Assembly: GCA_014843695.1 (NCBI GenBank)
Contig: CM026387.1
Span: 77,378,106 to 77,442,105, forward strand
DNA: 64,000 bases
From: Archivesica marissinica
Taxonomy: Eukaryota > Mollusca > Bivalvia > Venerida > Vesicomyidae
Direction: 5' to 3'
Every line of letters starts with the position of its first letter. Positions within the stretch are counted from its first letter, which is position 1. Below, in pieces: positions 1 through 64,000 of this stretch. Under the pieces are notes generated by a model. That model searched no databases. It worked only from the letters and a program-made list of their open reading frames with translations, and was not told the DNA's origin. Made by a program: the position numbers and the translations under genes.

Positions 1-97
1 TGTCCATGAATTATGTATGCACAACACATTTATAACTGCTTGAAGAAGTGGGATGAAACTTGTGTGGGATGAATAACGCCATATGAAGTGTATTTGA

Positions 98-564
98 TCA
101 ACTTGCCTTTTGTTTCTTTAATTTCATTATGATGCTCATCTGTATATTCCTCCACATGTCTTTGCTCTTCCGCCACATGCTTTGCTCTTCCTCCACATGA
201 CTTTGCTCTTCCTCCACATGACTTTGCTCTTCCTCCACATGACTTTGCTCTTCCTCCACATGACTTTGCTCTTCCTCCACATGTCTTTGCTCTTCCTCCA
301 CATGTCTTTGCTCTTCCTCCACATGTCTTTGCTCTTCCTCCACATGTCTTTGCTCTTCCTCCACATGTCTTTGCTCTTCCTCCACATGTCTTTGCTCTTC
401 CTCCACATGACTTTGCTCTTCCTCCACATGTCTTTGCTCTTCCTCCACATGTCTTTGCTCTTCCTCCACATGTCTTTGCTCTTCCTCCACATGTCTTTGC
501 TCTTCCTCCACATGACTTTGCTCTTCCTCACTGTCCCGGTTGTTTTCTTCAGTGATGGGTGTAC
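98..564 (-). CDS. candidate exon of the ADCY10-like gene encoding an acidic heptad repeat
   Basis: On the minus strand an acceptor-like site (pyrimidine stretch, then GATAG, exon from 564 downwards) opens a frame GTPITEENNRDSEEEQSH followed by about 17 copies of the heptad VEEEQRH or VEEEQSH. The acceptor phase fits the upstream adenylyl-cyclase exon, which ends on one base (G), so the join reads DTIHG-TPITEENN. A seven-residue, strongly acidic repeat with Val once per heptad suggests a coiled coil or helical rod. Near 175-185 one unit is a base short and the frame slips. In the restored phase the sequence stays open for about 160 bases. A possible GC donor (AG|GCAAGT) lies at 106-101. The heptad has no counterpart that I know in vertebrate ADCY10, so assignment rests only on position, strand and phase. 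It could instead be a non-coding array that happens to be open. Confidence 0.4.
160..531. repeat. 21-bp minisatellite (~17 copies)
   Basis: The unit is CTTTGCTCTTCCTCCACATG plus A or T. Copies are almost identical and differ mainly at that last base. The period is exactly seven codons, so the array stays open in several frames. It probably lies inside a coding exon on the minus strand. Confidence 0.95.
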
Positions 565-585
565 CTATCAAAATAGGAAAGTAAT

Positions 586-770
586 GCTTTAATTTATACA
601 TATTTATCTTACAGCTTATATTAATCACTCTCGAGACCTCATTCCTGATGGAATCGATCGCCACGAGGGAGAGAGAAGTGGCATGTGGAATTTAAATGCC
701 TTGCCTAAGGGCACAATCGTAACGGCTCCAGTGGGGCACACACTCTGGATCTAAAGCACTTGTGAACAAA
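586..770 (-). mobile_element. SINE fragment (tail and body), type B
   Basis: Read on the minus strand this matches the copy at 30284-30512: GCCGTTACGATTGT, a GGCAAGGCA box, CATCAGGAATGAGGT and a tail beginning CGAGAGTGATTAATATAAG. The tail is shared with the type A SINEs at 22.5 and 31.9 kb, suggesting a common LINE-derived 3' end. The tRNA-like head is not clear in this copy. Confidence 0.65.
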
Positions 771-825
771 ACAGAGTCTGTCAATCCACGATTTGATCAG
801 CCAATAAATGATATCCTGACACATC

Positions 826-878
826 TTAACCCTTAACCTGCCGAACAAATTGGACGGAATGTGCAAACAACATAGATC
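826..878. mobile_element. end fragment of the palindromic MITE family
   Basis: TTAACCCTTAACCTGC followed by TTGGACGGAATGTGCAAACA and ACATAGATC matches, in inverse orientation, one end of the complete palindromic element at 48308-48541. The rest is missing where the adjoining 39-45 bp array starts. Confidence 0.55.
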
Positions 879-883
879 CAGGT

Positions 884-2185
884 ATGTATCATATGTATCT
901 AACACAGTCTGTACTACGGACATGATACGTATCATATGTATCTAACACACAGTCTGTACTACGGACATGATACGTATCATATGTATCTAACAGTCTGTAC
1001 TACGGACATGATACGTATCATATGTATCTAACACACAGTCTGTACTACGGACATGATACGTATCATATGTATCTAACAGTCTGTACTACGGACATGATAC
1101 GTATCATATGTCTCTAACACACAGTCTGTACTACGGACATGATACGTATCATATGTCTCTAACACAGTCTGTACTACGGACATGATACGTATCATATGTC
1201 TCTAACACACAGTCTGTACTACGGACATGATACGTATCATATGTCTCTAACACACAGTCTGTACTACGGACATGATACGTATCATATGTATCTAACACAG
1301 TCTGTACTACGGACATGATACGTATCATATGTATCTAACACACATCTGTACTACGGACATGATACGTATCATATGTATCTAACAGTCTGTACTACGGACA
1401 TGATACGTATCATATGTATCTAACACACAGTCTGTACTACGGACATGATACGTATCATATGTATCTAACACACAGTCTGTACTACGGACATGATACGTAT
1501 CATATGTCTCTAACACACAGTCTGTACTACGGACATGATACGTATCATATGTCTCTAACACAGTCTGTACTACGGACATGATACGTATCATATGTCTCTA
1601 ACACACAGTCTGTACTACGGACATGATACGTATCATATGTCTCTAACACAGTCTGTACTACGGACATGATACGTATCATATGTCTCTAACACACAGTCTG
1701 TACTACGGACATGATACGTATCATATGTCTCTAACACAGTCTGTACTACGGACATGATACGGATCATATGTATCTAACACAGTCTGTACTACGGACATGA
1801 TACGGATCATATGTCTCTAACACAGTCTGTACTACGGACATGATACGGATCATATGTCTCTAACACAGTCTGTACTACGGACATGATACGGATCATATGT
1901 ATCTAACACAGTCTGTACTACGGACATGATACGGATCATATGTATCTAACACAGTCTGTACTACGGACATGATACGGATCATATGTATCTAACACAGTCT
2001 GTACTACGGACATGATACGGATCATATGTATCTAACACAGTCTGTACTACGGACATGATACGGATCATATGTATCTAACACAGTCTGTACTACGGACATG
2101 ATACGGATCATATGTATCTAACCCACAGTCTGTACTACGGACATGATACGGATCATATGTATCTAACACAGTCTGTACTACGGAC
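884..2185. repeat. 39-45 bp minisatellite (~31 copies) with a palindromic core
   Basis: The unit is built from CAGTCTGTACTACGGACATG, ATACGTATCATATG and TATCTAACACA. Length differences come mostly from a CA or CACA present or absent after TAACA. From 884 to about 1745 the core reads GATACGTATC (a perfect palindrome). From about 1750 to 2185 every unit reads GATACGGATC, so the array consists of two variant blocks. Confidence 0.95.
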
Positions 2186-2498
2186 ACAGTGTCATAAGCA
2201 TATAACATACGTACATGTATATCGCTCGCTTAGTATGGCAGCAATAAGGTTGTCTACTCTATGATGTTCGTGCTATATTTATAGCAACAAGCTGCAATGT
2301 CCCGACTAGACACGATAAGTATAAAAAGATACGATAACCAATTTGGACAAAAATGAAATGTCAATCATTCGCCGACATCGGGGATGCCGACATCGTGAGA
2401 GCTGACATCGGGAGTAACGTCATCGGGGTGCCACAGTGTAAGATATCGCAATAACTCCTTGCTAGTTTGCAGAGAGCTAATTATGAACAAATTATTAC

Positions 2499-2720
2499 CG
2501 TGGATAGTGTCCGTACTTTCGTTGGCTGCAATACTATCGGGATGTCCAGTGAACTGCCTAAGAACACAGACATTCGTTAGGCCTTTCATTTCTTCCGTTG
2601 GGACCACTTTAAAACTTGCAGGGTCCAACTGACATCCCTCATATGTTGCATTATCGCATGTTATGATGTTCGGATAATGCATCATTAGTCGTGCAGCCAC
2701 ATTCACTTTCCCTCCCATCA
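2499..2720 (-). CDS. ADCY10: soluble adenylyl cyclase (ADCY10-like), exon for the end of the second cyclase domain
   Basis: Minus strand. The acceptor TTTCTGTTTCAG lies just upstream (2721-2732) and the donor CCACG|GTAATAAT follows at 2498. The exon reads VMGGKVNVAARLMMHYPNI, then TCDNATYEGCQL and EEMKGLTNVCVLRQFTGH. This corresponds to the GQKVNLAARMMMYYPGIVTC part and the MKG...LYQYWG end of the class III cyclase C2 domain of ADCY10, the bicarbonate-regulated cyclase that makes cAMP in cytosol, nucleus and cilia. The first codon is completed by the G that ends exon 7019-7098 (TAC TCA G|TG ATG), so phase supports the join. The exon ends in phase 1. The family call is confident; whether the gene is functional is uncertain because a neighbouring exon is frameshifted. 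Confidence 0.88.
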
Positions 2721-3116
2721 CTGAAACAGAAATTTACAAATATTTACATATATATGCAAAATGTTGAGTACAACTTTGATTAGTTTATTTTCTAAGTATA
2801 ATTTATAATACATGTATTATAAACTAGAAATTGTTATTAAAGCAATCTTATGTCTCTCCACTCACTGTTGCTTCGGTGGAGCTATGAAAGCATGAACGTG
2901 AAATATATAAAGTCATTGTAATGAAAATTCAAATGCCGAACCTGCATTTTTACAATTTTTCAGAAGAGACAAAACACTGAATTTTATTCACAAAGAGGTT
3001 TTGGAGATGAACGGACAGGCTTTGTGTTATAAGAATGTTCAAAGGGCATTAAATCCACAAAAAGTCATCCACAGGAATGGGCTTACACCACTAAACATAA
3101 TACTGATACCCCCTAC

Positions 3117-3306
3117 CAACTTTAGTGAAAATCCAGAGATGTAAGGCAGAGAAGGTCAAACTGGATAAAAGCCCAGACAAAACTGTTGAAAGGACCGTTA
3201 ATCCTAAAAACAACTTTAGTGAAAATACAGAGATGAAAGGCAGAGAAGGTCAAACTGGATAAAAGCCCAGACAAAACTGTTGAAAGGACCGTTAATCCTA
3301 AAAACA
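3117..3306. repeat. 94-bp tandem duplication
   Basis: Two near-identical copies begin CAACTTTAGTGAAAAT and end GGACCGTTAATCCTAAAAA. They lie inside the 4.3-kb intron between the exons at 2720 and 7019. The rest of 2740-3116 shows nothing recognisable. Confidence 0.9.
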
Positions 3307-3409
3307 ATTACCCAACCAGAACAGGATTATAATATGTAGGCTTAAAAGTTGACATCACACTGATGCCTCGTGCCATGATTCTTGTATGACTCAGGGTGAG
3401 GGGTGGGGG

Positions 3410-3755
3410 TATTTAACCCTTTCCTTCATAGAGATTTAGGTAAATATACCATTATATCTCCATACAAACGACAGCCATTTAGCTATCATGCAGTGAATAA
3501 GTAGTCGCCATATCTATCCCACCTCCATATATATTACTGGGAGTACATGAGATTCTGGTGTTTATTATGAACATTGGTTTGGCTACTACATTATCAATGT
3601 ATGTCGTATTGGTAATGGTGTCAAGAGGTGCTTCTATGAGGGAACGGGTTAGATTGGTTTGGTATAATTGTAATGTATGTCTATTGGTAATGGTGTCAAG
3701 AGGTGCTTCTATGAGGGAACGGGTTAAAGGAGGCTATATTATTTCCGATATTCTA
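3410..3755 (+). mobile_element. dispersed repeat, also present inverted at 23.7-24.8 kb
   Basis: The stretch has AACCCTTTCCTTCATAGAGA, ACGACAGCCATTTAGCTAT, CATGATTCTGG-like boxes, then AACATTGGTTTGGCTACTAC and TGTCAAGAGGTGCTTCTATG. The same blocks occur in reverse complement and in inverted order at 23740-24770. A short duplication (about 95 bp) of the last block is already visible here. The class of element is not recognisable. Confidence 0.6.
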
Positions 3756-3832
3756 GTGGAAATTGGCAGTTTTTATGCAGAAAAGTCGGCGTGGGCGTTT
3801 ATTAGAATAGATAGGTATATTGCACGAGAATT

Positions 3833-6800
3833 AGCAATGTGACTATATTACCCGAGTATATACTGTATTAGTAATGTGACTATATTACCCGAGTATATAC
3901 TGTATTAGTAATGTGACTATATTACCCGAGTATATACTGTATTAGTAATGTGACTATATTACCCGAGTATATACTGTATTAGTAATGTGACTATATTACC
4001 CGAGTATATACTGTATTAGTAATGTGACTATATTACCCGAGTATATACTGTATTAGTAATGTGACTATATTACCCGAGTATATACTGTATTAGTAATGTG
4101 ACTATATTACCGGAGTATATACTGCATTAGTAATGTGACTATATTACCCGAGTATATACTGCATTAGTAATGTGACTATATTACCCGAGTATATACTGTA
4201 TTAGTAATGTGACTATATTACCCGAGTATATACTGTATTAGTAATGTGACTATATTACCCGAGTATATACTGTATTAGTAATGTGACTATATTACCCGAG
4301 TATATACTGCATTAGTAATGTGACTATATTACCCGAGTATATACTGCATTAGTAATGTGACTATATTACCCGAGTATATACTGTATTAGTAATGTGACTA
4401 TATTACCCGAGTATATACTGCATTAGTAATGTGACTATATTACCCGAGTATATACTGCATTAGTAATGTGACTATATTACCCGAGTATATACTGTATTAG
4501 TAATGTGACTATATTACTGGAGTATATACTGCATTAGTAATGTGACTATATTACCCGAGTATATACTGCATTAGTAATGTGACTATATTACCCGAGTATA
4601 TACTGTATTAGTAATGTGACTATATTACCCGAGTATATACTGTATTAGTAATGTGACTATATTACCCGAGTATATACTGCATTAGTAATGTGACTATATT
4701 ACCCGAGTATATACTGCATTAGTAATGTGACTATATTACCCGAGTATATACTGTATTAGTAATGTGACTATATTACTGGAGTATATACTGCATTAGTAAT
4801 GTGACTATATTACCCGAGTATATACTGTATTAGTAATGTGACTATATTACCCGAGTATATACTGTATTAGTAATGTGACTATATTACCCGAGTATATACT
4901 GTATTAGTAATGTGACTATATTACCCGAGTATATACTGTATTAGTAATGTGACTATATTACCCGAGTATATACTGTATTAGTAATGTGACTATATTACCC
5001 GAGTATATACTGTATTAGTAATGTGACTATATTACCCGAGTATATACTGTATTAGTAATGTGACTATATTACCCGAGTATATACTGTATTAGTAATGTGA
5101 CTATATTACCCGAGTATATACTGTATTAGTAATGTGACTATATTACCCGAGTATATACTGTATTAGTAATGTGACTATATTACCCGAGTATATACTGTAT
5201 TAGTAATGTGACTATATTACCCGAGTATATACTGTATTAGTAATGTGACTATATTACCCGAGTATATACTGTATTAGTAATGTGACTATATTACCCGAGT
5301 ATATACTGCATTAGTAATGTGACTATATTACCCGAGTATATACTGTATTAGTAATGTGACTATATTACCCGAGTATATACTGCATTAGTAATGTGACTAT
5401 ATTACCCGAGTATATACTGTATTAGTAATGTGACTATATTACCCGAGTATATACTGTATTAGTAATGTGACTATATTACGAGTATATATGATTAGTAATG
5501 TGACTATATTACCAGTTATACTATAGTAATGTGACTATATTACCCGAGTATATACTGTATTAGTAATGTGACTATATTACCCGAGTATATACTGTATTAG
5601 TAATGTGACTATATTACCCGAGTATATACTGTATTAGTAATGTGACTATATTACTGGAGTATATACTGCATTAGTAATGTGACTATATTACCCGAGTATA
5701 TACTGTTAGTATGTGACTATATTACTGGAGTATATACTGCATTAGTAATGTGACTATATTACCCGAGTATATACTGTATTAGTAATGTGACTATATTACC
5801 CGAGTATATACTGTATTAGTAATGTGACTATATTACCCGAGTATATACTGCATTAGTAATGTGACTATATTACCCGAGTATATACTGCATTAGTAATGTG
5901 ACTATATTACCCGAGTATATACTGTATTAGTAATGTGACTATATTACTGGAGTATATACTGCATTAGTAATGTGACTATATTACCCGAGTATATACTGTA
6001 TTAGTAATGTGACTATATTACCCGAGTATATACTGCATTAGTAATGTGACTATATTACCCGAGTATATACTGTATTAGTAATGTGACTATATTACCCGAG
6101 TATATACTGCATTAGTAATGTGACTATATTACCCGAGTATATACTGCATTAGTAATGTGACTATATTACCCGTATATACTGTATTAGTAATGTGACTATA
6201 TTACTGGAGTATATACTGCATTAGTAATGTGACTATATTACCCGAGTATATACTGTATTAGTAATGTGACTATATTACCCGAGTATATACTGTATTAGTA
6301 ATGTGACTATATTACCCGAGTATATACTGTATTAGTAATGTGACTATATTACCCGAGTATATACTGCATTAGTAATGTGACTATATTACCCGAGTATATA
6401 CTGCATTAGTAATGTGACTATATTACTGGAGTATATACTGCATTAGTAATGTGACTATATTACCCGAGTATATACTGTATTAGTAATGTGACTATATTAC
6501 CCGAGTATATACTGTATTAGTAATGTGACTATATTACCCGAGTATATACTGTATTAGTAATGTGACTATATTACCCGAGTATATACTGCATTAGTAATGT
6601 GACTATATTACCCGAGTATATACTGTATTAGTAATGTGACTATATTACCCGAGTATATACTGTATTAGTAATGTGACTATATTACCCGAGTATATACTGC
6701 ATTAGTAATGTGACTATATTACCCGAGTATATACTGCATTAGTAATGTGACTATATTACCCGAGTATATACTGTATTAGTAATGTGACTATATTACCCGA

Positions 6801-7018
6801 GTATATACTGTATTAGTAATGTGACTATATTACCCGAGTATATACTGCATTAGTAATGTGACTATATTACTGGAGTATATACTGCATTAGTAATGTGACT
6901 ATATTACCCGAGTATATACTGTATTAGTAATGTGACTATATTACCCTAGTATATACTGTATTAGTAATGTGACTATATTACCCGAGTATATACTGTATTA
7001 GTAATGTGTCTATATTAC
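3833..7018. repeat. 37-bp minisatellite (~86 copies) starting at a 5' splice site
   Basis: In plus orientation the unit is TAGTAATGTGACTATATTAC, CCGAGTATATACTGTAT. Variants (ACTGG for ACCCG, GCAT for GTAT) recur in groups, which suggests higher-order duplication of several units at once. In the transcription sense of the minus-strand gene the array begins at the donor of exon 7019-7098: exon end ATACTCAG|GTAATATAG, array unit ATACTCGG|GTAATATAG. A few units around 5475-5530 and 5700 are damaged. Confidence 0.95.
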
Positions 7019-7098
7019 CTGAGTATTCATGTCTTTTTTCTGTATGTCCAATGACGCCACAGAAAGTTGTCCCAGTGGTGACACCAATTGAAAGTTTT
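7019..7098 (-). CDS. ADCY10: soluble adenylyl cyclase (ADCY10-like), core C2 exon
   Basis: Minus strand, acceptor ATTATTTCAG at 7099-7108, donor TACTCAG|GTAATA at 7018. The 80-bp exon reads KLSIGVTTGTTFCGVIGHTE then KRHEYS, matching the SIGVASGIVFCGIVGHTVRHEYTV stretch of ADCY10 C2. Its first base completes an AG left by exon 7746-7862 (AG|A = Arg), and its last G is completed by TG of exon 2499-2720. Both joins are in phase. The donor is the first member of the 37-bp array at 3833-7018. Reading past the donor meets a stop (GGG TAA) within one repeat unit, so correct use of this first donor matters. Confidence 0.88.
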
Positions 7099-7129
7099 CT
7101 GAAATAATGAAAGCAAGATTTATGTAACT

Positions 7130-7560
7130 TCATCGATACCTAAACATAACACAACTATTGTTATAATAGCGACATATTATTTGCATACCCACAAACCATA
7201 ATACAACTATTGTTATAATAGCGACATATTATTTGCATACCAACAACCATAACACAACTATTGTTATAATAGCGACATATTACTTGCATACCCACTAAAC
7301 ATAACACACATATTGTTATAATAGCGACATATTACTTGCATAACCACTAAACATAACACAACTATTGTTATAATAGCGACATATTACTTGCATAACCACT
7401 AAACATAACACAACTATTGTTATAATAGCGACATATTACTCGCATACCCACTAAACATAACACAACTATTGTTATGATAGCGACACATTACTTGCATACC
7501 CACTAAGCATAATACAACTATTGTTAAGATATATATATATATAATAACAACATTTTACTT
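7130..7560. repeat. 52-bp minisatellite (~8 copies)
   Basis: The unit contains CATAACACAACTATTGTTAT, AATAGCGACATATTACTTGC and ATACCCACTAA. Copies decay toward 7500-7650. It sits in the 647-bp intron between two cyclase exons, starting about 35 bp from the acceptor of exon 7019-7098. Confidence 0.9.
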
Positions 7561-7745
7561 CATGGATACCATGACGTACTACAACTTTTGTTAGAATAAT
7601 GACATAATAATAGCTTAAACATACAACAACTACTGTTATAGCAACAACATATTAACAACGCATGCATTACCTATCATACCATATATACCATAGACCCATC
7701 CATATCTCTATACATACATGCTTAGATTATATAGACATCACTTAC

Positions 7746-7862
7746 CTGATACCTTCTGTATTGTCAAGCTCTTTCTTAATTATGTCTGAACAAGTGAGAG
7801 CTTGTGCAGTCATTTTCATCCTTGTATCCAGATAGCCCAAATAACACCACAATCGTCAATCC
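7746..7862 (-). CDS. ADCY10: soluble adenylyl cyclase (ADCY10-like), start of C2, frameshifted
   Basis: Minus strand, acceptor TATATTTTAG and donor ATCAG|GTAAGTG. The first half reads GLTIVVLFGLSGYKDEND in one frame. The second half reads AQALTCSDIIKKELDNTEGI in another. Both fit the KGCSFLCVFGFPG...HALECAMDI region of ADCY10 C2, but a single extra T after GAT GAA AAT GAC (near 7810) separates them. Without the shift, frame 1 reaches a TAA after CAT AAT. The 117-bp length with the required end phase (AG|A) cannot be open as it stands. This is either a sequencing indel or a disabling mutation. Upstream C1-domain exons were not found in the window. Confidence 0.75.
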
Positions 7863-8154
7863 CTAAAATATATATTCAGTCCAATACACATAATGCGTGA
7901 ATAACCATAAGGCCCTGGATCTCTCATCTCAGTTGAAACGCTCAAATGGCTATACACACATATGAGTGGTCGGGAAATTTGCATATTCGTTTTAAAACTA
8001 ATAGATACATGTACATCAAAGTCATGTAATATTATTATAACATGTCTCCCATTGAAAGATTACAGTTGCCACACAGGTATCCCTAGTAACTAGGTTGACA
8101 GAGGAAATAGAGCCCAGACAAGTGTTTTCAGACGGATGTGAGATACTAGTAGTT

Positions 8155-9775
8155 GTAGTCATCTTTATTTACATATCATCATTGTACGTACAATATTTAC
8201 AATAATATTACATGTATAGTTTACATAATAAAAGTACAAAGCCACTCCAACATGGAGTTATAAGAGATGAGCAAAATTATACACACTCATTTATCACAGT
8301 ATGTTAGGGATTAAGCTGCAATATCCCTGCTAATCGGATATTAAAAACTGCTCTAAGACAATTATAAAACACTGAAATACAAATTAGGTACTATTGCACA
8401 CTGATTGGTCTTATGAAATCTAACTTCGCTTTGATCAAATCATAACGAATATGATTAGCAGAGATATTAAAGACGAGATAAATAATTGCAGTTAGAAATA
8501 CATGTACAAAGAAATAATGACTAATAATTATTCACAAATTAAAAAATTATTTACATATAAAACTGACGCCTCTGTAGAATAATAAAACAGGTTTTTGGCA
8601 CAATTACGAATCATCTCTTGGTTTGAAAACAGGAAACAATATTTATTATAATCGGACATTGAGTAGAAATTGATATTTGATTATTTATACAATTCAATAT
8701 TACATGCATCTCGTTTTCAATAGTAGAAATATCACAAAACGGACAAATCCTAGATTCCTCTGGCAAACCGTCATACCGACCAGTATTGTCCTATTGTGGG
8801 CGATCCCCAGTCGAAATTTGCAAAACGATGTCTGGGTGGTAATACAATTTTACAATATTGCTCTGCTATATATATGGTCAGTTTTAAACAATTTATACAG
8901 TCTCAATTTATTCCGCCCGCCACCAGAGGGACCTATGACATTGTTTATCTTGGTTGACCAAGAGTTTATATACTTATCGTATGCTATGACCTCTACAGTA
9001 TGTGTGAACGAACGAGATATAGGATTAGTAAAGCTAGTGTACACAGGAAAACCATTAGCCTCATAATAGTTCTTAACATTAAAATGCCAATTTCTACATG
9101 AACGACTAGCTTACTATATGCCCAGAGTGCCACTCGCCTGTTGATCCTTGCGGTATCCATACCTGAAAGTCTTGAACAATAAAACGAGATACATTTCCAT
9201 TGTCGGACTATTGGGGGTTTCCAACCCATATCTCCTGAAATACCATTGGTTGGTGAATATTTGCCGACACCGAGAACATACCGTAATGCCCTATTATGAA
9301 CGGCTTCGATACACGAATATGATCGAAACCGGCCCCACAAAGGAGCGCTATAATTGATTACAGGCCAAACTACCGAATCGTATAACTTTGTAAAAACATC
9401 GTAGGACACACCGCCCATTAATTTACATTTTGCAATAAGTAAACCCAATGCATGACTGGCACTCTGAGAAACAGATTTAACTGTAATATTATTATCCAAA
9501 TGTTTATGCAAAACAACACCTAAGTAAGTATATCTGTCAACAATATTAATCTGATTTATTCCACATGTGGACCTAAAGTAGGTACCTAATTCTGACTTGG
9601 GACGAAAGTGCACAACATTATTTTTAGAAGCATTTACAGTCATATCATTTAGAGCATTCAGTAGCACTTGTATATCATCAACAGACTCCGCTATTAACAC
9701 ACTACCATCAGCATAGAACATAATACAAACTATCTCACCCCCAAGTAGTAGCATGCTGTACAAATTGTGATCACA
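8155..9775 (-). mobile_element. 5'-truncated non-LTR retrotransposon, degraded
   Basis: Minus strand. An AATAAA-like signal near 8167 marks the probable 3' end. Coding remnants run from about 9763 to 8560 and show the C-terminal half of a LINE reverse transcriptase. Order: a polymerase motif FYADG, YTYLGVVLHKHL, FTKLYDSVVWPVINYSAPLWG, HNRALRYVLGVGKYSP, GDMGWKPP, then in other frames RNWHFNVKNYYEANGF and a Cys/His motif ICPFCDISTIENEMHVILNC. The element is cut at its 5' side where the 28-bp array begins at 9785. Confidence 0.85.
8993..9763 (-). pseudogene. reverse transcriptase fragment (LINE type), inactive
   Basis: The longest open part of the retrotransposon starts inside the palm domain. 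The catalytic YADD is YADG, so one of the metal-binding aspartates is gone. Near 9100 the open frame departs from the homologous one: the homologous reading (RNWHFNVKNYY, then ANGFPVYTSFTNPISRSFTH) continues in another frame down to about 8850, and a further shift precedes the C-terminal Cys/His motif near 8770. Fingers, N-terminal endonuclease and ORF1 are absent. The element therefore cannot be autonomous. It lies on the same strand as the cyclase exons, upstream of them. Confidence 0.85.
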
Positions 9776-9784
9776 TCAACCATA

Positions 9785-11545
9785 TTTTCATACCATACAT
9801 CTACATAAGCACACATGTTCCGTACCTCTACATAAGCACACATGTTCCGTACATCTACATAAGCACACACGTTCGGTACATCTACATAAGCACACATGTT
9901 CCCATGCATTTACATAAGCACACATGTTCCATACATCTACATAAGCACACACGTTCGGTACATCTACATAAGCACACATGTTCCCGTACATTTACATAAG
10001 CACACATGTTCCCGTACATTTACATAAGCACACATGTCCCGTACATTTACATAAGCACACATGTTCCCGTACATTTACATAAGCACACATGTTCCCGTAC
10101 ATTTACATAAGCACACATGTCCCGTACATTTACATAAGCACACATGTTCCCGTACATTTACATAAGCACACATGTTCCCGTACATTTACATAAGCACACA
10201 TGTTCCGTACATTTACATAAGCACACATGTTCCGTACATTTACATAAGCACACATGTTCCGTACATTTACATAAGCACACATGTCCCGTACATTTACATA
10301 AGCACACATGTTCCCGTACATTTACATAAGCACACATGTTCCGTACATTTACATAAGCACACATGTTCCGTACATCTACATAAGCACACATGTTCCATAC
10401 ATCTACATAAGCACACATGTTCCCGTACATTTACATAAGCACACATGTTCCCGTACATCTACATAAGCACACATGTTCCCGTACATTTACATAAGCACAC
10501 ATGTTCCGTACATCTACATAAGCACACATGTTCCCGTACATCTACATAAGCACACATGTTCCGTACATCTACATAAGCACACATGTTCCCGTACATTTAC
10601 ATAAGCACACATGTTCCGTACATCTACATAAGCACACATGTTCCCGTACATTTACATAAGCACACATGTTCCGTACATCTACATAAGCACACATGTTCCC
10701 GTACATTTACATAAGCACACATGTTCCCGTACATCTACATAAGCACACATGTTCCGTACATTTACATAAGCACACATGTTCCCGTACATTTACATAAGCA
10801 CACATGTTCCATACATCTACATAAGCACACATGTTCCCGTACATTTACATAAGCACACATGTTCCCGTACATCTACATAAGCACACATGTTCCCGTACAT
10901 TTACATAAGCACACATGTTCCCGTACATCTACATAAGCACACATGTTCCGTACATTTACATAAGCACACATGTTCCGTACATCTACATAAGCACACATGT
11001 TCCGTACATTTACATAAGCACACATGTTCCCGTACATTTACATAAGCACACATGTTCCCGTACATCTACATAAGCACACATGTTCCCGTACATCTACATA
11101 AGCACACATGTTCCGTACATCTACATAAGCACACATGTTCCCGTACATCTACATAAGCACACATGTTCCGTACATCTACATAAGCACACATGTTCCCGTA
11201 CATTTACATAAGCACACATTTCCCGTACATCTACATAAGCACACATGTTCCGTACATCATAAGCACAATGTCCGTACATCTACATAAGCACACATGTTCC
11301 GTACATTTACATAAGCACACATGTTCCGTACATTTACATAAGCACACATGTTCCGTACATCTACATAAGCACACATGTTCCCGTACATTTACATAAGCAC
11401 ACATGTTCCCGTACATTTACATAAGCACACATGTTCCCGTACATTTATATAAGCAAACATGTTCCGTACATGTACATAAGCACACATGTTCCATACATCT
11501 ACATAAGCACACATGTTCCCGTACATTTATATAAGCACACATGCT
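9785..11545. repeat. 27-29 bp minisatellite (~62 copies)
   Basis: The unit is TACATTTACATAAGCACACA then TGTTCCCG. Two common differences alternate along the array: TTT or TCT, and CCCG or CCG. It abuts the truncated end of the retrotransposon. One damaged stretch lies at 11255-11275. Confidence 0.95.
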
Positions 11546-12170
11546 TCATAGAGACGGTGATAACAAAACAATTCTCAAAGTGAATCACCCTGCCAATGCA
11601 TCAGTCCCTCAAAGACTATTGAATGGGTCTCTCTGCCTGTATCATTGCATTATCCTCCAAAATCTAAAATGACTCTTCAGGTGTCGCTCACTTATGCAAC
11701 CTGAGTAGCGACGATTACAAAAAGTAATGCATGTTAGTATTTATAAACATATAACATAGCGAAAGACACTGGACCCGCTACACTCTCTGCTTTTGAGTAT
11801 TTTTAGAGAAGGTTACGCAGCTAGGCATGCATGTCAACTAGGAAGTATGTTTAATCAAGTAGCAACCAGGACTGTTATGTCAATATTTCAACCTGAAACA
11901 ATCGTAGACAAAATGCTGAATGCCCTCGAACAATTAGTGTCAATTTTCACAAACAAATTCGTGTGAAATACGCCACCTATCGACGTTTACTGAGCAAAGG
12001 AAATTAATGTTCGTCTAATTCTCTTCACCAAGTGATAGAATGATAATTATTGTATGGATTATGTGTGCAAACAATGCGTGATTCACGTGCCGGCAGTAAT
12101 ACTCATTTATATCACTAAAACAATTAATTAGTACTAAATTAGTACTTTGTACGTGACTGTGATTTTCTAC
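11546..12170. other. no recognisable gene
   Basis: Low-complexity-free, AT-rich sequence with many stops in all frames. I see no exon signatures, repeats or element ends here. Confidence 0.5.
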
Positions 12171-12174
12171 GGAG

Positions 12175-12275
12175 GGGATATTGTCCGCCCTGTCTTTTTG
12201 ATGGGGGGGTTATTGTCCGCCTGGGTCAAAATATACGGGGGGATATTGTCCGGGGGGATATTGTCCGTTCCCCTT
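12175..12275. mobile_element. solitary terminal arm of the MULE-like element
   Basis: The arm consists of GGGGATATTGTCCGCC-type subrepeats and ends TATTGTCCGTTCCCC, identical in design to the right end of the element at 13241-14485. No matching inverted arm lies to its left, so this is a solo end. It adjoins a duplicated segment of the Psq gene at 12276. Confidence 0.75.
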
Positions 12276-12532
12276 TCTAAAGTGACACACAGGCATCATA
12301 TGAAGTGGTGAGATATCTATCTCACCTGACCAGCATGAAAACATTATGTCAAGTCTAAATTTACCAATATTAGCTCAGTATTATGCATTTTCTGAGGTGA
12401 CTTTCAATTCTCACGGTTTGGAGAAAAATGCTGAAGCTGTGAGAATTGAAAGTTCCAGTCAGGGACCTATCTAAAGTGACCCACAGGCATCATATGAAGT
12501 GGTGAGATATCTATCTCACCTGACCAGCATCC
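12276..12532. repeat. ~65-bp direct duplication containing the donor of the Psq exon
   Basis: Two copies (12276-12338 and 12466-12532) share TCTAAAGTGAC, CACAGGCATCATATGAAGTG, GTGAGATATCTATCTCACCT and GACCAGCAT. In the minus (gene) sense each contains the exon end GATGCTGGTCAG|GTGAGATAG. The interval between them is about 125 bp of other sequence. A perfect small palindrome (GAGATATCTATCTC-like) lies inside each copy. Confidence 0.8.
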
Positions 12533-12934
12533 CCTAAGTGTCTGAGATGGTACTCCATACAGTCTTGCAGCCCTGTCTACTGGTAATTTCTCCTCTTTGA
12601 CTGCCTTATACGCACTATCCATTGTCTCCTTAGTATATCTTTTCAGGCTTTTAGACACCCTTCTTGGATGAGTCTGAAATGAAACAAGAGTGAAAACATT
12701 TAGTGTCTTGCCTGCAAAATTATTCTATTCTATTACGTCATTTTAGCATGTTTACAGCACAGGTGAGAGAAATGTATATCTACACCGGTTAGTTGATATC
12801 ACAACAAAAACAGTGGACGCACATATTCTTATATTTTAGCGAAAATATTCATATATGTCAGATATTTAACAGAAATATGCATATGAGAACAATGATTTAA
12901 CATAATATCACCCATTTACCTGCTTTTTTCGCAT
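12520..12934 (-). CDS. two-exon gene model with Psq-type helix-turn-helix
   Basis: Minus strand. Exon 1 (12934-12920) would be ATG CGA AAA AAG CAG followed by donor GTAAAT. Exon 2 (12673-12520) follows acceptor TTTCATTTCAG and reads THPRRVSKSLKRYTKETM, then AYKAVKEEKLPVDRAARLYG and VPSQTLRGCWS, ending at donor TCAG|GTGAGA. The pattern RYTxExMxxAxxAVxxxxxxVxxAAxxYGVPxxTLR is that of the pipsqueak/HTH_psq DNA-binding fold, found in transcription factors and in pogo/Tigger/Jerky transposases. Both exons join in phase 0. Downstream exons that would decide between host gene and transposase were not identified. The initiator ATG is a guess based on phase and position; exon 2 is much firmer. Confidence 0.55.
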
Positions 12935-13240
12935 TTTAACTGCACCAGCTTGGCTCTACTGTCATAAAATGGCGTCCAAGATAGAATGTATGCTCGTTCG
13001 GACATTCGTTGTGTAGATATTCCCGCAAAAAACCGAATCCACGAGTCACGGAGGACCCACGACACAAAGCAAAGGACCCATACGTGTAATTATCAGTAAT
13101 TAGGACAAGTGTAAAAATCGTTCACTCAACATCGATAATTAGACTAACAAACAGATTCATTAATATACAAATATTTACATCCTTTTATCGTCTAAATGCA
13201 AACAAAACCAGTTTTCTAAGTCTACATATCTGGATAAGTA

Positions 13241-14485
13241 GAGTCACAGTGTAGGACAATATCCCCCCCGGACAATATCCCCCCTGTATATTTTGACCCA
13301 GGCGGACAATATCCCCCCTGTCAAAAAAGACAGGGCGGACAATATTCCCCCCATCAAAAATACAAGGCGGACAATATCCCCCCCGTGGATAATCCTAGGG
13401 CGGACAATATCCCCCCATCAAACATACAAGGCGGACAATATCCCCCCGTGGATAATCCTAGGGCGGACAATATCCCCCCGTAGAAAATCATAGGACGGAG
13501 AAAGAGTAACTAACAAGAATGGGTTAACAACCTTTATTTCCGTATACAAGCACATAAGCATGATAAATAATGATGTAGGACAGTGCGATATTTTGTGTGA
13601 ATTTTGGTGTTTATTATAGTCTTATTCACGAAAGTGCTAATTGAGACTTGTCATTTAGCACATAGTGGCGAAACCTAAGAATTGTTCACAGTCTTATACA
13701 CTCGCCAATCGCGAACAGAAAACTGGCTGTCGTTTTCGCTCCATCCCGGTACTGGCGGCATAATTTGTTAAGTCTCTTCTGGAGAGAAACGCTCGTCTTC
13801 TTAGCGCGTTTGGCCGATGGTTGTCCAGTCCGCTGACGTTCCATCTCGGTGTTCACGGCTGTCTGGTCTTTCTGCAGACAGGAGAGTACTGTCCACAGAC
13901 TGGGATTACTATGTCCAACTAAATGTCTAAATGAGTTATTCCAACTTTCGCAATTGTTATTAGTTCTGTCGCCTCCATTGAGTGTAGTTTCATGTACATT
14001 CCATGTGGGTGGTGGAAAGCGCGGTGGTGTACGTTTAGGTGCAGTTGAAAGAAGCAATCAAATCTTCAATTAGCCAAACAAACAATTAACATAATCAAAG
14101 TCCATTTACCAATCAGTGCAGTTGAAAGAAGCAATCAAACAAATCAAGTGAACACATTATGAGCCCAAAACTAAGGTCAAAGATGGACAAAATATCACAA
14201 TGTGACACAATATTACTTATACAGAAATAAAATAAAGCTTGTTAATTTGCGTTAATTTATAAGTTTATAAGGGGGGATAATGTCCGGGGGGATATTGTCC
14301 GCCCTGTGATTTTCTACGGGGGGGATATTGTCCGCCTTGTCTTTTTGATGGGGGGGATATTGTCCGCCCTGTGATTTTCTACGGGGGGATATTGTCTGCC
14401 CTGTCTTTTTGATGGGGGGATATTGTCCGCCTGGGTCAAAATATACGGGGGGGATATTGTCTGGGGGGGATATTGTCCGTTCCCC
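13241..14485. mobile_element. MULE-like DNA transposon with repeat-rich terminal arms and 9-bp TSD
   Basis: The arms (13241-13500 and about 14268-14485) are inverted relative to each other and consist of repeated GGCGGACAATATCCCCCC blocks separated by GTATATTTTGACCCAG, CAAAAAGACAGG and TAGAAAATCA spacers. The element is bounded by the direct repeat GGATAAGTA at 13232-13240 and 14486-14494. A 9-bp target duplication and long subrepeated arms are typical of Mutator-like elements. Between the arms lies a transposase fragment (13686-14057), so this is an internally deleted copy. Confidence 0.85.
13686..14057 (-). pseudogene. MULE transposase C-terminal fragment
   Basis: The open frame reads PRFPPPTWNVHETTLNGGDR, TNNNCESWNNSFRHLVGHSN, PSLWTVLSCLQKDQ and ends ASFLFAIGECIRL. 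The block FPxxxWNVxxxTLxGxxRTNNxxExWNxxFxxLVGxxxPxLW is what I know from the C-terminal region of metazoan MULE-type transposases and MULE-derived proteins. The catalytic DDE core is absent and no start context fits, so it is a remnant inside a deleted element. Confidence 0.65.
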
Positions 14486-14499
14486 GGATAAGTATTAAA

Positions 14500-15700
14500 T
14501 CAATGCTAATTTTATAACAAAATTAGAAGTTTTTCGAGTGGTCCGAATCAGCCACTGATCTGGTCTGAATCAGCCACTGATCTGGTCCGAGTCAGCCTGG
14601 TCCGAATCAGCCAAGTACCTCTAGACTGTCGCCAATCCTAAGATTTCGGAAATTTTCATAGTGGCATTTTTTTCTCAAAATTACTTTGTTGCATATATTT
14701 TATTTACAAATAATCAAGAAAACAACAGTCATTATTCAAGCTTTATTATCAATAGACTTGTGATTTGTACAGAATTTTAATGTATCCCAGCACCTAATCT
14801 TCATAAGTGAAGGAGTGCTGTATACACGAAGAAGAATTTTTGCCCAGAACAGGGTTTTCGCCTAACTGTGAGGGTAATGGGACAGGTGTGACCCTGGACA
14901 GGTGTGACCCCGGTTTGGGACAGGTCGGACTGAGCATTATGCTTTAATTACCTTGTTTACTTAATTAACTAGGCATTCAGGCATTAGCTCATTTACAGGC
15001 TTGCTTTAATTGGTCCAACATAATCTAATTGATATCTGACATAATGAGTAAATACAATCATCAACCAACCAGTAACAACCAATTGATTTCTTGTCCAATA
15101 CACATAAATATACATGTTAAACTACACCTTAATCTAAAATAATAGCAACCCGCGAGAGATCACGCAATATTTCACGCTCCAGTTACCGGAAATATAAATA
15201 AACATACCTTGTGCACTTCCAATCTATTTCTAACCGATCATAGAGATCAGACAGGTAAATAAGCGGTGAAAACTTTAAACCTACCCCAGTTTTCACTATA
15301 TCCGTTTTATGTCGCCCATATAAATATCATTTTTTGAAGAAAGTAGCCAATTTTTTCTCCAAAATGACATATACATGTCTGCCACGCCAATATATTTAAG
15401 AATAAAAATGTCACTATAGTCTCATTGCTCTGTGTTTATGAGTTTCGTCCGTTATTACACACAAGGGGTCCTTATGAATAATATCGATTTTCGTCTTCAG
15501 GTCCGTGTGTAGTCACAGAGGTTCTCTATCTGATATACATGGTTGTGTAAACCTAGTTATTCTCTGTTAAGCACCGTGTGATGTGTTCGATGGATGGGTC
15601 CATTTATGGTTCTGCACTCAGTCAGAGTAATTAGGAGGGATGTCGACTTCTTATGCCCCGTGTGTTTGTCTAAGTTAAACTAAATGTTAGTGTTTTAGAT
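14500..15700. other. no gene; short tandem motif at 14538-14613
   Basis: GTCCGAATCAGCCACTGATCT recurs about three times at 14538-14613, and GACAGGTGTGACCC twice at 14883-14911. The remainder is AT-rich with no coding signature that I can support. Confidence 0.5.
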
Positions 15701-15706
15701 ACAGTA

Positions 15707-15735
15707 TATGTATGTATGTATGTATGTATGTTCCT
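15707..15735. repeat. (TATG)n microsatellite next to SINE-tail remnant
   Basis: TATGTATGTATGTATGTATG is followed by TTCCTTTAATGTCAAAC, the 3' end motif of the type C SINE (16150-16373). This is probably the tail of a degraded copy. Confidence 0.7.
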
Positions 15736-16149
15736 TTAATGTCAAACAAATGAATTTTGAGTGAAAATGATAAATTAAGCCTGTTATTAAACTAAGTCTT
15801 CCTTAGTTATATTGTTTTGTTAAAAAATAACTGTTGCTTACATACTAATGCTCGCGCTGTAGGCAATTTCCACAGTTAGGCGAAAACATGTGACGGCATC
15901 CCGGATTACTGAGAATGATGTACCACTATTTTGTAAACTTTTCTCAAAAAGTAAACAATCGGTTTTCTTCGAGATTTTTGTGAATGAATGGTAAAATATT
16001 GTTTATTTGGTGACATACAATTGTTTGCAGTGTATGACAATTCTAAGCCTATAGGAGTCCGTTATGTACTACATCGTCGGAAACCAGTAACACCAGGATA
16101 TGCATAATTATGGTATATTCCATATCGCAATCCTCCCAAGTATCGACTC

Positions 16150-16373
16150 GTTGATTCTGTAGTGTATGTATGTATGTTCCATTAATGTCAAACCCCTTGC
16201 GGGGACCTAGACATGTTTTCCTGGGCAATCTTAGTCGACCTAAGTGGTTAACCAGTACTAAGCAATGTGTGTGAGGTGCCTTGCTCAATGACACTACATA
16301 CGTGGCCTGACTGAATATCGACCCGGGACCGTTCGATTCCAAATCCGACGCTCTACCATTGGACCACGGATGC
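16150..16373 (-). mobile_element. tRNA-headed SINE, type C
   Basis: Minus strand: GCATCCGTGGTCCAATGGTA provides an A-box region and CCCGGGTCGATATTC a B-box-like region. The body includes CAGGCCACGTATGTAGTGTC and ATTGAGCAAGGCACCTCAC. The 3' part has CCAGGAAAACATGTCTAGGT, GGGGTTTGACATTAATGGAA and a (CATA)n tail. It is a Pol III-type retroposon and not a functional tRNA. Its body and tail gave rise to the arrays at 17.0 and 20.7 kb. Confidence 0.8.
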
Positions 16374-16394
16374 CACACTACTTATACTGTCTCG

Positions 16395-16500
16395 CTATAT
16401 AGAGCTAGCTTTTATAGCTACGCGGTAGTGTTTGCCTCCAGGTCATAGAGGATCAGGCAGTCGCGGGTTCGAACCCCGACTTGGGCTTAGTTACTTTAAT
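16395..16500 (+). mobile_element. tRNA-headed SINE fragment, type D (copy 1)
   Basis: TATAGAGCTAGCTTTTATAG leads into GCTACGCGGTAGTGTTTGCC and a good B box, GGGTTCGAACCCCG. A tRNA-like shape is visible, but the D-arm/A box is mutated and there is no proper acceptor stem. Confidence 0.6.
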
Positions 16501-16619
16501 AATGTCAGTTAAAGTGTTTTTCGGGCCCATGTTTGACTACACAGACTCGTACTTCGGTTGGAGAGGGCTATTTCTGTATGAACGGTTGATGTCTGGATTC
16601 AAAAGATATGAAGAGAAGA

Positions 16620-16730
16620 GGAGTGTATAGAGCTAGCTTTTATTGCGAGGTGGTAGAGTGTTCGCCTCCAGGTAATGGAGTATCGGTCAGTTGTGGGTTC
16701 CAACCCGACTTGGGTTTGGTTCCTTTAATT
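16620..16730 (+). mobile_element. tRNA-headed SINE fragment, type D (copy 2)
   Basis: This copy repeats the layout of the one about 225 bp upstream: TATAGAGCTAGCTTTTATTG, GGTGGTAGAGTGTTCGCCTC, then GGGTTCCAACCCGACTTGGG. The B box has diverged. The two copies look like independent or duplicated SINE heads. Confidence 0.6.
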
Positions 16731-16994
16731 CTCAGGATATCAGGGATTCTCATTAATTCCGAATTTCATTAGAAGTTACGGAATTGGCGCGAGGTATGGT
16801 GTTACAATCAGAAATCACATCACGTATTTTGACGCGAATATTCCAAGATAAATAGTTACATGCGTAAACCAGTCACAATTTTGACAAAATGCGGGAAAAA
16901 CTGGTATAACCCTTTAAAATATATCCCTTTTGTTGTAAAACATTCACAAATTACAGCATTTACCACTACAATATCTTTTATTTTTAGCAATTGT

Positions 16995-17515
16995 GTTCGA
17001 TACTCGGGTCAGGCCAAGTATGTAATGTCATTGAGCAAGGCACCTCACACCCATCAAGTTGTTTAGTACTGGTTAACAACTCAGGCCACGTATGTAGTGT
17101 CATTGAGCAAGACACCTCACACCCATCAAGTTGTTTAGTACTGGTTAACAACTCAGGCCACGTATGTAGTGTCATTGAGCAAGACACCTCACACCCATCA
17201 AGTTGTTTAGTACTGGTTAACAACTCAGGCCACGTATGTAGTGTCATTGAGCAAGACACCTCACACCCATCAAGTTGTTTAGTACTGGTTAACAACTCAG
17301 GCCACGTATGTAGTGTCATTGAGCAAGACACCTCACACCCATCAAGTTGTTTAGTACTGGTTAACAACTCAGGCCACGTATGTAGTGTCATTGAGCAAGA
17401 CACCTCACACCCATCAAGTTGTTTAGTACTGGTTAACAACTCAGGCTAAGCCTACCCAGGAAAACATGTCTAGATCCCCACAAGTGGTTTGACATAAATG
17501 GAACATACATACAAC
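16995..17515 (+). mobile_element. type C SINE with its body expanded into a 72-bp array (6 copies)
   Basis: The upstream part TACTCGGGTCAGGCCAAGTA is SINE body. It is followed by six 72-bp units (about 17010-17445) with CACGTATGTAGTGTCATTGA, GCAAGACACCTCACACCCAT and TTAGTACTGGTTAACAACTC. The SINE then resumes with CCAGGAAAACATGTCTAGAT, GGTTTGACATAAATGGAACA and TACATACA. The expanded segment corresponds to the middle of the copy at 16150-16373. Because 72 is a multiple of three, long open frames on both strands are a by-product. Confidence 0.85.
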
Positions 17516-18350
17516 TTGTATAGTTCTACATTGTATCGCAGTTGCAAAGGTCACCAAATGATCACAAGTAGTTGATTTTAACTAACATGAACCTTCTGGG
17601 GTCCTGCACCCACATATTAGCCTTGACAAACCAATAGAAATGTTGATTATACAAACAAAGTACGATTCCACGACATTGTAAAGCATGACCTTCCCATACC
17701 CGGGATTAGGTGGTCACATCGCGTACTTTGCTCACTATTCAGTACCAAAGAAGCCATTTTCGACAGTAGTTTTTCTTATTGACAGCTGGCTTGTTTTGTG
17801 TGGAAAATAAATTACATACGCACCGCATTTTACACCGTTTTTATGTGACGGGCGATAACTCTTGACATTTCCGGTTCTTATTCAGGTTATTGTCGGCTGG
17901 GAATTGTTGTCCGCCACCGTTGTCGGCTGGCTTGTGTTCATTGCTGAAGTTACGCAGGAAAATAATCAAGAAAATTTGCCGATGCTTTCTCATTAAAATA
18001 CGATTTAAATGCCATGGGAACATGAAGTAAATGCACTCGCCGGTATTTTTACTTGTCCACGGACAAGTTACATTCGAAAATCTACTTGCCCGGCGTAACA
18101 AATGACCGGGTCGGGCAACTCGGGCTATTAATTTCGCTACCCCTGTGTTCTGCAAACTGGGACAAATCAGAACGTTTTCATTCATGATGTAAGATTACGT
18201 GAACACTCGGAATTATTATGGAAAAAACTGATTTTCATAAAATATATTTAGTTACAAATTGAAATAAATCAGATAACTTGTATATTATATTGTTTCTTTG
18301 TTACAAAGCAGTTTTATCCATCACTGGCGTCATATAATACAAGCTCACCC
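17516..18350. mobile_element. non-genic stretch with a hAT-like terminus
   Basis: At 18110-18147 the sequence reads CGGGCAACTCGGGCTATTAA then TTTCGCTACCCCTG. In reverse complement this is a CAGGGGTAGCGAAATTAA terminus, which resembles ends of hAT-type elements. A matching second terminus is not evident. TTGTCGGCTGG occurs in tandem near 17890-17935. Confidence 0.35.
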
Positions 18351-18353
18351 CGG

Positions 18354-18452
18354 CATTGTCCCGGGTCAAGTTGACCCGCCACGCATTTTCACCAAAAGTC
18401 AAACAAGCGTCTAGTGATTTTCATGCGTCAAAACCCGGGAGCTCGGGACAAT
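18354..18452. repeat. imperfect ~100-bp palindrome
   Basis: ATTGTCCCGGGTC at the left and ACCCGGGAGCTCGGGACAAT at the right pair with each other. The left arm itself contains GGGTCAAGTTGACCC. It may be a small foldback element. Confidence 0.5.
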
Positions 18453-18959
18453 TGAACGCACTTGTAAAGTGATCATTCTTGCATAATAACCTACAATTTC
18501 ACTCACAAGCGAATGCAACAAGGCATTAAAGAATGCACCTGATTTTGGTCCACTAATAAAATTTCATGTAACAGAAATATGTTTTCTGGCATATTCACAT
18601 GATTGGCATGCATGTGACCTAGCAAAGTAAACCACAAGTTCATTTACAGATTAAAGGATTTCAGGTTCATGTGAATGAGGCTAATGAAGACATCAACATT
18701 CACATATATTTTCTGTGCTACCTACGGCGGACCGTGCAGCAAGTGTAACCAAATCGTTGATATGTTGTACTTCTTTATTCACAACGATGTTCAAGGTGAA
18801 ATACTAAACATACACAAAAAACATGTGAATATTTATGTTTTGTGCTCATTTTCCTGTTTGACAGTTCTAGTGTGTACCATAATTGTAAACCAAGCACCTG
18901 TTACTGATAGCGGTGACGTCGTTCAAAAATTAACAAATTTGAAAAAAGGTTGATTGACA

Positions 18960-19145
18960 ATAGTAAAAGGACAGAAAAGTAAGCGGTCCCAACTACCAAT
19001 GAGAGACTGCTTCTGATAGTTGACCTAAAACACTTTTCTGAAGAGCAGACAACATAGATCCTGATCAGACACAGTGTTCCGCCACAGTTGATCTGTTGTT
19101 TGCGTATTCCGTCCAATTTACTTGTTAGGTTACGGGTTAACGTGT
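18960..19145. mobile_element. diverged copy of the palindromic MITE family
   Basis: GCAGACAACATAGATCCTGA, TCAGACACAGTG, TTGTTTGCGTATTCCGTCCA and a TTACGGGTTAACG end match the order of blocks in the complete element at 48308-48541. Confidence 0.6.
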
Positions 19146-19696
19146 GACTGGAAAGTGCCCGTTCATTTCAATGATATAAGTTTATAAGGGATGCAACTCT
19201 GTATGAATTTTACAACATGGGGGTTTTAACCTGTGATACCGATTTAACGATTTATTGTTAAATTTCTTGTGAACTGAGATTATGAATGCTATAAATAAGA
19301 CCAACATAATTTTTTCTTTATCATTAGAGCTCATTTAGCATTGCACTTTCTGCCCTGATCCGATGGTGGGATTTCTGACCAATATTTTGAAGCTTTTCGA
19401 ACATGAACGGTCATAAATGTGTGCATTGGTGTTAAGAATAATCCTAAATATAGATATTAAGAACGTTAAAAATATATTGTATTACCGTTGTGCATGTCAT
19501 TTAAACTGTTTGAAGTCGACAGGTGAAATTCTTCCATTTTTTTTGCAGTCTTCACAAAAGAAATCCAAATGATTATTATTTCATACGTATTGGATATTAA
19601 ACGAAATCTTATTTGGTTCACCGTAATGGCTCGGAGATAAACATTTTCGTCTATTTCGAGTTCTATTTTTGTTTTTCGCAATAATCAAATATTCAA

Positions 19697-19802
19697 AATG
19701 GCCGATTTCGAATGGCAAAATTCTGCCATGAAATTTAAACGTTGATTTCATGTATAATATTGTGTCAAGAGACGTTATAGACTGTGCAGAATTCAAACAA
19801 CG
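19697..19802 (+). other. weak candidate 5' exon of the HNRNPU-like gene
   Basis: A good donor (CAACG|GTATGTGT) ends a short stretch that contains ATGTATAATATTGTGTC, open to the donor and leaving two bases. That phase would fit the first clear exon at 22759, giving Arg at the join. There is no homology support, and intermediate exons cannot be excluded. Listed only because phase and donor agree. Confidence 0.15.
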
Positions 19803-20649
19803 GTATGTGTGTTGATCTTGTTAACAATTTTAATTTATAAAACAACTTTTTAGAATATAAAATATGCTATGCGTAATTGAGGTTTAGCGTTTTCAGACTT
19901 TGAAAAATGCCTGGATAGTAAAATGTCACATTTTTCAAGTCCAAATATTTGGACTAGAATGCTACTATTCTAAGATATTTTTCAAATTCAACTAAAGAGT
20001 AAATTACTGCTGAATTTTTAGACTGAAAGTTGCTAACAATTACTGATCTCTTCTCACAAATCTGTTGATTGTTTATTTTAAGTCTGATTTTTAAACACTT
20101 AAAATATTAAATGTATTTTTATTTAGAACACTGAACACCTATTTTAACACCTACTGTCTGTATGTGATATACATTTGTATTGTAATAACTTGTAAGGATT
20201 TACCATCTGTGCATGTTAGCACATTTATAATAGTCCATTGTTGTTTATTGTCATATTCATTCAGTATGTCACTACAAGTTGTCTGAACATCTCTCAATAT
20301 TTTAACAGCTGGAAATACTCTTTAAGAGGAACTAGTTACTTCATCTTAGTTAGAAAAAACATTTGTAACAGTTGGATATTCTCTGAACGTATTTATATTC
20401 ATTGAAACACTATTTGCATTTGAACATCGGTTACATGGGGAACAGTTGGAACTAAGTACGGATACGGCGTTCAGTAACAGTGTGCACTTTTCATATAGTT
20501 TGTTGGATACTTTGGGTATTATTTCATGCTTTGTGATTGTCATATTATTTGTAGTTTATGGACTTACCGTAACGGCAATCTCTATAAATTTGTAAAAAAG
20601 ATCACAATAATAGAATTTGTTCATACTTTGTACATCACTAGTCTATCTA

Positions 20650-21482
20650 TCTTCCTTTAATGTCAAACCCCTCGCGGGGACGTAGACATGTTAGCAAGTA
20701 CTATAGACTAGTCTATCGATCTTCCTTTAATGTCGAACCCCTCCCGGGGACGTAGACAGACTAGTACTATGTATCTTCCTTTAATGTCGAACCCCTCTCG
20801 GGGACGTAGACATGTTAGTAAGTACTATAGACTAGTACTATGTATCTTCCTTTAATGTCGAACCCCGCGCGGGGATGTAGACATGTTAGCAAGTACTATA
20901 GACTAGTCTATCTATCTTCCTTTAATGTCGAACCCCTCGCGAGGACGTAGACATGTTAGTAAGTACTATAGACTAGTACTATGTATCTTCCTTTAATGTC
21001 GAACCCCTCGCGGGGACGTAGACATGTTAGTAAGTACTATAGACTAGTCTATCTATCTTCCTTTAATGTCGAACCCCTCGCGGGAACGTAGACATGTTAG
21101 TAAGTACTATAGACTAGTACTATGTATCTTCCTTTAATGTCGAACCCCTCGCAGGGACGTAGACACGTTAGTAAGTACTATAGACTAGTCTATCGATCTT
21201 CCTTTAATGTCGAACCCCTCGCAGGGATGTAGACATGTTAGCAAGTACTATAGACTAGTACTATGTATCTTCCTTTAATGTCGAACCCCTCTCGGGGACG
21301 TAGACATGTTAGCAAGTACTATAGACTAGTCTATCTATCTTCCTTTAATGTCGAACCCCTCTCGGGGACGTAGACATGTTAGCAAGTACTATAGACTAGT
21401 CTATCTATCTTCCTTTAATGTCGAACCCCTCGCGGGAACGTAGACATGTTAGCAAGTACTATAGACTAGTACTATGTATCAC
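20650..21482. repeat. 71-bp minisatellite (~12 copies) derived from the 3' end of a type C SINE
   Basis: Each unit has CTTCCTTTAATGTCGAACCC, CTCGCGGGGACGTAGACATG and TTAGTAAGTACTATAGACTA. The first two blocks are the SINE C tail (ATTAATGTCAAACCCC, GGGGACCTAGACATG at 16.2 kb). CCCCTCGCGGGG forms a short GC hairpin in every unit. TAGTACTATG or TAGTCTATCT alternates at the junction, so some units come in pairs. Confidence 0.9.
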
Positions 21483-21543
21483 TTATTGTCTACTTGACTT
21501 GAAGTAGCGAACTGAATAGCGTACAATGTAGTTTAGCCGAAAT

Positions 21544-21690
21544 ATGTGCAACACAATCAATATCAAATATGTGCAACACAATCAATATCAAATATGTGCA
21601 ACACAATCAATATCAAATATGTGCAACACAATCAATATCAAATATGTGCAACACAATCAATATCAAATATGTGCAACACTATCAATATCA
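21544..21690. repeat. 25-bp minisatellite (6 copies)
   Basis: The unit is ATGTGCAACACAATCAATAT plus CAAAT, nearly perfect. Confidence 0.95.
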
Positions 21691-21875
21691 ACTCATTATA
21701 TTTCTTCCAATGCATGTTCATGTCAGCAACATCTGTTGTTACCTGGAAGAGTCTACAGGCAAACCTGTTTTAAGGCAGCCAGCCAAGGGGATCATAGAAA
21801 ATGGCTGCTTATCACAGAGGTGGCTGTTTAACCCATTCAACCCCAAGTAACTGACATTAACTGGTGCATGATATT

Positions 21876-22144
21876 CAGGGATCATTTTAGAGGGCGATGT
21901 GGGCGAAATTGTCACCCTGGGGGCCCCACTTCTCCCTTGGTTTTTACGATTTTCAAACAAAATGTTGTCTAGTAAGATACACTGGCCCATTATAAAAGCA
22001 CTCTTTCTATTCAAATGTTGTATTTAATGGTTGTACTGTGCATTTTAACCCTATTTTGCAGAAGTATATTAAAGAACACCATTTAAGGAAGTGATCACGC
22101 GCTTTCTCACTTCTCCCAAAAATTCTGACCTAGAATGAACCCTG
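21876..22144. mobile_element. MITE with CAGGG termini and 5-bp TSD (copy 1)
   Basis: The left end CAGGGATCATTTTAGAGGGC and right end CCTAGAATGAACCCTG are inverted repeats. The element is flanked by ATATT on both sides (21871-21875 and 22145-22149). A second copy lies at 23962-24261. Confidence 0.85.
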
Positions 22145-22432
22145 ATATTTTTAGACCAATAAATTAATAAGAAAATTACATTTGGACCAACCACTTTTTC
22201 CAGTTCATTTATCAAAAATGGATAATTTTATCTGGATCTACACTTTTTGTAAATCTATTTAGAGGCCTGTAGTATTGAAAGGGTTAATAGAGGGCCAATG
22301 TTTTAAACCACTTCCAATATTACACAATTGTTTTGATTGTGTGTGATAAAGTACTGTAATTACATGATTTAGTTGACTGGGATTTCAAGCATGTTTTCAT
22401 AGGTTTCAATTTATTTTTAAATAGTGTTTAAA

Positions 22433-22671
22433 CTTTTATTTATTTTACAACGATTGCGAAGCAAGTTCTAACAACTTATATTAATCACTCTCGTTGGCGC
22501 GGATGAAAGCGAATATGTGGTCATTTGTGTCAAGGAAACCAGAGTACCCAAAGAAAACCCACTAATCCGATCTGGCGACCACCGTACCATCTCACATACT
22601 TCCCGGTCCGAAGATCTAATCCGGGTTGCATTGGTGAGAAGCGAGCACACTAACCACCGCTAATCGGACAG
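22433..22671 (-). mobile_element. tRNA-headed SINE, type A (copy 1)
   Basis: Minus strand: CTGTCCGATTAGCGGTGGTT (A-box region), GCTCGCTTCTCACCAATGCA, CCGGATTAGATCTTCGGACC, body GTGAGATGGTACGGTGGTCG, then CGAGAGTGATTAATATAAGT and a tail TCGTTGTAAAATAAATAAAA. It is collinear with the better-preserved copy at 31882-32130. Confidence 0.85.
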
Positions 22672-22758
22672 TCATTTTGTTTTTAAAGACTGCAGTTTTA
22701 GTGGACCTGCTTACAAGTATGCTATGTATCACCAGTTGTTGTATGATTATTATTGTAG

Positions 22759-22936
22759 AATCCATATCAAGATGAATCCACATTATCCCGGGGGTTTGCT
22801 TCCCATGGTAATGCCTCAACAGATAGGAGGTCAGCAGTATATGATGGCTGTAAGACTGCCGGCCGGTGGGATACCAGGAGCAGCGGCAGCACAACCATAC
22901 ATGACAGCCGGAGTACCGGGGGTACCAACTCTTCAG
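22759..22936 (+). CDS. HNRNPU-like exon 1 of the visible part
   Basis: Acceptor TTATTATTGTAG precedes it. The frame [20 protein letters not shown], then [17 protein letters not shown] ends at donor CTTCAG|GTAAGG in phase 0. ATG 22772 (AAGATGA context) is the first in-frame Met after the acceptor. One base remains before the first full codon, so an upstream exon would end in phase 2 if coding extends upstream. The end of this exon and its donor are duplicated downstream (22937-23113). Confidence 0.7.
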
Positions 22937-25900
22937 GTAAGGTGTCATTCCATTGATGCTGTGAGATTGGCATCCAGAGTAACAGCAGCACAACCATACA
23001 TGACGGCCGGAGTACTGGGGGTACCAACTCTTCAGGTAAGGTGTCATTCCATTGATGCTGTGAGATTGGCATCCAGAGTAACAGCAGCACAACCATACAT
23101 GACGGCCGGAGTACGTGATGTTAGAGTAAACATTTCACACGTTGCATAATGACTTGTAGGATATACCATGGGTTTCCTTTTCATTTCTGAACATGCCAAA
23201 TTCACTTTATAACATGCATAGCAGGCATTTTCTGTGGAAATTGTTGAAATCCTAGGTTTCATCTTGTGCATTTTAGGGGCATTTAGTGTTTATACAGTAA
23301 CACAAACATTTGAAATTTTGCAATCTGTCTAATTAACTTTTTCCAATCATTGTTTACAGAATTTATGGGCATTAACATCATGATATCACATTCAAAAACC
23401 AATCAGTAAATGGATCGGAAAGATGCAAATCTTCCGAAAATTATAAAAAAGACACAAAAACCCCATTCAACTACCAGAATTCGGAAAGATAATTTTGAAC
23501 CGGTGTATTTGGCCGGTGACCAGTTGCTATTGAGAATTTGAGAACACTGTATGCAGCATATCTCATTATCGTTGACTAGAGAAACTCGAGATGTGCCAAT
23601 TTATAATCTTATTGGCTTCCACGAAACATCAGTAATGCCATTAAATATTTACATGTTTTTTATGGCTGGATATGTACACTCTCTTTAATAAACTTGATCA
23701 GCAATAAAGTGAAGGTTTCTGACCTAGATTGTTTAACCCTTTCCCTCATAGAAGCACCTCTTGACGCCATTGCCAATACGACATACATTGACAATATAGT
23801 AGCCAAACCAATGTTCATAAACCCTTTCCCTCATTCCCTCATAGAAGCACCTCTTGACGCCATTGCCAATATGACATACATTGACAATATAGTAGCCAAA
23901 CCACTGTTCATAAACACTTTCCCTCATAGAAGCACCTCTAGACGCCATTGCCAATACAACACAGAGATGATTCTAGAGGGCGATGTGGACGAAATTGTCG
24001 CCCTAGGGACCCTGACTTCGCCCTCTGGGGACCCCACTTCTCCTTTATTATTTTTTGGTTTTTATGATTTTCAAACAAAATTTTGTCTAGTAAGATATAC
24101 TGGCCCATTATAAAGCACTCCTTCTATTCAAATGTTGTATTTAATGGTTGTACTGTGCATTTTAACCATATTTTGCAAAAGTATATTAAAGAACACCATT
24201 TAAGGAAGCGATCACCCGCTTTCTCACTTCTCCTAAAAATTCTGACCTAGAATGAACCCTGCAACATACATTGACAATATAGTAGCCAAACCAATGTTCA
24301 TAAACCCTTTCCCTCATAGAAGCACCTCTTGACGCCATTGCCAATACGACATATATTGACAATATAGTAGCCAAACCAATGTTCATAAACCCTTTCCCTC
24401 ATAGAAGCACCTCTTGACGCCATTACCAATACAACATACATTGACAATGTAGTAGCCAAACCAATGCTCATAATAAAGGCAAGAATCTCATGTAGTCCCA
24501 GTAATATCTATTGAGGTGGAATAGATATGGCGACTACTTATCCACTGCATGATAGCTAAATGATTGTCATTTGTAAGGAGATATAATAGTATATTAACCT
24601 AAATCTCTCTGAAGGAAAGGGTTAAATGGCTGTCGTTTGTAAGGAGATATAATGGTATATTAACCTAAATCTCTGAAGGAAAGGGTTAAATGGCTGTCGT
24701 TTGTAAGGAGATATAATAGTATATTAACCTAAATCTCTCTGAAGGAAAGGGTTAAATAAGTAGTAAACTGAATTAAATACCGCAGTAAAGCATTGCTTGT
24801 AGGCAAGTACAGGGCTCGACAAATTCTTTTTCGAACTGACTTGCCCGGGACAAGTGACACTGGCAAACTGACTTGCCCCAATGTGAATGTGACTTGCCCC
24901 AATTATTATGCTAAATGTCGAATGATGGCTTACACTAGTTAAGTCTATGAATAACATCATCATAGTATATAATGAAAAGTTGTTTCGCGTTTTGAATCAT
25001 ATTTAATATCCTTTTTACCTTCAGTGAGTTTCACTTTCTTGGAAGTAGGCACACATTTTAAATCTAGTTTCCGTTTTTTACTATTACTTTCACTTTCATT
25101 TTCATTGGAGTTTAAGAATTTTAGCAAACTTATTGTAATTGAACATGCATTTGAATGATAACAGGGGATTTGGGGCTTGATTATAAAACAATTTGTATAC
25201 ATTTGTAATCTGATAATTACATGAGTTCTAACTATTTAATTTTGTCAATTATAACTTACAAATTTACAATACATCAATGAAATCGGCCTGTCTTCCGAGA
25301 TTAATCAACACCATAGGTGTAGAAATCATGTACTTAGTGTGTATGTACTCGTGGATAATGTCCTTGCTACGACTAATGTGTAATTAACAAGTATATAAGC
25401 AAGGCATTGACAGATTCTTTGATATTTCGTCGGCGACTGAAATTTGTAGAAATTAAGAAAGCGCCCGGATGTTAAAATCGCCGTAGTCTATTTAATACGA
25501 CTAATTTGATAAGTGCAAATAAAACAATTGAAGCGTAACGAGAGCCTCGATTGGTTAAATGTTTGGGGCGATACCCGTCATTCACAGCATGTAGTCTGCA
25601 GGGTTTACAATCGATCATAGGGTCCAATCATGACAAAAACAGTTGATTAGTTTGTTTATTCTGTTAATTGATATGTTTATTCGACACCTGTCCGATAATC
25701 ACATCCATATCATTTTGACTTGCCCGGGACTAAACTCTGGTTGACGGCCACTTGCCCGAACATTGTTTTGACTTGCCCCGGGCGTCGGGCAATAGGATTT
25801 GTCGAGCCCTGAAGTATTGTACATGATGTGCATGAGGTTTGTCTATGTGAGCAAGTAACTTGATGGTTTTACTCTTGTAGGGTTTGCCAACACTAGGACA

Positions 25901-28900
25901 ACCACAGATGATCTCTGCTGGTCATTTGGCAGCATCACCATCACCACAGGCAGCAGCATTAGCCGCCGTCCAGTCACCACAGCCATCGTCGACGACCGCA
26001 CCACCAACTCCATCAATAATGACCATGTCTACAACATTGCCCCAACAAGTTGCTGGAGCTGCAGCAGGCAAGTAGTTTTCACAAGGCAGGAATGTTTGCT
26101 CTGTTTATGCTCATCACTGATTGCACACACGTCCAGTAGACATTCTCATTAGACTTGATACCATGTGAAATGTTGACACAATAAACATGAAAATCCAGTA
26201 AAGTAGCTGTAATTTACGTTCCGTTATAAGGAGTTGAGATTACCACGTATCTGTCCGATATATGTTTTGGTGTTCAATAGAGTAACGTATCATTAATTGG
26301 CGTTACATATCTGTCTGTTATATAGAGTAACGTAGCATTAATTGGCGTTACATATCTGTCTGTTATATAGAGTAACGTATCATTAATTGGCGTTACATAT
26401 CTGTCTGTTATATAGAGTAACGTATCATTAATTGGCGTTACATATCTGTCTGTTATATAGAGTAACGTATCATTAATTGGCGTTACATATCTGTCTGTTA
26501 TATAGAGTAACGTATCATTAATTGGCGTTACATATCTGTCTGTTATATAGAGTAACGTATCATTAATTGGGTTTTTGTTGTTTTGGTGTTTTTGAGCCCA
26601 TATTGGATAATTATAATTGTGTTTCAATTGTAGGGATTCCAGCTGGTTACCTAGCACAGTATGGTGTTCCCGGGATACCCACAATGCCTGGTTTACCTGC
26701 CGGCATGTCTTTGGCAGGTGGTGCAATGGCAGGGTTGGTCTCCAGCGCAAATCCCTTATCTGCTGGACAGTTGGCTGTAGCAGGAGCACAGTATCCAGGA
26801 CTTGCTGGTAGTATTCTAACATGTGCCTTGACATACAAACGATAAATAGTTGAATTTTGTTAATTGGAATGTGATGTTTGTGTTGTTTAGTCAATCACAC
26901 AGCCTGGCGTGCGCAGCGATCACCAATGGCTAAAATTTACGAATATTGTCTAATAAAGACTCGGTGTCTATTTGTGGAAAATTACTTAGGTCAAGATGAA
27001 ATTGTGTTGCGCTTGATTAATTTCTCAGACTGGTGTATTAATATGTTCATGCCGGTTGGTACGGTCGTTTCTCAGACTGGTTTATTCATATTTTCACGCA
27101 GGTTGGTACGGTCGTTTACTTGAAATCACTTGCCCCTCACTGCTTACAACATTTTGAGATATTATATCCATCAGAGCTCCAGATAATGTTTGAGCAAAGA
27201 GAGTATTTTACCCCCTGATATAAACTCATTGCTGAAATGTGATTTTTTCAATAAGTAGTTTACCCTTCAAGATTACAACCCAATCCTAAAAAATAGAAAA
27301 ACAAATAAAAATAAACACCTTACATTTTTATTCTTACACACACTGTACATGCACAGTAAGCGTGTAACCGACAACCCCCATGCTGGTTTAAACAACTAGC
27401 CACGGAAACACTCCAGCACTGAACCGTCTTATTAGTATCACTCACTGTGTCTCTGGCTCGTTTCCTCGGCTTTTTCTCGCTGCAATTCGTTTTTTTTTAT
27501 CTAATGTCAGAGCTAGCTCTTGTCTCGTTATAAAAATTCAAAAGCATGGTTCCAAGTGAAGAGTTATTTTTCTTTCATCCCCATTTTGATTCTGCCATTA
27601 TATCATCCAGCACCATCAAATAAACACGCACAGCATTATTAATGTGGAGGCCAGGAACAAACACGGTTCTATTCGATTAAATTAACAATCTGATACGCTA
27701 AGGAATATGTTCTGTATGCTTAGCGACGTAATCGAATGCATTTTTTACCCGTCAATTTTTTTTTTTAATGCCAATTTACGCCTATACATACACTATCTGG
27801 AGCTCTGATCTCATGGAATTTTAATAATTAATTCTCCTTGGTTACTTTCCCTGGAACCTAACTTCACTGTACCCTGTCCATATTTCATGTGCAAACCATT
27901 TCCATCATACATTACATGTATCATCAAGGTGAAATTGAATTTGTTTACAGAGTGGTCTCATGCACATGCTGGTGCCCAGGTTGTGACTCAGGCTGGTGCC
28001 CAGGCTGCACAGTTTGCATCGGGCATGGGACCCAGTGCATATAGTCAGCAGGTTGCCAATCTTGCTAATGCTCAGTTAGCTGGTCTACAAGCTCAACAGA
28101 TGGCAGCCGGGATACCAGCCTCTCACCTTACACAATACGGGAGCCAGTTGCAAGCTGCTGGACTGGCGGGGCTGCAGGTAGCTGGGTTACAGCAGGCTAT
28201 CCCCACCCAGATGACACCCCCTCCCGCACCAACCACACCTGATAACAAGAAGAAAATTCAACAAGAAATAGCAGCACAAGCTTTACAGGGATTACACGCA
28301 GCAGGGTAATATACATACATATACCAATGCACACATTGTCACTACAGAAATGAGGCTAAATTTATGTATTGTTGTTTCCAACTTGGGCACATCATTTTTG
28401 TGAGAAATTATTAAAATGCAAAGTTACATTTTAAAGTAGGTCATTCAGATCATAGTAATAAGATGCTTATTTAATGTTTGACTGTTAAGGAGTTGTCAGG
28501 CGAATATATTATTCATATTTCAGAGTACATTCGTGCAAATAGAATAAGCTAAGATGAAAAGTCATTTATTTTTGTGTTTTTAATTTATCATCCATGGAAG
28601 ACACGAGATTGTGAACATAACATAGACGTCTTATGTTTAATATTGTAACCCTGCAGGTATGGTGCATTTGCCGTGGAGCAGCAACTTCAACAGCAGGTTC
28701 AGTTCACGGAACAGGACACGAGTGGTGAGGACAGTGTCGTCATGCTCGATGATTACAACTCCGACTTGAACCTTGTCATAGATGAGAACGGGTATGATGC
28801 CCAACCACTGGTGCACCCATCCGGGTTTTGTTTCTGTTGGTCTGGTGTCCGGTGTACACACGGAGTAACTAGAGGAAAGGTAAATCCATCTGTTCTGTAA

Positions 28901-31900
28901 TAGTTTGACCTTCAGTCGAGCAGGTAGTCAGGGTTACAGTTAATGTTAGCTAGAGGAAAGGTAGATCGATCTGTTCTACAATAGTTTGAACTTCAGTCGA
29001 CCAGGTAGTCAAGGTTACATTTAATGTTAGCTAGAGGAAAGGTAGATCGATCTGTTCTACAATAGTTTGAACTTCAGTCGACCTGGTAGTCAAGGTTACA
29101 TTTAATGTTAGCTAGAGGAAAGGTAGATCGATCTGTTCTACAATAGTTTGACCTTCAGTCGAGCAGGTAGTCAGGGTTACAGTTAATGTTAGCTAGAGGA
29201 AAGGTAGATCGATCTGTTCTACAATAGTTTGAACTTCAGTCGACCAGGTAGTCAAGGTTACATTTAATGTTAGCTAGAGGAAAGGTAGATCGATCTGTTC
29301 TACAATAGTTTGAACTTCAGTCGACCTGGTAGTCAGGGTTACAGACTTACAGTTAATGTTTGCTAGAGGAAAAGTAGTTCCATCTGTTCTGTAATAGTTT
29401 GAACTTCAGTTGACCAGGTAGTCAGGGTTACAGTTAATGTTAGCTAGAGGAAAGGTAGATCCATTTGTTCTATAATAGGTTAACCGTTACATGACCTGGT
29501 AGACAGGGTTATCGTTAAATGTTAGCTAGAGGAAAGGTGGATCGATCTGTTCTGTAATAGGTTAACCTTCATGTGACCTGGTAGTCAGGGTTACAAATAA
29601 TGTTAGGTAGAGGAAGTAGGTCCATCTGTTCTAAAATAGTTGGCAAAAAATGTTAATTGTAAAATGTCTTGCCGATTCAAAATAAAAGTTATCTTATCTT
29701 AGTTAAACCCTTCAGGTGACCTGGCACAGTGACCGTTGATAATTGTAACTTGTACATTCCTCAATGCAGCTACCTGTACTATTCACCTTCACATAGCAAC
29801 CCCAACGTGTATTGTTGGGATGTCAGTCATGAAAATATGAAGCAAAGTATGTCATATCCCTTTGTCTACATTGTGTTTTATAAAGCTACAGTAAATCTGA
29901 GTGAGGATTGATTGAAGAGGAAGGTACTTGGTTGATAGTCAATACGTCATTTCAGGCATATTATGAATGTAAACTGGTGGAGGCATTATCTGTAGATTTT
30001 GGAGAGGATCATCAGGAGGTCAATCCGCACATTATCCGAGTTGGCTGGTCAATGGATATCACATCCTTCCAACTAGGTATGTTTGTAATAGTTGTCCGCA
30101 CATCATCCGAGTTGGCTGGTCAATGGATATCACATCCTTCCAACTAGGTATGTTTGTAATAGTTGTCCGCACATCATCCGAGTTGGCTGGTCAATGGATA
30201 TCACATACTTCCAACTAGGTATGTTTGTAATAGTTGTCTCGGGTGAGTGATGCAGGCATGCACTCACTTGCTTTGTTGTGAAAGTCGTGATAGCACAGTG
30301 ATGGTGCGTGCGCTTTGGGTGTGAAAAGCCCGGAGTTCGCGCACAGCTGTAGCCGTTACGATTGTATCCTTAGACAAGGCACTTCCACATTGTCTCTTCT
30401 CTATCCCCCATTGCGATGGCTTCCATCAGGAATGAGGTTTCAAGAGCGATTAATCTAACATTGGAAAATCTTGTTAATCAATCTAAAATAAATTTGTATA
30501 AAGTAAGATATGTTTTAACACCGTGTAGAATGTTGTCTTCCATAGAACAGTTACGGTACTGGGTTTGAAGTCATATTGATAGTGATAAGATTTCAATGTA
30601 TCAATTTTACAGTATAAACGTCATTCCATATAACGATATTTACAGTCCAGCTAACGGCTCAACAGTATAACTCTTTCTACAGGCCTAGTGTTCATTTCCT
30701 CACCTCGTACACATTGCAATAAGATGCTTGTTTACGTGTGTCACATTAATGGAAGATCTCGAGATTTGAGCAGACCTGCAGACATGGGTAGACGTGTGTT
30801 GTGATGAACCTATGTTCGCTGTTTCCATAACAACCATGTCTGTCCTATGTGCTTACCACAGTTTCATAGTACATCGGTGTTTTCCCCACACATTTAATGA
30901 CCCCAAATTACTTGCTGAAAATGATCTACCATTTAAAGCTATTCAGTCAATCGTACAAATGAAACTGTTCGTACAATATGTCCTGCAGGTGAAGAGCCAA
31001 ATTCCTACGGGTACGGTGGTACAGGAAAGTTCTCGACTAACAGCAAGTTTGTAAACTATGGTGAGAAGTTTGGCATTGGTGACGTGATCGGTTGTCTGCT
31101 TGACCTTGAATCGAGACCACCTAACATGTCGTATGCCAAGAATGGACGTTGGCTGGGTGTAGCACAACCTCTACATGGGTTCCAAGCTGGAAAGAAAGAG
31201 ACCGCATTATTCCCACATATACTTACAAAAAATGTCAGGTATTGTAACCTTTGAGCAAGCATCCACTAATTAAAATGTAACCAGTTGGGCACCATAGGAT
31301 TGTGAACTGACATGTGTATGACCAACCGTCCAGACGCTCTCATAAAATTGTACGTGCGTGTCTAGAACAGTTGCGTCCAAGACCAGATTCCCTACATTAC
31401 AGGTCACACTTGGAGGTTAAAGGTCAAATAAGTGTAGGCTGTTGCTTTGTCATGCATGGGTCGATTTTCAAATAACTGCATTTGTAGCCCAACCTCAAAG
31501 GTCAGGGTGACACATAGAAGTCAAATATTGGTATAATAGATTGTTTCTGCTCTGCACTCATGGAGCAGGGGATTGTGAAATAATGTTGCGCAAATGTTCC
31601 CCATATGAAGCTGGTTTGTCTCATCCAAGACCCGGGTTCAACGGTCAATGTCACACTTGCAGATTCAGACTCGGATGTAGGTACATTTAGTGTTCCAAAC
31701 TGTATGAATTATTACGCTCATATATTTCATCGGAGCCAATTAGTCGTTGAAGTAATTTTATAAGAAAGCAATATGGAGCGGAGCCATTGCTATAAACTGA
31801 CATATCGACCCAACTGTTTGTAAGCACTATGAAGACAAAGCACATGTACCAACAGTATTGTTTGCTATGTAGGTTTCCCAGCTGTCCGATTAGAGCAGTG

Positions 31901-34900
31901 CTTAGCGCGCTCGCTTCTCACCAATGCATTCCGGGTTCGATCTTCGAACTGGGATGTATGTGAGATGGTACGATGGTGGCTAGATCGGACAGGTGGGTTT
32001 TATCTGGGTACTCCGGTTTCCTCCCACACGAATGACCGCAATTACGCTTTCATCCGCGCCAACGAGAGTGGTTAATATAAGTTGTTCAAACCTGCTTCGC
32101 AGTCGTTGTAAAATAAAGAAAGCTTAAACTTAGGTTTCCCAGTATTGTATACTCGATATTATTTCTTGCTTGTGGAAGGTCCTCTTTCCTTTAATTGTTC
32201 AATACATGTATCCTCTGTTCATGCAAAATACCATATCTTATATTTGTTTTGTAGGTTTGAGGTAAACTTTGGTCAGCAAGCACCTTGGTTTCCGCCGGCA
32301 CCTGGCTTTATGTATATCATGCAGTATTCTGTGAATGAGAGGGTGAGGGGTCTGAAGCCACCAACTACAAAAACATCCTGTGAGGTATGTATGGCACATG
32401 TGTACAATGTTCTTATAAAAACTGCACCGACCCTATTTTGTCCAAACAATAGTTACATTTTGATGAAAGCTTCTTTTCAATAAATGACCACTTTTGCTTA
32501 ATACGTAGATCAAATGAATTAAAACCATGCAAACAGTGTAGTAACTTGTGTGTTTTGATCCATGCATATGCTCGCTTGCTTTGTTGTCTCGGTCGAGTGA
32601 TCTAGGCATATGCTCGCTTGCTTTGTTGTCTCGGTCGAGTGATCTAGGCATATGCTCGCTTGCTTTGTTGTCTCGGTCGAGTGATCTAGGCATATGCTCG
32701 CTTGCTTTGTTGTCTCGGGCGAGTGATCCAGGCATATGCTCGCTTGCTTTGTTGTCTCGGGCGAGTGATCCAGGCATATGCTCGCTTGCTTTGTTGTCTC
32801 GGGTGAGTGATCCAGGCATATGCTCGCTTGCTTTGTTGTCTTGGGGCGAGTGATCTAGGCATATGCTCGCTTGCTTTGTTGTCTCGGGCGAGTGATCTAG
32901 GCATATGCTAGCTTGCTTTGTTGTCTCGGGCGAGTGATCTAGGCATATGCTCGCTTGCTTTGTTGTCTCGGGTGAGTGATCCAGGCATATGCTTGCATGC
33001 TTTGTTGTCTCGGGCGAGTGATCCAGGCATATGCTTGCATGCTATGTTGTCTCGGGCGAGTGATCCAGGCTTATGCTTGCATGCTATGTTGTCTCGGGCG
33101 AGTGATCCAGGCATATGCTCGCTTGCTTTGTCTCGGGCGAGCTGCCCAGGGCTCTCTTGTATATTTATTTTGTAAATATTTCAGATGATAATGATCATAG
33201 GTTTACCTGGTTCCGGTAAAACTACCTGGGGAATCAACAAAGCCAAGTGCAACCCAGAGATGAGATACAACATCATTGGTACTGACACGCTCATCGACAA
33301 AATGAAGGTGATGGGTCTGCCAAGGAAAAACAACTACCATGGCAGATGGGATGTACTCATTGACAAGGCTTCAAAGTGTCTGAACAAGTTATTTGAAATT
33401 GGTAAGCTGTGTTTGATTGTATACAATGGTGTAAGGAGATATGCATGTATACAAGGGTGTAATGAGATATGCATGTATACAAGGGTGTAAGGAGATATAC
33501 ATGTTTACAAGGGTGTAAGGAGATATACATGTATACAAGGGTGTAAGGAGATATACATGTTTACATGGGTGTAAGGAGATATACATGTTTACATGGGTGT
33601 AAGGAGATATACATGTATAAAAGGGTGTAAGGAGATATACATGTATACAAGGGTGTAAGGAGATATACATGTATACAAGGGTGTAAGGAGATATGCATGT
33701 ATACAAGGGTGTAAGGAGATATGCATGTATACAAGGGTGTAAGGAGATATACATGTATACAAGGGTGTAAGGAGATATGCATGTATAGATGGGTGTAAGG
33801 AGATATGCATGTATACAAGGGTGTAAGGAGATATACATGTATACATGGGTGTAAGGAGATATGCATGTATAGATGGGTGTAAGGAGATATACATGTATAC
33901 AAGGGTGTAAGGAGATATACATGTATACATGGGTGTAAGGAGATATACATGTATACATGGGTGTAAGGAGATATGCATGTATACAAGGGTGTAAGGAGAT
34001 ATACATGTATACATGGGTGTAAGGAGATATACATGTATACATGGGTGTAAGGAGATATGCATGTATACAAGGGTGTAAGGAGATATACATGTATACATGG
34101 GTGTAAGGAGATATGCATGTATAGATGGGTGTAAGGAGATATACATGTATAGATGGGTGTAAGGAGATATACATGTTTACAAGGGTGTAAGGAGATATAC
34201 ATGTATACAAGGGTGTAAGGAGATATACATGTATACAAGGGTGTAATGAGATATGCATGTATACAAGGGTGTAAGGAGATATACATGTATACAAGGGTGT
34301 AAGGAGATATACATGTATACAAGGGTGTAAGGAGATATACATGTATACAAGGGTGTAAGGAGATATACATGTATACAAGGGTGTAAGGAGATATACATGT
34401 ATACAAGGGTGTAAGGAGATATACAAGGGTGTAAGGAGATATACATGTATACAAGGGTGTAAGGAGATATACATGTATACAAGGGTGTAAGGAGATATGC
34501 ATGTATACAAGGGTGTAAGGAGATATACAAGGGTGTAAGGAGATATACATGTATACATGGGTGTAAGGCGATATACATGTATACATGGGTGTAAGGAGAT
34601 ATACATGTATACAAGGTTGTAAGGAGATATACATGTATACAAGGTTGTAAGGAGATAGGCATGTATACAAGGGTGTAATGAGATATGCATGTATACATGG
34701 GTGTAAGGAGATATACATGTATACATGGGTGTAAGGAGGTATGCATGTATACATGGGTGTAAAGAGGTATGCATGTATACATGGGTGTAAGGAGATATGT
34801 ATGTATACATGGGTGTACGGAGTTATGCATGTATACATGGGTGTAAGGAGATATGCATGTATACATGGGTGTAAGGAGATATACATGGGTGTAAGGAGAT

Positions 34901-37900
34901 ATGCATGTATGCATGGGTGTAAGGAGATATGCATGTATACATGGGTGTAAGGAGATATGCATGTATACATGGGTGTAAGGAGATATACATGTATACATGG
35001 GTGTAAGGAGATATATATGTATACATGGGTGTAAGGAGATATGCATGTATACATGGGTGTAAGGAGATATGCATGTATACATGAGTGTAAGGAGATATGC
35101 ATGGGTGTAAGGAGATATGCATGTATACATGGGTGTAAGGAGATATGCATGTATACATGGGTGTAAGGAGATATGCATGTATACATGGGTGTAAGGAGAT
35201 ATACATGTATACATGGGTGTAAGGAGATATATATGTATACATGGGTGTAAGGAGATATGCATGTATACATGGGTGTAAGGAGATATGCATGTATACATGA
35301 GTGTAAGGAGATATGCATGGGTGTAAGGAGATATGCATGTATACATGGGTGTAAGGAGATATGCATGTATACATGGGTGTAAGGAGATATGCATGGGTGT
35401 AAGGAGATATGCATGGGTGTAAGGAGATATGCATGTATACATGGGTGTAAGGAGATATGCATGTATACATGGGTGTAAGGAGATATGCATGGGTGTAAGG
35501 AGATATGCATGTATGCATGGGTGTAAGGAGATATACATGGGTGTAAGGAGATATGCATGTATACATGGGTGTAAGGAGATATGCATGTATACATGAGTGT
35601 AAGGAGATATGCATGTATGCATGGGTGTAAGGAGATATGCATGGGTGTAAGGAGATATACATGGGTGTAAGGAGATATACATGGGTGTAAGGAGATATGC
35701 ATGTATACATGGGTGTAAGGAGATATGCATGTATAGATGGGTGTAAGGAGATATGCATGTATACATGGGTGTAAGGAGATATACATGTATACATGGGTGT
35801 AAGGAGATATGCATGTATACATGGGTGTAAGGAGATATACATGTATACATGGGTGTAAGGAGATATGCATGTATACATGGGTGTAAGGAGATATGCATGT
35901 ATAGATGGGTGTAAGGAGATATGCATGTATACATGGGTGTTAGGAGATATACATGTATACATGGGTGTAAGGAGATATGCATGTATACATGGGTGTAAGG
36001 AGATATGCATGTATACATGGGTGTAAGGAGATATGCATGTATACATGGGTGTAAGGAGATATACATGGGTGTAAGGAGATATGCATGTATACATGGGTGT
36101 AAGGAGATATGCATGTATAGATGGGTGTAAGGAGATATACATGTATACATGGGTGTAAGGAGATATGCATGTATACATGGGTGTAAGGAGATGCATGTAT
36201 GCAATACAAATATCCTCTTATTTATTATTAATTTGTTCTAAAATTCAAGTAGGCAGTATATCTGCATGCATTAATGACATTATTTATATTGGTAGAAAAT
36301 ATGCCTTTAATCTTTTCCATGCAGTAACGTTAATCCAAAACAAAATGCATTTCCCTGGGAGCATTTTACAGGCTTTGGTCATGTTCAAGGTAATAACGGT
36401 TATTTCCCTGGGAGCATTTTACAGGCTTTGGTCATGTTCAAGGTAATAAAGGTTATTTCCCTGGGAGCATTTTACAGGCTTTGGTCATGTTCATGGTAAT
36501 AACGGTTATTTCCAGGATTCTTATTTAAAGAGGTAGCCTCAGTACATTACAGTATACAGCCACCTTGATACTAAGTGATGCAGAGCGCAGCGTCCACTCT
36601 CACAGACAGTAAGACAAAACACCTTACCAGGCAATAACAGCTTTACTTTCATTGGCCCTGGTGATATGAGGTGCATAGATTATATGGGAAAGACTTTAGG
36701 TTCTAGCTACGGTTGTGCAGCTTGTTTCAGTGTCTGCTTAAATAGAAATCGTTGTTCTCCCAACACAACGTTCCACTTTAAACTGACATGTTTCACCTTG
36801 GGAATATTTCCTCACTCGACGTATTTCAATACTTTATTGCGTAAGACGTTCGGATATGTAAATGATGGAGAAGGACAAACTGACTCATGCATGCCTTTGC
36901 TTCCACAGCCAGTAAGAAAAAGAGGAACCTGATACTGGACCAGACCAACGTGTATCCATCAGCACGACGACGCAAGATGAGGAACTTTAAAACTTTCATA
37001 CGCAGAGCAGCAATACTTGTACCAGATGACCTGGAATTAAAGAGAAGATCAGACAAGCGCACGTACGAGGACGGTATGTGAAAGGATAAAACAGAATATA
37101 CAAACGGTTTATAAGCCGGTGATATAATCTCCTTGCTGCCGTTCTAACTGCCAGTGTTAAATATATGATATTAGTATAGTTTATGTGGTATCTGTTCAAT
37201 GTAATTAATAATGAATAGTCGCATGAGCACAGCCGATCACTTTCCACATTGTCACCCCATACATCACGTATATAATGTACATATAACATTAAAGCCAGAC
37301 AGTACTCGGCAACCAGACTGTACTTGTCATATAAACATGGTTTCCTGGCAGCCAGACTGTATATGTCATGTAAACATGGTTTCCTGGCAGCCAGACTGTA
37401 TAATATTATGTCCTGTAAACATGGTTTCCTGGCAGCCAGACTGTATATGTCATGTAAACATGGTTTCTTGGCAGCCAGACTGTATATGTCATATAAACAT
37501 GGTTTTCTGGAAGCCAGACTGTATATGTCATGTAAACATGGTTTCCTGGCAGCCAGACTGTATATGTCATGTAAACATGGTTTCCTGGCAGCCAGACTGT
37601 ATATGTCATGTAAACATGGTTTCCTGGCAGCCAGACTGTATATGTCATGTAAACATGGTTTCCTGGCAGCCAGACTGTACTTGTAATATAAACATGGTTT
37701 CCTGGCAGCCAGACTGTACTTGTCATATAAACATGGTTTCCTGGCAGCAAGACTGTACTTGTAATATAAACATGGTTTCCTGGCAGCCAGACTGTACTTG
37801 TCATATAAACATGGTTTCCTGGCAGCCAGACTGTACTTGTCATATAAACATGGTTTCCTGGCAGCCAGACTGTACTTGTCATATAAACATGGTTTCCTGG

Positions 37901-40900
37901 CAGCCAGACTGTACTTGTCATATAAACATGGTTTCTTGGCAGCCAGACTGTATATGTCATGTAAACATGGTTTCCTGGAAGCCAGACTGTATATGTCATG
38001 TAAACATGGTTTCCTGGCAGCCAGACTGTATATGTCATGTAAACATGGTTTCCTGGCAGCCAGACTGTATATGTCATGTAAACATGGTTTCCTGGCAGCC
38101 AGACTGTATATGTCATGTAAACATGGTTTCTCGGCAGGCAGATTGTACATGTAAACATTAAAGGTTTCGAGGCAGCCAGATTGTACATGTAAATATTAAA
38201 GGTTTCGAGGCAGCCAGACTGTGATGATTAGGGAAAGTTGCAGTGTGTTCTTGTTCTTCAGGGAAATACGTACCGGAGGAGGCAGTACTCGACATGAAGG
38301 CTAACTTTAAACTGCCTGCAGAAAATGACGACAATTTTGACTACATAGAGTATGTGGAACAGCCACGTGAGAAATCTATGCCTCTTGTGGAACAGTAAGT
38401 TATCCGCTATGTAAATGTTAGATATATCTCTAACTCTGGTGTGTTTGGGTGGAACAGTAAGTTATCCGCTATGTATATGTTAGATATCTCTAACTCTGGT
38501 GTGTTTGGGTGGAACAGTAAGCTATCCGCTATGTAAATGTTAGATATCTCTAACTCTGGTGTGTTTGGGTGGAACAGTAAGTTATCTGCTATGTATTTGT
38601 TAGATATCTCTAACTCTGGTGTGTTTGGGTGGAACAGTAAGTTATCTGCTATGTATATGTTAGATATCTCTAACTCTGGTGTGTTTGGGTGGAACAGTAA
38701 GTTATCTGCTATGTATATGTTAGATATCTCTTAACTCTGGTGTGTTTGGGTGGAACAGTAAGTTATCTGCTATGTATATGTTAGATATCTCTTAACTCTG
38801 GTGTGTTTGGGTGGAACAGTAAGTTATCTGCTATGTATATGTTAGATATCTCTAACTCTGGTGTGTTTGGGTGGAACAGTAAGTTATCTGCTATGTATAT
38901 GTTAGATATCTCTTAACTCTGGTGTGTTTGGGTGGAACAGTAAGTTATCTGCTATGTATATGTTAGATATCTCTAACTCTGGTGTGTTTGGGTGGAACAG
39001 TAAGTTATCTGCTATGTATATGTTAGATATCTCTAACTCTGGTGTGTTTGGGTGGAACAGTAAGTTATCTGCTATGTATATGTTAGATATCTCTAACTCT
39101 GGTGTGTTTGGGTGGAACAGTAAGTTATCTGCTATGTATATGTTAGATATCTCTAACTCTGGTGTGTTTGGGTGGAACAGTAAGTTATCTGCTATGTATA
39201 TGTTAGATATCTCTTAACTCTGGTGTGTTTGGGTGGAACAGTAAGTTATCTGCTATGTATATGTTAGATATCTCTAACTCTGGTGTGTTTGGGTGGAACA
39301 GTAAGTTATCTGCTATGTATATGTTAGATATCTCTAACTCTGGTGTGTTTGGGTGGAACAGTAAGTTATCTGCTATGTATATGTTAGATATCTCTAACTC
39401 TGGTGTGTTTGGGTGGAACAGTAAGTTATCTGCTATGTATATGTTAGATATCTCTAACTCTGGTGTGTTTGGGTGGAACAGTAAGTTATCTGCTATGTAT
39501 ATGTTAGATATCTCTAACTCTGGTGTGTTTGGGTGGAACAGTAAGTTATCTGCTATGTATATGTTAGATATCTCTAACTCTGGTGTGTTTGGGTGGAACA
39601 GTAAGTTATCTGCTATGTATATGTTAGATATCTCTAACTCTGTGGACGGAAGTAGGACCCCCATCTTACCCTCGCATGATCAGAAGAGGCCAATAACATT
39701 GTCTGAATATTGGGTTTTCTGTGGGATTCCATTTTTCCTATTTTATTTGTATGCATATGAGATGTGAAACCATCCAACAAATGTGAAACCATCCAACAAA
39801 TGTGAAACCATCCAACAAACGTGAAACCATCCAAACAAATGTGAAACCATCCAAACAAACGTGAAACCATCCAAACAAATGTGAAACCATCCAAACAAAT
39901 GTGAAACCATTCAACAAACGTGAAACCATCCAAACAAACGTGAAACCATCCAAACAAATGTGAAACCATCCAAACAAATGTGAAACCATTCAAACAAATA
40001 CCTATCTGTACAGTGAATGTTCCTTGTTTCTGTACCACCTATCTGTACATATGTACTGTGAATGTTCCTTGTTTCTGTACCACCTATCTGTACTGTGAAT
40101 GTTCCTTGTTTCTGTACCACCTATCTGTACTGTGAATGTTCCTTGTTTTTGTACCACCTATCTGTACTGTGAATGTTCCTTGTTTTTGTACCACCTATCT
40201 GTACTGTGAATGTTCCTTGTTTTTGTACCACCTATCTGTACAGTGAATGTTCCTTGTTTTTGTACCACCTATCTGTACAGTGAATGTTCCTTGTTTTTGT
40301 ACCACCTATCTGTACAGTGAATGTTCCTTGTTTCTGTACCACCTATCTGTACAGTGAATGTTCCTTGTTTCTGTACCACCTATCTGTACAGTGAATGTTC
40401 CTTGTTTCTGTACCACCTATCTGTACTGTGAATGTTCCTTGTTTCTGTGAATGTTCCTTGTTTCTGTGAATGTTCCTTGTTTCTGTGAATGTTCCTTGTT
40501 TCTGTGAATGTTCCTTCTTTGTTTCTGTAAATGTTTCTGTGAATGTTCCTTGTTTCTGTGAATGTTCCTTATTTCTGTGAATGTTCATTCCTTGTTTCTG
40601 TGAATGTTCATTCCTTGTTTCTGTGAATGTTCCTTGTTTCTGTGAATGTTCATTCCTTGTTTCTGTGAATGTTCATTCCTTGTTTCTGTGAATGTTCATT
40701 CCTTGTTTCTGTGAATGTTCATTCCTTGTTTCTGTGAATGTTCCTTGTTTCTGTGAATGTTCATTCCTTGTTTCTGTGAATGTTCCTTGTTTCTGTGAAT
40801 GTTCATTCCTTGTTTCTGTGAATGTTCCTTGTTTCTGTGAATGTTCATTCCTTGTTTCTGTGAATGTTCATTCCTTGTTTCTGTGAATGTTCATTCCTTG

Positions 40901-43900
40901 TTTCTGTGAATGTTCCTTGTTTCTGTGAATGTTCCTTGTTTCTGTGAATGTTCATTCCTCGTTTCTGTGAATGTTCATTCCTCGTTTCTGTGAATGTTCA
41001 TTCCTTGTTTCTGTGAATGTTCCTCGTTTCTGTGAATGTTCCTTGTTTCTGTGAATGTTCCTTGTTTCTGTGAATGTTGAATGTTCCTTGTTTCTGTGAA
41101 TGTCCCTTGTTTCTGTACAACCTACCTGTACAGTGAATGTTCCTTGTTTCTGTACAACCTACCTGTACTGTGAATGTTCCTTGTTTCTGTACCACCTACC
41201 TGTACTGTGAATGTTCCTTGTTTCTGTACAACCTACCTGTACTGTGAATGTTCCTTGTTTCTGTACCACCTACCTGTACTGTGAATGTTCCTTGTTTCTG
41301 TACCACCTATCTGTACATATGTACTGTGAATGTTCCTTGTTTCTGTACCACTTATCTGTACTGTGAATGTTCCATGTTTCTGTACCACCTATCTGTACTG
41401 TGAATGTTCCTTGTTTCTGTACCACCTATCTGTGAATGTTCCCTGTTTCTGTACCACCTATCTGTACTGTGAATGTCTCTGTACCACCTATCTGTACTGT
41501 GAATGTTCCTTGTTTCTGTACCACCTATCTGTACAGTGAATGTTCCTTGTTTCTGTACCACCTATCTGTACTGTGAATGTTCCTCGTTTCTGTACTACCT
41601 ATCTGTACAGTGAATGTTCCTTGTTTCTGTACCACCTATCTGTACAGTGAATGTTCCTTGTTTCTGTACCACCTATCTGTACTGTGAATGTTCCTTGTTT
41701 CTGTACCACCTATCTGTACTGTGAATGTTTCTGTACTACCTATCTGTACAGTGAATGTTCCTTGTTTCTGTACCACCTATCTGTACAGTGAATGTTCCTT
41801 GTTTCTGTACCACCTATCTGTACAGTGAATGTTCCTTGTTTCTGTACCACCTATCTGTACAGTGAATGTTCCTTGTTTCTGTACCACCTATCTGTACTGT
41901 GAATGTTCCTTGTTTCTGTACCACCTATCTGTACTGTGAATGTTTCTGTACTACCTATCTGTACAGTGAATGTTCCTTGTTTCTGTACCACCTATCTGTA
42001 CAGTGAATGTTCCTTGTTTCTGTACCACCTATCTGTACAGTGAATGTTCCTTGTTTCTGTACCACCTATCTGTACAGTGAATGTTCCTTGTTTCTGTACC
42101 ACCTATCTGTACTGTGAATGTTCCTTGTTTCTGTACCACTTATCTGTACTGTGAATGTTCCTTGTTTCTGTACCACCTATCTGTACTGTGAATGTTCCTT
42201 GTTTCTGTACCACCTATCTGTACTGTGAATGTTCCTTGTTTCTGTACCACCTATCTGTACTGTGAATGTTTCTTGTTTCTGTACCACCTATATGTACTGT
42301 GAATGTTCCTTGTTTCTGTACCACCTATCTGTACAGTGAATGTTCCTTGTTTCTGTACCACCTATCTGTACAGTGAATGTTCCTTGTTTCTGTACCACCT
42401 ATCTGTACAGTGAATGTTCCTTGTTTCTGTACCACCTATCTGTACTGTGAATGTTCCTTGTTTCTGTACCACCTATCTGTACTGTGAATGTTTCTGTACT
42501 ACCTATCTGTACAGTGAATGTTCCTTGTTTCTGTACCACCTATCTGTACAGTGAATGTTCCTTGTTTCTGTACCACCTATCTGTACAGTGAATGTTCCTT
42601 GTTTCTGTACCACCTATCTGTACAGTGAATGTTCCTTGTTTCTGTACCACCTATCTGTACTGTGAATGTTCCTTGTTTCTGTACCACCTATCTGTACTGT
42701 GAATGTTCCTTGTTTCTGTACCACCTATCTGTACAGTGAATGGTCCTTGTTTCTGTACCACCTACCTGTACTGTGAATGTTCCTTGTTTCTGTACCACTT
42801 ATCTGTACTGTGAATGTTCCTTGTTTCTGTACCACCTATCTGTACTGTGAATGTTCCTTGTTTCTGTACCACCTATCTGTACTGTGAATGTTCCTTGTTT
42901 CTGTACCACCTATCTGTACTGTGAATGTTCCTTGTTTCTGTACCACCTATATGTACTGTGAATGTTCCTTGTTTCTGTACCACCTATCTGTACAGTGAAT
43001 GTTCCTTGTTTCTGTACCACATATCTGTACTGTGAATGTTCCTTGTTTCTGTACCACCTATCTGTAGAGTGAATGTTCCTTGTTTCTGTACCACATATCT
43101 GTACTGTGAATGTTCCTTGTTTCTGTACCACCTATCTGTACAGTGAATGTTCCTTGTTTCTGTACCACCTATCTGTACTGTGAATGTTCCTTGTTTCTGT
43201 ACCACCTATCTGTACTGTGAATGTTCCTTGTTTCTGTACCACCTATCTGTACTGTGAATGTTCTTTGTTTCTGTACCACCTATCTGTGAATGTTCCTTGT
43301 TTTTGTACCACCTATCTGTACTGTGAATGTTCCTTGTTTCTGTACCACTTATCTGTACTGTGAATGTTCCTTGTTTCTGTACCACCTATCTGTACTGTGA
43401 ATGTTCTTTGTTTCTGTACCACCTATCTGTGAATGTTCCTTGTGTCTGTACAACCTACCTGTACTGTGAATGTTCCTTGTTTCTGTACCACCTACCTGTA
43501 CTGTGAATGTTCCTTGTTTCTGTACCACCTATCTGTACATATGTACTGTGAATGTTCCTTGTTTATGTACCACTTATCTGTACTGTGAATGTTCCATGTT
43601 TCTGTACCACCTATCTGTACTGTGAATGTTCCTTGTTTCTGTACCACTTATCTGTACTGTGAATGTTCCATGTTTCTGTACCACCTATCTGTACTGTGAA
43701 TGTTCCTTGTTTCTGTACCACCTATCTGTGAATGTTCCTTGTTTCTGTACCACCTATCTGTACTGTGAATGTTTCTGTACCACCTATCTGTACTGTGAAT
43801 GTTCCTTGTTTCTGTACCACCTATCTGTACAGTGAATGTTCCTTGTTTCTGTACCACCTATCTGTGAATGTTCCTTGTTTCTGTACCACCTATCTGTGAA

Positions 43901-46796
43901 TGTTCCTTGTTTCTGTACCACCTATATGTGAATGTTCCTTGTTTCTGTACCACCTATCTATGAATGTTTCTTGTTTCTGTACCACCTACCTGTACTGTGA
44001 ATGTTCCTTGTTTCTGTACCACCTACCTGTGAATGTTCGTTGTTTCTGTACCACCTATCTGTGAATGTTCCTTGTTTCTGTACCACCTATCTGTACTGTG
44101 AATGTTCTTTGTTTCTGTACCACCTATCTGTGAATGTTTCTGTACCACCTATCTGTGAATGTTCCTTGTTTCTGTACCACCTATCTGTGAATGTTCCTTG
44201 TTTCTGTACCACCTATCTGTGAATGTTCCTTGTTTCTGTACCACCTATCTGTACAGTGAATGTTCCATGTTTCTGTACCACCTATCTGTACAGTGAATGT
44301 TCCATGTTTCTGTACCATCTATCTGTACAGTGAATGTTCCTTGTTTCTGTACCACCTATCTGTACTGTGAATGTTCCTTGTTTCTGTACCACCTATCTGT
44401 GAATGTTCCTTGTTTCTGTACCACCTATCTGTACTGTGAATGTTCCTTGTTTCTGTACCACCTATCTGTACTGTGAATGTTCCTTGTTTCTGTACCACCT
44501 ACCTGTACTGTGAATGTTCCTTGTTTCTGTACCACCTACCTGTGAATGTTCGTTGTTTCTGTACCACCTATCTGTGAATGTTCCTTGTTTCTGTACCACC
44601 TATCTGTACTGTGAATGTTCTTTGTTTCTGTACCACCTATCTGTGAATGTTCTTTGTTTCTGTACCACCTATCTGTGAATGTTCCTTGTTTCTGTACCAC
44701 CTATCTGTGAATGTTCCTTGTTACTGTACCACCTATCTATGAATGTTCCTTGTTTCTGTACCACCTATCTATGAATGTTCCTTGTTACTGTACCACCTAT
44801 CTATGAATGTTCCTTGTTTCTGTACCACCTATCTGTGAATGTTCCATGTTTCTGTACCACCTATCTGTACAGTGAATGTTCCTTGTTTCTGTACCACCTA
44901 TCTGTACTGTGAATGTTCCTTGTTTCTGTACCACCTATCTGTGAATGTTCCTTGTTTCTGTACCACCTATCTGTGAATGTTCCTTGTTTCTGTACCACCT
45001 ACCTGTACTGTGAATGTTCCTTGTTTCTGTACCACCTATATGTGAATGTTCCTTGTTTCTGTACCACCTACCTGTGAATGTTCGTTGTTTCTGTACCACC
45101 TATCTGTGAATGTTCCTTGTTTCTGTACCACCTATCTGTACTGTGAATGTTCCTTGTTTCTGTACCACCTATCTGTGAATGTTCCTTGTTTCTGTACCAC
45201 CTATCTGTGAATGTTCTTTGTTTCTGTACCACCTATCTGTGAATGTTCCTTGTTTCTGTACCACCTATCTGTGAATGTTCCTTGTTTCTGTACCACCTAT
45301 CTGTGAATGTTCCTTGTTTCTGTACCACCTATCTGTCTGTGAATGTTCCTTGTTTCTGTACCACCTATCTGTGAATGTTCCTTGTTTCTGTACCACCTAT
45401 CTGTGAATGTTCCTTGTTTCTGTACCACCTATCTGTGAATGTTCTTTTCTGTACCACCTATCTGTGAATGTTCCTTGTTTCTGTACCACCTATCTGTGAA
45501 TGTTCCTTGTTTCTGTACCACCTATCTATGAATGTTCCTTGTTTCTGTACCACCTATCTATGAATGTTCCTTGTTTCTGTACCACCTATCTGTGAATGTT
45601 CCTTGTTACTGTACCACCTATCTGTGAATGTTCCTTGTTACTGTACCACCTATCTATGAATGTTCCTTGTTTCTGTACCACCTATCTGTGAATGTTCCTT
45701 GTTACTGTACCACCTATCTGTGAATGTTCCTTGTTACTGTACCACCTATCTGTGAATGTTCCTTGTTACTGTACCACCTATCTGTGAATGTTCCTTGTTA
45801 CTGTACCACCTATCTGTGAATGTTCCTTGTTACTGTACCACCTATCTGTGAATGTTCGTTGTTTCTGTACCACCTATCTGTGAATGTTCCTTGTTACTGT
45901 ACCACCTATCTGTGAATGTTCCTTGTTACTGTACCACCTATCTGTGAATGTTCCTTGTTACTGTACCACCTATCTGTGAATGTTCCTTGTTACTGTACCA
46001 CCTATCTGTGAATGTTCCTTGTTACTGTACCACCTATCTGTGAATGTTCCTTGTTACTGTACCACCTATCTGTGAATGTTCCTTGTTACTGTACCACCTA
46101 TCTGTGAATGTTCCTTGTTACTGTACCACCTATCTGTACAGTGAATGTTCCTTGTTACTGTACCACCTATCTGTGAATGTTCCTTGTTACTGTACCACCT
46201 ATCTGTGAATGTTCCTTGTTACTGTACCACCTATCTGTGAATGTTCCTTGTTACTGTACCACCTATCTGTGAATGTTCCTTGTTACTGTACCACCTATCT
46301 GTGAATGTTCTTGTTACTGTACCACCTATCTGTGAATGTTCCTTGTTACTGTACCACCTATCTGTGAATGTTCCTTGTTACTGTACCACCTATCTGTGAA
46401 TGTTCCTTGTTACTGTACCACCTATCTGTGAATGTTCCTTGTTACTGTACCACCTATCTGTGAATGTTCCTTGTTACTGTACCACCTATCTGTGAATGTT
46501 CCGTGTTACTGTACCACCTATCTGTGAATGTTCCTTGTTACTGTACCACCTATCTGTGAATGTTCCTTGTTACTGTACCACCTATCTGTGAATGTTCCTT
46601 GTTACTGTACCACCTATCTGTGAATGTTCCTTGTTACTGTACCACCTATCTGGATATGGGAACATTATAGTGCTGATTATTTTACTCTAGGTACAATATG
46701 GAGGGTCAGACGAAGCGGCCCCAGTCAGTGAAGGGAGGTGCTTTCCGTGGTAACCAGAATGACAACCGGTTTAAACCGCCGGCAGACATTAAGCAG
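22759..46796 (+). CDS. HNRNPU/HNRNPUL-like nuclear ribonucleoprotein gene (12 exons visible, 3' end outside)
   Basis: Twelve exons join in phase to 742 codons if translation starts at ATG 22772. Residues 1-295 are rich in Ala, Gln, Pro and Gly with no fold that I recognise. Residues about 300-520 form a SPRY domain ([68 protein letters not shown]). Residues 536-710 form the P-loop kinase-like domain of HNRNPU proteins: Walker A GLPGSGKT (541-548), [24 protein letters not shown] (about 615-621) and [11 protein letters not shown]. In vertebrates these chromatin- and RNA-binding nuclear proteins act in transcription, splicing and DNA-damage response. The family's N-terminal SAP domain and C-terminal RGG tail are not seen. 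Ten of the introns hold minisatellites, SINEs or other elements, and four donors are duplicated in arrays. Confidence 0.9.
22838..23113 (+). repeat. 99-bp duplication of an exon end with its donor
   Basis: CAGCACAACCATACATGACR, GCCGGAGTACNGGGGGTACC and AACTCTTCAG|GTAAGG occur with the first donor at 22937 and the second at 23036, exactly 99 bp apart. A third copy breaks off at GCCGGAGTAC (23113). The inserted 99 bp is open in the gene's frame and reads [20 protein letters not shown], then [11 protein letters not shown]. That resembles the exon itself ([19 protein letters not shown]). Confidence 0.9.
23114..23735. other. intron sequence, nothing recognised
   Basis: This is part of the intron between exons 22936 and 25881. 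It is AT-rich and shows no coding signature, element ends or arrays. Confidence 0.5.
23736..24480 (-). repeat. ~70-85 bp array within a dispersed repeat (inverted copy of 3410-3755)
   Basis: Units contain CCCTTTCCCTCATAGAAGCA, CCTCTTGACGCCATTGCCAA, TACGACATACATTGACAATA and TAGTAGCCAAACCAATGTTC. About six units are present, interrupted by the MITE at 23962-24261. It matches the reverse complement of the plus-strand copy at 3.4-3.8 kb. Confidence 0.85.
23962..24261. mobile_element. MITE with CAGAG/CCCTG termini and 5-bp TSD (copy 2)
   Basis: This is a second copy of the element at 21876-22144 and shares GAGGGCGATGTGG, CGAAATTGTC, GTTGTATTTAATGGTTGTAC and GACCTAGAATGAACCCTG. It is flanked by CAACA on both sides (23957-23961 and 24262-24266) and sits inside a unit of the surrounding array, so the array was already present when it inserted. 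Confidence 0.88.
24530..24762. repeat. ~66-bp minisatellite (3 copies), part of the same dispersed repeat
   Basis: AAATGGCTGTCGTTTGTAAG, GAGATATAATAGTATATTAA and CCTAAATCTCTCTGAAGGAA repeat three times. The single-copy counterpart, inverted, is at 3416-3490. Confidence 0.9.
24810..25811. mobile_element. 1.0-kb DNA transposon with CAGGGCTCGACAAAT termini and 5-bp TSD
   Basis: Perfect 15-bp terminal inverted repeats CAGGGCTCGACAAAT and ATTTGTCGAGCCCTG are flanked by AAGTA on both sides (24805-24809 and 25812-25816). Subterminal ACTTGCCCGGGACAAGT-like blocks occur at both ends. A short minus-strand frame at 24960-25202 contains a basic run ([21 protein letters not shown]) that may be a remnant of a coding region. 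No catalytic motif is visible. The termini recall hAT-type elements, but 5-bp duplications are not the usual 8. Confidence 0.85.
25881..26067 (+). CDS. HNRNPU-like exon 2 with GC donor
   Basis: Acceptor TTACTCTTGTAG-like precedes GGT TTG CCA ACA. The exon reads [40 protein letters not shown] and [12 protein letters not shown]. It begins in phase 0 and must end on one base to fit the next exon. That base is followed by GCAAGT (AG|GCAAGT), a textbook GC-AG donor. A GT eight bases in (AA|GTAGTT) would put the next exon out of frame. Confidence 0.8.
26283..26568. repeat. 45-bp minisatellite (~6 copies)
   Basis: The unit is AGAGTAACGTATCATTAATT, GGCGTTACATATCTGTCTGT, TATAT. It ends about 65 bp before the acceptor of the exon at 26634. 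Confidence 0.95.
26634..26807 (+). CDS. HNRNPU-like exon 3
   Basis: Acceptor TTTCAATTGTAG. The exon reads [40 protein letters not shown] and [11 protein letters not shown], ending CTTGCTG|GTAGTA in phase 1. It is Gly/Ala/Pro-rich and probably disordered. Confidence 0.8.
26830..27940. other. intron sequence, a short duplication only
   Basis: CAGACTGGTNTATTNATATNTTCANGC GGTTGGTACGGTCGTTT-type text occurs twice at 27027-27117. No other feature is recognised in this 1.1-kb intron. Confidence 0.5.
27951..28305 (+). CDS. HNRNPU-like exon 4
   Basis: Acceptor GAATTTGTTTACAG. The first two bases complete GAG. The exon reads [40 protein letters not shown] and ends [20 protein letters not shown] at GCAGG|GTAATA in phase 2. 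It is a long Ala/Gln-rich segment with a basic KKK and a likely helix just before the SPRY domain. Confidence 0.85.
28657..28879 (+). CDS. HNRNPU-like exon 5, start of SPRY
   Basis: Acceptor TAACCCTGCAG. The exon reads [40 protein letters not shown] and [20 protein letters not shown], corresponding to the CLDTYNCDLHF...FAFLWAGGRASYGVSKGK part of HNRNPU SPRY. It ends AGAGGAAAG|GTAAAT in phase 0. Eleven bases of this exon end (CTAGAGGAAAG) recur with the donor in the following 81-bp array. Confidence 0.92.
28869..29645 (+). repeat. 81-bp array (~9 copies) containing an exon end and its donor
   Basis: The first copy spans the real exon/intron border: CTAGAGGAAAG|GTAAATCC. Later units carry CTAGAGGAAAG|GTAGATCG, then TAATAGTTTGAACTTCAGTC and AGGTAGTCAGGGTTACAGTT. 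Starts are at 28869, 28950, 29031 and so on. Later copies decay after about 29340. Confidence 0.92.
29956..30076 (+). CDS. HNRNPU-like exon 6, SPRY
   Basis: Acceptor GTCATTTCAG. The exon reads [20 protein letters not shown], then [20 protein letters not shown] and matches the CFEMKV...HEVRIGWSLTTSGMLLG stretch of the family. Donor CAACTAG|GTATGT, phase 1. The last 52 bases plus 19 intron bases are repeated twice more downstream. Confidence 0.92.
30025..30238 (+). repeat. 71-bp duplication (3 copies) of an exon end with its donor
   Basis: Donors AACTAG|GTATGTTTGTAATAG occur at 30077, 30148 and 30219. Copies 2 and 3 share CCGCACATCATCC while the exon has CCGCACATTATCC. Copy 3 has ACATACTTCC. 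The exonic part of each copy is 52 bp. 71 is not a multiple of three, and the frame read past the true donor ends in TAG at the second donor. Confidence 0.93.
30284..30512 (+). mobile_element. tRNA-headed SINE, type B
   Basis: Head GTCGTGATAGCACAGTGATG, then GAGTTCGCGCACAGCTGTAG, GCCGTTACGATTGT, AGACAAGGCACTTCCACATT, CCATCAGGAATGAGGTTTCA and tail ATCTAAAATAAATTTGTATA. Related copies lie at 586-770 (minus) and around 54.7/56.4 kb. Located in the intron after exon 30076. Confidence 0.75.
30989..31238 (+). CDS. HNRNPU-like exon 7, SPRY core
   Basis: Acceptor TATGTCCTGCAG. The exon reads [58 protein letters not shown] and [12 protein letters not shown]. It matches the FSYGYSLKG...DYGEKFDENDVITCF...SYAKNGQDLGVAF...LFPHVL signature. 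Donor ATGTCAG|GTATTG, phase 2. Confidence 0.93.
31882..32130 (+). mobile_element. tRNA-headed SINE, type A, with 12-bp TSD (copy 2)
   Basis: The element is flanked by the perfect direct repeat TAGGTTTCCCAG at 31870-31881 and 32131-32142. Head CTGTCCGATTAGAGCAGTGC with B box CCGGGTTCGATCTTCG, body GTGAGATGGTACGATGGTGG, AGATCGGACAGGTGGGTTTT, then CGAGAGTGGTTAATATAAGT and tail CGTTGTAAAATAAAGAAAGC. It lies in the intron between exons 31238 and 32255. Confidence 0.93.
32255..32384 (+). CDS. HNRNPU-like exon 8, end of SPRY
   Basis: Acceptor ATTTGTTTTGTAG. The exon reads [20 protein letters not shown], then [19 protein letters not shown], matching [21 protein letters not shown]...DRVRGPKGPEEKKDCE. 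Donor TGTGAG|GTATGT, phase 0. Confidence 0.93.
32565..33140. repeat. 42-bp minisatellite (~14 copies)
   Basis: The unit is CTCGCTTGCTTTGTTGTCTC, GGGCGAGTGATCCAGGCATA, TG. A truncated relative (GTTGTCTCGGGTGAGTGATG) stands at 30234-30275 beside the 71-bp duplication. The array ends about 45 bp before the acceptor of the next exon. Confidence 0.95.
33185..33401 (+). CDS. HNRNPU-like exon 9, P-loop (Walker A)
   Basis: Acceptor AAATATTTCAG. The exon reads [40 protein letters not shown] and [20 protein letters not shown]. The intact GxxGxGKTT loop and the NILGT...DKM...GRWDVLI signature are those of the HNRNPU P-loop kinase-like domain. Donor AAATTG|GTAAGC, phase 1. The 28-bp array begins about 16 bases into the intron. 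Confidence 0.95.
33418..36195. repeat. 28-bp minisatellite (~100 copies, with 20-bp short forms)
   Basis: The unit is GTGTAAGGAGATATACATGT, ATACAAGG; later units have ATGCATGT and ATACATGG. Short 20-bp units lack one GTATACAT, explained by slippage on CATGTATACATG, a perfect palindrome. Units ending CAAGG dominate up to about 34.6 kb and CATGG after that. The array fills most of the 3.5-kb intron. Confidence 0.95.
36343..36512. repeat. 57-bp minisatellite (3 copies)
   Basis: The unit contains TTCCCTGGGAGCATTTTACA, GGCTTTGGTCATGTTCAAGG and TAATAACGGTTATT. Same intron as the 28-bp array. Confidence 0.93.
36909..37073 (+). CDS. HNRNPU-like exon 10, DQTN motif
   Basis: Acceptor TTGCTTCCACAG. 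The exon reads [40 protein letters not shown] and [12 protein letters not shown], matching [34 protein letters not shown] of HNRNPUL. LILDQTN is the equivalent of the acidic motif in polynucleotide-kinase-like P-loop enzymes. Donor GAGGACG|GTATGT, phase 1. Confidence 0.95.
37300..38218. repeat. 39-bp minisatellite (~23 copies)
   Basis: The unit is AACATGGTTTCCTGGCAGCC, AGACTGTATATGTCATGTA. Two subtypes, TATATGTCATGTA and TACTTGTCATATA, form separate blocks (about 37330-37670 and 37680-37920, then the first again). The period is 13 codons, so open frames occur on both strands. It ends about 45 bp before the next acceptor. Confidence 0.95.
38262..38394 (+). CDS. HNRNPU-like exon 11
   Basis: Acceptor TTGTTCTTCAG. 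The exon reads [20 protein letters not shown], then [20 protein letters not shown]. It corresponds to [20 protein letters not shown]...LVRQYNEEG of HNRNPUL. It ends GTGGAACA|GTAAGT in phase 2. The next in-frame codon past the donor is TAA, so use of any of the copied donors downstream would truncate the protein. Confidence 0.93.
38387..39640 (+). repeat. 60-bp array (~21 copies) containing an exon end and its donor
   Basis: The first unit straddles the exon border (GTGGAACA|GTAAGTTATCC). Each unit carries GGGTGGAACAGTAAGTTATC, TGCTATGTATATGTTAGATA and TCTCTAACTCTGGTGTGTTT. One unit reads GTAAGC; the others keep GTAAGT. Four or so units have an extra T (CTCTTAAC). The period is 20 codons. Confidence 0.95.
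39768..39998. repeat. 18-19 bp minisatellite (~13 copies)
   Basis: The unit is AAATGTGAAACCATCCAAAC, with CCAACA and CCAAACA length variants. It runs directly into the next array. Confidence 0.93.
40000..46652. repeat. 6.7-kb compound minisatellite (19, 23, 32 and 37 bp forms)
   Basis: The common core is TGTGAATGTTCCTTGTTTC. With CTGTACCACCTATCTGTAC attached it makes the 37-bp form (40.0-40.4 and 41.1-43.9 kb). Alone or with ATTC it makes 19/23-bp forms (40.4-41.1 kb). Without the final TAC it makes the 32-bp form, dominant after 43.9 kb. From about 45.6 kb nearly all units carry TTGTTACTG in place of TTGTTTCTG. Blocks such as 41.3-41.6 and 43.5-43.9 kb repeat each other, showing segmental duplication inside the array. 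Confidence 0.95.
46691..46796 (+). CDS. HNRNPU-like exon 12 (last visible)
   Basis: Acceptor TTATTTTACTCTAG, only 38 bp after the last array unit. The G completes CAG and the exon reads [20 protein letters not shown], then [15 protein letters not shown]. It matches QYNEEGRKAGPP...KRFDNRGG at the start of the C-terminal tail. Donor AAGCAG|GTAAGA, phase 0. The RGG/Gly-rich exons expected next were not found up to the window end. Confidence 0.88.
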
Positions 46797-47400
46797 GTAA
46801 GACGACCAGGGTAAGATCCAGGGTAAACATGTCGACAGAGTTGCTACGGTTTCAAGGGGCGGCACATAATCTGACATCTTATAATTGCCTTTGAGAGCTG
46901 ATCAAAGCAGAATTGAAAAGTATAAAATAATGGATTATACACATTGAGTAAATACAAACATTGTTGCTAGTACCCATGTAATATATTATGATTATAAAAG
47001 AAAGGAATAACGTGGGTGTCTATTCGTTTTATTGCTGTATGCAGAACTAGTTTGTACTCGATATTTATTTATGTCAAATTAACAACCGTGTATTTTGTAC
47101 ATTAAATTGGTGACACGTGCTTCGAGTGTAAATAAAGCTATACTTGGCTGTTCCATTGTACCATCTCATAGAGTTATGTTCATACTTGTAATATCCAACT
47201 CCATAATCAATGTGTAAATTGTCTTCTTTAAAACTTAATTTGGATCCGTTTTATATTAGTTAATCTTGTAATAATTGACTATTGGAATAATACACCTACA
47301 TGTATGCGTATTGCCATTCTGAGCATGATGAGACTTGATGATCTACTGTTCACACATGTTTACAGGTATCACTCTTCATGCTTGCTTTCCTCTATCCTCC
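46797..47400. other. intron start, nothing recognised
   Basis: After the donor, CCAGGGTAAGATCCAGGGTAA adds two more donor-like motifs within 35 bp. The rest is AT-rich with no exon or element signature. Confidence 0.5.
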
Positions 47401-47404
47401 TCCA

Positions 47405-47717
47405 TACCAACAATGATCAATTGTATACGCTCTCCACGCTCGTTGCAACAATGATCAATTGTATACGCTCTCCACGCTCGTTGCAACAATGATCAATTGT
47501 ATACGCTCTCCACGCTCGTTGCAACAATGATCAATTGTATACGCTCTCCACGCTCGTTGCAACAATGATCAATTGTATACGCTCTCCACGCTCGTTGCAA
47601 CAATGATCAATTGTATACGCTCTCCACACTCGTTGCAACAATGATCAATTGTATACGCTCTCCACGCTCGTTGCAACAATGATCAATTGTATACGCTCTC
47701 CACACTCGTTGCAACAC
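47405..47717. repeat. 38-bp minisatellite (8 copies)
   Basis: The unit is CAACAATGATCAATTGTATA, CGCTCTCCACGCTCGTTG. Copies are nearly perfect (ACGCTCG or ACACTCG). Confidence 0.95.
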
Positions 47718-47719
47718 GA

Positions 47720-48300
47720 TTATTTCTGTTACGGTTCAGTTTCTGTGAATGTTGTTAAATCATAATGAACTACGTTTTGATCTGCATTATGAGTACTTGT
47801 TCTTTAGCGATTGAACACGTGTTTGCGTATTTAAGGGTGTTTATCGTATAATGGTATTCATTATAATAAGTATACAATATGATAACTTGTTAGACAGACA
47901 TAGTAGTATTAGTATTTAAAGACTTGGAATAATAACATATTTATAGTAATGATAAACTAAACTAAGTTCGATACAATCCATAATATCTGCCATTGTCGGT
48001 ATTTGTCTGTTTCTCAGAGACATTCTGTGGGTGGTGTAGCCGGTATTGATAGCAAACGTTTGCTCATTATTTCACCAATTTTTACTGCATATTTGAAGGT
48101 TATGCATTGCAGCACTACAAGTATGTGTGAAACATGGGGTAGAATCTGCTATTATTTTATAATCGATTCATTTACTACTTAATTCAAGCTTAGGAATGGA
48201 AATATACCTAGAGATTTAAGCATTCAACAAATTAGTAAGAGCTATGAATATTGACTGAATATTTCCGGTTGCATTCTCTATGCCAAGTTAGAGTTGAATT
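47720..48300. other. no recognisable feature
   Basis: AT-rich sequence, stops in every frame, no repeats seen. Confidence 0.5.
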
Positions 48301-48307
48301 TCCATAA

Positions 48308-48541
48308 TTAACCCGTAACCTGCTAATCACAACTACAGTCGCTTTGCAAACAGCATAGTTCCGTCTGATCAGGCTCTATGCTGTTTGCTATTGAGATAGT
48401 GGAGCTAAATAAACACTTGTCTTAATAGCAAACAACATAGAGCCTGATCAGACTCAGCGCTACGACGTGGCTGATCTGCGCGGGTAATATAATCCTGTGT
48501 TGTTTGCACATTCTGTCCAAGTTATTCTGCAGGTCGGGGCT
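48308..48541. mobile_element. palindromic MITE (complete copy)
   Basis: Ends TTAACCCGTAACCTGC and GCAGGTCGGGGCTAA are imperfect inverted repeats. Internally GGCTCTATGCTGTTTGCTAT and ATAGCAAACAACATAGAGCC are inverted copies, so most of the element can fold back. Related fragments lie at 826-878 and 18960-19145. Confidence 0.75.
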
Positions 48542-48942
48542 AAATACACGGCCTTACATCATTGAACGACCTATGAGATTTATGTTTATAGAAATACAAA
48601 ATGATTTAATTATGTTTATGGTTTATTTCATGTAATAGCCAACAATAGTGTTCATGTACTAGGAAATATGTTGGAACAAATTTGAGGAACTCACCTTATT
48701 TAGTAAGATATATTTCATAACACTATGTAGAATTGCACTTAATGTTGTACTGGGAAATATTTTATTACACCTTTATATATAGTATTAGATAATATGAAGC
48801 AAACGCGGAATATTTATTAATTGGAGATTTCACCCCTCCATCACGTTTTTCTCGGACATAAAATTGATCAAGTTTGAGAATACAGGCAGATATTTTAATT
48901 AATATGTTTAGGCAGTAAGCTAAATAAATTGAGGAACACACC

Positions 48943-49126
48943 TTTATAATATACAACAAGGTTAAATTAACACCTTTATAATATACAACAAAGTTAAGTT
49001 AACACCTTTATAATATACAACAAGGTTAAATTAACACCTTTATAATATACAACAAAGTTAAGTTAACACCTTTATAATATACAACAAAGTTAAGTTAACA
49101 CCTTTATAATATACAACAAAGTTAAG
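48943..49126. repeat. 32-bp minisatellite (~6 copies)
   Basis: The unit is CACCTTTATAATATACAACA, AAGTTAAGTTAA, with AAGTTAAG and AGGTTAAA alternating. Confidence 0.95.
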
Positions 49127-49159
49127 AAAACAGTTCTATGTACTTCAAAATGTTGCACC

Positions 49160-50115
49160 ACAGATTCAAGGAACACCTATATACTCACAGAATCGAGGAA
49201 CACCTCTATATACACACAGAATGGAGGAACACCTCTATATACTCACACATAATCGAGGAACACCTCTATATACACACAGAATGGAGGAACACCTCTATAT
49301 ACTCACAGAATCGAGGAACACCTCTATATACACACAGAATGGAGGAACACCTCTATATACTCACAGAATCGAGGAACACCTCTATATACACACAGAATGG
49401 AGGAACACCTCTATATACTCACAGAATCGAGGAACACCTCTATATACTCACAGAATCGAGGAACACCTCTATATACACACAGAATGGAGGAACACCTCTA
49501 TATACTCACACAGAATGGAGGAACACCTATATACACACAGAATGGAGGAACACCTCTATATACACACATAATGGAGGAACACCTCTATATACTCACACAG
49601 AATGGAGGAACACCTCTATATACTCACAGAATGGAGGAACACCTCTATACACACACAGAATGGAGGAACACCTCTATATACTCACAGAATCAAGGAACAC
49701 CTCTATATACTCACAGAATCAAGGAACACCTCTATATACTCACAGAATGGAGGAACACCTCTATATACTCACACAGAATGGAGGAACACCTCTATATACT
49801 CACAGAATAGAGGAACACCTCTATATACTCACAGAATGGAGGAACACCTCTATATACTCACAGAATGGAGGAACACCTCTATATACACACATAATCGAGG
49901 AACACCTCTATGTACACACAGAATCGAGGAACACCTCTATATACTCACACAGAATCGAGGAACACTTCTATATACACACAGAATCGAGGAACACCTCTAT
50001 ATACTCACAGAATCGAGGAACACCTCTATACACACACACACACACAGAATCGAGGAACACCTCTATACACACACACACACACACAGAATCGAGGAACACC
50101 TCTATATACACAGAG
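49160..50115. repeat. 29-31 bp minisatellite (~33 copies) with embedded CA runs
   Basis: The unit is GAGGAACACCTCTATATACT, CACAGAATC or CACAGAATG. Small CACA insertions vary the length, and near 50030-50085 two (CA)n runs have grown within units. A lone remnant (TTGAGGAACATCTATATACT) stands at 50943-50962. Confidence 0.95.
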
Positions 50116-50119
50116 AATT

Positions 50120-51750
50120 GATAGCGTTTCCCCCAGACTAAAAAAGGGCATTTTTTCATTTTCCAAAAAAAAATAATATATATATATAAATGTTATTGCG
50201 AGTATGAAATATTTTGAGGACAAATCAATTTTGCAACCTATTGCATATTTCAATTCAAAATATATTATAAGGCCTAGTATCCGAGATAATGATCTAAACA
50301 TAAGACAGAAATATATATATATACGACAATAATGCATTTACATTCATTTAAATCAAAACGTATATATATCGTAAAATTGACATCCGTTGGCGGAATTTCC
50401 GACCGATGCAATGGGACAATCCATATGCTGTGATATGCACAGTACCCAGTAAAACTAAAAACGTGAGACTATAAGAACAAATTGGGGACTATTTAAATCA
50501 ATTAGCGCCAATTGTGAGATTTGCACACATGGGACAATATGTCTGTGACTTCACTATAAAGAACTCGTAACTGGACATCGCACGCCGATAATCCTATACA
50601 TTTGTTTTTATAACAATGACTCGAACGGAAATTGGGGCATAAATGTGCGAAAATTGACTGATTGGCATGTATCATGATTACTTGTCTTCAATATACATAA
50701 CCAGCAGACGACACATTAGTCTCTTGATTTATTTATGTTTTGAATTTCTATTAAATCAATATCAAGACTACGACAATTAACTTACATTCTTGCTAGGTCC
50801 CATTGCATTGGCGGGAAAGATATGACGTAGTCAGTTAAAACTCGGGGAATCATTTTCGGAATTTCGGGCACAAGGGCGGCCCCAAAAAGGGGCAGGACGG
50901 GCCGGGCCGCCCTCCTATTCCTGCTTAGGGGAAATACTAGAATTGAGGAACATCTATATACTCTGATATATTTGTAAGGATGATGTGTAGATACAGCAGC
51001 TGCTGCATGCTTGTGTATATATACTAGTATATCTGTAGGTAGGAGGGGCTGCTTACAGGACCACCGGCGATGCACAATTGTTTCAGTAACATGCGTGGTG
51101 TACTCCCATACTTCCCAAGTGATGCATATATAATGATACATGTAACTAAACTACATATTACTAACTCGAGCTGGTTGTGAACGATCTATACTGGCGTAAA
51201 CCTTTACTTGTCTATTCAACGCAAACATCATTTCTTCTTATTGTGAAACACTGTTGATCTTGCATTCTTGCATATTCTATAAAAGTATTTACTTAATGTG
51301 AAGTTATAACACTACTATGAGATGGTGTCGGTGGAACGAGATGCATACATGGGGTGATATAGAGCAACTCTGCAGGCATGTGTTAACCTGTATATTTATG
51401 ATGTTTAAATAACTTTTTAAATACATTTTTGTATTAAGTAGATAATATTTTTAAATGTAACTCGCTATGATTATTAACAATAATTATAGAACATATTGTA
51501 TGTGTTTGTACGTTATGTAGGTGTAGATATCGCAATGTGTCATGTACATGATGAAAACTTACATGTAAGCAACAGGCAAACAAGAACTGATTAGTGTTCC
51601 ATGTAAGTAGGTGGGGGGAAGTTACAGCTTGTCAAACTTATAGAAATACTCTCAAGTAACAATCAATAACATAAACTCCTCACTGATTAATAAACAATAC
51701 CAATACATATGCCGCTAATTATCCTGCAAAACTTGCGTCTTGACATGATT
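50120..51750. other. non-genic; GC-rich inverted patch at 50872-50925
   Basis: AAGGGCGGCCCC and GGGCCGCCCT face each other around GGGGCAGGACGGGCC, which looks like the end of an unidentified DNA element. GCAATGGGAC at 50408 and GTCCCATTGC at 50797 form another distant inverted pair. No coding sequence is supported. Confidence 0.35.
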
Positions 51751-51754
51751 ATAA

Positions 51755-52430
51755 GATGTTTACATGAATATAGCAAACGAATGTTTACATGAATATAGCA
51801 AACGAATGTTTACATGAATATAGCAAACGAATGTTTACATGAATATAGCAAACGAATGTTTACATGAATATAGCAAACGAATGTTTACATGAATATAGCA
51901 AACGAATGTTTACATGAATATAGCAAACGAATGTTTACATGAATATAGCAAACGAATGTTTACATGAATATAGCAAACGAATGTTTACATGAATATAGCA
52001 AACGAATGTTTACATGAATATAGCAAACGAATGTTTACATGAATATAGCAAACGAATGTTTACATGAATATAGCAAACGAATGTTTACATGAATATAGCA
52101 AACGAATGTTTACATGAATATAGCAAACGAATGTTTACATGAATATAGCAAACAAATGTTTACATGAATATAGCAAATGATGTTTACATGAATATAGTAA
52201 ACAAATGTTTACATGAATATAGCAAACGATGTTTACATTAATATAGCAAACGAATGTTTACATGAATATAGCAAACAAATGTTTACATGAATATAGCAAA
52301 TAAATGTTTACATGAATATAGCAAAAGATGTTTACACAAAAATAGCAAACGATGTTTACATGAAAATATCAAACGTTTACATACATGAATATAGCAAATC
52401 ATGTTGACAAGAATATAGCAAAAGACCTAA
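51755..52430. repeat. 25-bp minisatellite (~27 copies), decaying at one end
   Basis: The unit is ATGTTTACATGAATATAGCA, AACGA. About sixteen consecutive units to 52150 are identical. From there to 52430 units carry substitutions and single-base deletions and then fade. Confidence 0.95.
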
Positions 52431-52556
52431 TTGATGTTAAGATTAGATGCGTACTGCGAATTATTGCATATAAGTATGTGGAATAGGACCAAGTAGAAAT
52501 AACTATATACACTGCTTACATCTCCTTTAGCTTCGTATATCTCATCAGAACATCCA

Positions 52557-52589
52557 GGGGACAGGCGGGGGACGGGGGCGGGGGCGGGG
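52557..52589 (+). other. G-quadruplex-prone run
   Basis: GGGGACAGGCGGGGGACGGG followed by GGCGGGGGCGGGG gives at least four G-runs of four or more separated by one or two bases. No promoter context is visible. Confidence 0.7.
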
Positions 52590-52599
52590 AAATGACCAG

Positions 52600-53460
52600 T
52601 ATGTCGGAGCATGTTTGTGTCATTATCGAAAAATGTGCGTGGCTACCTATACCTCTACTTTAAAAAGCATTGGACTTTTTGTAGGATAACATTTAAATTT
52701 AAAAAATATTGCTAAATAAAATGTTGTATTAAATCATTTTGAAGTTTGACATTTAATTAAAAAGCATAGTATTTAAAGCTAAGCTGTTTAAGGATTATGC
52801 ACACTGGAATAGCCTTGATTATAGAGGAACTGTTTGCTGAAAATACATTATACCATTCTGTATTTGCTTGCTGCATTTGAAGAGAAACAACTGTAATACA
52901 TAAACCATTGGCATGCATCAAGTCGGATGTAAAACATGATTTAGTGTAGACAAAGTTGTTTATTCACCTACTACCCCATTCTCTCACATTACATACCTGT
53001 ATTTGTGTAATGTTATTATCTAGTCTTGCATATAATTCCTAGGCTGTATAGGGTTATTTGTTACACAATCGATGGATACTGTTCATTATCAGGTGTTCAT
53101 TTGAATCTTTTTCTCTGCTCGTTTTGTTGTGATGTGTTTTACATGTTCATACAGATCGTCACAGTTTTCCTTCTGTAGTACCGTAACCATCATTGACCAA
53201 TCATTGACCGTCACTCACACCTTGTACAATCATTCAGATCTAGTTTTATTATTATATGTGAAGCCAACGTTTGTCGTATTTCTCCTTTATGAAGGATGCT
53301 GTATAGGGTGCACTGTAAGACCCAACGACAATAACCAAAACAAGCATTATCTGGCGGTATCAGGTGGTTACTGTGTTCTTTTTAGAATTACAGCTGTAGA
53401 TAATCTGATATCTCCAGACTTTATAGTAAGCTGTAATACACAGATTATCTATCCCGCCAT
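52600..53460. other. no recognisable feature
   Basis: A 118-codon open frame at 53129-53485 (plus) has no recognisable domain and no splice context. I do not call it a gene. Confidence 0.45.
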
Positions 53461-53465
53461 TGTTG

Positions 53466-53715
53466 CGACATTCTCCAGACCATAGTGATATCTCCAGCCC
53501 ACAGTGATATCTCTAGACCACAGTGATATATCCAGCCCACAGTGATAGTGATATCTCCAGCCCACAGTGATATCTCCAGCCCACAGTGATATCTCCAGAC
53601 CATAGTGATATCTCCAGCCCACAGTGATATCTCCAGCCCACAGTGATATCTCCAGCCCACAGTGATATCTCCAGACCACAGTGATATCTCCAATCCACAG
53701 TGATATCTCCAGACC
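53466..53715. repeat. 19-20 bp minisatellite (~13 copies)
   Basis: The unit is CAGTGATATCTCCAGCCCA, with AGACCA replacing AGCCCA in about a third of units. Confidence 0.93.
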
Positions 53716-53724
53716 ACGTGTTCA

Positions 53725-54075
53725 TATCTTATGCCAGCCAAAAGTGACATCTCCAGCCCATAGGGTCATATCGTATTTCAGCCCAGAGTGACATCTCCAG
53801 CCCATAGGGTCATACCGTATTCTAGCAGAGTGACTCCACTCCATGTCAGCCCAGAGTGATATATCCAGCATATGGTCTTGTTGTATTCCAGCCCAGAGTG
53901 ATATATCCAGCATATGGTCTTGTTGTATTCCAGCCCAGAGTGATATATCCAGCATATGGTCTTGTTGTATTCCAGCCCAGAGTGATATATCCAGCATATG
54001 GTCTTGTTGTATTTCAGGCCAGGAGTTGTTCTCCAGCATAGATCATATTGTATTTCAGCCCTGAGCTCCAGTGTA
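53725..54075. repeat. 42-46 bp minisatellite (~7 copies), related to the preceding array
   Basis: The unit is CCAGCCCAGAGTGATATATC, CAGCATATGGTCTTGTTGTA, TT. Earlier units read GACATCTCCAGCCCATAGGG. The shared GTGATAT-TCCAGCC core shows that this array and the 19-bp one have a common origin. Confidence 0.9.
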
Positions 54076-54204
54076 GGGTCATATCGTAGGAGCATAAAAT
54101 AAGGTGTTGGGTTTTGATGCTTTGGGAAAATGACGTATTTATGGGACGATTGAGACGAAATTATTTTCCATAATCGTTAGTTTGCAATTATAAAGACTTC
54201 AGAG

Positions 54205-54345
54205 AATTTTATTCCACAGTTATAATAGGTTTATTCCACAGTTATAATAGGTTTATTCCACAGTTATAATAGGTTTATTCCACAGTTATAATAGGTTTAT
54301 TCCACAGTTATAATAGGTTTATTCCACAGTTATAATAGGTTTATT
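54205..54345. repeat. 22-bp minisatellite (7 copies)
   Basis: The unit is ATTCCACAGTTATAATAGGT, TT. CAGTTATAATAG also resembles the CAGTCATAATAGTTA unit of the array 500 bp downstream. Confidence 0.93.
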
Positions 54346-54682
54346 TATGCATGCATGCATTATGTTGAATGATGAATATTTATGGAATTGATGTTTTAGC
54401 CTAAATAATTGTCAAAAAAGGACTGCTTAATAAACTTTGCTTTATTAGTCAGTGACTAATAAACATTTCGCTGCACTACCGCTGCGTGTATGAAATCTTA
54501 TATGTTCATAGATGGTATGATATCATGAATATTCGGTAATCTTCTCTAAAATAGAGATATTTTTATCAGAAGATAGGATAAAATATAATATTAGATTAGT
54601 AACCTAATGTTCTCTATATACATGTTTCATTTGTAACATTTGAAATCGTGTGTGTTTAATTGTAGTTTCCATAAACAATTTG

Positions 54683-54766
54683 GAAGTCGACATAGCGCAG
54701 TGGTAGTGCATTCGCTTCAGTGCGAAACGACAAGAGTGCGCAACCAGGTGTAGCCCTGTCATAATA
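54683..54766 (+). mobile_element. SINE type B head
   Basis: GTCGACATAGCGCAGTGGTA, GTGCATTCGCTTCAGTGCGA, GAGTGCGCAACCAGGTGTAG and CC match the head of the copy at 30284-30512. The body is missing; instead the 15-17 bp array starts right after TGTAGCC. Confidence 0.65.
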
Positions 54767-56180
54767 GTTAGTCATAATAGTTACACAGTTGTAATAGTTA
54801 CACAGTCGTAATAGTTACAGTCATAATAGTTACAGTCTCATAATAGTTACAGTCATAATAGTTACACAGTTGTAATAGTTACACAGTCGTAATAGTTACA
54901 GTCATAATAGTTAGTCTCATAATAGTTACAGTCATAATAGTTACAGTCTCATAATAGTTACAGTCATAATAGTTACAGTCATAATAGTTACACAGTCGTA
55001 ATAGTTACAGTCATAATAGTTACAGTCTCATAATAGTTACACAGTCATAATAGTTACAGTCATAATAGTTGGTCATAATAGTTACAGTCATAATAGTTAC
55101 ACAGTCGTAATAGTTTGTCATAATAGTTACACAGTCGTAATAGTTACAGTCATAATAGTTACACAGTCGTAATAGTTACACAGTCGTAATAGTTTGTCAT
55201 AATAGTTACACAGTCGTAATAGTTACAGTCGTAATAGTTACAGTCGTAATAGTTACACAGTCGTAATAGTTACAGTCGTAATAGTTACACAGTCGTAATA
55301 GTTACACAGTCATAGTTACACAGTCATAATAGTTACACAGTCATAATATTTACAGTCATAATAGTTACAGTCATAATAGTTACAGTCATAATAGTTACAC
55401 AGTCGTAATAGTTAGTCATAATAGTTACACAGTCGTAATAGTTACAGTCGTAATAGTTACACAGTCGTAATAGTTACACAGTCGTAATAGTTACACAGTC
55501 GTAATAGTTACACAGTCGTAATAGTTACAGTCGTAATAGTTACACAGTCGTAATAGTTACACAGTCATAGTTACACAGTCATAATAGTTACACAGTCATA
55601 ATATTTACAGTCATAATAGTTACAGTCATAATAGTTACAGTCATAATAGTTACACAGTCATAATAGTTAGTCATAATAGTTACACAGTCGTAATAGTTAC
55701 AGTCGTAATAGTTACACAGTCGTAATAGTTACACAGTCATAGTTACACAGTCGTAATAGTTACAGTCATAATATTTACAGTCATAATAGTTACAGTCATA
55801 ATAGTTACAGTCATAATAGTTACAGTCGTAATAGTTAGTCGTAATAGTTACACAGTCATAATAGTTACACAGTCGTAATAGTTACAGTCGTAATAGTTAC
55901 ACAGTCGTAATAGTTACACAGTCGTAATAGTTACAGTCGTAATAGTTACAGTCGTAATAGTTACACAGTCGTAATAGTTAGTCGTAATAGTTACAGTCGT
56001 AATAGTTACAGTCGTAATAGTTACAGTCATAATAGTTACAGTCGTAATAGTTAGTCATAATAGTTACAGTCGTAATAGTTACACAGTCGTAATAGTTACA
56101 CAGTCGTAATAGTTACACAGTCGTAATAGTTACACAGTCGTAATAGTTACAGTTGTAATAGTTACACAGTCATAATAGTT
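54765..56180. repeat. 13-17 bp minisatellite (~90 copies)
   Basis: The unit is CAGTCGTAATAGTTACA or CAGTCATAATAGTTA, with or without CA. Subtypes with CGTAA and CATAA are mixed, and groups of units (for example those around 55310 and 55560 with the short CATAGTTACACAG) recur about 250 bp apart. Confidence 0.95.
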
Positions 56181-56344
56181 ACAGTAGTAGTAATCATAGT
56201 AATAGATCAGACCTACAAGGATCAACCAATCAAGTCCATGGTAGCCCACGGTGGACTCTTTGATGGCCCGGCTTATATCTCTAATGTGGCTGGTTCTTTG
56301 TGTGTGTTCACTTTCATTCCCAGTTATCTTATAATCTTGGAGTT

Positions 56345-56495
56345 CACTCCCAGCTGTAGCCGTGGCGATTGTGTCGACATTGCTCCTTGCTCATGGCGTT
56401 CGTTTCCTATCAGAATGAGGTCTCAATTAAACTAACTTGTATTAACTGGTTTCGCAATCAAGCTAAAATAAATTTGTAGAAACTAAGCTAAAGTA
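56345..56495 (+). mobile_element. SINE type B body and tail
   Basis: CCCAGCTGTAGCCGTGGCGA, then TCAGAATGAGGTCTCAATTA and AGCTAAAATAAATTTGTAGA. This is the part missing from the head at 54683-54766. The two may be one SINE split by array growth, or two copies. Confidence 0.6.
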
Positions 56496-56499
56496 TAAA

Positions 56500-57030
56500 C
56501 CAATTTATTTTGTTAATAAATACATACACTATGCGATTTTTAATAAAATGTAGTGATTTGATGTACATGAAACCGTGTCTGCGTTGTACATGGTGTATTC
56601 TCATGCTTGTATATCTAATGTTGTGTTTCATACCACTGTCGTTTCATACAATTTTGAAATAGTTCTTTCTCATTTGTTCCTAGTTCTTTCATTGTTAGGT
56701 TTTTATGCCCCAACTGTATTGGAATTGTTTTGTCTATGGATCTGTCCCGCAACACTCGGCAATATCTCTGTCTCTGACGGTGCTTCATGTATGGTTTTAA
56801 ATCTCACAGGAATGATTCTTGTGAAACTGCAGATTTCATTTCAAAGCCAATTCACAAACCTGTACCATATTTGTCCAAAAAGGGTTAATTCAGCAAGACA
56901 TGGCAGCCAGAAGAGCATTAAACAGTCATCTTCTATCAAACCTTTAATTAATAATTTAGCACAAAAAATGTTTAGATAACCATCTACCAAGATTATCCAA
57001 ATCAGATGATTTGTCAAATACAGACACCGA
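56500..57030. other. no recognisable feature
   Basis: A 134-codon open frame (56575-56979, plus) shows no domain, no start context and no splice signals that I can support. Confidence 0.45.
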
Positions 57031-57034
57031 ATGG

Positions 57035-58140
57035 GTATTTTCTGTTCACTTATTCTTCCTTACTACCGACCCTTGGTATGTCTGTTCACTTATTCTTCCT
57101 TACTACCGACCCTTGGTATGTCTGTTCACTTATTCTTCCTTACTACCGACCCTTGGTATGTCTGTTCCATGATTCTTCCTTACTACCAACCCTTGGTATG
57201 TCTGTTCCATGATTCTTCCTTACTACCAACCCTTGGTATGTCTGTTCCATGATTCTTCCTTACTACCAACCCTTGGTATGTCTGTTCCATGATTCTTCCT
57301 TCTTACTACCGACCCTTGGTATGTCTGTTCCATGATTCTTCCTTACTACCAACCCTGGGTATGTCTGTTCCATGATTCTTCCTTACTACCAACCCTTGGT
57401 ATGTCTGTTCCATGATTCTTACTACCAACCCTTGGTATGTCTGTTCCACGATTCTTCCTTACTACCGACCGTTGGTATGTCTGTTCCATGATTCTTCCTT
57501 CTTACTACCAACCCTTGGTATGTCTGTTCACTTATTCTTCCTTACTACCGACCCTTGGTATGTCTGTTCCATGATTCTTCCTTCTTACTACCAACCCTTG
57601 GTATGTCTGTTCCACGATTCTTCCTTACTACCAACCCTTGGTATGTATGTTCACTTATTCTTCCTTACTACCAACCCTTTGTATGTCTGTTCACTTATTC
57701 TTCCTTACTACCGACCCTTGGTATGTCTGTTCCATGATTCTTCCTTCTTACTACCAACCCTTGGTATGTCTGTTCCACGATTCTTCCTTACTACCAACCC
57801 TTGGTATGTATGTTCCATGATTCTTACTTACTACCGACCCTTGGTATGTCTGTTCACTTATTCTTCCTTACTACCAACCCTTGGTATGTCTGTTCACTTA
57901 TTCTTCCTTACTACCGATCCTTGGTGTGTCTGTTCCATGATTCTTCCTTCTTACTACCGACCCTTGGTATGTCTGTTCCATGATTCTTCCTCCTTACTAC
58001 CGACCCTTGGTATGTCTGTTCCATGATTCTTCCTTCTTGCTACCAACCCTTGGTGTGTCTGTTCCATGATTCTTCTTACTACCGACCCTTGGTATGTCTG
58101 TTCCATGATTCTTCCTTCTTACTACCGACCGTTGGGTGAG
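57035..58140. repeat. 40-43 bp minisatellite (~27 copies)
   Basis: The unit is TTCTTCCTTACTACCAACCC, TTGGTATGTCTGTTCCATGA. Variants are CACTTA for CCATGA, GACCC for AACCC, and CTTCTTAC for CTTAC. They are mixed in patches. Confidence 0.95.
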
Positions 58141-58149
58141 GTATGTATG

Positions 58150-60165
58150 TTCATTGACTCTTCCTTGCTACCATTCTTTGTGTGGCGGTATGTCTCTTCA
58201 CCGATTTCTTTGTTAACATCCATTGGATGGAATCATTATGACTTCTAAGGCACCTCATTTGTTCCAGATGTTATTTTCATTGTGTTACTAATTTGCATCA
58301 TGTATAAAAGCATCCTTCTCATTTCTTCTTAGTCTCTTCAAACAAACCTTCTATTATTGGTTGTTCCTGGAGTTCTTGTAGACAGATGAAAGGAAGATGA
58401 TCTATCGTTATTATTGCTGCTTATTGACATTTATCTGCTGTTTTGGCTTATTTTCCAACACAATATTTATATGTTTGGGTATTTATTGGAGTGCGAGTGT
58501 TATAGAAAGTACATTGTTGTACAAAGTAAAGTATTAAGTAATAAAGTTTAAATGGAGAAACTAAATATGAACTTTATAAACACTAGCTTCATTGTATGTT
58601 TATTCATTAGTAACTGTTAAATTACTTCTCTTTGTTTGTTGGAAGAATTTAATGCAACTCCTCAAAGTTATAAATGTTTTTAGATATAATTTATCGGTAA
58701 AAGAACTGATCATTTGGTTATACTTGATCAGACCGACATTAAAATGAAACCAGGTTTTATTCTTGGATTTGATAGATATATTATTGGTTTGTGTAAGGAC
58801 GTTATTTATTTTGTTTGTTCACAGTGCAACACTTATACATTCCCTGCACATGGTATGCTAACCCAGCTTTTAACATCCCTCAAATGGACTTTAGGCTGCA
58901 TGCTAGAAATTACTTGGAATTATGGTGAAACTATACAATATTATTTTGCTTCAATGTATTTATACTTTAGACCTGTTTGTGTCGTCAAAGCAATTAAACG
59001 TAGCATGTTTTCTATATACATGTTAATCATGTTTAATCTAGCCCAATTTTGTACTTCTGAATAAGTTGATTATTTCTTTAAAATAATTATGTGATGACCC
59101 GACCCCCCCTCCACTCTCTTTGAACCGACTGATAGTTCAATTATGTTTAGGCGTTGGTAACATGAGGCTGCAGGATTCTAAAACATATCAGTTCAAAAAC
59201 AGACTACGCTGTTTATGATGCATGTCCATTTACTCTGATGTACAACTTGTATATGTGCAGACCAAATCCAGGGTTCAATCAGATAGCATATGTTGGGATT
59301 TGACAATATCTTTGTAAAACTACAGAAGTGGCATTACTGGTGTTTGTTTCACTGTTTCCCCAAGTACAATCTGCACCACTAATAGGTTTTTTTGGTCACC
59401 GTGCCTCAGCTACAGCTATTAGTATTACTCTGTTTACAGTAAATTACTGTTTTTTACTCTTCTCATACCAAGTGTTCATATAAGCTGAACATGTCTACCG
59501 GTATATAATGAATGGTAGATGAATGCATAATTACGGTAATGTTCACAAATGACTGAAATGATTTTGGTATTTTAGGTTTTTTTTCAGATTTGTCAGTGCT
59601 AATTTGGTTGATTATATCCCATAACGATCATTAGGTCTACCCCTTAATGTGGTGAGAGAAATTGCTTTTGACATATTTGTCTGTCTTCATCTGTCAGTCA
59701 AACTCATTTACCATCCATATCTTGACACACTGCCTTGATACCCATGTGTACATAGCCGGCAGCCAGTAGATCTACTGTATTTGATTAGGGGTTAAATGGG
59801 TCATAGATTAAGGTTTTCATTGGCATCAAATTGAAAGCTGTATAAACTCAATAACTTATGAAGGTATTAGATTGTCTTCCAACATTGATAAACCTCACCC
59901 TGTTGCAAGTTGTACATTGATCATAGTCAGTAACGGCACCCTGTAGCAAGTTAGTTTGAGGTCAGTGGGTTAAATGTCAAAGTCACAATGTATTGAAAGC
60001 ATCATGTAAACAAATTAATTTGAATAAAATGTGTGTGTGAGACATCATTCTATTTCTCTCAAAAACCATTTCTGGGTCCTCGTACATCTTTATCTGGTTT
60101 GTGGAGGAGTAACACATGCAACTGTAAATCATTAATGGAAACCCAAGGTCACTAGAATGTGTATC
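58150..60165. other. no gene or repeat recognised
   Basis: Two kilobases of AT-rich sequence. A 116-codon open frame at 58714-59064 (plus) has no recognisable homology or splice context. Confidence 0.5.
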
Positions 60166-60167
60166 AG

Positions 60168-60882
60168 CCATTAAGGTGGTATGTCTGTAATATGGACAAT
60201 ATATCTCTACAAACATTTAGGTGGTATGTCTGTAATATGGACAATATAAACTGCCTGGTAGAATATGTGGCTATCTCTACAAACATTTAGGTGGTATGTC
60301 TGTAATTTGAACAATATAAACTGCCTGGTAGAATATGTGGCTATCTCTACAAACATTTAGGTGGTATGTCTGTAATATGAACAATATAAACTGCCTGGTG
60401 TGGCTATCTCTACAAACATTAAGCCTGCCCTGGTGGCTATCTCTACATATATTAAGCATGCCTCGGTGGCTATCTCTACATACATTAAGCATGCCCTGGT
60501 GGCTAGCTCTCTACATACATTAAGCATGCCTCGGTGGCTATCTCTACATATATTAGGCCTGGCCTGGTGGCTATCTCTACATACATTAAGCATGCCCTGG
60601 TGGCTATCTCTATATACATTAAGCCTGCCTTGGTGGCTATCTCTCTACATACATTAAGCCTGCCCTGGTGGCTATCTCTACATACATTAAGCCTGTCCTG
60701 GTGGCTATCTCTCTACAAACATTAAGCATGTCTCGGTGGCTATATCTCTACATACATTAAGCATGTCCTGGTGAATATCTCTACAAACATTAAGCCTGCC
60801 CTGGTGGCTATCTCTCTACATACATTAAACATGCCTCGGTGGCTTTCTCTACATACATTAAGCCTGCCCTGGTGGCTATCTC
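60168..60882. repeat. 31-35 bp minisatellite, left part
   Basis: Units combine CTCTACATACATTAAGCCTG and CCCTGGTGGCTAT. They are preceded by a longer unit (TACAAACATTTAGGTGGTAT, GTCTGTAATATGAACAATAT, AAACTGCCTGGT) repeated about four times from 60168. Confidence 0.95.
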
Positions 60883-61882
60883 NNNNNNNNNNNNNNNNNN
60901 NNNNNNNNNNNNNNNNNNNNNNNNNNNNNNNNNNNNNNNNNNNNNNNNNNNNNNNNNNNNNNNNNNNNNNNNNNNNNNNNNNNNNNNNNNNNNNNNNNNN
61001 NNNNNNNNNNNNNNNNNNNNNNNNNNNNNNNNNNNNNNNNNNNNNNNNNNNNNNNNNNNNNNNNNNNNNNNNNNNNNNNNNNNNNNNNNNNNNNNNNNNN
61101 NNNNNNNNNNNNNNNNNNNNNNNNNNNNNNNNNNNNNNNNNNNNNNNNNNNNNNNNNNNNNNNNNNNNNNNNNNNNNNNNNNNNNNNNNNNNNNNNNNNN
61201 NNNNNNNNNNNNNNNNNNNNNNNNNNNNNNNNNNNNNNNNNNNNNNNNNNNNNNNNNNNNNNNNNNNNNNNNNNNNNNNNNNNNNNNNNNNNNNNNNNNN
61301 NNNNNNNNNNNNNNNNNNNNNNNNNNNNNNNNNNNNNNNNNNNNNNNNNNNNNNNNNNNNNNNNNNNNNNNNNNNNNNNNNNNNNNNNNNNNNNNNNNNN
61401 NNNNNNNNNNNNNNNNNNNNNNNNNNNNNNNNNNNNNNNNNNNNNNNNNNNNNNNNNNNNNNNNNNNNNNNNNNNNNNNNNNNNNNNNNNNNNNNNNNNN
61501 NNNNNNNNNNNNNNNNNNNNNNNNNNNNNNNNNNNNNNNNNNNNNNNNNNNNNNNNNNNNNNNNNNNNNNNNNNNNNNNNNNNNNNNNNNNNNNNNNNNN
61601 NNNNNNNNNNNNNNNNNNNNNNNNNNNNNNNNNNNNNNNNNNNNNNNNNNNNNNNNNNNNNNNNNNNNNNNNNNNNNNNNNNNNNNNNNNNNNNNNNNNN
61701 NNNNNNNNNNNNNNNNNNNNNNNNNNNNNNNNNNNNNNNNNNNNNNNNNNNNNNNNNNNNNNNNNNNNNNNNNNNNNNNNNNNNNNNNNNNNNNNNNNNN
61801 NNNNNNNNNNNNNNNNNNNNNNNNNNNNNNNNNNNNNNNNNNNNNNNNNNNNNNNNNNNNNNNNNNNNNNNNNNNNNNNNNN
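60883..61882. other. assembly gap (1000 N)
   Basis: Exactly 1000 unknown bases. The sequence on the left (60272-60882) is repeated on the right (61883-62493). Confidence 0.99.
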
Positions 61883-64000
61883 TATCTCTACAAACATTTA
61901 GGTGGTATGTCTGTAATTTGAACAATATAAACTGCCTGGTAGAATATGTGGCTATCTCTACAAACATTTAGGTGGTATGTCTGTAATATGAACAATATAA
62001 ACTGCCTGGTGTGGCTATCTCTACAAACATTAAGCCTGCCCTGGTGGCTATCTCTACATATATTAAGCATGCCTCGGTGGCTATCTCTACATACATTAAG
62101 CATGCCCTGGTGGCTAGCTCTCTACATACATTAAGCATGCCTCGGTGGCTATCTCTACATATATTAGGCCTGGCCTGGTGGCTATCTCTACATACATTAA
62201 GCATGCCCTGGTGGCTATCTCTATATACATTAAGCCTGCCTTGGTGGCTATCTCTCTACATACATTAAGCCTGCCCTGGTGGCTATCTCTACATACATTA
62301 AGCCTGTCCTGGTGGCTATCTCTCTACAAACATTAAGCATGTCTCGGTGGCTATATCTCTACATACATTAAGCATGTCCTGGTGAATATCTCTACAAACA
62401 TTAAGCCTGCCCTGGTGGCTATCTCTCTACATACATTAAACATGCCTCGGTGGCTTTCTCTACATACATTAAGCCTGCCCTGGTGGCTATCTCTCTACAT
62501 ACATTAGCGGCCCTGGTGCTATCTCTACATACATTAGCTGTCCGGTGGCTATCTCTCTACAAACATTAAGCATGTCTCGGTGGCTATCTCTCTACATACA
62601 TTAAGCCTGCCCTGGTGGCTATCTCTACATACATTAAGCATGCCTCGGTGGCTTTCTCTACATACATTAAGCCTGCCTCGGTGGCTATCTCTACATACAT
62701 TAAGCATGTCTCGGTGGCTATCTCTCTACATACATTAAGCCTGCCCTGGTGGCTATCTCTCTACATACATTAAACATGCCTCGGTGGCTTTCTCTACATA
62801 CATTAAGCCTGCCCTGGTGGCTATCTCTACATACATTAAGCCTGTCCTGGTGGCTATCTCTCTACATACATTAAGGCTGCCCTGGTGGCTATCTCTACAT
62901 ACATTAAGCCTGTCTCGGTGGCTATCTCTCTACAAACATTAAGCATGTCTCGGTGGCTATCTCTCTACATACATTAAGCATGTCTCGGTGGCTATCTCTC
63001 TACATACATTAAGCATGTCTCGGTGGCTATCTCTCTACATACATTAAGCATGTCCTGGTGAATATCTCTACATACATTAAGCCTGCCCTGGTGGCTATCT
63101 CTCTACAAACATTAAGCATGCCTCGGTGGCTATCTCTACATATATTAGGCCTGCCCTGGTGGCTATCTCTACATACATTAAGCCTGCCCTGGTGGCTATC
63201 TCTACATACATTAAGCCTGCCTCGGTGGCTATCTCTACATACATTAAGCATGTCTGGTGGCTATCTCTCTACAAACATTAAGCATGTCTCGGTGGCTATC
63301 TCTCTACATACATTAAGCCTGCCCTGGTGGCTATCTCTCTACATACATTAAGCCTGCCCTGGTGACTATCTCTACATACATTAAGCCTGCCCTGGTGGCT
63401 ATCTCTCTACAAACATTAAGCCTGCCCTGGTGGCTAGCTCTACATACATTAAGCCTGCCTCGGTGGCTATCTCTACATACATTAAGCCTGCCCTGGTGGC
63501 TATCTCTACAAACATTAAGCATGCCTTGGTAGCTATCTCTACATACATTAAGCCTGCCCTGGTGGCTATCTCTACATACATTAAGCCTGCCCTGGTGGCT
63601 ATCTCTACATACATTAAGCCTGCCCTGGTGGCTATCTCTACATACATTAAGCCTGCCCTGGTGGCTATCTCTACATACATTAAGCATGCCTCGGTGGCTA
63701 TATCTACATACATTAAGCATGTCTCGGTGGCTATCTCTACATACATTAAGCCTGCCCTGGTGGCTATCTCTACATACATTAAGCATGCCTCGGTGGCTTT
63801 CTCTACATACATTAAGCCTGCCTCGGTGGCTATCTCTACATACATTAAGCATGCCTCGGTGGCTATCTCTACATACATTAAGCATGCCTCGGTGGCTATC
63901 TCTACATACATTAAGCCTGCCTCGGTGGCTATCTCTCTACATACATACGCATGCCTAGGTAGCTATCACTACATACATAAGCATGCCTCGGTGACTATCT
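61883..64000. repeat. 31-35 bp minisatellite, right part, to the window end
   Basis: Same unit as before the gap. Subtypes are CCTGCCCTGG, CATGCCTCGG and CATGTCTCGG, with TACATACATT or TACAAACATT, and TCTCTA or TCTCTCTA. The array runs on at the edge of the window. Confidence 0.95.

Follow-up and report, generated by a model that had tools for sequence, protein, structure and literature searches.

The closest described counterparts of the arrays reported here are the 'mirage' minisatellites of amphioxus, known from the Adh3, troponin C, globin and PGBD5 genes, whose repeat units span an exon/intron border (PMC3087553, PMC3902484). According to the available parts of these papers, 5′ and 3′ borders are both affected, unit lengths vary and many units carry AG/GT signals (PMC3087553, PMC3902484). 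Units measure 10–72 bp in Adh3 and 150–160 bp in globin, and the accessible data on Adh3 and globin suggest normal splicing despite the mirages (PMC3087553); Adh and TnC are cited likewise in PMC3902484. The arrays met in the present genome are alike in that a tandem unit spans the exon/intron border, that border-containing units (33–116 bp, within the overall span of lengths known from amphioxus) mostly keep their sites, and that both borders are hit (12/126 donors and 8/132 acceptors), the window described below being donor-only when taken alone. They differ in frequency, with border arrays present at about 10% (donors) and 6% (acceptors) of the sampled borders, and in a general peak of array edges measured here, which the available text of PMC3087553 and PMC3902484 does not report for amphioxus. 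Relative to amphioxus mirages, the novelty lies in the probable lineage, in how frequent the arrays are and in the edge peak measured here. As to lineage, a composite muscle-myosin query built from this genome matched PDB chains of scallop and squid best (about 527–529 bits, compared with 475 for human myosin-7), so that a mollusc or a related animal is probable.

Tandem duplication of an AG/GT-containing segment has also been described as a source of intron gain, in ATP2A1 and potato RdRp (PMC4974935, available part). The duplicated AG/GT segment is common to both systems; here the copies sit inside introns, and among the arrays read by eye we found no new intron arising from a duplicated exonic AGGT segment. 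Minisatellites within introns are on record for an abalone TSSK1-like gene (27-bp unit, polymorphic; PMC6905558) and for earthworm metallothionein (PMC12783039). These share the intron location, and the accessible sections of both papers describe no copying of a border. In a literature search that covered mostly open-access papers, border-anchored arrays outside cephalochordates were not reported, a weak absence, and neither was a measured edge peak at exon borders, which is likewise weak evidence. Introner elements, finally, are dispersed sequence families tied to introns. The tie between repeat and intron is alike, but 29 units from window and sample gave 0 cross-hits; they are mutually unrelated, as an earlier note had claimed for those of the window, no shared family was found, and a shared mobile element is rejected as the source of the arrays.

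Donor-anchored arrays in the window

The window, i.e. the whole stretch of DNA analysed, comprises 64,000 nt (C2:77378106–77442105) of a 1.54 Gb genome. As TRF arrays with units of at least 12 bp make up 50.4% of it, overlap between an exon and an array is cheap by chance. On the plus strand, it contains an hnRNPU/UL-like gene (22772..38394) with 11 exons called by eye and supported by Pfam matches, among them a SPRY exon (about 30990–31238, E=3e-13) and an AAA_33 exon (about 33186–33401, E=6e-9); the start of the first exon was assumed to be its ATG. A likely GC-AG intron donor (gcagcag/gcaagt) lies at about 26068 in this gene. The minus-strand gene at about 2.4–7.1 kb, which we take to be related to soluble adenylate cyclase (ADCY10), has an exon at 7019..7098, whose translation was read by eye, and a following exon taken from ORF 2365–2733, the sole ORF of this gene given to Pfam, where it had no match. 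Exon joins in both genes were read by eye, and the five donors discussed next are credible because the reading frame runs on across these joins.

At five donors, TRF and reading by eye bear out what the earlier note had seen, namely tandem units that hold the end of the exon (8–53 bases) together with the donor. On the minus strand, a 37-bp minisatellite of 86.8 copies (3830..7026) takes in 8 exon bases and donor 7018 of the ADCY10-like gene. The other four lie on the plus strand: a 99-bp unit in 2.3 copies (22886..23114) with 51 exon bases and donor 22937, an 81-bp unit in 9.5 copies (28869..29641) with 11 exon bases and donor 28880, a 71-bp unit in 3.0 copies (30024..30238) with 53 exon bases and donor 30077, and a 60-bp unit in 20.8 copies (38387..39642) with 8 exon bases and donor 38395. 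The sixth array that had been suspected at 12519 dissolved on inspection: the donor-containing segment (12276..12528, minus strand) occurs twice, at 12528 and 12334 with a spacing of 194 bp, in a psq-type HTH ORF, forms no tandem array and is absent from the TRF list.

Beyond these, a 28-bp array on the plus strand (33418..36200) begins 16 bp past donor 33402, so that its anchor is intron-internal and the donor uncopied. Ahead of acceptors, plus-strand arrays end 63 bp upstream of acceptor 26634 (26277..26570), 54 bp upstream of acceptor 33186 (32556..33131) and 39 bp upstream of acceptor 38262 (37308..38222), and on the minus strand about 41 bp separate the end of a 52-bp array (7140..7526) from the acceptor of exon 7019–7098 downstream.

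Several further elements of the window deserve mention in their own right. At 36349–36513, a mid-intron 53-bp unit in 3.1 copies carries acceptor-like and donor-like sites ~20 bp apart (ttttacag ... caag/gtaata), which makes it a candidate tandem microexon or decoy. Inverted and direct GGACAATATCCCCCC repeats at 12236–14477 flank both the psq-type HTH ORF (12467–12724, minus strand; HTH_psq E=2e-6) and a second ORF (13686–14057, minus strand); this assembly of repeats and ORFs looks like a DNA transposon family. A 260-aa open frame at 8993–9775 (minus strand), for which Pfam gave no match at E≤0.1, resembles a reverse transcriptase by eye. Exactly 1000 N at 60883–61882 interrupt a 33-bp array; ORF translations are identical from the flanks on either side, so that the run is either an assembly gap or a withheld part of a repeated region.

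Borders and array edges in an independent exon sample

As an independent sample from the same 1.54 Gb genome, we used 136 exons from three gene families (myosin, kinesin, G-alpha), most of them collected through Pfam matches to the myosin head, kinesin and G-alpha. Rows were chosen by hand, mostly by rank (47/74 for myosin, 8/37 for G-alpha, and 62 kinesin stretches from 125 rows). Duplicated contigs were excluded, as were kinesin rows containing two or more stops. The resulting layout was 20 stretches of 10 kb, with an array coverage of 32.7%, plus 88 short stretches. Nineteen of the 136 exons were obtained by tblastn in the 10-kb stretches, where 23 matches came up and 4 of them, repeats inside a single array, were discarded. 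Borders were called in one assembly by scoring splice sites close to the ends of Pfam or tblastn matches; where an array spanned a border, the call was in most cases also inspected by eye. Borders at the ends of domains (six donors, two acceptors) were excluded, and the score limit removed another four donors and two acceptors.

An array was counted as border-containing if, besides the border and another copy, it included 5 or more exon bases, with the script calls for the L051 donor and the L072 acceptor corrected by eye ahead of the counts. Such arrays were found at 12/126 donors and 8/132 acceptors (Fisher p=0.36). Without L086, a non-blind case picked for its visible tandem copies, the figures are 12/126 and 7/131 (p=0.24), and counting by eye gave 13 donors and 7 acceptors of 136 (p=0.24). 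The donor array of L063, real by eye but below the score limit, stands outside the 12, and the L074 acceptor, a weak two-copy repeat, is counted among the 8. Reading by eye accepted the other seven script-called acceptor arrays, i.e. L067, L081 (41 bp, 9.6 copies), L082 (48 bp, 7.7 copies), L098 (50 bp, 4.9 copies), L024 (33 bp, 19.6 copies), L086 (113 bp, 6 copies) and L022 (116 bp, 1.8 copies by TRF). L067 is a kinesin exon with arrays across both its ends.

Anchoring at borders is real and two-sided. Given that acceptors are copied in the sample, the donor-only pattern of the window does not generalise: the statement that acceptors are never copied is true of the window, where arrays come within 30 bp of the acceptor in 0/11 introns taken as complete, and fails for the genome. 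The claim that border-containing arrays are commoner at donors than at acceptors shrinks to a non-significant lean, donor-only polarity is rejected with or without L086, and donor-specific seeding is unsupported by the border counts. Arrays covered the splice site itself at 14/126 donors and 9/132 acceptors, compared with 30–35% coverage 150–250 bp away.

Two sampled loci stand out individually. In L086 (C6:90883900–90885700), the start of a kinesin P-loop exon and its acceptor are present in six copies, with the AG lost in 3/5 upstream copies. L017 (C5:100281500–100291490) contains one muscle myosin exon (LEDQIIQANPVLEA...) in three tandem copies, as in mutually exclusive exons.

Array edges were compared with a background of 0.84 starts per uncovered kb (91 in 108,764 bp, away from called exons), derived from the 10-kb myosin stretches only; the near-identical paralog stretches L050 and L100 were dropped for edge-distance and array-length counts. 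Relative to random intronic positions, edges were over-represented at −5 to +30 bp of both borders, with 22 edges vs. 3.0 expected at donors (about 7-fold, P=1e-12) and 14 vs. 3.4 at acceptors (about 4-fold, P=1e-5), all P values being somewhat optimistic because several exons come from each gene. The direct contrast in this interval (donors 22/124 vs. acceptors 14/130, p=0.15) is a donor lean short of significance. From 60 to 200 bp, the acceptor excess persists (22 vs. 10.6) and the donor shows none (7 vs. 9.8), a significant difference between the two sides (22/130 vs. 7/124, p=0.005). From 200 to 330 bp, both fall below background (5 at donors and 4 at acceptors vs. 9.1). This depletion beyond the peak is mild, with 12 edges vs. 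18.9 at 60–330 bp from donors (one-sided P=0.06) and 4 vs. 9.1 at 200–330 bp from acceptors (P=0.05). Edges 5–60 bp inside exons were near background (donor 8 vs. 5.3, acceptor 7 vs. 5.8) and alike at the two borders (8/124 vs. 7/130, p=0.79).

A placement test within complete introns, with intron length and array number held fixed, gave a clearer donor lean than the border counts. In the sample, 6/14 array-bearing introns had an edge no farther than 30 bp from the donor vs. 0.91 expected (P=4e-5); for the acceptor, it was 3/14 vs. 0.91 (P=0.047), with no significance at 60 or 100 bp. In the window, an edge lay this close to the donor in 5/9 array-bearing introns vs. 0.74 expected (P=0.0003), and to the acceptor in 0/9 vs. 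0.74. The five introns are those of donors 7018 (its acceptor set by eye at about 2715), 22937, 28880, 30077 and 33402; donor 38395 had no called next exon.

A bias linked to the border, as the earlier note had proposed, therefore exists at both borders, clearer at donors within complete introns, while its donor-specific seeding did not find support. The form suggested there was a transcription- or splicing-linked lesion, such as an R-loop or nick, at the exon/intron border, which would seed duplications mainly at donors. The sevenfold excess of array starts just inside donors, the donor lean at −5 to +30 bp and the placement tests in sample and window speak for such a lesion. So does the failure of the donor motif alone as a seed, a candidate that we reject: donor-like motifs accompanied 2.2% of 90 sense array starts away from called exons vs. 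4.0% of 4003 random positions, and 3.3–5.4% in the three other edge/strand settings, which argues that a real border matters. Against it, acceptors bear the same kind of array together with a fourfold edge excess of their own, border-containing arrays do not differ significantly between donors and acceptors, and, as detailed below, the donor peak is hardly present in short arrays. We consider lesion seeding unlikely.

Array length, decoy sites and the proposed growth of introns

The donor peak is linked to array length. Arrays of at least 200 bp contributed 20 edges vs. 1.9 expected, and shorter ones 2 vs. 0.9, where a ten-fold excess would give 9 (P=0.006 for 2 or fewer). Split in the same way, acceptors showed a weak contrast (long arrays 11 vs. 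2.2, short 3 vs. 1.0), compatible with growth as well as with birth at this border. Similarly, 22/28 inside-border donor arrays reached 280 bp, compared with 38/78 background arrays (p=0.008); the corresponding proportions for donor-containing (9/12, p=0.12), acceptor-containing (7/8, p=0.06) and inside-acceptor arrays (16/23, p=0.10) were not significantly different from background. With long arrays making up the donor peak, growth or its arrest at borders fits better than seeding, and on balance the data point to growth, or its arrest, rather than birth there, short arrays being few; a modest birth hotspot is compatible with so few of them.

Copy numbers and breakpoints were inspected as well. 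Low-copy arrays tend towards integer copy numbers (26/44 fractional parts in 0–0.1 or 0.9–1), as expected of exact tandem duplication, a tendency reinforced by TRF's lower limit of about two copies. For the 11 arrays whose start lies at +1 to +11, the repeat match sets in within the intron, and no run of match to the exon is found one period away; these starts look like real breakpoints, and decay of similarity hiding a copied donor is rejected on the same grounds. Short ancestral introns are rejected as the cause, too, since, of 12 complete introns in which an array starts no more than 35 bp from the donor, 10 have over 200 bp between the end of their last array and the acceptor that follows, as is selection for coding use of the copies, with 7/18 donor units being multiples of 3 and no frame preference.

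Most copied splice sites are preserved. In 16/18 donor arrays (13 from the sample, 5 from the window), no copy found outscores the authentic site, and in 12/18 most copies score equal to it; likewise, no copy scores above the authentic acceptor in 6/7 acceptor arrays. In the array at 38387..39642, for instance, 19/20 further copies equal the authentic donor 38395 in score, and in that at 3830..7026 the donors of the 85 copies found are weaker than the authentic site (median score 3.3 vs. 5.1). Copies lacking GT/GC or AG were confined to L011 (7/8), L087 (1/1), L023 (1/6) and L086 (3/5). In those arrays that were inspected by eye, the copies are located 3′ of the donor or 5′ of the acceptor, and it is at the copy next to the exon that the reading frame carries on; this copy would be the one used by the spliceosome.

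We propose that introns of this genome are inflated by minisatellites that would arise through head-to-tail duplication of unrelated local segments. Where a duplication happened to span either exon border, one intact border would stay with the exon and the extra copies would enter the intron, yielding a 'mirage' array. As arrays grow, their edges might shift outward, or survive, until they reach the splice signals, and spread past these signals would be opposed because decoy splice sites multiply. Edges would then accumulate just inside the border, tightly at the short donor signal and more loosely at the long branch-point/polypyrimidine/AG signal. The tight donor zone and the loose acceptor zone observed are as predicted by the lengths of the two splice signals. 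An outward shift would also lead one to expect fewer edges beyond the peak, and the depletion seen there is mild, which speaks against this account. That most decoys keep their full strength sits awkwardly with strong selection against them. Altogether, we hold this account of minisatellite growth with edges halted at splice signals, and of border-spanning arrays as mirages, to be evenly poised between right and wrong.

An alternative close to it is a bias in growth, whereby arrays would be born evenly and those next to a border would expand more through chromatin or transcription state. The donor peak being carried by long arrays is consistent with this, but growth bias alone leaves the looser acceptor zone unexplained, and we regard it as quite unlikely. 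Very unlikely is plain chance in a minisatellite-rich genome, with the window's donor-only pattern as a local run: high array coverage (50.4% and 32.7% in window and 10-kb stretches) and the absence of a donor-only pattern from the sample speak for it, but the edge excess at both borders and the donor placement test lie far beyond chance, so that this reading is disfavoured for the edge peak and stands for the donor-only claim alone. Returning to growth up to the splice signals, it is possible, if doubtful, that the splicing or transcription state of the border itself arrests or drives minisatellite growth, in which case the positions of array edges throughout a genome would trace those of exon ends, with greater sharpness on the donor side, and introns would expand in physical coupling with splicing.

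If the edge peak holds genome-wide, minisatellites would be a main route of intron growth, within limits set by the splice signals. The border arrays are also natural experiments, in which authentic splice sites, at either end of an exon, have as many as about 20 equal decoys beside them. Such loci are suited to tests of spliceosomal choice between identical sites and of the birth and growth of arrays at borders.
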